Positions 1-64,000 of a stretch of DNA of 64,000 nt are shown one piece after another; position 1 is the first letter of the stretch; the number at the start of each line of letters is the position of its first letter. Both the position numbers and the translations under genes were made by a program. The notes under the pieces were generated by a model, which made no database searches, had not been told where the DNA came from, and saw nothing but the letters and a program-made list of their open reading frames with translations. The stretch is taken from assembly GCA_014526335.1 (NCBI GenBank), contig JACTAT010000027.1, positions 3,399,231 to 3,463,230 on the forward strand. Direction: 5' to 3'. The stretch comes from Chrysaora quinquecirrha. Its lineage: Eukaryota; Cnidaria; Scyphozoa; Semaeostomeae; Pelagiidae.

Positions 1-191
1 TGCTTTGACTCCATGCCTCATGAAAACCTCATTCATGTAATACTTGGAGCTTGGTTAGGAAATTTGCTGCAGTCACTTCGGATGCTGTGCAGTGTATGGG
101 CTCGATGCTGTGAATCTGAAGCTAAGAGAGTTTGCTGCAGATTTAAAGAAGAACAACATGGATGGTATGCCAGTGTATTGGGTAGCAGCAA
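1..191 (+). CDS. Partial exon of an unrecognised gene
   Basis: Frame 1 is open from the window edge (C F D S M P H E N L I H ...) to a donor AA|GTGAGT at 192, leaving in phase 2. The frame meets a stop just past the donor and the other two frames close early, so this frame and exit phase are the natural ones. Phase 2 matches the entry phase of the 105-bp exons downstream. The peptide is rich in Cys, Leu and Trp; I recognise no domain. The start lies outside the window. It could also be part of a decayed gene. Confidence 0.35.
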
Positions 192-237
192 GTGAGTTAA
201 TAGTAAAATTCCTTTTTTAGCAATTTGATTACTACAG

Positions 238-270
238 TGGTAAGAGGTTAAGTAAACTGAAGTGGGAGGG
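238..270 (+). pseudogene. Truncated copy A of the 105-bp tandem exon
   Basis: The segment from 221 matches the start of the exons at 949 and 1164 (acceptor region, then SGKRLSKLKWE) but stops at about 270, where an unrelated tandem duplication begins. The intron from the previous exon would be only about 46 nt, which also suggests a broken copy. Confidence 0.4.
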
Positions 271-632
271 TCCAGAATCAAGTGGATGCCCACGATCCCG
301 TGGAGGGTATGATTTACAAAGCATTGATAGTCTTGCACATTCATACGATGATTATGATTTCTCCATAATTATTATCGAACCTTTTGTAACTCATTCTTAT
401 TAAATCATATCTTATGTTCACTTATATTTCGTATTTATATTCTTTCTCAGCCCCGAGGGTCCAGAATCAAGTGGATGCCCACGATCCCGTGGCAGGTATG
501 ATTTACAAAGCATTGATAGTCTTGCACATTCATAATTTCTCCATAATTATTATTGAAACCTTTTGTAATTCATTCTTAGTAAATCATATCTTATGTTCAC
601 TTATCTTTCGTATTTATATTCTTTCTCTCATA
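268..632. repeat. Tandem duplication of a ~189-bp segment
   Basis: A unit beginning gggtccagaatcaagtgg occurs at 268 and again at 457, with the same following sequence down to about 455 and 632, apart from small indels. It interrupts exon copy A; the second half of a related exon reappears at about 765. Just after it (about 630-675) is a short stretch of the same word type as the 24-bp array at 1595 (HNQDATNATNAND read on the plus strand). Confidence 0.75.
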
Positions 633-764
633 ATCAAGACGCTACAAATGCTACAAATGCTAATGATTAAGACAAATATTTAGCTAAAAGGGTTAGAATC
701 GATAGACTGAAATTCGAAATGAGAGTAGACCTATCGGAATGGTTGTGCTTTAGCTAAATCTTAA

Positions 765-839
765 TGAAGTCAAGAACTATAGAATAGAGATTCCTTTCTA
801 TCTGGCTGATTGGAGACGGACAAAGTTAAAAACTTTGAA
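765..839 (+). pseudogene. Degenerate copy B of the tandem exon (3' half)
   Basis: The stretch reads KNYRIEIPFYLADWRRTKLK and ends at the same donor context (TTTGAA|GTAAGT) as the copies at 949 and 1164, including the same following intron sequence. Its 5' half is not alignable by eye. It is a diverged duplicate, possibly no longer used. Confidence 0.45.
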
Positions 840-948
840 GTAAGTTAATTTTTACATCTACATCTACTGGCTTACTATTAGCTATTGTGTCTTTTTTACT
901 TTTATTAAATCACAGTGAAATTCCGTTTTAGCAATTTGATTACTACAG

Positions 949-1053
949 TGGTAAAAGGTTGAGTAAACTGAAGTGGGAAGTCGCAAGAAATTACGGGATT
1001 GAACAGCCATTTTACCTGGCAGATTGGAGAGGAACAAAATTAACAACTTTGAA
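949..1053 (+). CDS. 105-bp tandem exon, copy C
   Basis: The acceptor is ...ATTACTACAG|T and the donor TTTGAA|GTAAGT. The exon is 105 bp, phase 2 in and out, reading GKRLSKLKWEVARNYGIEQP then FYLADWRGTKLTTL. An alternative acceptor at 931 would give a 122-bp exon that puts the next copy out of frame. The next copy (1164) encodes almost the same peptide with mostly third-position changes, which suggests selection on the protein. No domain was recognised. Confidence 0.55.
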
Positions 1054-1163
1054 GTAAGTTAATTTTTACATCTACATCAACTGGCTTACTATTAGCTATT
1101 ACGTCTTTTTTACTTTGATTAAATCATAGTGAAATTCCTTTTTTAGCAATTTGATTACTACAG

Positions 1164-1268
1164 CGGAAAATGTTTAAGAAAGCTCAAGTGGGAGGTAGTA
1201 AGGAATTATGGGATAGAACAGCCCTTCTACCTGGCAGATTGGCGAGGTACAAAATTAACAACTTTGAA
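1164..1268 (+). CDS. 105-bp tandem exon, copy D
   Basis: This repeats copy C with the same splice contexts and phase. It reads GKCLRKLKWEVVRNYGIEQP followed by FYLADWRGTKLTTL. At least ten codons differ from copy C only at the third position (for example LKWEV uses ctg/ctc, gaa/gag and gtc/gta). The following intron is nearly identical to that after copy C, so the exon was duplicated with its intron. Confidence 0.55.
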
Positions 1269-1357
1269 GTAAGTTAATTTTTACATCTACATCAACTGGC
1301 TTACTATTAGCTATTACGTCTTTTTTTATTTTAATTAAATCATAGTGAAATTGACAG

Positions 1358-1439
1358 ATGCACAAAACATTGTAGACAAATAGCATATGAAGTATCAACT
1401 CTTAATAAGTATGCTTGTGAAAAAGTGAAACAAATTTAA
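1358..1439 (+). CDS. Probable terminal exon of the tandem-exon gene
   Basis: After acceptor TTGACAG at 1357 the phase-2 frame continues as K then CTKHCRQIAYEVSTLNKYAC, ending EKVKQI and a TAA stop. The phase agrees with the donor of copy D. It is Cys- and Lys-rich and unrecognised. The call rests on phase agreement and an open frame only. Confidence 0.4.
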
Positions 1440-1594
1440 GACAGTATTTTGAATGTTACTCAATGCATCAAAGTTTAAAACAGACTAAGTTATTCCATTC
1501 AGATTTAGAATCGCGAGAATCGGACTCTTATTCTGATACAAAACGGGATTCAATTTGGACAGCAAAATGAATGAGTGGGCGAATGTTATAAGGT

Positions 1595-3985
1595 ATGAAT
1601 GCCAATTATCAAGACATTGAGAATGCCAATCATTAAGATGCTAAGAATGCAAATCATGAAGATGCTACGAATGGCAAAGACTCTAGGGATGCCCATTAAC
1701 AAGACACCACAAATGCCAATTATCAAAACACCACGAATGCCAAAAGTCAAGATGCCAGGAATGCCAATAATCAAGTCTCTACAAATGCCAATCACTACAA
1801 TGCTATGAATGCCCATTAATAAGACACTGCAAATGCCAATTATCAAGACACCACAAATGCCAAAAGTCAAGATGCTATGAATGCCAATAATCAAGACTCT
1901 ACGAATGCCCATTAATAAGACACTGCAAATGCCAATCATCAAGACACCACGAATGCCAAAAGTCAAGATGCTATGAATGCCAATAATCAAGACTCTACGA
2001 ATGCCCATTTATAAGACACTGCAAATGCCAATTATCAAGACACCACAAATGCCAAAAGTCAAGATGCTACGAATACTAATAATCAAGACTCTACGAATGC
2101 CAATAATCAAGACTCTACGAATGCCCATTAATAAGACACTGCAAATACCAATTTTCAAGACACCACAAATGCCAAAAGTCAAGATGCTACGAATGCCAAC
2201 AATCAAGACTCTACGAATGCCAATAATCAAGACTCGACAAATGCCCATTAATAAGACACCAGAAATGCCAATTATCAAGACACCACAAATGCCAAAAGTC
2301 AAGATGCTACGAATGCCAATAATCAAGACTCTACGAATGCCAATAATCAAGACTCTACAAATGCCTATTAATAAGACACTGCAAATGCCAATTATCATGA
2401 CACCACGAATGCCAAAATTCAAGATGCTACAAATGCCAATAATCAAGACTCTACGAATGCCCATTAATAAGACACTGCAATTGCCAATTATCAAGACACC
2501 ACGAATGCCAAAAGTCAAGATGCCAGGAATGCCAATAATGAAGACTCTACAAATGCCAATCACTACAATGCTATGAATGCCGATTAATAAGACACTGCAA
2601 ATGCCCATTAATAAGACACTGCAAATTCCAATTATCAAGACACCACAAATTCCAAAAGTCAAGATGCTACGAATGCCAATCACTACAATGCTATGAATGC
2701 CCTGTATTAAGACAATACAAATGCCAATTATCAAGACACTACGAATGCAAAAAATCATGATGCTTCGAATGCCAATTACCACGATGCAATGAATGCCCAT
2801 TATTAAGACACTACAAATTCCAATAATCAAGACACTATAAATGCCAACAAACAAGACACTACGAATGCAAAAAATCATGATGCTTCGAATGCCAATTACC
2901 ACGATGCTATGAATGCCCATTATTAAGACACTACAAATTCCAATAATCAAGACACTATAAATGCCAACAAACAAGACACTACGAATGCAAAAATCATGAT
3001 GCTTCGAATGCCAATTACCACCATGCTATGAATGCCCATTATTGAGACACTACAAATTCCAATAATCAAGACACTATAAATGACAACAAACAAGACACTA
3101 CGAATGCAAAAAATCATGATGCTTCGAATGCCAATTACCACGATGTTATGAATACCAATTATTAAGACACTATGAATGCAAAAAATCATGATGCTTCGAA
3201 TGCCAATTACCACGATGCTATGAATGCCAATTATTAAGACACTACGAATGCAAAAAATCATGATGCTTCGAATGCCAATCATTAGGATGCTACAAATGCC
3301 AATTATCACGACACTATAAATGCCAACAAACAAGACACTACGAATACAAAAAATCATGATGCTTTGAATGCCAATTATTACGATGCTATGAATGCCAATT
3401 ATCAAGACACTACGAATACAAAAAATCATGATGCTTCGAATGCCAATTACTATGATGCTATGAATGCCCATTATTAAGACACTACAAATTCCCATAATCA
3501 AGACACTATAAATGCCAACAAACAAGACACTACGAATGCAAAAAATCATGATGCTATGAATGCCCATTATTAAGACACTACAAATTCCAATAATCAAGAC
3601 ACTATAAATGCCAACAACATGACACTACGAATACAAAAAATCATGATGCTTCGAATGCCAATTATTACGATGCTATGAATGCCAATTATCAAGACACTAC
3701 AAATGCAAAAAATCATGATGCTTCGAATGCCAATTACTATGATGCTATGAATGCCAATTATCAAGACACTACAAATGCCAATCACTACAATGCTATGAAT
3801 GCCAATTATCAACACACTACGAATACAAAAAATCATGATGCTTCGAATGCCAATTACTATGATGCTATGAATGCCCATTATTAAGACACTACAAATGCAA
3901 AAATCATGATGCTTCGAATGCCAATCATTAGGATGCTATTAATGCCAATTATCAAGATACCAGGAATGTCAATAATAAAGACGCT
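1595..3985. repeat. 24-bp minisatellite array, about 100 units
   Basis: Units look like aatgccaattatcaagacac plus four bases, period 24. In the first half units group into ~120-bp higher-order repeats (five units; lines near 2041, 2161, 2281 and 2401 restart alike); in the second half another 120-bp higher-order unit appears (2761, 2881). Because 24 is divisible by 3, long open frames arise on both strands, for example a plus frame NANYQDTT and minus frames of the type IGIRSVLI. The NANYQDTT frame is cut repeatedly by CATTAA. Confidence 0.93.
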
Positions 3986-4027
3986 ACAAATATCAATGTG
4001 AAGAGTTTGTTCTAGGCAAGAAGGAAG

Positions 4028-4144
4028 ATGCATTATCTTATGGATACAGAAGCAAAAGGAAAATTCTTGGTAATCAACAATGAAGAATTTGATAGGTGGA
4101 ATTTACCTAAAATTGGCGAAAAACCAACACTCAAGTTTTTGTAA
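4028..4144 (+). CDS. Short coding remnant after the 24-bp array
   Basis: The frame that reads NANYQDTT in the array continues past its end (DATNINVKSLF), meets one TAG, then reads MHYLMDTEAKGKFLVI followed by NNEEFDRWNLPKIGEKPTL and a TAA stop. The EFDRW...TLK portion faintly resembles the ends of the 105-bp exons. It may be the tail of a gene whose repeat region has decayed, or chance. No splice sites were assigned. Confidence 0.3.
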   Translation: MHYLMDTEAKGKFLVINNEEFDRWNLPKIGEKPTLKFL

Positions 4145-4453
4145 ATATTTCTAGCAATACGTCAGAATATGACCCACCACCACATGGAAAACTCACCTAA
4201 CAGTGGCCGAAAAAAATTAAGTTTTCAGTGTGTGCATCAAAATGCGTTCAAATTGCCACCCCTCCCACCCCCAAAGGCACAAGTTACAATAAAGCCTTTT
4301 TCATGCTTTCGGTTATGTTGTTTCTATTTTGGACACTGGAACTTGGATCACAGTGAGAAGGGAACCTTCCCTAAATCATTGTAAGCAATCAAATAAAGAG
4401 GTTCAAAATAGGTTCCAATCTTGATAGCTTTTTGTGTTATAGCACAAATATAT

Positions 4454-4612
4454 ATGTCTTATGTTGTAACAAAACGTCTTAGAAGATATCAAAATATGGC
4501 AAGTCTACAAAAATTAGTCAAAAACATTCAAAAAGCAACCGGAAATCAGGGATACGAAGGACTTTCAAAAACTGTCTCTCAAGATTCATACATTGAGCTT
4601 ATAACGGGCTAA
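4454..4612 (+). other. Unidentified short ORF and coding-like remnant
   Basis: An open frame of 52 codons begins MSYVVTKRLRRYQNMASLQK and ends YIELITG before a stop. About 100 bp further (4700-4790) a frame reads GKYIAKRWAKN..FYLADL, sharing FYLAD with the 105-bp exons. These may be diverged relatives of the gene at 1-1439. No family was recognised. Confidence 0.25.
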
Positions 4613-4889
4613 ACAGCCCATAAGAAGCTATTTTGAGCAATAAAGCTATTCTATGTGTGACTATAGGGATTAATGCAATATGAAAATCATGAAAATAATA
4701 GTTCTTTGGAAAATATATTGCCAAAAGATGGGCTAAAAATTGGGTCCTTTTCTACCTAGCTGATCTCAGTAGTACGTATCATTTTAGACCTAAAAGGCTA
4801 CAACTGGTTGCCGAATTCGATGAAGTTGGATAATTTGTACTTAAGGATATATAATTTTTAAGACATTGCAGGACCTACATTAATAAGTT

Positions 4890-6150
4890 TCAAGTGAAAT
4901 TGCCTTTAATGAGTATTCTCTACTTCATCTTTAGAATTCCTTCACTTGGCTGCGAAATAGTACTTCATCAGGATGTGATGCCTTATTCAAGTAGTTGCTG
5001 CCTCTACATTACCGTCGTTCGCTCAAATGCCGAATCTTCTGCAAATTTTTCAACGAGAAGTGCACGAGTTTATCCGAGTTTATTTATGTATCAGCTGGTG
5101 AGTTTGTCAAGTTTCTTCTCTTATGTGTTGCATAAAATTTTCGTTGAGAAATTTCGAACACTCTGCCAAGTTTTCTGTAATTTATTATGTAGTTTTTCCA
5201 TTATATTTTTAACCTCTTTTCGTTACATTTGTCAATCATGATTTTCGTGATTTTGGTGAGTTTTTAGTTTTTTTTCCGAGTTTTTTGTGATGCATGTTGA
5301 CAGCAGTTTCTTAGATAAACTCACCAGAAACAAGCTTTAGAAATGTTTTTCCATGTTCTATAAGTTTCTTTTGGCTGATTTGGTTGAACCTCATTCATCT
5401 ACACAGTTTTTGCTGTGATAACTAAATGTAGACCTACAGCCCACAGCCTTTGGCATTTAGAGAATTATCAGCCTTCGGTCTTCTCCTAACCATTCAATAA
5501 ATTGTTTTGAAAAGACCTACTCCGGCTTTATGGGAGCTTTATAGTTCATTTTCAAGACTTGCCATTCAGACTTTATGACTGGGATTTAACACCCCAAGGA
5601 AAATTCTATTGACATCCATTCAGCGATAAGGACATTCTGGACCAATAGATATCAGGGTCCATTCGAAGTACTACTCAGCAAAAATGGTCACTACTCTGTT
5701 CACTGCACTATAGCTCAAGAATGTTTTTGCCTTCCTTGTCATGAATTCCCATCAACTCTTGTACATCATTTGTTTTATGGTTTTAGCCGGTAGCTAAAAG
5801 TTCATCATTATTGTGTTTGCTATTACAAAACAAATTAGACTAAAAACACTAAATTATAATACCTATACGCAAGCATAAGGCAAAATTCTAATCAAATGGA
5901 GCACAGGCTAACTCCAATAACGCAACGATATAAGAACAACAAATCTCCCGTGTCTAACCTGTTGTACACAATAGCAAAAATGTTAAACTAGCCTACCTAC
6001 CTTTCATCTTCTAGAATGGAATACACACTTTTCTTTGGTACCCAAGTTTCCACATGATGTATCCTGGAAAAGCGAATTAAAAGTTGAGAGACAGTACAGA
6101 AAGGTAAATAATTGCATTAAATAATAGAAACAGCTTGGCTGGAAGGACAT
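4890..6150. other. Intergenic stretch with nothing recognised
   Basis: AT-rich sequence. An open frame of 115 codons near 4894-5241 (plus) is hydrophobic, with no recognisable motif or splice context, so I do not call a gene. Confidence 0.5.
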
Positions 6151-6159
6151 CGAGTTTAG

Positions 6160-6330
6160 ATTGGCTACCTCATTGCACTATTTACTGTTAAGTGCAATGG
6201 AGTAGTCAACTGGCTTGTTGTTCAGAAGGTCACTGGTTCGAATCCCAGTCAAGGCAGTTATAATAATTGTGGTAGCCAACTTATAATGAATATACATCAT
6301 GTGTCAAGATATGTCCAGGGCACTAACTGT
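6160..6330 (+). mobile_element. tRNA-like SINE, putative
   Basis: A B-box-like ggttcgaatcc lies at about 6235-6245 with flanking bases that can pair as a T arm (ACTGG/CCAGT, 8-nt loop). A degenerate A-box-like region lies about 45 bp upstream. The sequence runs into a long (AACT)n tract, as simple-repeat tails of SINEs often do. The arm is not canonical, so a functional tRNA is unlikely. Confidence 0.45.
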
Positions 6331-6957
6331 AAATAACTAAGTTAACTAACTATCTAACTAACTAACAAACTTACAAATACAAACTAACTAACAAACTAAC
6401 TAATTAACTAACTAACTAACCTACTTACTAGCTAATAAATAACTAACCAACTAGCCAACTAATTAACTAATTAACTAACTTAGTCACTAACGAACTAACT
6501 AATTAACTAAGTAATTAACTAACTAGCTAACTTTCTAACTAAATAACTATCTAACTAACTAACTAACCAACCAACTGACTAACTAACTAACAAAGTAACT
6601 AACTAACTAAGTAACTACCTAACTAAGTAACTAACTAACAAACTAACTAATTAACTAACTAATTGACTAACTAAGTAATTAACTAACTAATTAACTTAAT
6701 AACTGTCTAACTTACATAACTATCTAACTAACTAACCAACTGGCTAACTAATTAACTAACTAACTAGCCAACTAAACAACTATCTAACAAACTAATTAAC
6801 TAACTAAATAACTAACCAACTAACTATCTAATTAACAAACAAACTAGCCAGCTAACTAACTAACCAACTAACTAATTAATTAACTAACTAATTAACTAAC
6901 TAACTAATTAACTAACTAATTAACTAACTAACTAATTAAATAGCTAAATAACTAACA
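6331..6957. repeat. (AACT)n microsatellite, imperfect
   Basis: Over 600 bp of aacta/ctaa words with point changes (aatt, agct, acca variants). It directly follows the SINE-like sequence. Confidence 0.95.
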
Positions 6958-6999
6958 ATTATGATAATTATTTATTTTAAAATTATGATAATTATAATA

Positions 7000-7640
7000 G
7001 TAAAAATAATGATAATAGTAATAACAAACTTAGAACTTGAAAGAGCAAAACCATGTTTGGGTTTCCGCATTTTCGACCATTTTGTGGGGGTCAAAAATGG
7101 ATAATTGGGTCTCAGAACAAAAAATATTTGCCCAATGTTTATGAGGTGCCAAAAACTTGTTTTATTGTCGGGACCAATAGGAATATTTTACTTAAGGCCG
7201 TTTTTTTAACTCTTTAGCTGCCCAATTGTTGATTTGGGATAGACTAGGCCGTATGGAACTGAGATTGGCTTCCTGCGGCTTCACTAAAATCAATGCTGCA
7301 CAAGAGTACCTAAGCCAGAAAGTAACTAAACTATATATATTTATAATCCTCGATTCAAGAGCGATAAAATGATGTAATCTGCATCAATACACAATTGATA
7401 GGGTTCACTTAAAAAGAAATGTTTTACTTAGTGGTCTGGTGGGCGTGGGCCCACCCGCGGCCTATCTAGTCTAGCCATCGTCTTTGCCTTCCTGTTATCC
7501 AAGATATTTTTCCATAAATGAATTCTTTGTCCTCTAAGTCAGCAAAAAAGCTTTTAGATGAATAAAATATTCTTCTGCTAGCGTTTTCTTATCATATCGA
7601 CACATAAACCCGATGAGTTTCTCTTCGACAAAAATTTTTG
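7000..7640. other. Intergenic stretch with nothing recognised
   Basis: Unique-looking AT-rich sequence between the microsatellite and the LINE 3' end. A GC-richer patch (gggcgtgggcccacccgcgg, near 7440) has no assignable function. Confidence 0.4.
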
Positions 7641-7925
7641 AAAAATGGCGGCCATTTTGATGCTTTTTCGAAAATTCACAACTCCACATGGCACGTTTCT
7701 CTGTAGTGCTTCAAATAAGTTTCTTGAAAACTTTTTTTTTATATATATAAGACACTATATCATTAGATACATGGTCAAAAAGTTAATAAAAAAAGATACA
7801 AAATGTAAAAGGTACAACAAGTTAAAAAAAGGAAATTAAACTAAAGTAAGCAGTTCAATTAACCAATAATTGATAGATATAAAGCAAAACTATTGTTATT
7901 ATAGGGAGAGTTTATTAGTAAAGAT

Positions 7926-8439
7926 TTACTTATCTAAAGTTGTTCGTTTAATGTTAATATTATACAGAAAGGCACTGAAATTTTCTAGAAAGGCTTCATT
8001 TTCATTTGTCATTAAATATATAAACTGTTGATCTTTAGAAGGGATATTTGTAAAGTTTGGACAAAGACTATAAATTTGGTTTGAGAAATTTTCTCTTTCG
8101 AAACTGTACTCATTACAAACTGAGATAAAGTGTATTTCATCTTCTACAAAATTTTTGCAATATTTGCAGAATCTCTCTTGTCTATCAACAGGCGGTTTAC
8201 AGTGCCTACCTTTTTCAATCGCGAGGCAATGATCACTTAATCTAAGTTTGGATAGTATTCTTCTATGTCTTCTAGTCCGGATAAGGTCTAGATATTTTTC
8301 ATAAGCTATTTGATTCTTATAGGATTTGTACGTCAAAGCTTTAGAGCAGTTATATGTTCTCCAGGAAATGTTGTAGTTCGTTTCTAATGCTTTTCTTGTG
8401 GGAGTCTTAGAAAGAGAGGTTAGCATTGAATCAGTCAAT
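7926..8439 (-). pseudogene. LINE ORF2 C-terminus with CxxC-type zinc-binding region
   Basis: The frame reads LSKTPTRKALETNYNISWRT, later LSKLRLSDHCLAIEKGRH and RFCKYCKNFVEDEIHFISVC, then a stop at 7926-7928. The pattern KLRxSxHxLxIExGRH..CxxC...VEDExHF...C is typical of the region after reverse transcriptase in many animal LINEs. It is only the tail of the ORF. Upstream it continues at 9107 once the PLE insertion is removed. Confidence 0.8.
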
Positions 8440-8524
8440 AATATAAAGGTGTAGCGTGTGGTACTTAAGAATGAATAGAACAGCACAATTTTTAAAAAAG
8501 ATTCAGTACCATGAAGAGAGAGAC

Positions 8525-8566
8525 AATTTTACGACGTTTCGGGCATTACCCTTTTTCAAGTAACGG
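8525..8566 (-). ncRNA. Possible degenerate hammerhead ribozyme of the PLE end
   Basis: On the minus strand GGGTAATGCCC (a short stem-loop) is followed by GAAACGTC, matching stem II plus the GAAA core of hammerhead motifs known from PLEs. The expected CUGANGA part before the stem is altered here (TTGAAAAA), so activity is doubtful. The copy at 15557 has TTGATAAA, closer to the core. Confidence 0.3.
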
Positions 8567-8630
8567 TTAAATTTAAAATAGCAAATATATGTAATTTGAG
8601 AAAAAATTGAAAACGAGGCAAAATAAAGAT

Positions 8631-9091
8631 TTACAGGAAAAATAAATAAACAAATACTGTGCGTGGATCTATAAAAAACGAGAACTGTTTATTAAGTCCC
8701 TGAGGATTTAGTGTACCTAGTTTATGAATTATTTTCTTCTCTAAAGTTTTCCTTGCTCTAGAATCTGATGGTGCATGTGTAAGGGCTTGAACTTTCATGT
8801 CGTTGATGGAGTGGTTTAGGAGTTGAAGTGTTTGGAGATGTTGATGTCGGCGTCGTCTAGGTGATTCTGTTGGAGGTATATCTTATTTTTACATTTCTGA
8901 GATGTTCACCAAAGCGGTTATTCAACTGACGGGATGTTTCACCAATGTAGAGGATGTTGCATTTTGAACAGCGAATACAATAGATAAGACAGGAAGAGGA
9001 ACAGATAAAGTGTTGTCGAACAGTGAAATTAGAGGAACCAGAAGAGGACTTGATGGATTTGTTGTTGTCGATGTGGGAGCAGGTGTTACTT
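8631..9091 (-). pseudogene. PLE GIY-YIG endonuclease domain, C-terminal
   Basis: The minus frame reads CLIYCIRCSKCNILYIGETS, then RQLNNRFGEHLRNVK; after a frameshift near 8840-8860 it continues NDMKVQALTHAPSDSRARKT and KKIIHKLGTLNPQGLNKQFS to a stop at 8631-8633. The CxxC before ILYIGET and the R..NR..EH pattern are typical of GIY-YIG domains at the C-terminus of Penelope-type polyproteins, where the domain nicks the target DNA. The frameshift and truncation make it inactive. Confidence 0.82.
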
Positions 9092-9106
9092 ATTGAATCA
9101 GTCAAT

Positions 9107-9351
9107 CCGTTAGTTTTTAGTTCATCTGTTAGTTCGTTAATGAAAGATATGATTGTTTTTCGATTTGTAATAGATCTTTCATATTCAAGAGCTTGTGTGA
9201 CAAGTGAATCAGGCTCAGAGTAAAATAAGATATGCTTTATGAAATTATTGGTCCTACAACTTACTGAGATGTTTAAAGGGAAGCGGCCTAGATCCCCTCT
9301 TACAAGGGCATTAGTTGTCGATCTGTTTACTCCAAGTATGACTGACGCTGT
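9107..9351 (-). pseudogene. LINE ORF2 segment upstream of the PLE insertion
   Basis: On the minus strand the frame reads ILGVNRSTTNALVRGDLGRF, PLNISVSCRTNNFIKHIL and on to ELKTNGLTDS, where the PLE begins. LGVxRSTxNxAVRGxLGRxPL is a recurrent motif of LINE proteins near the C-terminus. The 5' side contains a ~30-bp local duplication (gtttactccaa..gactgacgc, twice) and then ends. Confidence 0.7.
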
Positions 9352-9392
9352 ATCTGTTTACTCCAACTTGACTGACGCCTTGCAATGATAAG

Positions 9393-9401
9393 ACTGACCT
9401 C
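9393..9401. repeat. 9-bp target-site duplication, left copy
   Basis: ACTGACCTC is repeated directly at 13900-13908 and brackets the inverted-repeat element. A 9-bp duplication is typical of Mutator-like transposition. Confidence 0.75.
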
Positions 9402-9847
9402 TAGACTTACCCTAAGTCTAAATCTTTCCTTATCCGAACACAGTCATGCCAGACATATCATGGCCCTGCGGAGGAGACAAAGAGAAAAGTGAACGGAGAT
9501 TTCGACTTATACTCTTGTGCAGCTCATGAATAATTAATGAGCTTTTTCCTTTGTTTTTCCTGAACAGGCGGACAGATTTCTGTCCGCCGGCATTCTCATT
9601 GATGTTGTACATGGACAATTCAGCGGCATTGAAATAACACAAAGCAAATTAGAGGAGTAATCGTACCATGAAAATTGCAAGGGCGTTTTCTTATTTAAGT
9701 AGATAACATAAACAGAATTAATTAATAAAAGGGCCTTTAGAAAAAACCTTTTGTATAATTTGTCTGAGAAATGTCGATTCCTTTCATTCACTGCTTAAAG
9801 GGCGGATTACACTAGCATCTTCAGGTAAAAGTGGCTATCTCTAAAAT

Positions 9848-10612
9848 CAGGAACAACGGGAACATGAGGAACAAAGTAGGAACATGAGGAACAAGGCGGG
9901 AACAAAGTAGGAACATGAGGAACAAAGTAGGAACATGAGGAACAAGTCAGGAACAGGGCGGGAACATGAGGAACAAAGTAGGAACATGAGGAACAAGGCG
10001 GGAACAAAGTGGGAACATGAGGAACAAGGCGGGAACATGAGGAACAAGGCGGGAACAAAGTGGGAACATGAGGAACAAAGTAGGAACAAAGTGGGAACAT
10101 GAGGAACAAGGTGGGAACATGAGGAACAAGGCGGGAACAAAGTGGGAACATGAGGAACAAGGCGGGAACAAAGTGGGAACATGAGGAACAAGGTGGGAAC
10201 ATGAGGAACAAGGTGGGAACAAAGCGGGAACATGAGGAACAAAGTGGGAACATGAGGAACAAGGCAGGAACAGGGCGGGAACATGAGGAACAAAGTGGGA
10301 ACATGAGGAACAAGGCGGGAACAAGGCAGGAACATGAGGAACAAGGCGGGAACAAAGTGGGAACATGAGGAACAAGGTGGGAACATGAGGAACAAGGTGG
10401 GAACAAAGCGGGAACATGAGGAACAAAGTAGGAACATGAGGAACAAGGCAGGAACAAGGCGGGAACATGAGGAACAAAGTGGGAACATGAGGAACAAGGC
10501 AGGGAACAAAGTGGGAACATGAGGAACAAGGCGGGAACAAAGTGGGAACATGAGGAACAAGGCAGGGAACAAAGCGGAACATGAGGAACAAGGCGGGGAC
10601 ATCAGGAACAAA
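9848..10612. repeat. Left-arm GGAACA minisatellite
   Basis: Irregular mixture of three related words (tgggaacatgaggaacaa, ggcgggaacaaa, gtaggaaca) over about 765 bp. All frames are long and open on the minus strand only because of the periodic sequence. The array is the inverted counterpart of 12535-13392. Confidence 0.93.
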
Positions 10613-10997
10613 GTGGGAAAAGACTTAATGTTAGACTTATTACACAGGTTTCAGTGTAATAAGTATTCGCAGCACCATATTTTGTTCTTGTTGTTGTTGG
10701 AAAGCTGCTCAAACGGTCAGTGTAGCGAATTGCTGTTGTTGTTCATGGTGAATTTAAGCAGGTCTTAAAAAAGCTATTGTTCAGCTATTAGCTACTATTT
10801 GTTTTAAGTCGAACATTGGACATTTTGCGTTGGGCGTTGAAGCGTTGACGAGCTGACCCAGAGTTGACCTGCGTCGCGTGGCCTCGTTTCCGTTTGGCGG
10901 GAAAATAACACTTTAATATTAGATCTTTTTCTGGGAAGCTTCACGTGTCCTCATGGCCGGGTAACTTTATCAGGTCAGGCACGTGAAACTTGAAAAC
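10613..10997. other. Inner unique sequence, possible promoter side
   Basis: Between the left array and the putative first exon. It includes a locally GC-rich stretch (about 10830-10990). No TATA box or other defined promoter element could be assigned. Confidence 0.25.
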
Positions 10998-11086
10998 ATG
11001 TTTCGTTTGCCATCGATCCCAGCAAAGAGGGAAGTCCTGCACGCAAATATTTTTCCACAGAGCTGCCAAGATTTGATATTTCGCAG
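10998..11086 (+). CDS. Putative first exon of a gene inside the element
   Basis: ATG at 10998 opens a frame MFRLPSIPAKREVLHANIFP then QSCQDLIFR, ending in phase 2 at CGCAG|GTGAAG. The phase matches an acceptor at 11436. The sequence is less AT-rich than its surroundings. It could be a captured host-gene piece (Pack-MULE style) or a transposon-specific gene. Confidence 0.35.
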
Positions 11087-11436
11087 GTGAAGGACAAAGT
11101 TCTGATCGGTAAGATTGCTTACACTATCTAGCCCTTCTTTACTTTATAACACAATACTTGCATTTATAAGGTACCTAGTCTACTATTACAACCGCCACAA
11201 CTTATAACTTCTAATAACGTCCTACAAGGACTTTTGTAAGGTAAACGTGGTGCAGAGTACTTGACAGTGGAATGTATCGAGGTTAAAAAAAAGCAAGAGA
11301 TGTTGATGTAAGCATAGTGATGTAAGTTATGTCCCTGATGCCGAGGATGATGCTGCACCTTTATCCTGAAATCCTGAAATGTACAGACTCAGCCCTCGCG
11401 TAGAATGAACATGAAGAATTAACAAGATTAATGGCA

Positions 11437-11747
11437 GTCTTTTGCAAAGTTGCCAGATATTGATGTCAATTCAAAATGTAATTCGTAATCCTCCTCTTGT
11501 GCAGCCAGATGACATCGTCGTTGTTTATCGAGATATAAGATCTTTCAGGGACCAGAAGACTGGAATACAGCAATGGTCTGAGCGTGAGCAAAATGTCCAT
11601 TTTCATTTCAGATTTACTTGTGTGAAGAAGAGAAATCCTCAGTTCCAGTGCTCAATGCTCCTAGTTCCAAACGAGTTCATTCCCCTACTTACTAGAGAGC
11701 ACATAGCAAGACTTGAAGCTGAGTTTGGTTGGCACCTAAGAGCGTAA
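11437..11747 (+). CDS. Putative second exon, unrecognised protein
   Basis: After acceptor ATGGCAG|T the phase-2 frame reads SLLQSCQILMSIQNVIRNPP, LVQPDDIVVVYRDIRSFRDQ and on to EFGWHLRA with TAA at 11745-11747. The composition is that of an ordinary soluble protein, with balanced charge and aromatic residues, unlike the repeats on either side. It would give about 130 residues with the first exon. I do not recognise the family. Confidence 0.5.
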
Positions 11748-11759
11748 ATCTCTTTCAAA

Positions 11760-12534
11760 TATTATAAGGAACAACTTTTGATGAACTTGTATTAGTTGTC
11801 TCTTCGTTTTGTGAATTCATTCAATTAAGTTACAGTAAGCATCTGCTATGTTTTCCATATACTCAGAATAGACTATCTGCAGCCAATTTAAGTGACTTTT
11901 CAAATAAGAAAATCAGCCCTGAAAAATTATTAGCAAACTAATTTGAAAACAAAACAAGAAATCATCAGACAGAATGTATTGTTTCCCGCTCTTACTCGAT
12001 TTCGTAGCTTGCAGTTAGTTCTTTGAGACACACTAATCGTGCAATTTGACTGTTTTTTGGCCTTCAACAAAGGAAAAAGTGCATTTGTTTGCAAAAATTT
12101 ACTAATAATTTTGAACACATTAAAAGATTAATGTATAGGTTAATCTGTAGGTGCCGTACACGCAGCGATCTTTCTAAATGTATTTCTTGTTATATATTTG
12201 GTATATTAAGGATTTAATTCAATTTAATACATTTTTAAACATATTTCAGTTTTTAGTAGACGGTGGTCGACAGTTTTAGTTATAGTTTTTTGCTACGTTT
12301 AAAATTTTTGTTCCGTTGTTGCCAGCTTGTACTTGAAAATAAAGCACAATCTGAAATAATGTCGTTCTTCCTGTTGAATTCTAAAGTCTTGGTAGATGTC
12401 ACCATGACTTGGTGTCTCATTGAATACTTTGAAAAAGAGAGACCCTCTCTTATTAAAAGTACTTGTTCAAGTTGCAAACAGATGTTACTGATGGCAATTT
12501 AGAATCAAATTTTGAATGAAAATAAAATGTGATC
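11760..12534. other. Inner sequence of the inverted-repeat element
   Basis: AT-rich sequence following the putative gene up to the right array. Open frames here (for example 12263-12502) show no motif. Nothing assigned. Confidence 0.3.
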
Positions 12535-13392
12535 CTGCCAATCCCGGTCATTCCAGCTTCGTTCCCGTTGTTCCCCCTTCATTCCCGGTGATTCCCACCA
12601 CGTTCCCCCAGTTCCTGCTACATTCCCGCTTTGTTCCCACCTTGTTCCTCATGTTCCCACTTTGTTCCTCATGTTCCCGCCTTGTTCCTGCCTTGTTCCT
12701 CATGTTCCTACTTTGTTCCTCATGTTCCTACTTTGTTCCTCATGTTCCCACTTTGTTCCCGCCTTGTTCCTCATGTTCCCGCCTTGTTCCCTGCCTTGTT
12801 CCTCATGTTCCCTTTGTTCCCACCTTGTTCCTCATGTTCCCTTTGTTCCCGCCTTGTTCCTCATGTTCCCACCTTGTTCCTCATGTTCCCACTTTGTTCC
12901 CGCCTTGTTCCTCATGTTCCCACTTTGTTCCCGCCTTGTTCCTCATGTTCCCACCTTGTTCCTCATGTTCCTACTTTGTTCCCGCCTTGTTCCTCATGTT
13001 CCTACTTTGTTCCCGCCTTGTTCCTCATGTTCCTACTTTGTTCCTCATGTTCCCACTTTGTTCCTGCCTTGTTCCTCATGTTCCCACCTTGTTCCTCATG
13101 TTCCTACTTTGTTCCCGCCTTGTTCCTCATGTTCCTACTTTGTTCCCGCCTTGTTCCTCATGTTCCTACTTTGTTCCTCATGTTCCCACTTTGTTCCCGC
13201 CTTGTTCCTCATGTTCCCACCTTGTTCCTCATGTTCCTACTTTGTTCCCGCCTTGTTCCTCATGTTCCTACTTTGTTCCCGCCTTGTTCCTCATGTTCCT
13301 ACTTTGTTCCCGCCTTGTTCCTCATGTTCCTACTTTGTTCCCGCCTTGTTCCTCATGTTCCTACTTTGTTCCTCATGTTCCCGTTGTTCCTG
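12535..13392. repeat. Right-arm GGAACA minisatellite (inverted)
   Basis: Reads TTGTTCCTCATGTTCCCAC and related words, the complement of the left array. The first ~60 bp are more diverged. The three long overlapping plus-strand frames (low-complexity P, F, L, S, C, V peptides) are by-products of the repeat. Confidence 0.93.
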
Positions 13393-13407
13393 ATTTTAGA
13401 GATAGCC

Positions 13408-13690
13408 GGTAAAAGTTGCTTCACATTTTTTCTGTGATCGAAGACAACGAGAGAATATGACAGTGTAAAATCCCTTGCAAGTTGCTCGTAGTTGCTTGAA
13501 GATGAGGTTTCTGCGAGGTTTTTAATCCGCTTTAATTGACCATCACAGAGTTTTCATTTGATCGCTGATCAAATTGTTCCTCTTTAATTCTTTATCCTTC
13601 AAGCAACTACGATTAACTTGTAAGGGGTTTTACACTGTCATATTCTCTCGTTGTCCGCGATCACAGAAAAAATGTGAAGCAACTTTTACC
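13408..13690. repeat. Hairpin present only in the right arm
   Basis: GGTAAAAGTTGCTTCACA begins a ~95-bp arm whose complement ends at 13690, with ~90 bp between. The left arm goes straight from ggtaaaagt to ggctatctc (near 9823-9842) without it, so the hairpin was either inserted on the right or lost on the left. No clear TSD. Confidence 0.75.
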
Positions 13691-13899
13691 TGAAGATGCT
13701 AGTGTAATCCGGCCTTAACAATTGTTATCATACCTTCTGAGCATTTGCAGAAACAACAAACCTCCAGCAAACTCATTAGTTATTCATGACCTGCACAAGA
13801 GCACAAGTCTAAATCTCCGTTCACTTTTCTCAACACTGTCACATTTTGGTTATGAATTCGTGTTCGGATAAAAAAAGATTTAGACTTAGGGTAAGTCTA

Positions 13900-13908
13900 A
13901 CTGACCTC
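13900..13908. repeat. 9-bp target-site duplication, right copy
   Basis: ACTGACCTC, identical to 9393-9401. Confidence 0.75.
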
Positions 13909-13909
13909 T

Positions 13910-15457
13910 GGTGCAATATGGTGCTTCTATCTGCAATATTGACCACATAATTCCGGAAAATATGCTACGAGGTCATTAACGACCCCCATTGTCCCTAAAG
14001 AGTTAAACGCATTTTTTATAAGAAACTCTTTGTAAGAAACCGAGACTCTCGAATGGCCAAAAAATTATGAAATTCCCGTACTGAAATTGTTTTGCGTAGG
14101 AAAAGTTTACCTTAGAGAGACAGCGAAAAATTTTTTTTCCCATTTTTGTCTTCAATAAGGCATTCTGTGACAAGCAGAAAATTAGGAAATCCATAGATAG
14201 GTAATCGAATGCGATCAATAAATGGTTTGGAAAATCTTTCAGACAGAATAACTATGTTGCCAATATGGAAATTCAAGAAACTCTTAAGAAGCTCTCACTA
14301 CTCAAAGTCTGAAAATTTTAAGAAACTTAACTTGCAGTACTGGATCAACTTTTTAGTTTCCTGTAAAAATCTGTGTATCTGGACCAACATTATTCGATAA
14401 TCTGTTTTCAACTTTCGAGCCCCCATGTCAAAAAACAAGGAAGCCTAAATAAAAAACCTCTACACGGCTACGATTTTCTATAAATAAAAGTCATGAGATG
14501 TCTATAATCGGAAAGATTTTGAAATCCCAAGTGATATCTAGCGCACGCGAGGAACTTCGCCATTTGAGTTGTAGCTTTGTGATTTTTTCAAGGAACTTCT
14601 TTTTGAGGAGGAAGACAAACCTCTCTGTTTTCAAAAACAAGTAAAAACCTAGTCTACGTGCTGACCATTTTTCCTCTCGAGGCAAAAAAGATTTTCAATG
14701 CCCTCAAAAAGCACGCAAAACGGCTTGCGCGAACCAAATTTTCTTTACTGAAATGTTCTCTTTTCGACAAAATATGGGAAGCCAAAAATATTGGCATTTG
14801 GTAAACCTAGAAAGACGGGAAAGAAAATTACTCTAGAATATCCAAAATAGAACAAGTTTCATGCGGTTTATTCTAAGAAAACTTTGAAGTGGCAATGAGG
14901 AGAAGAAAAGCTTCGAGGCTTTGAGGCTTGGTCTTCCTCGTGGGAAGCCTTCGAGAAATTTGCTGAGGATTTTTGCAAAATGTCGGGAGCAATATTATAA
15001 TATTACTTTACCTTTTTCTCTGTAGTTTTATTATTTAGACGCCATGATTTTGTCGTCTTCGTGATGTGAGCGATTACTGAAGCTCCAAAACAGCCCCAAA
15101 GACATTTGCAAAACGTTGCAGAAACATTGTCTCCTTGCCTTTTCCTTGAAAGATTTCTTGGCCACACGCGGCCGAGGACCAAAAATGAATGGGACTGGGA
15201 CAGAAACTGGAACTGGTACCAGGACTTGGACCCATATCGCAACGGATGTGACGTCAGACATTTGTTTCATGCAAATTTTGTTTAATATCTATCTTAAACT
15301 ACTATATATGCCGATGGCGGAAACATATATACAGTTACATGTGTTATATGCAGGTATATACAGGTGTTTCAAAAAAATGAACCCGGCAAAGAAACTTTCG
15401 TACCAAGAGCATGAAATTTGTTACGCCTATCTGGGAAGGAATGACAATTATGCTGGC
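13910..15457. other. Intergenic stretch, no gene recognised
   Basis: At 14010-14345 the word taagaaac(t) recurs beside ataagaaactc, suggesting a decayed member of the word-type MITEs. Around 15170-15255 there is a short run of variants of ggaactggtacc / gggactgggac. No supported coding region. Confidence 0.4.
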
Positions 15458-15470
15458 ATCAATTAATAAT

Positions 15471-15680
15471 ACAGCACAATTTTGGAAAAGATTCAGTACC
15501 ATGAAGAGAGAGACAATTTTAATACGTTTCGGGCATTACCCTTTATCAAGCCTGGTCTTGATAAAGGGTAATGCCCGAAACGTCGTAAAATTGTCTCTCT
15601 CTTCATGGTACTGAATCTTTTTCAAAAATTGTGCTGTTTATTCATTCTTAAGTACCACACGCTACACCTTTATATTATTT
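15471..15680. mobile_element. PLE terminus inserted as a palindrome, with TSD
   Basis: atcaattaataat flanks it at 15458-15470 and 15681-15693 (13-bp TSD). Arms 15471-15550 and 15557-15637 are near-perfect inverted copies of the PLE end at 8440-8565, separated by cctggt. The right arm continues through the PLE tail (cattcttaagtaccacacgc). It is a non-autonomous insertion made only of the terminal segment, arranged head to head. Confidence 0.85.
15557..15597 (+). ncRNA. Hammerhead-like core in the palindrome
   Basis: TTGATAAA is followed by the stem-loop GGGTAATGCCC, then GAAACGTC. This differs from the hammerhead core CUGANGA..GAAA at two positions. PLEs are known to carry such motifs. The substitutions probably impair cleavage. 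Confidence 0.35.
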
Positions 15681-15693
15681 ATCAATTAATAAT

Positions 15694-16475
15694 GTTTTAC
15701 TTTGCATTCACGTATGAATAACACTAGGAAGAACCAAACTGTTGACAATATTTTTTATTCAACACAAGAACAGTGAATTATGTTTCAATAAGCACAAGCA
15801 CAAAAAGCACAACTCGCCATAAACAATTTCTTAAACGTTTTTGTCCTTCTATGCCCTTCTATGTCCTTTTGTCCTTCTGTGGATACACACGCTTGCGAAT
15901 CTTTACGCACTACCGTGGTCGTATATTTTGCGTACTGTGGTGGTGTTTTTTGCGTACTGTGGTGGATACGCACTACTGTGGTGGGTTGTTATGCTTGATG
16001 CGGTGGTGTTTTTTGCGTGGCGGACGGATTTATTTCAAAATTTGAGTGTTAGCAAAGCGAGTCGTTGTTGGGCATTTCGAAAAAGGTTGTTATTTGTGTG
16101 AAACTGAAATTTGAAGAGGAGGAAGCAGGAGAAAAGACAGCAAGGCGATTTCGTGCCATTTCGGACCAACTCTTGTACGTCCAGGGAGCGTACCCTAAAG
16201 AATATTGACAGGGGGCTTGGCTTATTTTTTTGGGGCTGCGGATTTTCCATTTATTTTTCTTGTGTTACGATCTCGCTACAAGTCATTTTCTTGGCATCTA
16301 ACGTTGTCACATTTGGACAGGGTTTTGGAAAATACTAAACCGGGTACAAAACTAAACTCTTCACGGTCAGATGATTCGTGACTCATTAATTGAAACAATG
16401 ATATTTGTGTCTAAATAACCCCAGTTTGTTTTTGCCTTTCTTGTTTGTCAGAATGAAATAAGGATTTATTTTTTG
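15694..16475. other. Intergenic stretch, no gene recognised
   Basis: A G/T-rich patch (tgcgtactgtggtgg variants, 15905-16010) resembles 44690-44780. No supported feature. Confidence 0.35.
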
Positions 16476-16479
16476 GGGA

Positions 16480-16755
16480 TTCTAATTCAACACCTTCTTT
16501 TTAGTGTTGAAGCAAAGTTTTTTGCTTCTGATCCTTAAGATATTGATTTTTTAGTTGTTAAAAGTTTTAAATTCATAAAGGATTTGAGAGTGAAAAATCA
16601 CTGGGGGTGAAAATTTACACCCTCACTCATTTTAAACGGTCAAATCCCTTATAAATTTTCAAACCTTTAATCGCTATAGAATCAACATCGTAAGGACAAA
16701 AGCATAAGAAATTGCCTCAAAACTAGAAAGAAGGAGCTGAATTAGAATCAATCTA
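16480..16755. mobile_element. MITE-like palindrome, copy of the 25238 family
   Basis: Near-palindromic sequence (ggatttgagagtgaaaaatc ... acggtcaaatccctta, with tgggggtga/tttacaccct at the centre) matching the inside of 25238-25655. The TAGACCATTTC termini are missing, so it is an end-truncated copy. Confidence 0.6.
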
Positions 16756-17332
16756 TTTTTAAACTATTTTTAAACAGATAACAGTATTTGTTTTGAGTGT
16801 CTTCGAAAACGTCTGGGCCGAGCCCCTTGTCATGTTCACCGCAGAGAACACTCCCTGGGCTCGTATACGTAAGAATTATCAATGCGAGTTGTTTGCAGAA
16901 GACTGGATGGAATGACGACTGTTTATTCCTTTATAACTTTATAGGATTTCTTTAATTATTCAAAAATTATATGTTATATTCAATAATTTCGTTAACAGCC
17001 ACGGTTGCTAATTGTAATGATACAAAGAAATAGTAATAGTTTTCATTTACACGATATGATTTCTACATTATCGTTTTTTTTAACTTTACATATGTTTCAT
17101 TGATTAAAAAACATAATCGTATCTAACACGTGACCTAGTATTCTTCTATATATGACCTAATATTCATCAACATTATCTTGACTCTCGACTGACCTGTTTA
17201 TGACTAAGATTTCTTTAATTATTAAAAGTCATAACTCGTATTTATTTTCTTTTACAGCCACGGTTGCTAATGATGATGAGACAAAAGGTATTCCTTACAA
17301 AGTATGTAATGTATATATGAAGTTGCCACATG

Positions 17333-17692
17333 CATATGGCGCGCAAAAATCACCACAATTTGATAAACACATATCCAAGGCTAGTCATGGTAAGTGGTGA
17401 CTATCATACGGTGGATAAACCCAGTTTATCACCAGATAAACCCACTTTATCTGTTGGTAAACCCACTTTATCTGTTTATTTCAAAGCCCTCTCAAAGACA
17501 TCAATATCGCATTTTCAAAATTGATCCTATCTTGTCGTAAATTCTTCTCTTCAAAACAGGTCTGAATTAGCAGATAAGTAGGTAGCGAAATATTACTTTT
17601 TCTGTTTGAATACAAAATATTTCAGAAAAATTAGGTTTATCAACAGATAAAGTGGGTTTATCTAACTGTGGTGATTTTCGCGCTCCATATGC
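17333..17692. mobile_element. MITE with repeated word gataaaccc
   Basis: Inverted ends atatggcgcgcaaaaatcac / gtgattttcgcgctccatat. The words gataaaccca and ctttatctg recur several times inside in both orientations. No transposase. Confidence 0.7.
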
Positions 17693-17794
17693 CACCAGCC
17701 AATTACATTCCAAACCACAGAGAACTCTAAGCAAGCAAGCAGTTGTCCTCAAAATGCATGTGAGATATCTTGGGCCTCCATAATATTCGCCACT

Positions 17795-18174
17795 TACACT
17801 CTTTTTTTTTTATAAGAATAAAGTTTATAAGAATATTGAGGCTCAGAATCATCCAATTTTTAAGAATATTGTAAGAATATGCTCAGCCTCAGCTTGCATT
17901 ATTTGTGTCTCATTTTTCAGAAGTTGCCTGTTTCGCAATGTTAAAACGAAACTTCATGATTGTTGACAACATTCTTATTGTTATAATAGTTGAATTTTTC
18001 TTTCGCTCCGCCATTTCCTCGTAATTTTTCTTTTAACTATGTTCCCCTGAAACCATATCATGTTTGAAAAAATAAGAATACTTTAAGAATATTTTCAGGC
18101 TCAAAACGAAAATTTCTTAAGAATATTGAGGCTGGGCAAAATTTATAGTATTCTTATAAAAAGAAAAGAGTGTA
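17795..18174. mobile_element. TA-flanked MITE, word taagaatattgag
   Basis: Ends TACACTCTTTTTT / AAAGAAAAGAGTGTA. The word taagaatatt recurs at least six times inside, mostly next to gaggct/cagcctc. The outer TA would be the TSD, as in Tc1/mariner-type MITEs. Confidence 0.75.
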
Positions 18175-18245
18175 TTTCATGACCCGATGTTGCATCGTAT
18201 GGCCACCCATGTTGCAGCTTGCAACATTTGTTTTAAGATGTTGCG

Positions 18246-18928
18246 TTAAGCCAGGGCCAAACGACGCAAAGTTTTTGCAATATCTGTTTCGTAAATTCGC
18301 AAAGGTATATTTACCCTGGTGGCCAAACGCTGCGACATTTCAAATGCAACATTTGGCTGCGTTATCAAAAATGAACTGGAAACAAACCAATGATTTTATT
18401 TCTATGGTTATCATGCTTTTGGCGCTATAGTTGCTTGCTTTACGCATGCGTGCGTGTAACAAATGTTGCAATGCCCGACCAAACAATGTAGCATGATGTT
18501 GCGCGTTGCAACATTTTTGACCGTTTTCAAACTTCACGCAACATCGTACAACAAATGTTGCACGCTGCAAGATGGGTGGCCAAATGTCGCAACATCGGGG
18601 CGGCAACGAATGTTGTATCCAAATGTTGCATCGTTTGGCCGGAGCTTTAAATGTTAAAACGATTAAAATTGTTGCACCACGAAACATAATGTTTACATCA
18701 TTTGGCCGGATCTTGCAACATTTGTTACACGCACGCATGCATGTAGAGAGTAACTATAGCGCCAAGTCAAAAGCATGGTTACCAAAGAATCAACATCATT
18801 GGTCGTTTCCAGCTCATTTTTAATAACGCACACAAATTTTGCCTTTGAAATGTTGCAGCGTTTGGCCACCAGGGTAAATTTACCTTTCCAAATGTTGGAT
18901 GAAATGTCCTGTCGTTTGGCCGGGCTTA
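18246..18928. mobile_element. Foldback element with ~240-bp inverted arms
   Basis: Ends TTAAGCCAGGGCCAAACGAC and the complement GTCGTTTGGCCGGGCTTA. The arms continue (ttaccctggtggccaaacgc; cataacaaaaatgaactgga; acgcatgcgtgcgtgtaaca) and meet in a centre rich in tgttgca and gtttggcc words. No coding content. Confidence 0.8.
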
Positions 18929-19156
18929 CTAATATTAATATTAATGACATGTACTTATTTTGAGAATATACAGAAAAAAACATTGTCCCCACAATGATTT
19001 TGTGGTGTACAAGTCCCAACTATGTAGGTCATGTCGACGTGTATGTTCCTGTGTATCCATATAAATTTTACGCTTCCTTTTCTTCCTTTTATTTAACCAT
19101 TTCTGATAGATCGATCTGCAAGTCAAGATGAAAGAAACGTAACTCTTTATCAATAA

Positions 19157-19546
19157 TTGCTCTATTAAATGCCAATATCTAATACAACGCCCCCGTCTTA
19201 AGTTAGAAAGGCGAGTTTATTGGAGTTTTCCTTGATTAAACAATTTTAAGGAAACTTATAATGACAAGGGTTGATTTTACGGCTTTCTGCATATTTCATT
19301 CAGATAAGCAAATTATGAAATGAGGGAAATATCCTATAATTAACGAAAACCGACTTGAAGCTATATTGATGTGCTATAGAAAACTTTTGAAAGTCTATTG
19401 TATATCAAAAAGTGAATATGCGAATTTCTTATTAATTTAATAGCTAAATGCCGAGAATCTATTAAACGCCCCTCTCCAATTAACGGCCTCTTATAAATCT
19501 AATAAAAATCAAATAAACGCCCAGGGTGTTTATTAGAGCATTAATG
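19157..19546. mobile_element. MITE-like element, word aaacgccc
   Basis: Imperfect inverted ends ttgctctattaaatgcc / ggtgtttattagagcatt. The word (a)aacgccc occurs four times inside. Boundaries approximate. Confidence 0.5.
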
Positions 19547-19867
19547 GTATTTAAAGAACTTGAATAATGATCTTTTTATCGATTTCTTTATTGTTTTAAA
19601 TTTGAACTCCATTGGTTGCATTTCAACTTAATTTATATTTAAAGATCTTTTAAAATTTATATAAAAAAACTAACAGAAATACTAGAAAAATCGGACGCAA
19701 AAATATAGACGAATTTATTACTAGCACATTGAGGCCTTTTTAACTTAACTTTTCATATTCACGTTAAAGCATATTTTAGGTTTATGAACTGTATACAAAA
19801 TACATCATATACCTTAAGAATTAATTACAGTCTATCTAGGTATGCATCACTGGCCGCTGCAAGTTAT

Positions 19868-20240
19868 TACACGTTTTTTTTTTATAAGGAACCTTTGGTC
19901 TGAGTTGAGGCTGGAGTTCCTTAATTTTTCAACAAAATGAGGATGAAAGTTCCTTATACTGTTCCTTGTCGTGGGATATGTATAAATACTAATTTTTACA
20001 GCAAATTCATAGAAACTATTCTTCATTTCTAATTTTAAGTATAAATAAGGCCTTTTGGGGAAGAACGATGGGAAATATATTGTACTTCTGTTCCTTTTTC
20101 ATACAAACCGTCTTGTTCTTTAAAAAAGAGTTCCTTAGTTTTTCATCCGAGCCTCGACAGTTCCTTAAAGTTCCTTAATTTTTGGGAATTTTCAGCCTCG
20201 AGTTCCTTATAAAGGTGTTCCTTATAAAAAAAAACGTGTA
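19868..20240. mobile_element. TA-flanked MITE, word gttcctta
   Basis: Ends TACACGTTTTTTTTTTATAAGG / CCTTATAAAAAAAAACGTGTA. gttcctta/taaggaac repeats at both sides; copies of the same family at 26961, 29029 and 30844. Confidence 0.8.
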
Positions 20241-20374
20241 TCAAATAAATGCTTCGCCCTGAAATATATCCGGAAATATAGTTTAAAGTTTTTGATATCT
20301 TATCCGGAAAGAAGAAAGAAAGGTATTGTTGTTCACGGCAAGTTTACAAAAACGGGGCTACGTGACTACATCGA

Positions 20375-20776
20375 TACACGTAATTTTTTTTATAAGAAAC
20401 CGGTTTATAAGAAACCTAGAACTAGACACCCCAAAAGTTAAGAATCTTTTTGAACTAGGAGGAAGGAGTTAAGAAACTTAAGAAATTTTTGTGCCAGCTT
20501 TCCAACTTACTAATTTCACATTTTGTGGGCGTAGTAGCTAATCAATTCTCAAGCATTTCCTTGCGATTTCTCGCACCAGCATGGCTAATTCTTTGTAATA
20601 CAATAATATTAATAATTTGCTTGCTATATTCACGTTTTTTTATCGTTTTTACTACAATTTATTTCCATTAAGTTAAGAAATAGTTAAGAAACTTTTAGAA
20701 CTAAAATTGGGCCAAAGATTAAGAAACTTTTAGAACGAGGCCCCGAGCTAGGTTTCTTATAAAACAAAAACGTGTA
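20375..20776. mobile_element. TA-flanked MITE, word taagaaact
   Basis: Ends TACACGTAATTTTTTTTATAAG / CTTATAAAACAAAAACGTGTA. taagaaact recurs at least six times inside. Same termini as the element at 19868 but a different inner word. Confidence 0.8.
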
Positions 20777-20846
20777 GTGGAAATATTTCATTTCAGAAGA
20801 GGGGTAAATTCGTTTCAAGCCATGCGAATTTGGACAAGAAAAGGGA

Positions 20847-20852
20847 TTTATT
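20847..20852 (-). promoter_or_regulatory. Possible polyadenylation signal of the PARP gene
   Basis: AATAAA on the minus strand, about 230 nt past the stop codon at 21080-21082 and just before the MITE at 20776. Position plausible; no other evidence. Confidence 0.35.
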
Positions 20853-21079
20853 TGTAAATGATAAATTCATGATAGTTTAGTTTACCATCAACTTAAAAAA
20901 GTCTTTCTTAAGTAGCTAACGCACTAACATTTTCTACACAGTAATAGAATAGCTCAATTTTAACCATATCTTTACATCACCTTGCCTCGAATATGAAGCA
21001 CTACAATTATGTAAAACAAAGCTTAGAACACTTTGTTAAATATATGCAAAATAGTATACATAACCTATACATACCAGCT

Positions 21080-21232
21080 CTACTTAAAATATACAACATA
21101 GGCCGGGTATGATTGCATGTCATTGAAAATGACATACATTCTCGGCCAGTCGGTGTTATCGGTGGCTGAGTCACACCCGGCCGGTGGCTCCTTCAATCCA
21201 CGTTTGCCGTTTCCGGCCTGTCCAACAAGTAC
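21080..21232 (-). CDS. PARP gene, last coding exon (C-terminus of catalytic domain)
   Basis: After acceptor TTTTGCAG the exon reads VLVGQAGNGKRGLKEPPAGC, DSATDNTDWPRM, then YVIFNDMQSYPAYVVYFK and TAG. It matches the end of PARP domains (VLxG..PP..DS.xDN..P..YVIFxDxQxYPxYLI.F). The position of the PARP1 catalytic Glu appears to hold Met (PRM-YVIF), as expected for a mono-ADP-ribosyltransferase rather than a polymerase. 51 codons including stop; entry phase 0. Confidence 0.95.
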   Translation of the reverse strand, partial: VLVGQAGNGKRGLKEPPAGCDSATDNTDWPRMYVIFNDMQSYPAYVVYFK

Positions 21233-21529
21233 CTGCAAAAGAATAGGTCACTTTTTTACTTGAAGTTGTTTGTTTGGCCTGTGTTACTATGGGCAGTATG
21301 GGGGTGAAAGTTCTTACGTAAAGGGTCGTTTAAAATATGAATAATTTAGGGTCATGTTTTCCCTTGCCTTGAAAAAACTCGGATGCAAAGATCATTAAGG
21401 GTCCTTATCTCGAAAAATTAAAGTAAACCTTTCACAACACGAGAAAAAAGCATTCTGCGAAAGAATATTATTAGAGCATTAGCTAAATGCCAAAATAGCA
21501 AAGAAAACGTTAGTACTTTAGTCACAAAC

Positions 21530-21636
21530 CTTGGTAACAATTAAATGTCTCAAGCCATGGGCGTCGGGAGGTTTAGCATATTCAGCCGAATACGCAGACA
21601 TCGTGGCGAAATATACCCCGTACCCGTATCCGGCTG
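21530..21636 (-). CDS. PARP gene, exon with the catalytic Tyr loop
   Basis: Phase 1 in, phase 0 out (107 bp). Reads AGYGYGVYFATMSAYSAEYA then KPPDAHGLRHLIVTK, matching the PARP signature YGxGVYFAxxxxYSxxYxxPDxxGxxxM. The Tyr of GVYFA corresponds to the second residue of the H-Y-E triad, involved in NAD+ binding. The donor is AAG|GTTTGTG, weaker than the others. Confidence 0.95.
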
Positions 21637-21935
21637 CTGTTGAAGAAAAAGAAATATTGTAATTAAACAATACAGGCAAACTGACTGTAAACTTAAATGA
21701 TTTTTTTTATTCATAGGCACTTTATTACGTGCTATCACAATTTCTATATTGAGCCTAAGCCCCTAAGCCTCTCTTCAATTGAAAAATTAATAAGCATCCC
21801 CACTTCCTAGGTTCTCTAAATTTTGTTCAATACTTTATGTAATGTGAAGGTTAAAATAAAAAATTTCTTTTATCGATCATTTTGCAATGTCTGTAATGTT
21901 ATAACATCCCCGTCGACGAACATTTTTCTTCTTAA

Positions 21936-22270
21936 TACATGTTTTTTATTTTATAAGAAAGTACCAAAACTTTCTTGTGACTCAGTTTCTTAGCAAAAAT
22001 TTTGGAATGCAGTATTTCTAAGAATGCATATCTTAAGACACTGTATACATTGCACAAATACCAGGTTTTTCAAATAAAATAATCATTAGACTCGTTTAAT
22101 AGGAAGATGAACGACTGAACAGAAGAGCGAAAATAACATACAGAACATTAGGAGTGAAAGTATGAAACAAAACTTTCTTAAGTTTCAAGAATCCAGTATT
22201 TAACTTTCTTAAGTTTTTAAAATGTTGAGCACTACTTTCTTGCAAACCACTTTCTTGTAAAAAAAAGCTT
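21936..22270. mobile_element. MITE in a PARP intron, word ctttctt(g/a)
   Basis: Left end TACATGTTTTTTATTTTATAAG. Words actttcttaagttt and actttcttg recur, with ctttcttgtaaaaaaaagc at the right, where the outermost bases are lost. The related MITE end acgtgta at 22966-22972, next to the exon donor at 22984, belongs to another, unresolved copy. Confidence 0.6.
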
Positions 22271-22272
22271 TC

Positions 22273-22960
22273 ACAACGAAATGAACTCTAACATATTAAT
22301 GTGGCTTTTGAAATGAATCCTATTATTCTTAGTCTGTGATTTCTCGCTATGGAAAAAGTAGCTACTCTCGCATCGATGAATTTTGGGTCTCTTAAGTGAT
22401 TAATGAACAGCTTTATTTTCCAACTACAGACAGGGTTCTCTCTTTAAAAAGAAACTGGCTCAAAGGCTAACCTCAAAAATTTTATTACACATTTTGACTA
22501 AATCAACCATAGATATTTCAAATCAAGATGGGTCTAGTAAAATTTTGATCGAAAGTTAACTTTTCGGCATACATCATCAACATGCGAAAAATGTACTTTG
22601 AACCACTAAAAAACTTCGCCTAAACATTGTATGACCAAACTTATTGGATACATATTCTCTACAAAGCCAGAGCTTTCGAATGATGCAGATTGTTTATTAT
22701 TTGCCAAATTTTAAATTCGTAAATACGCTGTAATGATCATGTTAATTATGTTATTTTTTTTAATTGCTTCATGTTAATGTATTCTCAAGAAACTGGCCGG
22801 TCAGAGTACCAGCCTTAGTTGCATTAGCAGGGAACCCAAAACCATGACAAGTTATCTTATCGTTGGTTGAATTCGAATGAAGCTCCCTTCGGGAGAACAT
22901 CTTTAACATACATGCAGGGCCTCGGACTCTGATATTAAAATTATAAAAATTAGATTATAA
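22273..22960. other. PARP intron sequence, nothing recognised
   Basis: AT-rich intron between the exons at 21530 and 22985. A short open stretch on the minus strand (TNDKITCHGFGFPANATKAG) has no PARP match and no good splice pair, so it is not called. Confidence 0.4.
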
Positions 22961-22984
22961 AAAAAACGTGTAAAAAAAACTTAC

Positions 22985-23120
22985 AATGCTTCCCCGCATA
23001 GCTCCTATTGAAGCCAGACTCACAAATTTTTCGGGTGGAGTCTGGCCCCGTTCCATGGTATAAAAAGTTTCTCTCCCGACTCCCATGGCAAGAAGTGTTT
23101 TCCATGTTATTTTTCTTCAC
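22985..23120 (-). CDS. PARP gene, exon with the HGT motif
   Basis: After acceptor TTCTTAACAG the exon reads VKKNNMENTSCHGSRERN, FLYHGTGPDSTRKICES, GFNRSYAGKH and leaves in phase 1 (136 bp). YHGT carries the His of the catalytic triad, which binds NAD+; GFNRSYAG is the usual following motif of PARP10/14/15-like proteins. Entry phase 0 fits the previous exon. Confidence 0.96.
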
Positions 23121-23252
23121 CTGTTAAGAAAGGGCTCTTTACGAGACAATAATTCATAATGGCGCTATTCCACAGTTTTTCGAAAAATGATTTCAATTTT
23201 AAGAGTTTATCATTTTTGGTAACTGACTATGGTATAGGCTCTCCATACATAC

Positions 23253-23458
23253 CTTGTATGCTCTCCACAGCCCTGGGTTCTGGACCCTTTCTATCGCCAC
23301 AACAGAGGAAATTTTCCCCCGTGAACTGGCCATTACATGGTTTTTTATGTAATTGAACTCTTTTGAGTTACTTGCCAGTTCATCGAGGAAAAATTTCCTC
23401 TCAAGCCTGGGCCCAATTGTGGGCATCGGGGCCCAGTTCTCAGGTAAATCTTCTATTG
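23253..23458 (-). CDS. PARP gene, first exon of the catalytic domain
   Basis: Phase 1 in, phase 0 out (206 bp). Reads IEDLPENWAPMP, TIGPRLERKFFLDELASN, SKEFNYIKNHVMASSRGK, then ISSVVAIERVQNPGLWRAYK. The (V)xxIERVQNPxLWxxY motif marks the beginning of PARP catalytic domains, especially the PARP10/14/15 and TIPARP groups. Acceptor CTTCATTTAG, donor AAG|GTATGT. Entry phase 1 is that of all 61 microexons upstream. Confidence 0.96.
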
Positions 23459-23469
23459 CTAAATGAAGA

Positions 23470-24130
23470 AAAAGGAAAAGTTTAGTCAAATAATGATGCT
23501 CCAGATTGAAATTGAGGCACGATTTGAGAAAAAGATAAGCCGAATAAGAATTATTTTCTTTTAATAAGCAACTGGTGAATAAGCAACTATGACTGCAATA
23601 TTGTTAAGCTTTTTGGTTGAGATAGCTTTCTTTATAAAACTTATGCTATAGCAAACTTTTCAATTACATTGAAAAGCAAGAAAAGAGCCAAAATAAGCGT
23701 TTTTAAGGAGTAACAGTCATTCTGCCAACTGAAATACGTAACAAAATTATGATGATGCATAATAGAATTTAATACATATGGTTTAGTAAACAATTGGTGA
23801 GTAAGCAACTAGGGCTGATATTTTGTCAAATTTCAACAATTTCGTGCAATAGGAGTTTAACGTGAAGTAAGTATCATGTTTTCAGCAGTCAAAAGATGGA
23901 CATTTTCAAAATTGACGAAATTTTGTCAGTGGGTTGATATTTATACGCTGTAGACGCAGCAACAACTCTGGTTCATTTTGGAGGGAAAACGATGTGCCCT
24001 CTTTCTTTGATAAGCGCATTAGAAAGTCCCCATTGCTACAAAGCTGGGGGTGAGGTGCTGGATGGGAAATGCAGTCAAGGTTGATTGTTGGCCGGAATGA
24101 CTTGGGTTTTCAGAGCACATTTTAGAGAAC
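23470..24130. other. PARP intron, nothing recognised
   Basis: AT-rich intron. The short phrase (ga)ataagcaact recurs near 23565, 23580 and 23805. No element resolved. Confidence 0.35.
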
Positions 24131-24131
24131 T

Positions 24132-25239
24132 CATATATGTAACGTGTGGGTTCTTTGGATAGCGTGAAGGGAAGCACAGAACACGCTTAGGCCCTAAGGC
24201 CTAAGCTAAGAAATGACTTCAACTTTTGTAACTCTAAGACTATGTGGTTTATTCCAGATCAAGACGAAGACTAAAACTAAATTATGATTACACACAAATA
24301 TATAACACTGACTAATTAGACAACACTGCGATACATCACACAACACGTTGACAACAAAGACAAAAGAACACACATTTCCCGGAAAGGGAGTTACTTACAC
24401 TAACACGAGAACTGCACGCACACAACTAGACATCACGACAATTTACAGATACGAAAGTAAAAACGAAATAAATGAATGAACTCAAATACGAAAATAATTA
24501 ATAACACAGATACATTACACTCTCCCCTCCGTTACAAGAACAAGATTGAACACAATGTAGGGCTGAATTGTCCGCGAAGTCCAACGAAGATAAAATAAAA
24601 ATAAAAATGTCCAAAGTGTCTTGTGAAGGCTCAAAGGCCGAATTGGCGGGTGAAGGAAGTGCCTTCAACGACACCCGGAGTTCCATTCTGCACGAAACAT
24701 CTTTGGAAATTAAAGTTCATAAATTTGATTCAAAATACAAGGCACCCTCTCTGGTCCTTCTCACGGCCATCCATCGGCTCACCAAAATCCAAAAAATCAC
24801 ATCATCTTCGGCCTCGCGGCATTTCAGTGGGTGTGTCAGGTTCCAACATCGGGTCTCCTGTAAGTTCAGTGTAATCGAATCAACCAATCAGCAAAATAAG
24901 AACAATGTTCACTTAAATTAAGTCCAGTAGGTCATGTTCAGCGAAAAACAGCTCCAGCTAAATAACACGTTAGAATAAACCAAAGAACAAATTTATCACC
25001 ATGCCACCTCCATTTCAGTTTTCGGTCCACAGCTTTCGCTCTTTGAAACGTAGCACAACCAGGGACACAACCATGCACCATCCAGAATCCATAGAATCCG
25101 CGATAAATCTTAAATCTATATAATTTTTCTCAAGAAAGCGACTCCCTTCCCTTCAACGCTATCCCGCTCCTGTCACCAATTTGTAACGTGTGGGTTCTTT
25201 GGATAGCGTGAAGGGAAGCACAGAACACGCTTACATATA
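24132..25239 (-). mobile_element. TRIM-like LTR element, ~1.1 kb, with 6-bp TSD
   Basis: Direct repeats 24138-24189 and 25182-25233 (TGTAACGTGTGGG...CACGCTTA, 52 bp, identical by eye) are flanked by catata at 24132-24137 and 25234-25239. On the minus strand the 5' LTR is followed after two bases by TTGGTGACAGGAGCGGGAT, shaped like a primer binding site. The inside has no gag/pol; an open frame near 24568-24921 (plus) has no motif. Very short LTRs with a non-coding centre fit a terminal-repeat retrotransposon in miniature. Confidence 0.75.
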
Positions 25240-25655
25240 GACCATTTCAACAAAAGGGCCTCGTTTTAAAAAAAAATTGAAAATTAAGTCATAGAGACAT
25301 TTTGACTTCATACTCGAATTCAGTAATTTCTTTTTAGTGTTGAGGCAAATTTTTATGCTTCTAGTACTTTAGATATTGATTTTATAGGTGTTAAAAGTTT
25401 GAAATTTTATAAAGGATTTGACCGTGAAAAATCGCTGGGGGTGAAATTTTACACCCTCAATCATTTTACACGGTCAAATCCCTAATAAATTTTCAAACTT
25501 TTAATCGCTATAGAATCAACATCGTGAGGACTAGAAGCGTAAAAATTTGCCTTAACTTTAAAAAGAAGGGGCTGAATTCGAATCTGAAGTCGAAATTTTT
25601 CTATGACCTAATTTTCAACTTTTTTGAAAACGAGGCCCTTGGTTGAAATGGTCTA
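25238..25655. mobile_element. MITE, TAGACCATTTCAAC termini
   Basis: Ends TAGACCATTTCAACAAAAGG / TTGGTTGAAATGGTCTA, followed inward by gcctcgtttt / aaaacgaggc. A central palindrome (ggatttgaccgtg..cacggtcaaatcc) surrounds tgggggtga/tttacaccct. The TRIM element above is inserted exactly at its left terminus. Confidence 0.8.
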
Positions 25656-25883
25656 TTAAGCACCTTCTTTTTTGTGTTTAGGCAAATAGTCCTAAACTTC
25701 TAGTCCTTATGATGTTGATCCTATAGCGATTGAAAGTCTGAAAATTCATGAGGGATTTGACCATAAGGATTAAGGGTGTAAAATTTCACCCCCAGCGATT
25801 TTTCACGGTCTAATCCTTTATAGAATTTCAAACTTTTAACACCTATAAAATCAATATCTTAAGAACTTAGCTGAAATGGTCTA
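25656..25883. mobile_element. Second, partial copy of the same MITE
   Basis: Continues directly from the previous copy with the same inner sequence in opposite order and ends gctgaaatggtcta. Half-element abutting the first. Confidence 0.6.
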
Positions 25884-26313
25884 TTATGATAAATAAAATT
25901 TTGTGTCACCGAGCTATGGCATGAACGGCTTCAGCTTTTCAAGTGCTTTCTTTGATAAGGTTGAATGGCTGACTTAGTCTTTAAGATTGCTTCGTATTCG
26001 GGGAAAACATAGTTTTAGTGAATGTGAAAGCTTTAGACGAACTATTTGAAAACTCAAGCTTCCAGCGGTCAACAATGAAACAAGAAGGAGCATAGGATTT
26101 AGCCGTCTATCGTATCTAGCTATAGGACTACAACGAGCAACTTCAAGCAAAGAATAGACTCCTTAATTTGAAATGCTGGATCAGAACATTTGCCCTGAGA
26201 TAAGGCTATATATTCCTTTTGTTTCAACATCTTTGTTATGTACTCTTTGTTTAAACATTTTATATCATGATCTTGTACAGTAGTGTTAAATGGACTTGTT
26301 TCTTGAAGTATGT

Positions 26314-26757
26314 TACCGTAAATCGCCGAATAAGCCCCCACCTCTGAATAAGCCCCCTCCCCCCGAATAAGCTCTAACCTAAGAACTAATCTTTGCAAAA
26401 ATGCCCCCACCTCACCTTGGCTATGCCCCTACTCGACTAAGCCCCTATACGGAACTATTCAAAGACCTTATAAATTTCCTTCTGCCTATAATGCATATTT
26501 TATTAATTAGAATATAGAAAAAGCTAGTGCTGAAAGGTTTTACTATGAATTAAACCCATAATCATCCATTGGCTTTTGGCAAACAGCTGATTTTCATTAA
26601 GTAATACACATAAGATATTCCTTTTCTCTCTTATACTCTGTCAACAACATACTGGAACTAGTAAATTTTGAAAAAAACCCTCTTCTCGAATAAGCCCCCA
26701 CCAAAAAATTTGTTTTTTGTGAATAAGCCTCCGTGGGCTTATTCGAGGATTTACGGT
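26314..26757. mobile_element. MITE with repeated word gaataagcccc
   Basis: Ends taccgtaaatcgccgaataa / ttattcgaggatttacggt. The word (c)gaataagcccccacc occurs at least five times inside in both orientations. Confidence 0.7.
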
Positions 26758-26865
26758 GTTGTCGAAAATTTTGGGGACAGAGTCCCCTCCAAGTAAAACA
26801 GTCTTCTTATAGTCAGTTTCTTTAAAAAAAAACGAGTGTACATAGATTGACATTGTTAATGATAC

Positions 26866-26889
26866 CTTTTTTCTTCAATCCTGAATAAG
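26866..26889 (-). CDS. Microexon, 24 bp (T)YSGLKKK
   Basis: Acceptor TTAACCCATAG, donor AAAG|GTATCA; phase 1 in and out. Last microexon before the PARP domain. Confidence 0.75.
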
Positions 26890-26960
26890 CTATGGGTTAA
26901 AAATAAGATATTGCTGTTAAATACTGAAAAATTAAGGAGTTAAATTATCATCGTTTCGAA

Positions 26961-27374
26961 TACACGTTTTTTTATAAGGAACCTATCTCGAGGCCTAGTT
27001 CTTAAAGTTCCTTATTTTTCGACCTCTTTTGAGACGATTGTAGTTCCAAAAGTTCTTTAACAGTTCCTTGATTTTAACTGCACATACAGTTTAATGACTA
27101 CTGTACAGAGTATGTACAGAGATATTTGCATGTAAGCAAAGCTCAAAACTACTCAAGGAAACATTTGATACATGCGCAAAGTACAATTTATGTGATTTTC
27201 GACTGCAAATGAATGGAACGGGCTCTCTAATTCTTGATTGTATGCAGTGATAAAAATATTCAACAATGAAAAGTTCCTTGGTGATTATCTCTTTAGTAAT
27301 ATAAGTTCTTTAAATTTTCGGGCCTTCTACATGTAGGTTCCTTATAAAGTGGTTCCTTTTAAAAAAAGTGTGTA
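26961..27374. mobile_element. TA-flanked MITE, word gttcctta
   Basis: Ends TACACGTTTTTTTATAAGGAAC / GTTCCTTTTAAAAAAAGTGTGTA; inner gttcctta words. Same family as 19868 and 30844. Confidence 0.75.
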
Positions 27375-27427
27375 ACGTTGTGCAAGTGGAAAGGGTTTAA
27401 TATTGATCTGTAAATTATATACAAAAC

Positions 27428-28574
27428 TTCAAAATTGCGATGAACAGCGGGAAACATTTTTGAGAAGCTTTTTTCGTCTGACGACACTCCTCAGAGTATG
27501 AACGTCAGAGACGGACTGAAACAGTTTATATGTTGCCCTATTATATGTTTCGCTCGAGCTGACCTATTATAGTACAATTAAGCATATAAAGTAGTGTACG
27601 AGTTAATATTTTGTATTATTTTGGGTCCATATTTTCAGGAATTTGCTATAGATATGAGTAGGTATTTTGTTGCTCGGGTGGCACGTCCTTAACACCCCCC
27701 CCCCCCGGTTACGTAGGTCGTACTTCCGAGAGATTAAGATTAAGGATATGATCAAACGTCATGTTTGTTCGCCAACACAACTTTCGGCAAAGGGAGCAAT
27801 AACTCCGCAACTCTAGGCAACAACCCGCTGTTACGCATGATTCTACAACAACACGGAAAACATTTACCCAGAGGCGCAAATCCAAAAAATTATTGGGGGG
27901 TGTCATGAAGTGGGACCGAAGGGTATTGATCTTTGTGTGCGGAAAAGCACACCCACCTATGGGGGGTTCGGGGGCATGCTCCCCCGGAAAATTTTGAAAA
28001 ATTGGGTTGCTAGAATCGCTCTGGTGACCATTTCAGGACTCTTAATGTAATTTTTGTGCAGCCCAGCTGTTGAAGAAAACTCAAGAAACAACAAGTTTTG
28101 TCAAAATTTATGTCGATGTTGTCGCCTGGCGCCCGGAATTGTCCAGAAACATAAAAAATAAGGCCAGACATGGCTGACACAACTTGTCTTTGTTGTAGAG
28201 CTAGGGTGTCACACCCCCCACACCCCCCTCATTTGCGCCCCTGCATTTACCAGAAACCTAGGGTGCGCGAACAATTACAGCCAGGATTGTTTTCAAATAA
28301 GCGGCAGGGTTAGATTCTTGTTCCATTTTAGTGTTTAATAATCTGTCTACATCAAAACCAAAAGGCCGGTTCTGTGCTGGCAGAAATTTTCCTATTGGTC
28401 ATCCCGCTGAATCCCCCAATTTGATTGGTGTTTAAAACACAATACCGATTTCGGCTTCTGTTTCTGATGGTGCATTTCAAGCCAAATCTGTTTATAAATT
28501 TTGCCTTAGTTTGTTGCTGAAAAAGCTTTCAAGTATGCCTGAAAATGTTTCTATTACCCATCGAAATTTTGAAA
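27428..28574. mobile_element. Foldback element with TIR cattttcgggcatac, host of a nested hAT MITE
   Basis: Left end aaaattgcgatgaacagcgg gaaacattttt..agcttttttcgtctg; right end complement ..aaaagctttcaagtatgcct gaaaatgtttc..atcgaaatttt. The interior (about 27700-28400) matches, in reverse orientation, 39690-40050 in the element at 39553. It is broken by the MITE at 27869-28243; the 39553 copy shows the uninterrupted site. Confidence 0.75.
27869..28243. mobile_element. hAT-type MITE, 375 bp, 8-bp TSD
   Basis: Ends CAGAGGCGCAAAT / ATTTGCGCCCCTG. The TSD is catttacc at 27861-27868 and 28244-28251. C-rich subterminal blocks (gggggtgtc / cacacccccc). The 8-bp TSD and CAG..CTG ends are typical of hAT. 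Confidence 0.9.
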
Positions 28575-28587
28575 TTTATACACTTAC

Positions 28588-28608
28588 TCTTTATGATTTT
28601 CGGACGTT
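28588..28608 (-). CDS. Microexon, 21 bp (E)RPKIIK
   Basis: Acceptor CTTATTTTACAG, donor AAGA|GTAAGTG; phase 1. It belongs to the RP-x-I exon family with 39273 and 41365. The foldback element ends within about 15 nt of its donor. Confidence 0.8.
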
Positions 28609-28657
28609 CTGTAAAATAAGAAACAAATGAGAGACGTAGATTTTAACAGTGATACGT

Positions 28658-28946
28658 TAGGCCCTGGCCAAACCGGGCCAAACGATCAAACATTGTTGGT
28701 CCAGCATTTTTAATTTGCTTTACAACAAATATTTGACTGTTTGGCCACGTCCAAAAGCATTAATGTCCAATCGCGAACGTCTTATTGTGAAGAAATGTTG
28801 CTAGGTGCCGAAATTTTGCAAATTGTTGAAGCATGAAACTTTTTGTTGAATAAGTTTTGGACGTAGCCAAACGGTCAAACATTTTGCTTGATAAGCAAAT
28901 CTTAAATGTTGGACCAACAATGTTTGATCGTTTGGCCAGGGCCTTA
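28658..28946. mobile_element. MITE, ends ttaggccctggccaaac
   Basis: Inverted ends ttaggccctggccaaac / gtttggccagggccttaa, then aacgatcaaacattgttggt / accaacaatgtttgatcgtt. tttggcc recurs inside. Confidence 0.8.
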
Positions 28947-29028
28947 ACAAGGTAAATAATGTTAAGCAAAGAAAATTCAGGTATATTTTTTTAAATTCAA
29001 AACTTACTTTTTATTATCATTATCTACT

Positions 29029-29394
29029 TACACATGGGAGCCTATAGGAATCTTTGGTTTGAGAGGGGGCGGGAGTTTCTTAAATTTTCAACAAAACGAG
29101 GCTGAAAGTTCCTATACTGTTCCTTTTCGTGAGATATGTTAGAATTCTAATTTTTACAAAAAAATTCTTATAAACTTGCTTCATTTTCTACATTTTGTTA
29201 TGAATGGTGTCGTTTGGGGAAGAACGATGAGGGAAATGTTGTTATTTTGTTATTTATTCGTACAAACTGTCTTGTTCATGAAAAAAGTGATTCTTAGTAT
29301 TCATTCTAGCCTTGAAATTTAAATTTCCTTCATTTTTCCTTCCTTTCCTTATAAAGGTGTTCCTTATACAAAACAAAAACACATACAAAAAAAT
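29029..29394. mobile_element. TA-flanked MITE, word gttcctta (diverged)
   Basis: Start TACACATGGGAGCCTATAGG; right part ccttataaaggtgttcctta then tacaaaacaaaaacacat. Internal match to 19868-20240 (aaaacgaggctgaaagttcc). Confidence 0.65.
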
Positions 29395-29420
29395 CTTGCT
29401 TATATTAACATAAATTTTAC

Positions 29421-29465
29421 CTTCTTCTTTGCCTTCGTCTAACGCCAATGAAAACAGGTCTTTTC
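29421..29465 (-). CDS. Microexon, 45 bp (G)KDLFSLALDEGKEE
   Basis: Acceptor GCAACCTCAAG, donor GAAG|GTAAAA; phase 1. An alternative acceptor 6 nt downstream would give 39 bp in the same frame. Confidence 0.75.
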
Positions 29466-30013
29466 CTTGAGGTTGCAAATAGAAGACATGAATATCAAAT
29501 TATGGCTTTTAAACAGTGTAGATTTCTAGAGGAGACTCGGGGCGGAGCCCCCCTTTATGAGGTAACGAAGATTTAACTTTTAATGCAGAAAAGCTTCCTG
29601 TTTGGTTGAAAGAATTCAGTCTGCTGTATTCTTGAATAGTTGGTTTTTTGATGTAGTTTGATTTTCTTAGTGATCGCTTCACTTAAATCGTACGCCGCGT
29701 GTACTGTTGTTTCAGAGCCAAACTGCTCTTGTTTAAGTAAGTTCAATAAGTTTAAAGTTCAGCTAGTTTAGTTATCAAGATTTGTGTATCCAAGAAGAAA
29801 TATCATTATCAAAGTCTGGATTTCTCTGCCTCTGCCTGCCAGCGCAAAGAAAAGAAAGACAAGATAAAAGGTCGTAAACATGACTTATTGCAGAGATTTT
29901 GGCACAAATGTTTTATCTATTTATGTTTTTGGAGCATGAAATTTGGCACATCATTAGCAGGAATAAAAGTTTTGCTGACATTACTTTATAATGCTTCACT
30001 TTTTGAATAACAT

Positions 30014-30330
30014 TGCACTCTTTTCTTATAATAACACAAGCTTGGATTTCATCCGGATTTTTAGAACAAACCAATAAAATATGAGGCTAGCCTTTTCATA
30101 AGCTCTTAGAATACCGTCTTAATATGAAAAATAAGACAGCCAGAATGAATGTAAAAGCGAATAAAGAAATAGATAAGCACACTGCATATTTACACAACTA
30201 GTACCACTGCAGACATTTACTAAAAATGATTCTACTTAACTATCCGAGGAGTTATGGTTATAACATGGCAAAAGCCTACAGTAAGAACAGCCAGCCTCGA
30301 TATAAATTTCCCTAATTGTTAAAAAAATGT
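30014..30330. mobile_element. Decayed MITE related to the one in the 1.38-kb satellite
   Basis: cactcttttcttataataac at the left and gtaagaacagccagcctcga at the right parallel the termini and inner words of 49566-49923. Confidence 0.4.
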
Positions 30331-30756
30331 GCAAGAAGAAACAAAATCATTGGCACAATATTTTTTAGTGAACACAAAGAACATTATATGCACTTCGAAA
30401 AAACACACAAATTCTACATACTATAAGCACAAACTAAGCTGTACAACATCTCAGTACGAATGAATCTGCATTGAGTGTGTGCAAATGCTTTACTTATCAA
30501 TGAAATTTGTTACAGCACTTTTTTGTAAGACGTAATGTGCCAACTCACTCACCCTGTTAGCGACAAAATTTGCTATTTACATTATTATCATGATAAAATT
30601 CAATTTGCCTTGAAGCTACCGTTCCTTGTTAACAAAAATGTTTCTAAAGCTGGTTGCTCTTTCATCAGATAACGATATGCTAAAAACTAAAATGCATCAT
30701 TTCGAATTACAATGTTGCACAAATACGAGATATTAATATTGTTTAATAAATCATAC

Positions 30757-30780
30757 CTTGTGTTTTATAATCTTTTGCTG
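30757..30780 (-). CDS. Microexon, 24 bp (A)AKDYKTQ
   Basis: Acceptor GCAACCTATAG, donor CAAG|GTATGA; phase 1. Diverged member of the ATDYKTQ family. Confidence 0.85.
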
Positions 30781-30843
30781 CTATAGGTTGCAAAAAATAA
30801 GATATAAAGGTCAATTAATGAAAGACAATGATACATAAGGAAT

Positions 30844-31261
30844 TACACGCTTTTTTTGCTTTTTTTTAATAAAGAACCACTTTATAAGGAACCTACATGT
30901 AGAAGGCCCAAAAATTTAAAGAACTTATACTACTAAAGAGAAAATCATTAAGGAACTTTTGAATGTTTAATACTTTTATCACTGCAAAAAATCAAGAATT
31001 AGAAAGCCGGTTCCGTTCATTTGCAGTCGAAAATCACATAAATTGTACGTTAAGCATGCATCCAATGTTTCTTCGAGTAGTCTCGAGCTTTGCTCACATG
31101 CAAATGTCTCTCTGTTATTGTTAAGACCAATGTATGTGCAGTTAATATTAAGGAGCCATTAGGGAACTTTTGGAACTACAATTGCCTCAAAAGAAGCCCA
31201 AAAATAAGGAACTTTAAGAACTAGGCCTCGAGGTAGGTTCCTTATAAAAAAAATGCGTGTA
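30844..31261. mobile_element. TA-flanked MITE, word gttcctta
   Basis: Ends TACACGCTTTTTTTG / AAAAAAAATGCGTGTA. Inside it is close to 26961-27374 in opposite orientation. Confidence 0.75.
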
Positions 31262-31497
31262 TAATCATCATCATTTCAGAAAAACTTTGTGCAAATGAAA
31301 AAAATTTAATATTGTTTCACAAACTTTACATTTAATCCTATTAATGGCTGGTTGTTCAGTAAGCAATTTAACAATGATGTTGCGAATTGCAAACTAGCTT
31401 TTATTGTTAAATAGTCAAGCATAGAGAAATTTAGGAATAATCATTTGAAAATAACGTTTATAAAAGCAACATCTTAATATTGTTTAATAAATCATAC

Positions 31498-31521
31498 CTT
31501 CTTTTTTGCGATCTTCAGACA
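31498..31521 (-). CDS. Microexon, 24 bp (V)SEDRKKE
   Basis: Acceptor CAACCCATAG, donor GAAG|GTATGA; phase 1. Member of the SE/SKDRKKE family (eight copies). Confidence 0.85.
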
Positions 31522-31823
31522 CTATGGGTTGAAAAAATTTAAGATATTAAGATCGATCAATGTAAGACATTAATAATTAAAGAATTATAATAATCATTGT
31601 TTCGAAAAAACGTTGTGCAAATGAGAGAATTGAATATTGTTTCACGATTTTTTTTTTGTAATTCTATTAATGGCTGGTTGCTCAGTAAGCAATTTAACAA
31701 TGATGTTGCGAATTGCAAACTAGCTTTTATTGTTAAATAGTCAAGCATAGAGAAATTTAGGAATAATCATTTGAAAATAACGTTTATAAAAGCAACATCT
31801 TAATATTGTTTAATAAATCATAC

Positions 31824-31847
31824 CTTCTTTTTTGCGATCTTCAGACA
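31824..31847 (-). CDS. Microexon, 24 bp (V)SEDRKKE
   Basis: Second family copy, 326 bp from the previous one. Acceptor CTACCCATAG. Confidence 0.85.
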
Positions 31848-31977
31848 CTATGGGTAGAAAAAATTTAAGATATTAAGATCGATCAATGTAAGACATTAAT
31901 AATTAAAGAATTATAGTAATCATTTGGAAACAACGTTATGCAAAAGCAACATATTAATATCGTTTAATGAATCATAC

Positions 31978-32001
31978 CTTGTGTTTTATAATCTGTTGCT
32001 G
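31978..32001 (-). CDS. Microexon, 24 bp (A)ATDYKTQ
   Basis: Acceptor CAACATATAG, donor CAAG|GTATGA; phase 1. The intron to the previous family exon is only 130 nt. Confidence 0.85.
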
Positions 32002-32397
32002 CTATATGTTGCAAAATAATAAGATATAAACGTCGATTAATGTAAAGCAATGATGCATAAGGAATTATAATAGTCATTATTTCGAAATAACGTTGTGCAA
32101 ATGTAAAATTTTAATACTTTTCACAAATTTTATATTTGTTTATATTCATGGCTGGTTGGTTGCTCAGTAAATTACGCATTTAACAATGATTTATAAAAAA
32201 TTTAAATAATCGTCATTCTAAATCATATTTTGAAAATGCAAGCAGTTTATATTCATTTTTGCAATTGCACAGGCGCAATTATACACAAGTTAAACAAACG
32301 AGTGCTTATCTAATATTTTTGAAAGCTTAAATTATTACCATTATCTTCTTGTATCGTGCTACTGTTATTTAGGTAAATATTAAATCTTAAATTTTAC

Positions 32398-32430
32398 CTT
32401 CTTCTTCAGCGTCTTCAAAACCCCATGGAT
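32398..32430 (-). CDS. Microexon, 33 bp (D)PWGFEDAEEE
   Basis: Acceptor TCCTTTACAG, donor GAAG|GTAAAA; phase 1. Acidic; one copy per macro-unit. Confidence 0.88.
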
Positions 32431-33097
32431 CTGTAAAGGATAGATACAAGAGACATAAGTATTAAATTATGGCTTTATTTGAAATTTAATTTTGGAGCAT
32501 GAAATTTGGACCTCATATTTAAACTGAATGAGAAAGTGCTGTCATCACTTGGTCAATTACACTAAGAAGAAGCAAAATCTTCTTTGGCTTAATATTTTTT
32601 AGTCAACACAAAGAACATTTCACGCATTGTGACAAAGCACAACTGAGCATAAACAAAGTTTGCATGGCTATGTGTTTATATCAATTGTTCCATGTGTTGT
32701 ATGCCTTCTTCTATTACTTTTCAAACCCTTGGCTTTAACTGGTCAGTTGTTGAATCAATAAATCCATGCTGTAACACGTCCTAGCAGCAGACGATCCTCA
32801 GTAACTAGCAAATTATTACATTATAATACACTGTAATAAGAAAATTATTACAGCATATTTGATAATGAAGAAATGTGCCAACTTATTCTATTTGTCACAA
32901 GATTTGTTTTATACTTCTGTAATTATAATTGCGAAATTCGATTTGCCTTGAAGTAAACACAGTTTCTAAAGCGGGTTCCTCTTTTTTGCAACACCATGTA
33001 TAAGATATTGAATGTTAAATAATGAAGAACTAAAAAGCATCATTGTTAAATACCGTTGCACAAATGCAAGAGATTAATATTGTTTGGTAAATCATAC

Positions 33098-33121
33098 CCC
33101 TTATTTTTAATCCTCTTGATG
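33098..33121 (-). CDS. Microexon, 24 bp (A)SRGLKIR
   Basis: Acceptor CAATGTATAG, donor AAGGG|GTATGA; phase 1. It looks like a diverged relative of the ATDYKTQ exon (same length and context). Confidence 0.75.
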
Positions 33122-33420
33122 CTATACATTGAAAAATAAGATATAATGGTCGATTAATGTAAGACAATGATACACAAGGAATTATAATAATCATCATTTC
33201 AAAAAAACGTTGTGCAGATGAAAAAAATTGAATATTGTTTCACAAACTTTACATTTAATCCTATTAATGGCTGGTTGTTCAGTAAGCAATTTAACAATGA
33301 TGTTGCGAATTGCAAACTAGCTTTTATTGTTAAATAGTCAAGCATAGAGAAATTTAGGAATAATCATTTGAAAATAACGTTTATAAAAGCAACATCTTAA
33401 TATTGTTTAATAAATCATAC

Positions 33421-33444
33421 CTTCTTTTTTGCGATCTTTAGACA
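33421..33444 (-). CDS. Microexon, 24 bp (V)SKDRKKE
   Basis: K variant (AAA for GAA). Same splice sites as the family. Confidence 0.85.
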
Positions 33445-33574
33445 CTATGGGTAAAAAAAATTTAAGATATTAAGATCGATCAATGTAAGACATTATTAAT
33501 TAAAGAATTATAGTAATCATTTGGAAACAACGTTATGCAAAAGCAACATATTAATTTTGTTTAATAAATCATAC

Positions 33575-33598
33575 CTTTTGTTTTATAATCTGTTGCTG
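33575..33598 (-). CDS. Microexon, 24 bp (A)ATDYKTK
   Basis: The acceptor is AACATAAAG instead of ATATAG; the final codon AAA replaces CAA. Phase 1. Confidence 0.78.
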
Positions 33599-33726
33599 CT
33601 TTATGTTGCAAAAATAAGATACAAAAGTCGATTAATGTAAGACAATAATTAATTAAAGAATTATAAAATCATTTGGAAATAACGTTATGCAAAAGCAACA
33701 TATTAATATCGTATAATGAATCATAC

Positions 33727-33750
33727 CTTGTGTTTTATAATCTGTTGCTG
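33727..33750 (-). CDS. Microexon, 24 bp (A)ATDYKTQ
   Basis: Same as 31978. Confidence 0.85.
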
Positions 33751-34146
33751 CTATATGTTGCAAAATAATAAGATATAAACGTCGATTAATGTAAAGCAAT
33801 GATGCATAAGGAATTATAATAGTCATTATTTCGAAATAACGTTGTGCAAATGTAAAATTTTAATACTTTTCACAAATTTTATATTTGTTTATATTCATGG
33901 CTGGTTGGTTGCTCAGTAAATTAAGCATTTAACAATGATTTATAAAAAATTTAAATAATCGTCATTCTAAATCATATTTTGAAAATGCAAGCAGTTTATA
34001 TTCATTTTTGCAATTGCACAGGCGCAATTATACACAAGTTAAACAAACGAGTACTTATCTAATATTTTTGAAAGCTTAAATTATTACCATTATCTTCTTG
34101 TATCGTGCTACTGTTATTTAGGTAAATATTGAATTTTAAATTTTAC

Positions 34147-34179
34147 CTTCTTCTTCAGCGTCTTCAAAACCCCATGGAT
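34147..34179 (-). CDS. Microexon, 33 bp (D)PWGFEDAEEE
   Basis: Same sequence as 32398; macro-unit 2. Confidence 0.88.
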
Positions 34180-34846
34180 CTGTAAAGGATAGATACAAGA
34201 GACATAAGTATTAAATTATGGCTTTATTTTAAATTTAATTTTGGAGCATGAAATTTGGACCTCATATTTAAACTGAATGAGAAAGTGCTGTCATCACTTG
34301 GTCAATTACACTAAGAAGAAGCAAAATCTTCTTTGGCTTAATATTTTTTAGTCAACACAAAGAACATTTCACGCATTGTGACAAAGCACAACTGAGCATA
34401 AACAAAGTTTGCATGGCTATGTGTTTATATCAATTGTTCCATGTGTTGTATGCCTTCTTCTATTACTTTTCAAACCCTTGGCTTTAACTGGTCAGTTGTT
34501 GAATCAATAAATCCATGCTGTAACACGTCCTAGCAGCAGACGATCCTCAGTAACTAGCAAATTATTACATTATAATACACTGTAATAAGAAAATTATTAC
34601 AGCATATTTGATAATGAAGAAATGTGCCAACTTATTCTATTTGTCACAAGATTTGTTTTATACTACTGTAATTATAATTGCGAAATTCGATTTGCCTTGA
34701 AGTAAACACAGTTTCTAAAGCGGGTTCCTCTTTTTTGCAACACCATGTATAAGATATTGAATGTTAAATAATGAAGAACTAAAAAGCATCATTGTTAAAT
34801 ACCGTTGCACAAATGCAAGAGATTAATATTGTTTGGTAAATCATAC

Positions 34847-34870
34847 CCCTTATTTTTAATCCTCTTGATG
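34847..34870 (-). CDS. Microexon, 24 bp (A)SRGLKIR
   Basis: Same sequence as 33098; acceptor GAATGTATAG. Confidence 0.75.
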
Positions 34871-35168
34871 CTATACATTCAAAAATAAGATATAAAAGTC
34901 GATTAATGTAAGACAATGATACACAAGGAATTATAATAATCATCATTTCAAAAAACGTTGTGCAGATGAAAAAAATTGAATATTGTTTCACAAACTTTAC
35001 ATTTAATCCTATTAATGGCTGGTTGTTCAGTAAGCAATTTAACAATGATGTTGCGAATTGCAAACTAGCTCTTATTGTTAAATAGTCAAGCATAGAGAAA
35101 TTTAGGAATAATCATTTGAAAATAACGTTTATAAAAGCAACATCTTAATATTGTTTAATAAATCATAC

Positions 35169-35192
35169 CTTCTTTTTTGCGATCTTTAGACA
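35169..35192 (-). CDS. Microexon, 24 bp (V)SKDRKKE
   Basis: K variant, macro-unit 2. Confidence 0.85.
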
Positions 35193-35493
35193 CTATGGGT
35201 AGAAAAAATTTAAGATATTAAGATCGATCAATGTAAGACATTAATAATTAAAGAATTATAATAATCATTGTTTCGAAAAAATGTTGTGCAAATGAGAGAA
35301 TTGAATATTGTTTCACAATTTTTGTTTGTAATTCTATTAATGGCTGGTTGTTCAGTAAGCAATTTAACAATGATGTTGCGAATTGCAAACTAGCTTTTAT
35401 TGTTAAATAGTCAAGCATAGAGAAATTTAGGAATAATCATTTGAAAATAACGTTTATAAAAGCAACATCTTAATATTGTTTAATAAATCATAC

Positions 35494-35517
35494 CTTCTTT
35501 TTTGCGATCTTTAGACA
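35494..35517 (-). CDS. Microexon, 24 bp (V)SKDRKKE
   Basis: K variant, next 325-bp block. Confidence 0.85.
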
Positions 35518-35647
35518 CTATGGGTAAAAAAAATTTAAGATATTAAGATCGATCAATGTAAGACATTATTAATTAAAGAATTATAGTAATCATTTGGAAA
35601 CAACGTTATGCAAAAGCAACATATTAATTTTGTTTAATAAATCATAC

Positions 35648-35671
35648 CTTTTGTTTTATAATCTGTTGCTG
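35648..35671 (-). CDS. Microexon, 24 bp (A)ATDYKTK
   Basis: Same as 33575. Confidence 0.78.
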
Positions 35672-35801
35672 CTTTATGTTGCAAAAAATAAGATACAAAA
35701 GTCGATTAATGTAAGACAATAATTAATTAAAGAATTATAAAAATCATTTGGAAATAACGTTATGCAAAAGCAACATATTAATATCGTATAATGAATCATA
35801 C

Positions 35802-35825
35802 CTTGTGTTTTATAATCTGTTGCTG
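35802..35825 (-). CDS. Microexon, 24 bp (A)ATDYKTQ
   Basis: Same as 33727. Confidence 0.85.
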
Positions 35826-36221
35826 CTATATGTTGCAAAATAATAAGATATAAACGTCGATTAATGTAAAGCAATGATGCATAAGGAATTATAATAGTCA
35901 TTATTTCGAAATAACGTTGTGCAAATGTAAAATTTTAATACTTTTCACAAATTTTATATTTGTTTATATTCATGGCTGGTTGGTTGCTCAGTAAATTAAG
36001 CATTTAACAATGATTTATAAAAAATTTAAATAATCGTCATTCTAAATCATATTTTGAAAATGCAAGCAGTTTATATTCATTTTTGCAATTGCACAGGCGC
36101 AATTATACACAAGTTAAACAAACGAGTACTTATCTAATATTTTTGAAAGCTTAAATTATTACCATTATCTTCTTGTATCGTGCTACTGTTATTTAGGTAA
36201 ATATTGAATTTTAAATTTTAC

Positions 36222-36254
36222 CTTCTTCTTCAGCGTCTTCAAAACCCCATGGAT
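36222..36254 (-). CDS. Microexon, 33 bp (D)PWGFEDAEEE
   Basis: Same as 34147; macro-unit 3. Confidence 0.88.
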
Positions 36255-36921
36255 CTGTAAAGGATAGATACAAGAGACATAAGTATTAAATTATGGCTTT
36301 ATTTTAAATTTAATTTTGGAGCATGAAATTTGGACCTCATATTTAAACTGAATGAGAAAGTGCTGTCATCACTTGGTCAATTACACTAAGAAGAAGCAAA
36401 ATCTTCTTTGGCTTAATATTTTTTAGTCAACACAAAGAACATTTCACGCATTGTGACAAAGCACAACTGAGCATAAACAAAGTTTGCATGGCTATGTGTT
36501 TATATCAATTGTTCCATGTGTTGTATGCCTTCTTCTATTACTTTTCAAACCCTTGGCTTTAACTGGTCAGTTGTTGAATCAATAAATCCATGCTGTAACA
36601 CGTCCTAGCAGCAGACGATCCTCAGTAACTAGCAAATTATTACATTATAATACACTGTAAGAAGAAAATTATTACAGCATATTTGATAATGAAGAAATGT
36701 GCCAACTTATTCTATTTGTCACAAGATTTGTGTTATACTACTGTAATTATAACTGCGAAATTCGATTTGCCTTGAAGTAAACACAGTTTCTAAAGCGGGT
36801 TCCTCTTTTTTGCAACACCATGTATAAGATATTGAATGTTAAATAATGAAGAACTAAAACGCATCATTGTTAAAAACCGTTGCACAAATGCAAGAGATTA
36901 ATATTGTTTGGTAAATCATAC

Positions 36922-36945
36922 CCCTTATTTTTAATCCTCTTGATG
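36922..36945 (-). CDS. Microexon, 24 bp (A)SRGLKIR
   Basis: Same as 34847. Confidence 0.75.
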
Positions 36946-37243
36946 CTATACATTGAAAAATAAGATATAAAAGTCGATTAATGTAAGACAATGATACACA
37001 AGGAATTATAATAATCATCATTTCAAAAAACGTTGTGCAGATGAAAAAAATTGAATATTGTTTCACAAACTTTACTTTTAATCCTATTAATGGCTGGTTG
37101 TTCAGTAAGCAATTTAACAATGATGTTGCGAATTGCAAACTAGCTCTTATTGTTAAATAGTCAAGCATAGAGAAATTTAGGAATAATCATTTGAAAATAA
37201 CGTTTATAAAAGCAACATCTTAATATTGTTTAATAAATCATAC

Positions 37244-37267
37244 CTTCTTTTTTGCGATCTTTAGACA
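37244..37267 (-). CDS. Microexon, 24 bp (V)SKDRKKE
   Basis: K variant. Confidence 0.85.
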
Positions 37268-37568
37268 CTATGGGTAGAAAAAATTTAAGATATTAAGATC
37301 GATCAATGTAAGACATTAATAATTAAAGAATTATAATAATCATTGTTTCGAAAAAATGTTGTGCAAATGAGAGAATTGAATATTGTTTCACAATTTTTTT
37401 TTGTAATTCTATTAATGGCTGGTTGTTCAGTAAGCAATTTAACAATGATGTTGCGAATTGCAAACTAGCTTTTATTGTTAAATAGTCAAGCATAGAGAAA
37501 TTTAGGAATAATCATTTGAAAATAACGTTTATAAAAGCAACATCTTAATATTGTTTAATAAATCATAC

Positions 37569-37592
37569 CTTCTTTTTTGCGATCTTTAGACA
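37569..37592 (-). CDS. Microexon, 24 bp (V)SKDRKKE
   Basis: K variant. Confidence 0.85.
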
Positions 37593-37893
37593 CTATGGGT
37601 AGAAAAAATTTAAGATATTAAGATCGATCAATGTAAGACATTAACAATTAAAGAATTATAATAATCATTGTTTCGAAAAAACGTTGTGCAAATGAGAGAA
37701 TTGAATATTGTTTCAAAATTTTTGTTTGTAATTCTATTAATGGCTGGTTGTTCAGTAAGCAATTTAACAATGATGTTGCGAATTGCAAACTAGCTATCAT
37801 TTCATTGTTAGATAGTTATGCATAGAGAAATTTAGGAATAATCATTTGGAAATGACGTTTATAAAACATTTAACATTGTTTAATAAATCATAC

Positions 37894-37917
37894 CTTCTTT
37901 TTTGCGATCTTCAGACA
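37894..37917 (-). CDS. Microexon, 24 bp (V)SEDRKKE
   Basis: E variant with acceptor CAACCCATAG, as at 31498. Confidence 0.85.
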
Positions 37918-38223
37918 CTATGGGTTGAAAAAATTTAAGATATTAAGATCGATCAATGTAAGACATTAACAATTAAAGAATTATAATAATCATTGTTTCG
38001 AAAAAACGTTGTGCAAATGAGAGAATTGAATATTGTTTCACAATTTTTTTTTGTAATTCTATTAATGGCTGGTTGTTCAGTAAGCAATTTAACAATGATG
38101 TTGCGAATTGCAAACTAGCTATCATTTCATTGTTAGATAGTTATGCATAGAGAAATTTAGGAATAATCATTTGGAAATAACGCTATGCAAAAGGAACATT
38201 TTAATATTGTTTTAATATCATAC

Positions 38224-38256
38224 CTTGTGTTTTACTAGACGGCATCACTTTTTCAC
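38224..38256 (-). CDS. Microexon, 33 bp (G)EKVMPSSKTQ
   Basis: Acceptor CAACATATAG, donor CAAG|GTATGA; phase 1. It ends KTQ like the ATDYKTQ exons and may be an expanded relative. Confidence 0.82.
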
Positions 38257-38386
38257 CTATATGTTGAAAAATAAAGATATAAAGGTCTATTAATGTGTAA
38301 GATAAGGAATAATAATGCTAATTATAAAAATCATTATTTCAAAATAGCATTGGCAAAAGCATCAGGCTGAAACTGTTTAATCATAC

Positions 38387-38410
38387 CTTTTTTCTTCATT
38401 CGCTTTGCAA
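38387..38410 (-). CDS. Microexon, 24 bp (F)AKRMKKK
   Basis: Acceptor TTAATCTATAG, donor AAAG|GTATGA; phase 1. Basic. Confidence 0.8.
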
Positions 38411-38419
38411 CTATAGATT

Positions 38420-39265
38420 AAAAAAAGAAATTGACATTCGGGAACTATTACTGGAGCGGACAGACAGGGATACTTGATTGCAATTGCAACACGTGCCTTC
38501 TTAATACCTAACGTTGAATAACAACAAATTTGTTCATTCCCCGGGGGTGGGGGCTACTTTCTAATGTAAGCCGACAGCTATGTGCCCCTCATATAGGTGG
38601 GTTTTCCTTCGAAAACTACTTACAACTGGGTCCGATTTATGTCTAAAATAACTTAAAAGTGGGGATAGAATCAAATGTACCATTACAAAAAATTATACCG
38701 GTATCCCAGGTTGACTATTTGGGGGAAGTTGATCTTAATTATTACACAGAATTGACGTGAGATTTGAAACAGTTTTTGTTGCATCCAAATTTACTTCTTC
38801 CTCATTTTGCTTAAATTCTGGTGCTGAATAAGATCAAGCTATATTGTATAATAACGCTCCTGAATTTCGAAGCTCATCACAGTTTGATAATGGCATCTGT
38901 AATATTGTAGGTTGCCGAAATATTATTGGAAAATAAAATTAAGGTTAGAAAATCCACAGTGATGTTCTTAATTTATTTACTTGTCTATCTAACCTAATAA
39001 GATGTCGCTCAAAAATGATATCAACACTCCTAAAACAGCAAGAAGTAGGTAGAAAAGTAGTATTTCACATGAACAATGGATTTTGCCCCGAATAGCTTTA
39101 TGCGATGGATTTTTACAGAAGCTAGTAGCTAAGAATATATTAGCTACAGTAGAAATGGGCCCCTTGTACTAGAAATAGCAACCCTGCGGATTCGCTGCCA
39201 GTCCGTCTTTACGAGTATAACGTTGTGCAAATGGAAAAGGTTTAATAATGATTTGTAATTTTATA
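38420..39265. other. Intron, nothing recognised
   Basis: Intron sequence with a GC-richer patch (ccccgggggtgggggctac, near 38540). No element boundaries seen. Confidence 0.35.
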
Positions 39266-39272
39266 CACTTAC

Positions 39273-39293
39273 AGTTTTCTATTACTGGGCGTT
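39273..39293 (-). CDS. Microexon, 21 bp (E)RPVIEN
   Basis: Acceptor TATTTCACAG, donor AACT|GTAAGT; phase 1. Same peptide core as 41365 with all four RPVI codons changed only at the third base. Confidence 0.85.
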
Positions 39294-39552
39294 CTGTGAA
39301 ATAAGAAACAAATGAGAGTTAAATAACAAATGTAAGTTAAATAACAATCAATTCGAATTATATTGTGCGAACGCAAACAATTAATATTCATTTTTTGAAA
39401 ATGCAGATAGGAAAACTACACACAAGCAAAAGAAACTAGTGCTTATCAATTATTATCGAGGAACTAAATCATTATCATTCCATATAAAATGATGCTAATT
39501 TCTTAGTTAATAGTTAAAGTTAAATAGATAAAAAGTTAGGAAATATTGAATC

Positions 39553-40215
39553 TTGCAATAAACATCTGAAACATTTTCGGGCATACTTAAAAGCTTTCTT
39601 CGTCTAACACTCCTCAGAGTATGAACGTCAGAAACAGACCGAAACAATTAACTAAGGCAGAATTTATACCCAGATGCGGCTCGAAATGCACCAAGCAGAA
39701 AGAAAAGCTGAATTGCCATTGTGTTTTAAACACAAATCAGCTGGTCGGATACAGCGGGAAGACCAATAGAATTATTTGAAGAGTCCAAGTGAGAAAACGA
39801 ACTCTGTCTGTCTACACAGAACCGGTTTTTTGGTTTTGATGTGGACAGATTCCACACGCCGAGATGAAACGAAGATCTAGCTCTGCTAATTATTTGAAAG
39901 CAATCCTCTTCGTAATTTTCCGCACAGCCTGGGTGTTCTAGTAAGTGTTGTCCTATGGCAGAATCATGTTTAAGCGTTGTTTGTTGCCTAGAGTTGGGGG
40001 GTGGTTGCTCCCTCAGCCGAAAGTGGTGATTACGAATGTTGGTAGGAACATGCTGTTTTACCCTGTCTCACAGTCTTTGGGAATCGTAGCCTACGCACCT
40101 GGCATCATTAGTGTATTGTTTCGGTCTGTTTCTAAAGTTCTACTCTGAGGAGTGTCAGACGAAAAAAGCAGCTTCAGTATGCCCGAAAATTTTTCCGCTG
40201 TTATCGCAATTTCAT
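39553..40215. mobile_element. Foldback element, intact relative of 27428
   Basis: Ends acattttcgggcatacttaa / agtatgcccgaaaatttttc with cgtctaacactcctcagag / ctctgaggagtgtcagacg. The interior matches 27700-28400 in reverse orientation and shows the empty site of the nested hAT MITE there. A copy fragment lies at 46560-46860, another at 41600-41705. Confidence 0.75.
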
Positions 40216-40244
40216 CATTTCATCACTTTAATCATAAATTTTAC

Positions 40245-40280
40245 CTTCATTATCGTGCGATCCAAGTTGCTTTTTAAAGA
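40245..40280 (-). CDS. Microexon, 36 bp (V)FKKQLGSHDNE
   Basis: Acceptor TATTTGTAG, donor GAAG|GTAAAA; phase 1. A second AG 11 nt inside would break the phase, so the upstream acceptor is chosen. Confidence 0.8.
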
Positions 40281-40439
40281 CTACAAATATAAGACATGAA
40301 TATCAAATCATTTTTAACCAGAATAGATAACAAATGATTGGAAATTATATCGCGTAGTTATTATCGTGTTGTATCGTATCGTGTTAATATTGTTTGGTAA
40401 ATTTTGTAATAGGCGCGAATTAAGAAAACCGATTAATGT

Positions 40440-41160
40440 AGAGGAGATCCATTGAATATTATACTGTCAAGTTGTGTATTTGCTTGATTACAAATAATTA
40501 TTATTCATAAGGCCGTGATAAAATAGACGAGGAAAAGTTTTTTGTCAATAATTATACTTGACTTGTGAAAAATTAACTGTAGTTATGAAATTATACTAGT
40601 AGGTTAGTAAACTATAGTTATGAAATTGAAGTTTAGCGTATTTCTTATCTGTGCTCTAACGATAACATGGATGTTGTATACTGCTAGATCTTCACAGAGT
40701 GTTGAATACAGTATTTAGATATAAGAAAAATAATTGTATCGTCTGCCAGATTGGCAGCAACAGGGCTGTAGTCAGATGGCTGGAGGGATATCACAAGCTT
40801 GTTGAATTGCCCCAAGTTGCATTTGAAATTATCCAATCAATTTTCCATGCAAAAAGACAAATCAAGAAATATAAAACGCTTAAAAATTCGATGTCTTTTT
40901 TTAGAATTTTTGGGTGAATGTAACGATATCTTTCGGTCTGCAAAGATTAGCCTTTTCAGTGTGGAGAGTGAGTCCCTCAAGCCATTACTTCACGATTTGA
41001 CTAGTATTGATGACAGTGTGCTTCGTCAAAAGAGCGATTTTAGCTCAATAATTTTCAAAATTCTCAGATTTAAGCAAGCACCTCACTCAACCCCGTAGCT
41101 GTATGAACCTTTAAAGGCATTTTTGTTTAAGTTCCAACTTAGCTTGTTCCATTCCGCTTT
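40440..41160. other. Intron with an unassigned coding-like stretch
   Basis: Plus-strand open frames at 40699-40917 and 40799-41098 (for example IVCQIGSNRAVVRWLEGYHK) overlap in different frames. The sequence is less AT-rich than nearby introns. It may be a decayed inserted gene or transposon piece; no motif recognised. Confidence 0.25.
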
Positions 41161-41220
41161 GTGCAAATGGTGGTGCTTATTTTATGTTATTAAAGGTAAA
41201 TATTCAGTCGTAAATTTTAC

Positions 41221-41250
41221 CTTCCAGTTTGTCCAGTTCGAGTGGATCTT
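41221..41250 (-). CDS. Microexon, 30 bp (E)DPLELDKLE
   Basis: Acceptor ACCCTTATAG, donor GAAG|GTAAAA; phase 1. Acidic. Confidence 0.87.
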
Positions 41251-41364
41251 CTATAAGGGTTCAAAATAAAAGACATGAATATCAAATTATGACTTTTAGT
41301 TTCAAAATAACGTTTTGCAAATGGAAAAGGTTTTATACTAGTTCGAAATTTTAAATCACTTTAC

Positions 41365-41385
41365 CTTGTTCAATAACAGGCCGAT
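41365..41385 (-). CDS. Microexon, 21 bp (N)RPVIEQ
   Basis: Acceptor TTAACTTACAG, donor CAAG|GTAAAG; phase 1. Confidence 0.87.
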
Positions 41386-41895
41386 CTGTAAGTTAATATA
41401 CAAGTAATAGATAAGTAATTGACAATGATTTATAAACAAGTTATATTAGTTTGATTAGTCGTTAGAAGCGAGTGGAAGTTTAAGATTCTTACGTTTGACA
41501 GAGTAAACACGTCCCTACTAGCAAATACCCGCCATTAAATTTTCGAGAAAGTAAAAGATATGAACTAACCAACAAACCCGTGGGTTCAAACAACCAAGCA
41601 TTAAATTGCACACGATTCTGCCATAGGACAACAATTATTTGACAACACTGACAACACCAGTTATGTAGAAAATTATAGCAAGGATTGTTTTCAAATAATT
41701 GCTATAAGCAAGACTTTGGGTCAATTTAATACAGGTTTATTATTAAGGCTTAATTGATTTTTCTTGAAACAGTTCCAAATGTACAGTAATGGATCAAAAA
41801 GCTATTAAGTTAAGGTTAAGCTATGCCCAAGAATGTTTGATGCTGTTTGCCGTTATCTTAAAATTTTGTACTACTCAAAGACAATGGATACTTAC

Positions 41896-41925
41896 TTGGT
41901 GTCAAGGTAGTACACTCTGTTAGTT
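41896..41925 (-). CDS. Microexon, 30 bp (K)LTECTTLTP
   Basis: Acceptor TTTCTTTCAG, donor CCAA|GTAAGT; phase 1. Thr-rich. Confidence 0.83.
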
Positions 41926-41934
41926 CTGAAAGAA

Positions 41935-42860
41935 ATATAAAAAAAAGATATTAAAAATAGATAAACTACATACACGGTCCATTATTGCCAATGATAATAC
42001 GTGCTAATCAATGTTTAACTGTTCTGCAGCAGCTTTATGTTAATGGCCTACAGGACAGTCTCGCTTTGCGACCAATTCATACGAGTCACGCAGACCTCCT
42101 GATGTTAAAATTACTTCTGATAAGTTCAATCTGACACTATAGAGAAAGTGAATAGTTGTTTAGCAAAACCCTTGTGGCTGGGAACATGGCCGGACAATTT
42201 TCCGGGCGTGAATACTTCTCCAAAATTGTCTTGAGCTTGGGGTAAGTTTTTACCCCACCGTTTCTCAACAAAAGCTGTCAATTGGGGGTGGACGTTGCCG
42301 GGCATTGGCACTTGTTTTGTCTTTGCGATCCCTAAGTGACGTAGCAGATGATAAAAAGAACTCCCTGGCCATAAACTCAACGCAATTTAACCAAATTTTA
42401 TCTACAGATCCATAGACAATAAGATGCTCGCCAAAAATAAAAGTCAATATATTGTAACTGTCATTGGGAAGGTTGGGATCTATGTAAAAGACAAGTGAAT
42501 CGGTGCGAATGTAGTTATCCGGGCTCTTTGCATTTCAAAACAAACGCGCTAATTTGCCTTCGCGAAACCGCAATGTTGAAGAAAATGGGGACTTTGCTCG
42601 AACCGACCTGTTGCGATGATCAAAGACGGGAAATCCCAATCACAGTAGAAGAGACAGAGGGAAGGGAAATGTAGGGGCGATGGCACGCCTACCCCTGGTG
42701 TGAGGCTAAAGAAAACAATTCTATGATGATCAGCCAAAATCGTAAAATGACATCGATGACTACACTAGTATAGAGATAAGAATTATATATAAAGAAGTTA
42801 AATAGCAACTAATGCGAAACTAGTGCGATCTATATCGTTCAGCTGAAGAAGGTAAATATA
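41935..42860. other. Intron, nothing firmly recognised
   Basis: A less AT-rich stretch (about 42130-42720) has open frames on the minus strand without known motifs. Possible inserted element without resolved ends. Confidence 0.3.
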
Positions 42861-42869
42861 AAAACTTAC

Positions 42870-42899
42870 TTTCTTCTCCTGTTTTCGTTGAAGGTCGAA
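42870..42899 (-). CDS. Microexon, 30 bp (I)RPSTKTGEE
   Basis: Acceptor TTAACTTTCAG, donor GAAA|GTAAGT; phase 1. Sister of 43456: same flanks and length. Confidence 0.87.
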
Positions 42900-42941
42900 C
42901 TGAAAGTTAAGACACAAGAGAAATACATAAATATCTAAAGT

Positions 42942-43383
42942 ACCTTTAGGGAATTTATTTTTGCGAGAACTTATTTTCGCCGATTTTTTTCTCAAAATCT
43001 CGCGAAAAAGAACGGAATTTATTTTCGCGGTTTTTCGTGGATTCGTTGGTGAAGGGAACTTATTTTCGCGGATCAAATAACTTTCATACTAAGAGAAAAA
43101 GAACACAAGGAATGGTTAGAGTACCTTTCTTTCTTTTTTGACTAGAAATTTTACAAACGATACAAATGATACTGTGAATACAGAAGCAAAAACCATATTT
43201 AGTTTTTCAGTGAAATATTTCCCTATATTTAGCAAAAGCCTTCAAAAATTGTCAGATTTTTTGAAATTCTGCGGGAGTTTATTTTGGCGGATAAGCGTAT
43301 TTTGGGAATTTCGCGGAATTGACCAAAATCAACGAAAACTGCGAAAATTTATTCCCGTGCAAATAGATTCCCCTGCCTAAGGT
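42942..43383. mobile_element. MITE with repeated word gaatttattttcgcgg
   Basis: Inverted ends tacctttagggaatttattt and the complement of gattcccctgcctaaggt. The word ga(a/c)ttattttcgcg recurs about six times. It separates two sister microexons. Confidence 0.65.
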
Positions 43384-43455
43384 CTATAAATACGGTAGAT
43401 AATAATCAATGCAAGCAATGTCGTTCGGCTGGAGAAAATGAATGTAAAAACTTAC

Positions 43456-43485
43456 TTTCTTCTAATAATGTCTTTTCATGTCGAC
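43456..43485 (-). CDS. Microexon, 30 bp (R)RHEKTLLEE
   Basis: Acceptor TTAACTTTCAG, donor GAAA|GTAAGT; phase 1. Duplicate of 42870 by flanks, with a diverged peptide. Confidence 0.87.
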
Positions 43486-43643
43486 CTGAAAGTTAAGACA
43501 CAAGAGAATAATAATATTTAAAGTATATAAATAAGATAAATAAAAATTTAACAATAGTATATAAGTATAAGTTAAATAATAATTAAAATGAATTTTGTCG
43601 TGCAAATGAAAAGTAAAAATTTAGTTGTTGATATTACACTTAC

Positions 43644-43667
43644 GTTTTTTTGATAATTCTCTAGATT
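43644..43667 (-). CDS. Microexon, 24 bp (Q)SRELSKK
   Basis: Acceptor TTAATTTACAG, donor AAAC|GTAAGT; phase 1. Confidence 0.85.
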
Positions 43668-43679
43668 CTGTAAATTAAG

Positions 43680-44270
43680 ATAAAAGAGACATGAATATTG
43701 AACAATAATATGTAAAGAAGACCAATGATAATCAATACAAATAATGTCCTGACAATTCCTGATAATTTTGTTATTTTTTGAAACTACAATGTTCATTCAT
43801 TAAATCAATTAATTACAATGTTACTAACATAAGGCAACGTACAACTGGCCAGTGTATAGGGTAAAGGATTTTTTTGTAAATGATTCTTTGATGCAATCTA
43901 TGGAATTGCTTTATCTTAGTGTGACTTAGTGTTTCTTCACTATTGTAACTACTAACATTAAACAATGTACAATTACAATTACAAAAGGGGGTTGATAGAA
44001 AATCCAAATTAATTAAATTTACGGTCTGATATGTATTTTAAGCCAGCAGACTGAGACAATCTCCTTGGAATACTTATATTAATAATGATAACAAGAATAA
44101 CAATAATAATAATATTATTAATAATAATATTCCTTATATTTCGTGATAACTCGTGCGAAATCAAACGGTTTGTAATCCTTCATTTTTCAATTATGTAAAT
44201 GGAGGATTCTTCACGTGCAAGCAAGCAAGCATATACGAGTGTTTATTTATTATTCTAGGTAAATTTTGTA
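43680..44270. other. Intron, AT-rich
   Basis: Includes a short (AAT)n-like run (44070-44135). Nothing else recognised. Confidence 0.4.
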
Positions 44271-44275
44271 CTTAC

Positions 44276-44308
44276 GCCGTATGTTGGATGCAGGTCGCCC
44301 TGGTCTTT
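44276..44308 (-). CDS. Microexon, 33 bp (K)RPGRPASNIR
   Basis: Acceptor TCAACTTACAG, donor CGGC|GTAAGT; phase 1. RPGRP is an AT-hook-like core, but a single short motif is weak evidence. Confidence 0.87.
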
Positions 44309-44385
44309 CTGTAAGTTGAGATAAAAGTAAGACATGTAAGTATTCAAAAATGAATGATTTATCAAGAAGTTAATTTTTGAACATG

Positions 44386-44641
44386 TACACGCTTTTTTTC
44401 TTATAAAAACACTTAGCTTCAGGCCTGCCTGTTTCTTACTTTTGAAGTGATTTTCACCAATTTTTATCAACCCCTACCCTTCTCAAAAACATGTTTAAAA
44501 TGCGTTTTGGGCAAGAGCTTCACGCTAGTTAACATTTCTTGCGATGATCTCAAATAGTTTTGGAGGTAGCAAAAAATTCCAACCCAAATTTCAGCCTTTT
44601 GATTCTTACAAAGGTTGTTCTTATGAGAAAAAAGACATGTA
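44386..44641. mobile_element. TA-flanked MITE
   Basis: Ends TACACGCTTTTTTTCTTATAA / TTCTTATGAGAAAAAAGACATGTA. Same terminal type as 17795, with an unrelated inside. Confidence 0.65.
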
Positions 44642-44807
44642 GTACTGTTAAATTTTGCCTGTCATTTCCAAATTGGGTACACCGGCTGAAATGTGGGTAA
44701 CTATGCTTGTTGTCATGTTGTCGTGGTTGTTTTGGCGTTCTTTTGTGATTATCACTACTGTGATGGGTTATTATGCTCGATGTGCTGGGTTATACCCTGG
44801 AACCAGA

Positions 44808-44940
44808 TCATCAAAATAATGAAAAGAGACTGGAGGAAATAAAATGAAAGAAAGAAAGAGGAGAAAGCTTTCTCCTCTTTCTTTCATTCTTTTCTTTTTT
44901 TCCTCCTGTCTTTTTTCATTATTTTGAGACTCTGGTTCCA
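44808..44940. repeat. Long palindrome
   Basis: tggaaccagatcatcaaaat .. gaaagaaagaggagaaag is followed by the complement ctttctcctctttctttc .. attttgagactctggttcca. Arms of about 60 bp with few mismatches and almost no loop. Confidence 0.85.
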
Positions 44941-45286
44941 GAGTAGCTGGGTTACTTCTGTATGCGTATTGTGGTGGACAATTACAAGAATGAAATCACT
45001 AGTGTGGGAATTTAGGTCGAGTTTGTAAATGATGACGTCATCATTTACATAAGGGAAAAATGATGACGTGCTCAAAATAAGTGCTCCACATCAAAAACTC
45101 TTTGCACTGATGTAATCCTGAACATTCCGGGACATTTATGAAAATTCCGGGAGTTTCATTGAGGAAACTCGCAGTGGTTCAGAAATGTCAGTTAGTTTCT
45201 ACCCTCAGACCAAGTCCATTAGCCTGTGTAGGGTTAAAGTAATATTATGCAAATAAAAAAGGTTAGCACTCCCTTATAGATCTTAC

Positions 45287-45313
45287 TTCTTTTACTGACA
45301 ATTCGTTGACTTG
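45287..45313 (-). CDS. Microexon, 27 bp (A)SQRIVSKR
   Basis: Acceptor TTTTCTTTAG, donor AGAA|GTAAGA; phase 1. Confidence 0.82.
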
Positions 45314-45324
45314 CTAAAGAAAAA

Positions 45325-45935
45325 CAGAAAGCTATTAAAATATGATTGATAAAGAAGTGTCTTTCAGGCAAAAATTTGAAGCTGTCATGTTCGAAAACAG
45401 GCTCTATCAATGCAAAGATCTGAGAGCGTACGGATAACTATCCGGTATTCATACGGGTAACAAAGTTAATTCTAGTGGGAATCATACCTGCCGAGATTCA
45501 TTGGGAATTATTTTGAACAAGTGGGGCCAGAACCGGGCCGATGTTATTGGCAATTCGTTCTTGTTCATTGCAATCTCATAGGGATGATCTCAATCCCAAA
45601 ACGTTGCTAATGGGTTCCTTTAATTTAAGTCTTGTTTCCATATAGCCATGAGTGACTGCGCAAGTGCTGAGACACGGCTGTACCAGTGCTGAGACAGTGG
45701 TTGCTATAAAATGGTTTCATATTGGGCTAATAAAGCAGTGGCAAAATGTTTTTGGAGGAGTACCCCTCTGCACATTCTTAGCTTTATACCGAGTATAGAG
45801 CATTATTTGTATTCTCTATTATAATCCGATTTCTAATTAGATTCTATTTGAATTCCATTTAGATTCTCGTTCCCGTTTAATAATAGTAATATTAAAATTA
45901 TATGGTACAAATTGAAAAGATATATAATGGGTTTT
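45325..45935. other. Intron, nothing recognised
   Basis: Unique-looking intron sequence. Confidence 0.4.
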
Positions 45936-45943
45936 AATCATAC

Positions 45944-45988
45944 CGTTGTCATCAATGTGCACCGGGACGACCGGGACCACAGGGAGAT
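45944..45988 (-). CDS. Microexon, 45 bp (D)LPVVPVVPVHIDDN
   Basis: Acceptor ACTTTCTACAG, donor AACG|GTATGA; phase 1. PVV repeats then an acidic end. Confidence 0.88.
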
Positions 45989-46103
45989 CTGTAGAAAGTA
46001 AACGAAAAATTCAAATTCATTTATTAAAATGTAGTTGGTTTAAAATACGAATTTGCAAATTTTTACAAACTTGTGTAACTTCGAATTCAACATAGGGCCC
46101 CTA

Positions 46104-46220
46104 TGATGATAATGACGATGATAATAATGATAATGCTGATGATGATAACGATGATTATGATGATGATCATGATCATGACGATAATGATGATTGTGATGAT
46201 AATGATGATTATGCTATGAT
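46104..46220. repeat. (GAT)n-type microsatellite
   Basis: Imperfect gatgat/aatgat run; similar shorter runs at 47060-47114 and 47594-47685. Confidence 0.9.
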
Positions 46221-46479
46221 ATCCATGCAAATTCTAAACCCTCAAAGAAATTTTAAATTGGAAACTTCAGTGCATTCTATGTAATTTCCAAGCAGCTCAG
46301 TTGTGTTAGAAAAGGTGGATTCGACTAACTAAAATAGGGTGTGGTTTAAAATAGGGGAGAAGACACGGACTTGCTCTACTTCTCGGTACCTAAAAAGATC
46401 ACATTTTAAGAAACTAAATAATCTATATTTAACTTAAATCTTGACTTCTAGATACATGATAAATACTGCTACGTCATAC

Positions 46480-46515
46480 CTTCGTCATCATCACTAATAA
46501 TGATAATAGGCGCAT
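46480..46515 (-). CDS. Microexon, 36 bp (D)APIIIISDDDE
   Basis: Acceptor TTTTTCCACAG, donor GAAG|GTATGA; phase 1. PIIIISDDDE resembles a SUMO-interacting motif (hydrophobic core followed by acidic residues). Confidence 0.9.
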
Positions 46516-46559
46516 CTGTGGAAAAAAAGAAAGTGAAATGTCATATAAATAAAAATTAA

Positions 46560-46860
46560 GATAAGAAACAGCGGAAACATTTTTGGGTTAAAAGCTTTTT
46601 GCCTGACACGCCTTGGGGTATAAAAGTAAAAAACATACCGATTTTATCGCGGTATTTATACCCGGATGCGGATCGAAATGCACCAATAGAAAAGTGAATA
46701 TAGATTGGTATTGTGTTTTGAACACCACTCAGCTCGCAGGACACAGCGGAATGGCCAATCCATGAAAACCGAAAAAGAACGATTTACGGCCTTTTGGTTG
46801 TGATGTGGACAGATTCCAAAACGCCTAATGAAACAATCTTGGACAAAAATGGAACCAAAG
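46560..46860. mobile_element. Fragment of the cattttcgggcatac foldback family
   Basis: aacagcggaaacatttttggg .. cctgacacgccttgggg and gtgatgtggacagattccaaa match the elements at 27428 and 39553. Right end not resolved. Confidence 0.6.
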
Positions 46861-47114
46861 ACATTGTCCAGTCTCCTCGAAATGCTGTCCCCTCTCCCCC
46901 TGTCCCTATACAATGTTACTTCTTACTATAGGCTAGCGTCCTTGGCAAAAAAACAACATTGTTCAGAGGAATGGGGGAGGGGTGAAAATAACGAAGATTT
47001 CATAAAAAGACAAAGGTTTGGTAGTTGAGTTCCTATATTTGTCCAGGATTCCTATATTTCTCCTGATTATGGTGATGACAATGATTATTAGGATGCTGAT
47101 AATGGTGATGACAA

Positions 47115-47593
47115 CGGTGGCGCAGCGGAGGTCTGTGGGGCCCTTAGTGACGTAGTGGGACTGGGGCCCCTTGTAACTATGTCTAATTGGGAACTAGGAA
47201 GCTGAAATAGGAAATAGGGACTAGAAAATAGGAACCACGCACAAGGACATAGAGACTAGGAAACTGCAGATACTGTATGTGGAAAGCTATTTGGACGTTC
47301 ATATTTTTTTGGCGGTTGCAACAACCTCTTTAATCATTACACAAATGAAGGTCAGGTTTTTAAAACTTCAGGTAACGATAAACTAACCCTACTCTAAAGC
47401 ATCATAAACTTCGCAATATCTTATGACTTATTCACTTGCAAGCAGTTTGTCATATAAGAAAATACCCGTATTTCATCAAGAAAGATCATTTCATAAAGAC
47501 ATAAGTTTAAGGTTGGGGGCCCCTTGGAGCTTCTTATCAGCGGGGGCTCTTAGTGGTATGCCCTAAAGGTAACCACCGTCGGCTACGCCACTG
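47115..47593. mobile_element. hAT-type MITE, 479 bp, 8-bp TSD
   Basis: Ends CGGTGGCGCAG / CTACGCCACTG. The TSD is gatgacaa at 47107-47114 and 47594-47601. It is inserted in a GAT-type repeat of the intron. Confidence 0.82.
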
Positions 47594-47733
47594 GATGACA
47601 ATGATTATTAGGATGCTGAAAATGGTGATGACAATGATTATCATGAACATGATCATGATTACGACAATGATAACAATTAAATGTTAGTATCTTGTTGTGA
47701 AATTCAAAATATTATAAGATTTGATAAACGTAC

Positions 47734-47760
47734 CTTTTTCCATTGCTGCTGTATCATCAA
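47734..47760 (-). CDS. Microexon, 27 bp (V)DDTAAMEK
   Basis: Acceptor CACGGAAG, donor AAAG|GTACGT; phase 1. The acceptor is less pyrimidine-rich than the others. Confidence 0.75.
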
Positions 47761-47769
47761 CTTCCGTGT

Positions 47770-48595
47770 AAGTAAAAGAGAATGAGTGTCAAAATATGAT
47801 TTTTTAAAAGCTTAAATCATTTTACAGGGTAAAGGGGATATTCCTGATGTTTCTTTGCTGTGGCAATATTGCGGACCTTACTTTTTATCAGCCGATAAAC
47901 TTGCGATCTTTTTGCGAAAAGCAATCTGAAAATATCCTCAGGGAAACGGTATTCAAATAACAAATGACCACGTTTTGTCCAATGCCGAGCGAAGACGAGT
48001 TTTAGAGCAAATCACAAGTGCTAATGCTATAGAGTTATCATAATATTTCTCTGTTTTGGACTAAAGGAATCGAAACGTATATAGAGGCCACTTTCCCATT
48101 CACACTAGTGAAAAATCCAGAAGAAGATTGAGAAATGGTAAGTAAGGAATTGGTAAGAAATGATAAGGAAAAAGGATGCAAGGCGTTAAAGTTTTTTGAG
48201 GAAAAAGTTACTGTCGGATTCTTCTTTGAAGATAGCGAAAGTATCATCAACAAATCAATCATAAACCGGAGGTCCGAAAAGTTGACCTTTGTAGAAACCA
48301 AAAAATATGTTGGCTTGCGCTGGCCGAAGAGGCTACCAATCGCCACACAGTCCCTTTTCTCTGTACATCTCGTTGTTGGTGCTGAACTCTTCCACCTTGT
48401 GGTGGTGGAAGAGACAATCGATTCGACAAAAACCTCCTCATTGTGTCATATTTTCATATTTCGAGGGCGAAACTAACGGACTTTTATTAAAATTCCAAGT
48501 GTCCCAATATTTTGGCGAGGATTGTAGTTTGGTCATCGTAACTTATATGGCTTCTGAAATAACTGCAATATTATAAAGATATATAATGCATTCTC
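47770..48595. other. Intron with an unidentified plus-strand ORF
   Basis: An open frame at 48135-48476 (MVSKELVRNDKEKGCKALKF ...) runs opposite to the gene. No motif recognised; possibly part of an inserted element. Confidence 0.25.
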
Positions 48596-48603
48596 AAGCA
48601 TAC

Positions 48604-48633
48604 CTGTTTCCCTGCTTATTATGACAAAAGGCT
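48604..48633 (-). CDS. Microexon, 30 bp (E)PFVIISRET
   Basis: Acceptor CGCCTCCACAG, donor ACAG|GTATGC; phase 1. The PFVII core recalls PIIII at 46480. Confidence 0.88.
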
Positions 48634-49565
48634 CTGTGGAGGCGAAATAAGAATTAAATGTCAAAGCATATTATAAAACAATATTATATAGGATATTATA
48701 AAAGTGCTCGGTATAATGTTATTCTTGGTATAATATTATTCGCGATGCAGGCCATCAATAATACGAGACAAGTCTTAAATTCCTAAATGTAGAAACAAAA
48801 GACTCCACTAAAATCACACCCCCGAGTAAAAACCCCGCTGGTTATTGCAAGTACGGTGGGGTAATTTCCAAAATCGGCAGTGAGGAAATTTTTTGGGGGG
48901 AGAAGCAAGATAATGTATCTGCTAAACCCCTGCCTTATCGAAAGTGAGCGAAGCATGTTCTGCCTGGTCCACTTATCGTTTGACAGTTTAATGACGATAA
49001 GTCACAAATTTCTTTCCTTACTCATAACAAAGATTCTCGAAATTATCATTTTGAAAAAAAAAAGCGGAGAAAACCAAAGAAACAAGGCGGGGAAAATATT
49101 TTAGGTCAAACCTTGCGGAGAAACAAACTTTCTTGGCAGGTCATCATTTTACTTTGGCGGGGAAGCGTTTCAGTGGGGTCGTTACAGGAAGTATAAAATC
49201 CTAAGATGACAAAAATTGCTTCAAAAAAGGCATTTTTGCAGTTTATAGACTTTTCTAAACATTGAAAACACGAGAGGCCCTGTGCTCCCTGATGAAGTAA
49301 TATTCTAAATCAAACAGCCAGAGACTCACTTCGCAGTTGGCATTTTCTGTTTTGGACATGTTGAACTTTCTTCAGCACCATAATTAACATATAATTATCA
49401 TGTGTGGTGAACAAAAACGATAGATTTTTCCACAAGTGGCATATCACAACCGATGGGGTTTTAATCCTATACTGCATGATCAGAGAGCCAACGACGATTC
49501 CACTCAGCTGAAGAGCTCAATGAAGTTGTCGAGTAGTAATATATAAGATGCATGTCAAAATAAGA

Positions 49566-49923
49566 TACACTCTTTTTGTATAAGAACAATTTTATTAGAA
49601 CACGAGCCTGGAGTTTGCCCATATTTTAAGAACAAATTAAGAGCTAGCTGAGACTGGTCCTTTTCAAAAGCCATAAGAACATCAGCTAAATAAGTATAAT
49701 ACAATCGGATTGAATGTGAAAAGCAAGCAAACAAAGAAATAGACATGAATTCTACATTTTCCCACACATCTAGTACCACCCAAGGCAGTCATTGAAATAA
49801 TATAGATTTCTAAGTAACCAAGGAAATAAGAGCATATTAAGAACATTGCAGGCTCTAAAACGGCAAAATTGAAGAACAGCCAGCCTTGATCAAAATTTCC
49901 TGGTTCTTATCAAAAAGAGTGTA
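49566..49923. mobile_element. MITE captured in the satellite monomer (first copy)
   Basis: Ends TACACTCTTTTTGTATAAGAAC / GTTCTTATCAAAAAGAGTGTA, with recurrent taagaac words inside. It is present at the same place in every monomer, so it was inserted before amplification. Confidence 0.85.
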
Positions 49924-49989
49924 TTTGATTAAAGAGCTAATGTTTTATCGTGCTATTGGAGAATATTCTAAATGTATTCTTAATCATAC

Positions 49990-50159
49990 CACTTCTTTTG
50001 ACTTCTGTTTGAACTTCTGTGGAAAGTAAAGAGATACGATTGTTAAACAGCCAAATATGAAAAAATAAGTAATGATCAATGCGAGTAACATCGTGCAAAT
50101 GCAAAAGATTAATAATGCTTTGTATATCATACCTTCTAAATTTTCATTGACATCGGCAG
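49990..50159 (-). CDS. Satellite microexon pair 1 (last in the transcript)
   Basis: Two 27-bp phase-1 exons. Y at 50133-50159 reads (A)ADVNENLE (acceptor CCATTAACAG, donor GAAG|GTATGA). X at 49990-50016 reads (E)VQTEVKRS (acceptor TTTCCACAG, donor AGTG|GTATGA). The 116-nt intron between them is constant in all monomers. Confidence 0.88.
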
Positions 50160-51373
50160 CTGTTAATGGTTGAAAATATGAATATCATTGTTACACAATT
50201 TAATAAACTTTAGAAAATAAAACATTTTCAAAAGCATCGTCAGTTTAAAATTGCAAACATCAAGTTTGCTATTAACAGTGGAAACATTTTCGGGCATAGC
50301 TACTTAGAAGCTTTTTTAAATTTCGAGGAGTGGCAGACGAAAAATGCTTTTAAGTATGCCCGAAAATGTTTTCATTGTTCATAGTAATATTAAAGTTCGA
50401 TGCCGGTCTTATTTTCGATTGTTTTCACATTTTGGCAACTTGCGAATTTTCAGGAATTTTTATAAATATGGGTAGGCATTTTGCTGTTTGTACTGTACAT
50501 CCCTCTCCGAAACGTAGTGAAGTACCCCATCTGGGCTTTTTCAAGTCAATGTGGATCTTGAGCAGTAATGCAGACGGGGCGGTGGCCAAGATGGCAAAAT
50601 AACCTTCGCAGAAGCGTTTCTGCAGTTTATAGACTTTTCTAAACATTGAAAACACGAGAGGCCCTGTGCTCCCTGATGAAGTAATATTCTAAATCAAACA
50701 GCCAGAGACTCTCTTCGCAGTTGGCATTTTCTGTTTTGGACATGTTGAACTTTCTTCAGCACCATAATTAACATATAATTATCATGTGTGGTGAACAAAA
50801 CGATAGATTTTTCCACAAGTGGCATATCACAACTGATGGGGTTTTAATCCTATGCTGCATGATCAGAGAGCCAACGACGATTCCACTCAGCTGAAGAGCT
50901 CAATGAAGTCGTCGAGTAGTAATATATAATATGCATGTCAAAATAAGATACACTCTTTTTGTATAAGAACAATTTTATTAGAACACGAGCCTGGAGTTTG
51001 CCCATATTTTAAGAACAAATTAAGAGCTAGCTGAGACTGGTCCTTTTCAAAAGCCATAAGAACATCAGCTAAATAAGTATAATACAATCGGATTGAATGT
51101 GAAAAGCAAGCAAACAAAGAAATAGACATGAATTCTACATTTTCCCACACATCTAGTACCACCCAAGGCAGTCATTGAAATAATATAGATTTCTAAGTAA
51201 CCAAGGAAATAAGAGCATATTAAGAACATTGCAGGCTCTAAAACGGCAAAAATTGAAGAACAGCCAGCCTTGATCAAAATTTCCTGGTTCTTATCAAAAA
51301 GAGTGTATTTGATTAAAGAGCTAATGTTTTATCGTGCTATTGGAGAATATTCTAAATGTATTCTTAATCATAC

Positions 51374-51543
51374 CACTTCTTTTGACTTCTGTTTGAACTT
51401 CTGTGGAAAGTAAAGAGATACGATTGTTAAACAGCTAAATATGAAAAAATAAGTAATGATCAATGCGAGTAACATCGTGCAAATGCAAAAGATTAATAAT
51501 GCTTTGTATATCATACCTTCTAAATTTTCATTGACATCGGCAG
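51374..51543 (-). CDS. Satellite microexon pair 2
   Basis: X 51374-51400, Y 51517-51543. Identical exon sequences to pair 1. Confidence 0.87.
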
Positions 51544-52757
51544 CTGTTAATGGTTGAAAATATGAATATCATTGTTACACAATTTAATAAACTTTAGAAA
51601 ATAAAACATTTTCAAAAGCATCGTCAGTTTAAAATTGCAAACATCAAGTTTGCTATTAACAGTGGAAACATTTTCGGGCATAGCTACTTAGAAGCTTTTT
51701 TAAATTTCGAGGAGTGGCAGACGAAAAATGCTTTTAAGTATGCCCGAAAATGTTTTCATTGTTCATAGTAATATTAAAGTTCGATGCCGGTCTTATTTTC
51801 GATTGTTTTCACATTTTGGCAACTTGCGAATTTTCAGGAATTTTTATAAATATGGGTAGGCATTTTGCTGTTTGTACTGTACATCCCTCTCCGAAACGTA
51901 GTGAAGTACCCCATCTGGGCTTTTTCAAGTCAATGTGGATCTTGAGCAGTAATGCAGACGGGGCGGTGGCCAAGATGGCAAAATAACCTTCGCAGAAGCG
52001 TTTCTGCAGTTTATAGACTTTTCTAAACATTGAAAACACGAGAGGCCCTGTGCTCCCTGATGAAGTAATATTCTAAATCAAACAGCCAGAGACTCTCTTC
52101 GCAGTTGGCATTTTCTGTTTTGGACATGTTGAACTTTCTTCAGCACCATAATTAACATATAATTATCATGTGTGGTGAACAAAACGATAGATTTTTCCAC
52201 AAGTGGCATATCACAACCGATGGGGTTTTAATCCTATGCTGCATGATCAGAGAGCCAACGACGATTCCACTCAGCTGAAGAGCTCAATGAAGTCGTCGAG
52301 TAGTAATATATAATATGCATGTCAAAATAAGATACACTCTTTTTGTATAAGAACAATTTTATTAGAACACGAGCCTGGAGTTTGCCCATATTTTAAGAAC
52401 AAATTAAGAGCTAGCTGAGACTGGTCCTTTTCAAAAGCCATAAGAACATCAGCTAAATAAGTATAATACAATCGGATTGAATGTGAAAAGCAAGCAAACA
52501 AAGAAATAGACATGAATTCTACATTTTCCCACACATCTAGTACCACCCAAGGCAGTCATTGAAATAATATAGATTTCTAAGTAACCAAGGAAATAAGAGC
52601 ATATTAAGAACATTGCAGGCTCTAAAACGGCAAAAATTGAAGAACAGCCAGCCTTGATCAAAATTTCCTGGTTCTTATCAAAAAGAGTGTATTTGATTAA
52701 AGAGCTAATGTTTTATCGTGCTATTGGAGAATATTCTAAATGTATTCTTAATCATAC

Positions 52758-52927
52758 CACTTCTTTTGACTTCTGTTTGAACTTCTGTGGAAAGTAAAGA
52801 GATACGATTGTTAAACAGCCAAATATGAAAAAATAAGTAATGATCAATGCGAGTAACATCGTGCAAATGCAAAAGATTAATAATGCTTTGTATATCATAC
52901 CTTCTAAATTTTCATTGACATCGGCAG
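52758..52927 (-). CDS. Satellite microexon pair 3
   Basis: X 52758-52784, Y 52901-52927. Identical. Confidence 0.87.
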
Positions 52928-54140
52928 CTGTTAATGGTTGAAAATATGAATATCATTGTTACACAATTTAATAAACTTTAGAAAATAAAACATTTTCAAA
53001 AGCATCGTCAGTTTAAAATTGCAAACATCAAGTTTGCTATTAACAGTGGAAACATTTTCGGGCATAGCTACTTAGAAGCTTTTTTAAATTTCGAGGAGTG
53101 GCAGACGAAAAATGCTTTTAAGTATGCCCGAAAATGTTTTCATTGTTCATAGTAATATTAAAGTTCGATGCCGGTCTTATTTTCGATTGTTTTCACATTT
53201 TGGCAACTTGCGAATTTTCAGGAATTTTTATAAATATGGGTAGGCATTTTGCTGTTTGTACTGTACATCCCTCTCCGAAACGTAGTGAAGTACCCCATCT
53301 GGGCTTTTTCAAGTCAATGTGGATCTTGAGCAGTAATGCAGACGGGGCGGTGGCCAAGATGGCAAAATAACCTTCGCAGAAGCGTTTCTGCAGTTTATAG
53401 ACTTTTCTAAACATTGAAAACACGAGAGGCCCTGTGCTCCCTGATGAAGTAATATTCTAAATCAAACAGCCAGAGACTCTCTTCGCAGTTGGCATTTTCT
53501 GTTTTGGACATGTTGAACTTTCTTCAGCACCATAATTAACATATAATTATCATGTGTGGTGAACAAAACGATAGATTTTTCCACAAGTGGCATATCACAA
53601 CTGATGGGGTTTTAATCCTATGCTGCATGATCAGAGAGCCAACGACGATTCCACTCAGCTGAAGAGCTCAATGAAGTCGTCGAGTAGTAATATATAATAT
53701 GCATGTCAAAATAAGATACACTCTTTTTGTATAAGAACAATTTTATTAGAACACGAGCCTGGAGTTTGCCCATATTTTAAGAACAAATTAAGAGCTAGCT
53801 GAGACTGGTCCTTTTCAAAAGCCATAAGAACATCAGCTAAATAAGTATAATACAATCGGATTGAATGTGAAAAGCAAGCAAACAAAGAAATAGACATGAA
53901 TTCTACATTTTCCCACACATCTAGTACCACCCAAGGCAGTCATTGAAATAATATAGATTTCTAAGTAACCAAGGAAATAAGAGCATATTAAGAACATTGC
54001 AGGCTCTAAAACGGCAAAATTGAAGAACAGCCAGCCTTGATCAAAATTTCCTGGTTCTTATCAAAAAGAGTGTATTTGATTAAAGAGCTAATGTTTTATC
54101 GTGCTATTGGAGAATATTCTAAATATATTCTTAATCATAC

Positions 54141-54310
54141 CACTTCTTTTGACTTCTGTTTGAACTTCTGTGGAAAGTAAAGAGATACGATTGTTAAACA
54201 GCCAAATATGAAAAAATAAGTAATGATCAATGCGAGTAACATCGTGCAAATGCAAAAGATTAATAATGCTTTGTATATCATACCTTCTAAATTTTCATTG
54301 ACATCGGCAG
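54141..54310 (-). CDS. Satellite microexon pair 4
   Basis: X 54141-54167, Y 54284-54310. Identical. Confidence 0.87.
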
Positions 54311-55523
54311 CTGTTAATGGTTGAAAATATGAATATCATTGTTACACAATTTAATAAACTTTAGAAAATAAAACATTTTTCAAAAGCATCGTCAGTTTAA
54401 AATTGCAAACATCAAGTTTGCTATTAACAGTGGAAACATTTTCGGGCATAGCTACTTAGAAGCTTTTTTAAATTTCGAGGAGTGGCAGACGAAAAATGCT
54501 TTTAAGTATGCCCGAAAATGTTTTCATTGTTCATAGTAATATTAAAGTTCGATGCCGGTCTTATTTTCGATTGTTTTCACATTTTGGCAACTTGCGAATT
54601 TTCAGGAATTTTTATAAATATGGGTAGGCATTTTGCTGTTTGTACTGTACATCCCTCTCCGAAACGTAGTGAAGTACCCCATCTGGGCTTTTTCAAGTCA
54701 ATGTGGATCTTGAGCAGTAATGCAGACGGGGCGGTGGCCAAGATGGCAAAATAACCTTCGCAGAAGCGTTTCTGCAGTTTATAGACTTTTCTAAACATTG
54801 AAAACACGAGAGGCCCTGTGCTCCCTGATGAAGTAATATTCTAAATCAAACAGCCAGAGACTCTCTTCGCAGTTGGCATTTTCTGTTTTGGACATGTTGA
54901 ACTTTCTTCAGCACCATAATTAACATATAATTATCATGTGTGGTGAACAAAACGATAGATTTTTCCACAAGTGGCATATCACAACTGATGGGGTTTTAAT
55001 CCTATACTGCATGATCAGAGAGCCAACGACGATTCCACTCAGCTGAAGAGCTCAATGAAGTCGTCGAGTAGTAATATATAATATGCATGTCAAAATAAGA
55101 TACACTCTTTTTGTATAAGAACAATTTTATTAGAACACGAGCCTGGAGTTTGCCCATATTTTAAGAACAAATTAAGAGCTAGCTGAGACTGGTCCTTTTC
55201 AAAAGCCATAAGAACATCAGCTAAATAAGTAATACAATCGGATTGAATGTGAAAAGCAAGCAAACAAAGAAATAGACATGAATTCTACATTTTCCCACAC
55301 ATCTAGTACCACCCAAGGCAGTCATTGAAATAATATAGATTTCTAAGTAACCAAGGAAATAAGAGCATATTAAGAACATTGCAGGCTCTAAAACGGCAAA
55401 AATTGAAGAACAGCCAGCCTTGATCAAAATTTCCTGGTTCTTATCAAAAAGAGTGTATTTGATTAAAGAGCTAATGTTTTATCGTGCTATTGGAGAATAT
55501 TCTAAATGTATTCTTAATCATAC

Positions 55524-55693
55524 CACTTCTTTTGACTTCTGTTTGAACTTCTGTGGAAAGTAAAGAGATACGATTGTTAAACAGCCAAATATGAAAAAAT
55601 AAGTAATGATCAATGCGAGTAACATCGTGCAAATGCAAAAGATTAATAATGCTTTGTATATCATACCTTCTAAATTTTCATTGACATCGGCAG
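55524..55693 (-). CDS. Satellite microexon pair 5
   Basis: X 55524-55550, Y 55667-55693. Identical. Confidence 0.87.
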
Positions 55694-56908
55694 CTGTTAA
55701 TGGTTGAAAATATGAATATCATTGTTACACAATTTAATAAACTTTAGAAAATAAAACATTTTTCAAAAGCATCGTCAGTTTAAAATTGCAAACATCAAGT
55801 TTGCTATTAACAGTGGAAACATTTTCGGGCATAGCTACTTAGAAGCTTTTTTAAATTTCGAGGAGTGGCAGACGAAAAATGCTTTTAAGTATGCCCGAAA
55901 ATGTTTTCATTGTTCATAGTAATATTAAAGTTCGATGCCGGTCTTATTTTCGATTGTTTTCACATTTTGGCAACTTGCGAATTTTCAGGAATTTTTATAA
56001 ATATGGGTAGGCATTTTGCTGTTTGTACTGTACATCCCTCTCCGAAACGTAGTGAAGTACCCCATCTGGGCTTTTTCAAGTCAATGTGGATCTTGAGCAG
56101 TAATGCAGACGGGGCGGTGGCCAAGATGGCAAAATAACCTTCGCAGAAGCGTTTCTGCAGTTTATAGACTTTTCTAAACATTGAAAACACGAGAGGCCCT
56201 GTGCTCCCTGATGAAGTAATATTCTAAATCAAACAGCCAGAGACTCTCTTCGCAGTTGGCATTTTCTGTTTTGGACATGTTGAACTTTCTTCAGCACCAT
56301 AATTAACATATAATTATCATGTGTGGTGAACAAAACGATAGATTTTTCCACAAGTGGCATATCACAACTGATGGGGTTTTAATCCTATACTGCATGATCA
56401 GAGAGCCAACGACGATTCCACTCAGCTGAAGAGCTCAATGAAGTCGTCGAGTAGTAATATATAATATGCATGTCAAAATAAGATACACTCTTTTTGTATA
56501 AGAACAATTTTATTAGAACACGAGCCTGGAGTTTGCCCATATTTTAAGAACAAATTAAGAGCTAGCTGAGACTGGTCCTTTTCAAAAGCCATAAGAACAT
56601 CAGCTAAATAAGTATAATACAATCGGATTGAATGTGAAAAGCAAGCAAACAAAGAAATAGACATGAATTCTACATTTTCCCACACATCTAGTACCACCCA
56701 AGGCAGTCATTGAAATAATATAGATTTCTAAGTAACCAAGGAAATAAGAGCATATTAAGAACATTGCAGGCTCTAAAACGGCAAAAATTGAAGAACAGCC
56801 AGCCTTGATCAAAATTTCCTGGTTCTTATCAAAAAGAGTGTATTTGATTAAAGAGCTAATGTTTTATCGTGCTATTGGAGAATATTCTAAATGTATTCTT
56901 AATCATAC

Positions 56909-57078
56909 CACTTCTTTTGACTTCTGTTTGAACTTCTGTGGAAAGTAAAGAGATACGATTGTTAAACAGCTAAATATGAAAAAATAAGTAATGATCAATG
57001 CGAGTAACATCGTGCAAATGCAAAAGATTAATAATGCTTTGTATATCATACCTTCTAAATTTTCATTGACATCGGCAG
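56909..57078 (-). CDS. Satellite microexon pair 6
   Basis: X 56909-56935, Y 57052-57078. Identical. Confidence 0.87.
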
Positions 57079-58293
57079 CTGTTAATGGTTGAAAATATGA
57101 ATATCATTGTTACACAATTTAATAAACTTTAGAAAATAAAACATTTTTCAAAAGCATCGTCAGTTTAAAATTGCAAACATCAAGTTTGCTATTAACAGTG
57201 GAAACATTTTCGGGCATAGCTACTTAGAAGCTTTTTTAAATTTCGAGGAGTGGCAGACGAAAAATGCTTTTAAGTATGCCCGAAAATGTTTTCATTGTTC
57301 ATAGTAATATTAAAGTTCGATGCCGGTCTTATTTTCGATTGTTTTCACATTTTGGCAACTTGCGAATTTTCAGGAATTTTTATAAATATGGGTAGGCATT
57401 TTGCTGTTTGTACTGTACATCCCTCTCCGAAACGTAGTGAAGTACCCCATCTGGGCTTTTTCAAGTCAATGTGGATCTTGAGCAGTAATGCAGACGGGGC
57501 GGTGGCCAAGATGGCAAAATAACCTTCGCAGAAGCGTTTCTGCAGTTTATAGACTTTTCTAAACATTGAAAACACGAGAGGCCCTGTGCTCCCTGATGAA
57601 GTAATATTCTAAATCAAACAGCCAGAGACTCTCTTCGCAGTTGGCATTTTCTGTTTTGGACATGTTGCACTTTCTTCAGCACCATAATTAACATATAATT
57701 ATCATGTGTGGTGAACAAAACGATAGATTTTTCCACAAGTGGCATATCACAACCGATGGGGTTTTCATCCTATACTGCATGATCAGAGAGCCAACGACGA
57801 TTCCACTCAGCTGAAGAGCTCAATGAAGTCGTCGAGTAGTAATATATAATATGCATGTCAAAATAAGATACACTCTTTTTGTATAAGAACAATTTTATTA
57901 GAACACGAGCCTGGAGTTTGCCCATATTTTAAGAACAAATTAAGAGCTAGCTGAGACTGGTCCTTTTCAAAAGCCATAAGAACATCAGCTAAATAAGTAT
58001 AATACAATCGGATTGAATGTGAAAAGCAAGCAAACAAAGAAATAGACATGAATTCTACATTTTCCCACACATCTAGTACCACCCAAGGCAGTCATTGAAA
58101 TAATATAGATTTCTAAGTAACCAAGGAAATAAGAGCATATTAAGAACATTGCAGGCTCTAAAACGGCAAAAATTGAAGAACAGCCAGCCTTGATCAAAAT
58201 TTCCTGGTTCTTATCAAAAAGAGTGTATTTGATTAAAGAGCTAATGTTTTATCGTGCTATTGGAGAATATTCTAAATGTATTCTTAATCATAC

Positions 58294-58463
58294 CACTTCT
58301 TTTGACTTCTGTTTGAACTTCTGTGGAAAGTAAAGAGATACGATTGTTAAACAGCTAAATATGAAAAAATAAGTAATGATCAATGCGAGTAACATCGTGC
58401 AAATGCAAAAGATTAATAATGCTTTGTATATCATACCTTCTAAATTTTCATTGACATCGGCAG
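58294..58463 (-). CDS. Satellite microexon pair 7
   Basis: X 58294-58320, Y 58437-58463. Identical. Confidence 0.87.
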
Positions 58464-59678
58464 CTGTTAATGGTTGAAAATATGAATATCATTGTTACAC
58501 AATTTAATAAACTTTAGAAAATAAAACATTTTTCAAAAGCATCGTCAGTTTAAAATTGCAAACATCAAGTTTGCTATTAACAGTGGAAACATTTTCGGGC
58601 ATAGCTACTTAGAAGCTTTTTTAAATTTCGAGGAGTGGCAGACGAAAAATGCTTTTAAGTATGCCCGAAAATGTTTTCATTGTTCATAGTAATATTAAAG
58701 TTCGATGCCGGTCTTATTTTCGATTGTTTTCACATTTTGGCAACTTGCGAATTTTCAGGAATTTTTATAAATATGGGTAGGCATTTTGCTGTTTGTACTG
58801 TACATCCCTCTCCGAAACGTAGTGAAGTACCCCATCTGGGCTTTTTCAAGTCAATGTGGATCTTGAGCAGTAATGCAGACGGGGCGGTGGCCAAGATGGC
58901 AAAATAACCTTCGCAGAAGCGTTTCTGCAGTTTATAGACTTTTCTAAACATTGAAAACACGAGAGGCCCTGTGCTCCCTGATGAAGTAATATTCTAAATC
59001 AAACAGCCAGAGACTCTCTTCGCAGTTGGCATTTTCTGTTTTGGACATGTTGAACTTTCTTCAGCACCATAATTAACATATAATTATCATGTGTGGTGAA
59101 CAAAACGATAGATTTTTCCACAAGTGGCATATCACAACCGATGGGGTTTTAATCCTATACTGCATGATCAGAGAGCCAACGACGATTCCACTCAGCTGAA
59201 GAGCTCAATGAAGTCGTCGAGTAGTAATATATAATATGCATGTCAAAATAAGATACACTCTTTTTGTATAAGAACAATTTTATTAGAACACGAGCCTGGA
59301 GTTTGCCCATATTTTAAGAACAAATTAAGAGCTAGCTGAGACTGGTCCTTTTCAAAAGCCATAAGAACATCAGCTAAATAAGTATAATACAATCGGATTG
59401 AATGTGAAAAGCAAGCAAACAAAGAAATAGACATGAATTCTACATTTTCCCACACATCTAGTACCACCCAAGGCAGTCATTGAAATAATATAGATTTCTA
59501 AGTAACCAAGGAAATAAGAGCATATTAAGAACATTGCAGGCTCTAAAACGGCAAAAATTGAAGAACAGCCAGCCTTGATCAAAATTTCCTGGTTCTTATC
59601 AAAAAGAGTGTATTTGATTAAAGAGCTAATGTTTTATCGTGCTATTGGAGAATATTCTAAATGTATTCTTAATCATAC

Positions 59679-59848
59679 CACTTCTTTTGACTTCTGTTTG
59701 AACTTCTGTGGAAAGTAAAGAGATACGATTGTTAAACAGCTAAATATGAAAAAATAAGTAATGATCAATGCGAGTAACATCGTGCAAATGCAAAAGATTA
59801 ATAATGCTTTGTATATCATACCTTCTAAATTTTCATTGACATCGGCAG
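59679..59848 (-). CDS. Satellite microexon pair 8
   Basis: X 59679-59705, Y 59822-59848. Identical. Confidence 0.87.
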
Positions 59849-61064
59849 CTGTTAATGGTTGAAAATATGAATATCATTGTTACACAATTTAATAAACTTT
59901 AGAAAATAAAACATTTTTCAAAAGCATCGTCAGTTTAAAATTGCAAACATCAAGTTTGCTATTAACAGTGGAAACATTTTCGGGCATAGCTACTTAGAAG
60001 CTTTTTTAAATTTCGAGGAGTGGCAGACGAAAAATGCTTTTAAGTATGCCCGAAAATGTTTTCATTGTTCATAGTAATATTAAAGTTCGATGCCGGTCTT
60101 ATTTTCGATTGTTTTCACATTTTTGGCAACTTGCGAATTTTCAGGAATTTTTATAAATATGGGTAGGCATTTTGCTGTTTGTACTGTACATCCCTCTCCG
60201 AAACGTAGTGAAGTACCCCATCTGGGCTTTTTCAAGTCAATGTGGATCTTGAGCAGTAATGCAGACGGGGCGGTGGCCAAGATGGCAAAATAACCTTCGC
60301 AGAAGCGTTTCTGCAGTTTATAGACTTTTCTAAACATTGAAAACACGAGAGGCCCTGTGCTCCCTGATGAAGTAATATTCTAAATCAAACAGCCAGAGAC
60401 TCTCTTCGCAGTTGGCATTTTCTGTTTTGGACATGTTGAACTTTCTTCAGCACCATAATTAACATATAATTATCATGTGTGGTGAACAAAACGATAGATT
60501 TTTCCACAAGTGGCATATCACAACCGATGGGGTTTTCATCCTATACTGCATGATCAGAGAGCCAACGACGATTCCACTCAGCTGAAGAGCTCAATGAAGT
60601 CGTCGAGTAGTAATATATAATATGCATGTCAAAATAAGATACACTCTTTTTGTATAAGAACAATTTTATTAGAACACGAGCCTGGAGTTTGCCCATATTT
60701 TAAGAACAAATTAAGAGCTAGCTGAGACTGGTCCTTTTCAAAAGCCATAAGAACATCAGCTAAATAAGTATAATACAATCGGATTGAATGTGAAAAGCAA
60801 GCAAACAAAGAAATAGACATGAATTCTACATTTTCCCACACATCTAGTACCACCCAAGGCAGTCATTGAAATAATATAGATTTCTAAGTAACCAAGGAAA
60901 TAAGAGCATATTAAGAACATTGCAGGCTCTAAAACGGCAAAAATTGAAGAACAGCCAGCCTTGATCAAAATTTCCTGGTTCTTATCAAAAAGAGTGTATT
61001 TGATTAAAGAGCTAATGTTTTATCGTGCTATTGGAGAATATTCTAAATGTATTCTTAATCATAC

Positions 61065-61234
61065 CACTTCTTTTGACTTCTGTTTGAACTTCTGTGGAAA
61101 GTAAAGAGATACGATTGTTAAACAACTAAATATGAAAAAATAAGTAATGATCAATGCGAGTAACATCGTGCAAATGCAAAAGATTAATAATGCTTTGTAT
61201 ATCATACCTTCTAAATTTTCATTGACATCGGCAG
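61065..61234 (-). CDS. Satellite microexon pair 9
   Basis: X 61065-61091, Y 61208-61234. Identical. Confidence 0.87.
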
Positions 61235-62444
61235 CTGTTAATGGTTGAAAATATGAATATCATTGTTACACAATTTAATAAACTTTAGAAAATAAAACAT
61301 TTTTCAAAAGCATCGTCAGTTTAAAATTGCAAACATCAAGTTTGCTATTAACAGTGGAAACATTTTCGGGCATAGCTACTTAGAAGCTTTTTAAATTTCG
61401 AGGAGTGGCAGACGAAAATGCTTTTAAGTATGCCCGAAAATGTTTTCATTGTTCATAGTAATATTAAAGTTCGATGCCGGTCTTATTTTCGATTGTTTTC
61501 ACATTTTGGCAACTTGCGAATTTTCAGGAATTTTTATAAATATGGGTAGGCATTTTGCTGTTTGTACTGTACATCCCTCTCCGAAACGTAGTGAAGTACC
61601 CCATCTGGGCTTTTTCAAGTCAATGTGGATCTTGAGCAGTAATGCAGACGGGGCGGTGGCCAAGATGGCAAAATAACCTTCGCAGAAGCGTTTCTGCAGT
61701 TTATAGACTTTTCTAAACATTGAAAACACGAGAGGCCCTGTGCTCCCTGATGAAGTAATATTCTAAATCAAACAGCCAGAGACTCTCTTCGCAGTTGGCA
61801 TTTTCTGTTTTGGACATGTTGAACTTTCTTCAGCACCATAATTAACATATAATTATCATGTGTGGTGAACAAAACGATAGATTTTTCCACAAGTGGCATA
61901 TCACAACTGATGGGGTTTTAATCCTATACTGCATGATCAGAGAGCCAACGACGATTCCACTCAGCTGAAGAGCTCAATGAAGTCGTCGAGTAGTAATATA
62001 TAATATATGTCAAAATAAGATACACTCTTTTGTATAAGAACAATTTTATTAGAACACGAGCCTGGAGTTTGCCCATATTTTAAGAACAAATTAAGAGCTA
62101 GCTGAGACTGGTCCTTTTCAAAAGCCATAAGAACATCAGCTAAATAAGTATAATACAATCGGATTGAATGTGAAAAGCAAGCAAACAAAGAAATAGACAT
62201 GAATTCTACATTTTCCCACACATCTAGTACCACCCAAGGCAGTCATTGAAATAATATAGATTTCTAAGTAACCAAGGAAATAAGAGCATATTAAGAACAT
62301 TGCAGGCTCTAAAACGGCAAAAATTGAAGAACAGCCAGCCTTGATCAAAATTTCCTGGTTCTTATCAAAAAGAGTGTATTTGATTAAAGAGCTAATGTTT
62401 TATCGTGCTATTGGAGAATATTCTAAATGTATTCTTAATCATAC

Positions 62445-62614
62445 CACTTCTTTTGACTTCTGTTTGAACTTCTGTGGAAAGTAAAGAGATACGATTGTTA
62501 AACAGCTAAATATGAAAAAATAAGTAATGATCAATGCGAGTAACATCGTGCAAATGCAAAAGATTAATAATGCTTTGTATATCATACCTTCTAAATTTTC
62601 ATTGACATCGGCAG
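62445..62614 (-). CDS. Satellite microexon pair 10
   Basis: X 62445-62471, Y 62588-62614. Identical exons although this monomer has lost a few intron bases. Confidence 0.87.
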
Positions 62615-63826
62615 CTGTTAATGGTTGAAAATATGAATATCATTGTTACACAATTTAATAAACTTTAGAAAATAAAACATTTTTCAAAAGCATCGTCAGT
62701 TTAAAATTGCAAACATCAAGTTTGCTATTAACAGTGGAAACATTTTCGGGCATAGCTACTTAGAAGCTTTTTTAAATTTCGAGGAGTGGCAGACGAAAAT
62801 GCTTTTAAGTATGCCCGAAAATGTTTTCATTGTTCATAGTAATATTAAAGTTCGATGCCGGTCTTATTTTCGATTGTTTTCACATTTTGGCAACTTGCGA
62901 ATTTTCAGGAATTTTTATAAATATGGGTAGGCATTTTGCTGTTTGTACTGTACATCCCTCTCCGAAACGTAGTGAAGTACCCCATCTGGGCTTTTTCAAG
63001 TCAATGTGGATCTTGAGCAGTAATGCAGACGGGGCGGTGGCCAAGATGGCAAAATAACCTTCGCAGAAGCGTTTCTGCAGTTTATAGACTTTTCTAAACA
63101 TTGAAAACACGAGAGGCCCTGTGCTCCCTGATGAAGTAATATTCTAAATCAAACAGCCAGAGACTCTCTTCGCAGTTGGCATTTTCTGTTTTGGACATGT
63201 TGAACTTTCTTCAGCACCATAATTAACATATAATTATCATGTGTGGTGAACAAAACGATAGATTTTTCCACAAGTGGCATATCACAACCGATGGGGTTTT
63301 AATCCTATACTGCATGATCAGAGAGCCAGCGACGATTCCACTCAGCTGAAGAGCTCAATGAAGTCGTCGAGTAGTAATATATAATATGCATGTCAAAATA
63401 AGATACACTCTTTTTGTATAAGAACAATTTTATTAGAACACGAGCCTGGAGTTTGCCCATATTTTAAGAACAAATTAAGAGCTAGCTGAGACTGGTCCTT
63501 TTCAAAAGCCATAAGAACATCAGCTAAATAAGTAATACAATTGGATTGAATGTGAAAAGCAAGCAAACAAAGAAATAGACATGAATTCTACATTTTCCCA
63601 CACATCTAGTACCACCCAAGGCAGTCATTGAAATAATATAGATTTCTAAGTAACCAAGGAAATAAGAGCATATTAAGAACATTGCAGGCTCTAAAACGGC
63701 AAAAATTGAAGAACAGCCAGCCTTGATCAAAATTTCATGGTTCTTATCAAAAAGAGTGTATTTGATTAAAGAGCTAATGCTTTATCGTGCTATTGGAGAA
63801 TATTCTAAATGTATTCTTAATCATAC

Positions 63827-63996
63827 CACTTCTTTTGACTTCTGTTTGAACTTCTGTGGAAAGTAAAGAGATACGATTGTTAAACAACTAAATATGAAAA
63901 AATAAGTAATGATGAATGCGAGTAACATCGTGCAAATGCAAAAGATTAATAATGCTTTGTATATCATACCTTCTATGTTTTCATTGACATCGGCAG
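63827..63996 (-). CDS. Satellite microexon pair 11 (first visible in the transcript)
   Basis: X 63827-63853 is identical to the rest. Y 63970-63996 differs in two bases and reads (A)ADVNENIE, a conservative L-to-I change with a synonymous AAT-to-AAC change beside it. Confidence 0.86.
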
Positions 63997-64000
63997 CTGT

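Follow-up and report, generated by a model that had tools for sequence, protein, structure and literature searches.

A predicted PARP15/14-like ADP-ribosyltransferase gene of Chrysaora quinquecirrha with a probable linker of 60 same-phase microexons

The same-phase microexon architecture has precedent, since it is shared by the bicycle and megacycle genes of aphids and the micro-exon genes (MEGs) of schistosomes. In aphid bicycle genes, nearly all internal exons begin at codon position 2 (there termed exon phase 2), and the megacycle gene comprises 118 exons, over 100 of them microexons, across about 100 kb and apparently grew by internal tandem duplication (PMC9168663). The aphid proteins are secreted and effector-like, and the portions of that paper cited here report no enzyme domain for them; megacycle has an N-terminal secretion signal and itself no obvious CYC motif (PMC9168663). 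Schistosome MEGs combine duplication with alternative splicing. Their short exons, mostly multiples of three and most of 15 bp, are separated by introns ranging from 100 to nearly 5,000 bp and encode secreted proteins with a signal peptide and at most 189 residues, and the cited portions mention no PARP domain (PMC10526429). The catalytic triad of ARTD/PARP enzymes is H-Y-E, with the third residue replaced in mono-transferases (PMC10789625). Vertebrate PARP14 and PARP15 have undergone repeated gene birth and loss (PMC4038475), a history to which the present locus may be likened.

The stretch of Chrysaora quinquecirrha DNA analysed here (64,000 nt, hereafter the window) holds on its minus strand 60 microexon-like segments of 21–45 nt, running from 63996 down to 26866. 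As an earlier note on this DNA had described, every one is bounded by AG and GT, has a length that is a multiple of three, and is open in phase 1, and the series enters a PARP15/14-like domain in the same phase, all four exons of which have been located. That note counted at least 61 microexons; the series is real, but it numbers 60, with 28 distinct exon sequences (27 among 59, plus the first exon of the series) and much recent tandem copying. The aphid genes are the closest precedent: each segment opens with bases two and three of a codon (intron phase 1), so that many internal microexons start at codon position 2 in both. The schistosome comparison made earlier is fair, although the aphid genes are closer in codon position and microexon number. 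As in MEGs, much of the coding sequence lies in short exons of threes; the 60 segments were themselves kept for having such lengths, and without selection 58 of 62 candidates have them. The differences are that the 802-codon frame leads into a PARP domain where those genes encode secreted proteins, that exons are 21–45 nt rather than mostly 15 bp, and that CYC motifs are not found in the tether, which has one cysteine in 538 residues. Charged extensible or disordered regions from many small frame-safe exons also occur in the PEVK region of titin and in triadin, which are muscle proteins with larger exons and not ADP-ribosyltransferases. A narrow term search of the literature found no report of a microexon series in PARP genes.

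The series stands out in a scan free of phase and frame conditions. With general splice matrices and a size range of 15–60 nt, the minus strand from 23458 to 64000 yields 62 candidates, 58 of them multiples of three and 55 open in phase 1, against 14 of 47 multiples of three on the plus strand and a mean of 6.9 of 22.5 in ten dinucleotide shuffles. When same-length candidates at least 75% identical are collapsed to one, 24 of 28 are multiples of three and 22 of those 24 are open in phase 1. Merged control sequence gives 4/15, 5/14, and 5/14 (pooled 14/43), and among these 14, seven are open in phase 1 (Fisher test: length, p = 9e-6; openness, p = 0.006). The phase and length bias is far above controls even with copies merged, and chance is no explanation for it, as had been argued before.

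A second scan, with splice matrices retrained on confident exons, returns 76 non-overlapping candidates. Sixty-two are multiples of three, 60 of these open in phase 1, and the other 14 comprise one weak 35-nt site recurring ten times in the tandem unit and four singles. The final count of 60 reflects the removal of one 102-nt candidate and the addition of one window-edge copy that needs upstream sequence. Applied to the next 80 kb upstream, the same scan gives seven candidates, and not one of them combines a length divisible by three with openness in phase 1. GC content is 0.385 in the 27 unique exons and 0.273 in their flanks. No stop codon arises at the 58 successive junctions, and 9 of 756 conceivable junctions create one, all after an exon ending in T, which bears out the proposal that the frame would survive skipping.

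Listed outward from the PARP side (all minus strand, retrained scan), the microexons are YSGLKKK (26866..26889), the last before the PARP domain; RPKIIK (28588..28608); KDLFSLALDEGKEE (29421..29465), with a weak AAG acceptor; AKDYKTQ (30757..30780); SEDRKKE (31498..31521, 31824..31847, 37894..37917); ATDYKTQ (31978..32001, 33727..33750, 35802..35825); PWGFEDAEEE (32398..32430, 34147..34179, 36222..36254); SRGLKIR (33098..33121, 34847..34870, 36922..36945); SKDRKKE (33421..33444, 35169..35192, 35494..35517, and, also covered by the genome search with a 325-bp unit, 37244..37267 and 37569..37592); and ATDYKTK, with an AAG acceptor (33575..33598, 35648..35671). Further out lie EKVMPSSKTQ (38224..38256), AKRMKKK (38387..38410), RPVIEN, which ends in T (39273..39293), FKKQLGSHDNE (40245..40280), DPLELDKLE (41221..41250), RPVIEQ (41365..41385), LTECTTLTP (41896..41925), RPSTKTGEE (42870..42899) and RHEKTLLEE (43456..43485), both also covered by exon-pair comparison, SRELSKK (43644..43667), RPGRPASNIR (44276..44308), SQRIVSKR (45287..45313), LPVVPVVPVHIDDN (45944..45988), APIIIISDDDE (46480..46515), also covered by paralog alignment and which we take to be SUMO-interacting-motif-like, and PFVIISRET (48604..48633).

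The remainder of the series is a tandem array of 11 units of ~1,384 bp (49414..63996, minus strand), each with one microexon pair, which contributes 22 of the 60 microexons as near-copies. The pairs consist of VQTEVKRS (49990..50016, 51374..51400, 52758..52784, 54141..54167, 55524..55550, 56909..56935, 58294..58320, 59679..59705, 61065..61091, 62445..62471, 63827..63853) and ADVNENLE (50133..50159, 51517..51543, 52901..52927, 54284..54310, 55667..55693, 57052..57078, 58437..58463, 59822..59848, 61208..61234, 62588..62614), replaced in the first exon of the series by ADVNENIE (63970..63996), whose acceptor at the window edge was scored with upstream sequence. Ten of the 11 units are 99.1–100% identical to each other. 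The 325-bp microexon unit has at least 19 genome matches; those listed are all on this contig, 15 in the window and four near PARP paralogs, and for two of these four the nearest matched PARP exons are upstream, which counts against the one-gene reading. The number of microexons thus owes much to recent tandem copying.

The catalytic domain is encoded on the minus strand by exon 1 (23253..23458; IEDLPENWAPM), entered in phase 1 and placed by profile and PARP15 alignment, and by exons 2 (22985..23120; FLYHGTGPDS, GFNRS), 3 (21530..21636; AGYGYGVYFA), and 4 (21080..21232; YVIFNDMQSYPAYVVYFK followed by the stop codon), placed by PARP15 alignment. It matches Pfam PF00644 at 6e-22, over the cut-off, and PARP15 at 5e-35 in an alignment that pairs both the histidine of HGT and the tyrosine of YFA, and so has the marks of a PARP fold; PARP15 and PARP14 are the closest solved structures. 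YPEYLITF of PARP15 aligns to YPAYVVYF of this domain, where the residue counted as the third position of the triad is our assumption. The catalytic domain is closest to those of the vertebrate macro-PARPs, but the macrodomains and WWE that precede it there are not found here: tblastn with the genome's own regions detects neither in the window and 80 kb upstream (E up to 0.01). A protein search with the PARP domain alone gives three matches among 37 candidates, including Latimeria and Rotaria. When the whole 802-residue prediction is scored over its PARP part, none of 161 candidates matches, and no full-length ortholog was found. From its sequence, the product is best read as a predicted mono-ADP-ribosyltransferase carrying a disordered tether encoded by microexons.

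The series starts at the window edge (63996), and two weakly ubiquitin-like (Ubl-like) exons that end in phase 1 lie just upstream (65166-65293 and 65007-65044 on the window scale). One frame of 802 codons runs from these exons through the 60 microexons into the PARP domain, with about 548 of the 802 codons in 21–45-nt segments. Charge-hydropathy analysis places the tether on the disordered side and the PARP domain just on the folded side. The Ubl-like piece matches PF00240 with an E value of 0.011 and 16 bits against a cut-off of 25.4, three relatives resemble different families, none reaching its cut-off, and when the genome is searched with the piece only the piece itself is found, which counts against the assignment. 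No first coding exon was found, the candidates between 65300 and 84000, beyond the upstream edge of the window, being weak; the best-scoring short ones are two near-copies of 26 nt (70848-70873 and 70471-70496; phase 1 to 0), which are not claimed as the first exon.

At two paralogous loci on the same contig, Ubl-like exons, microexons in phase 1, and PARP exons related to those here all share one strand. A strict scan of the paralog regions places 5 of 9 candidates in phase on the PARP strand and 3 of 5 on the other and is by itself no proof; in paralog L043, 2 of 6 are in phase. Three distant PARP loci of the genome show no such microexon run, which counts against the one-gene reading. At two other loci, macrodomain and WWE-like frames lie next to PARP exons. 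The genome's own macro-PARP frame gives 77 matches among 7,995 scored protein candidates, the top match being 41% identical. In two pairs of exons whose flanks align, the length difference is a multiple of three (36/33 and 48/42 nt); in the first pair, APIIIISDDDE and its flanks align with the paralog exon SIILETSGEE.

What the sequence itself shows is the segments, their common phase, the continuous frame, the duplications, and, at two paralogous loci, the adjacent placing of related exons of all three kinds (Ubl-like, microexon, and PARP). The parts at this locus probably form one gene, in which the microexon segments would be spliced into one protein between the Ubl-like piece and the PARP domain as a charged, disordered tether of ~550 residues. 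The splice scores are modest, with AAG acceptors in three exons, which counts against this reading. Tandem duplication of exon-plus-intron units is the likely route by which the series grew; with all segments phase 1-1, this keeps the frame. A single microexon would contribute a cassette of 7–15 residues, such as APIIIISDDDE or the basic KDRKKE and AKRMKKK, and skipping or adding exons would alter the reach and docking motifs of the tether with the catalytic frame untouched.

Within a single gene, a fixed long tether, with all microexons constitutive and length changing only with tandem unit number, is a plausible if tentative reading. The near-identity of the tandem units fits recent length change, the tether is predicted to be disordered, and the sequence itself displays no skipping, but elsewhere skipping is common among very short exons. 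A bolder and rather doubtful possibility is a splice-programmed targeting array, an intracellular Dscam-like counterpart in which 60 frame-safe cassettes, chosen per cell or individual, would re-aim one PARP domain, with new cassettes still arising by tandem duplication.

It is unlikely that the locus is split between a Ubl-microexon gene that ends before 23458 and a separate short PARP gene starting at the internal methionine of PARP exon 1. The 3.4 kb without a retained microexon between 26866 and that exon count against a single gene, and paralogs L019 and L020 resemble exon 1 only from the internal ATG onward, as a separate start predicts. However, the best PARP15 alignments start at LPENW, ahead of this methionine, and PARP15, the genome's own macro-PARP, and paralog L027 all keep related residues before it; exon 1 is also open upstream with no other methionine there, and its acceptor is compatible with phase 1 too.

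In eight hand-chosen microexon pairs, exons carry 46 differences where 30.6 are expected (p = 6e-4, odds ratio 1.87), with two of the eight showing the opposite trend, exons not more changed than flanking introns; across all 30 alignable, non-independent pairs, identity is 0.72 in exons and 0.80 in flanks. This excess is not taken as proof of diversifying selection because in PARP exons 1–2 the dN/dS between paralogs is about 0.10 when counting begins at MPTI (0.17 and 0.15 with eight unalignable codons kept), while their synonymous sites (22/65 and 29/65) differ far more than intron 1 (5/110 and 8/110). That the array is a decayed or non-coding tandem repeat with splice-like sites left over from duplication is very improbable. 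In its favour, most copies stem from few ancestors, one microexon-like paralog copy has a broken donor, and the chosen exons changed more than their flanks, but 22 of 24 merged candidates picked regardless of frame are open in phase 1 against 7 of 14 in controls, length changes come in threes in two pairs, and the PARP exons have that low dN/dS. As a separate observation, introns are the conserved part at these loci.

Aphids and schistosomes use the same-phase microexon device for secreted, effector-like proteins; the one-gene reading would place it in an ADP-ribosyltransferase, whose family is involved in vertebrates in conflicts with viruses. The fresh tandem array suggests how duplication of one-phase exons can lengthen a disordered tether by one cassette at a time, and the locus offers a concrete place for asking whether microexon choice re-targets ADP-ribosylation. 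Gene finders are likely to miss such a linker, and invertebrate PARP architectures may therefore be under-described.

The microexon series upstream of the PARP exons is real, and the locus is unusual. A first scan, which took AG…GT segments of 15–60 nt with general splice matrices and left phase and frame free, returned 62 candidates on the minus strand of 23458-64000, of which 58 are multiples of three in length; phase 1 is open in 55. The corresponding fractions divisible by three are 14 of 47 on the plus strand of the same interval and a mean of 6.9 of 22.5 in ten shuffles. Because tandem copies inflate such counts, candidates of the same length and at least 75% identity were merged, after which 24 of 28 were divisible by three (22 of these 24 open in phase 1), versus 4/15, 5/14, and 5/14 in three control stretches, where 7 of the 14 candidates divisible by three are open. 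The merged length bias (p = 1.6e-8 against one third; p = 9e-6 against the pooled controls) bears out the claim of an earlier note that a phase-1, multiple-of-three series exceeds chance.

A second scan, with splice matrices retrained on the confident exons and only non-overlapping candidates kept, yielded 76 candidates, of which 62 are divisible by three; phase 1 is open in 60 of the 62. Removal of one 102-nt candidate and addition of a copy at 63970-63996, the scoring of which needs upstream sequence, gives a final series of 60 segments of 21–45 nt; the earlier count of at least 61 is thus revised, while the series itself stands. The 59 microexons other than the added copy comprise 27 distinct sequences (28 with it) and are separated by introns of 114–2,088 nt (median 491). 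The one nearest the catalytic part (26866-26889) lies 3.4 kb from PARP exon 1.

The series, which probably grew by tandem duplication, includes two tandem repeat families. Eleven units of ~1,384 bp at about 49.4–64 kb carry one microexon pair each; ten are mutually 99.1–100% identical, and the last, as cut, is 81% identical because the array ends inside it. A ~360-bp element in the long intron of this unit recurs on many contigs. The second family consists of ~325-bp units at roughly 30.8–38.3 kb. When searched against the 328-Mb assembly (740 contigs), this unit gave at least 19 matches; all 19 listed are on C213, the contig of this gene, where the window occupies 3399231-3463230. Of these matches, 15 are inside the window and the other 4 are close to PARP paralogs; relative to the nearest matched PARP exons, two of the four are upstream and two downstream. 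Other repeats are a 24-bp array at about 1525-3900 (74–78 overlapping copies in the families listed), an inverted pair of VPHVPTLF-type minisatellites at 9807-10650 and 12516-13437 with several frames open, and, near paralogs, a 48-bp coding-like minisatellite (LKRKKSDQPSEEVNLN) at loci L041 and L042 and the start of L043.

Directly before 63996 on the minus strand lie two Ubl-like exons, at 65293-65166 (phase 0 to phase 2) and 65044-65007 (ending in phase 1), in window numbering continued beyond its edge. They translate as RIPINKGESIRAFKKKVAARFGIPPGRNFVLVDHLGREKQNLK and WDKHIYIKMHAE and weakly match Pfam ubiquitin (E 0.011, under the cut-off); as a genome-wide query, this Ubl piece matched only itself. 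Pieces of Ubl-like exons (GKRLSKLKWEVARNYGIEQPFYLADWRGTKLTTLK and its variants) are also repeated at 769-1269 (plus strand) and at the paralog locus L027, possibly representing a further gene from this Ubl family. The retrained scan of 80 kb beyond the window, a stretch containing one 500-base gap, gave seven candidates, not one of which combines a length divisible by three with an open phase 1, and a search upstream of the Ubl-like exons did not find the first coding exon. The two Ubl-like exons, 60 microexons, and four PARP exons form one frame of 802 codons plus stop, and splicing of the microexons into a single protein is predicted.

The catalytic domain (23458-23253, 23120-22985, 21636-21530, and 21232-21080 with the stop) matches the structures of PARP15 (5e-35) and PARP14 (2e-30). 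The best PARP15 alignments begin at LPENW, seven residues ahead of the first Met in exon 1, and the open stretch upstream of that Met contains no other; an upstream exon is therefore likely required. PARP14 alignments begin later. Paralogs L019 and L020 fit this less neatly, as their likeness to exon 1 starts at the internal ATG, although a phase-1 reading from an upstream AG remains open in them. No macrodomain or WWE match was found within the window or 80 kb upstream. Two loci on contig C113 have macrodomain frames, PARP exons, and a WWE match, which is 0.5 bit short of the cut-off at one and assigned by similarity at the other. On the PARP strand, phase-1 candidates no longer than 60 nt number 0 and 1 in the 40 kb searched around these two loci, and 0 in the 40 kb around a PARP on contig C429.

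Among the 38 PARP-domain genome matches listed, 32 are on C213, four of which are this gene. The copy at C213:4375k is preceded on the same strand by phase-1 microexons (QRVEPLPKR, SARSKIQK, GPFTKVD, AVQTE, and RQVNVNQEQ) and by Ubl-like exons that, by reading, have the same phases; in the strict scan, 5/9 candidates there are phase-1 on the PARP strand versus 3/5 on the opposite strand. Upstream of the C213:4576k copy, the strict scan gives SIILETSGEE and the relaxed scan SPSPIRISETE, and Ubl-like exons are present too; the adjoining L027 carries a degenerate PARP exon as well as Ubl-like exons. APIIIISDDDE aligns with SIILETSGEE, flanks included, with a length difference of exactly three bases; another microexon pair differs by six, and one paralog microexon copy has, by reading, a broken donor. 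PARP exon 2-like pieces repeat every ~890 bp at 4369-4377 kb (minus strand) and 4579-4581 kb (plus strand) of C213, as an array of exons from the catalytic part, with a stop, perhaps intronic, in several matches.

Microexons tend to diverge more than their own introns. This was not read as positive selection, since synonymous sites of the PARP exons flanking intron 1 (22 and 29 of 65 differ from L019 and L020) also far outpace that intron (23121-23252; 5 and 8 differences of 110).

The predicted tether of 548 residues contains 106 Lys+Arg and 132 Asp+Glu, and its charge-hydropathy balance places it on the disordered side. Its sequence suggests that the microexons could act as short docking cassettes, notably the SUMO-interacting-like APIIIISDDDE, together with basic pieces. 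Exon skipping would be frame-safe, as the earlier note proposed: a stop arises at 0/58 successive and 9/756 conceivable junctions.

Same-phase microexon genes are already known in aphids and schistosomes, and the PARP locus varies on that design. Almost all internal exons of aphid bicycle genes start at codon position 2, as do the microexons here, and a megacycle gene has 118 exons (PMC9168663); exons of schistosome MEGs are mostly divisible by three (PMC10526429). Narrow term searches of open-access papers found no PARP of such build. Since vertebrate PARP14 and PARP15 turn over quickly (PMC4038475), an immune role for this PARP is a reasonable guess, but no more.
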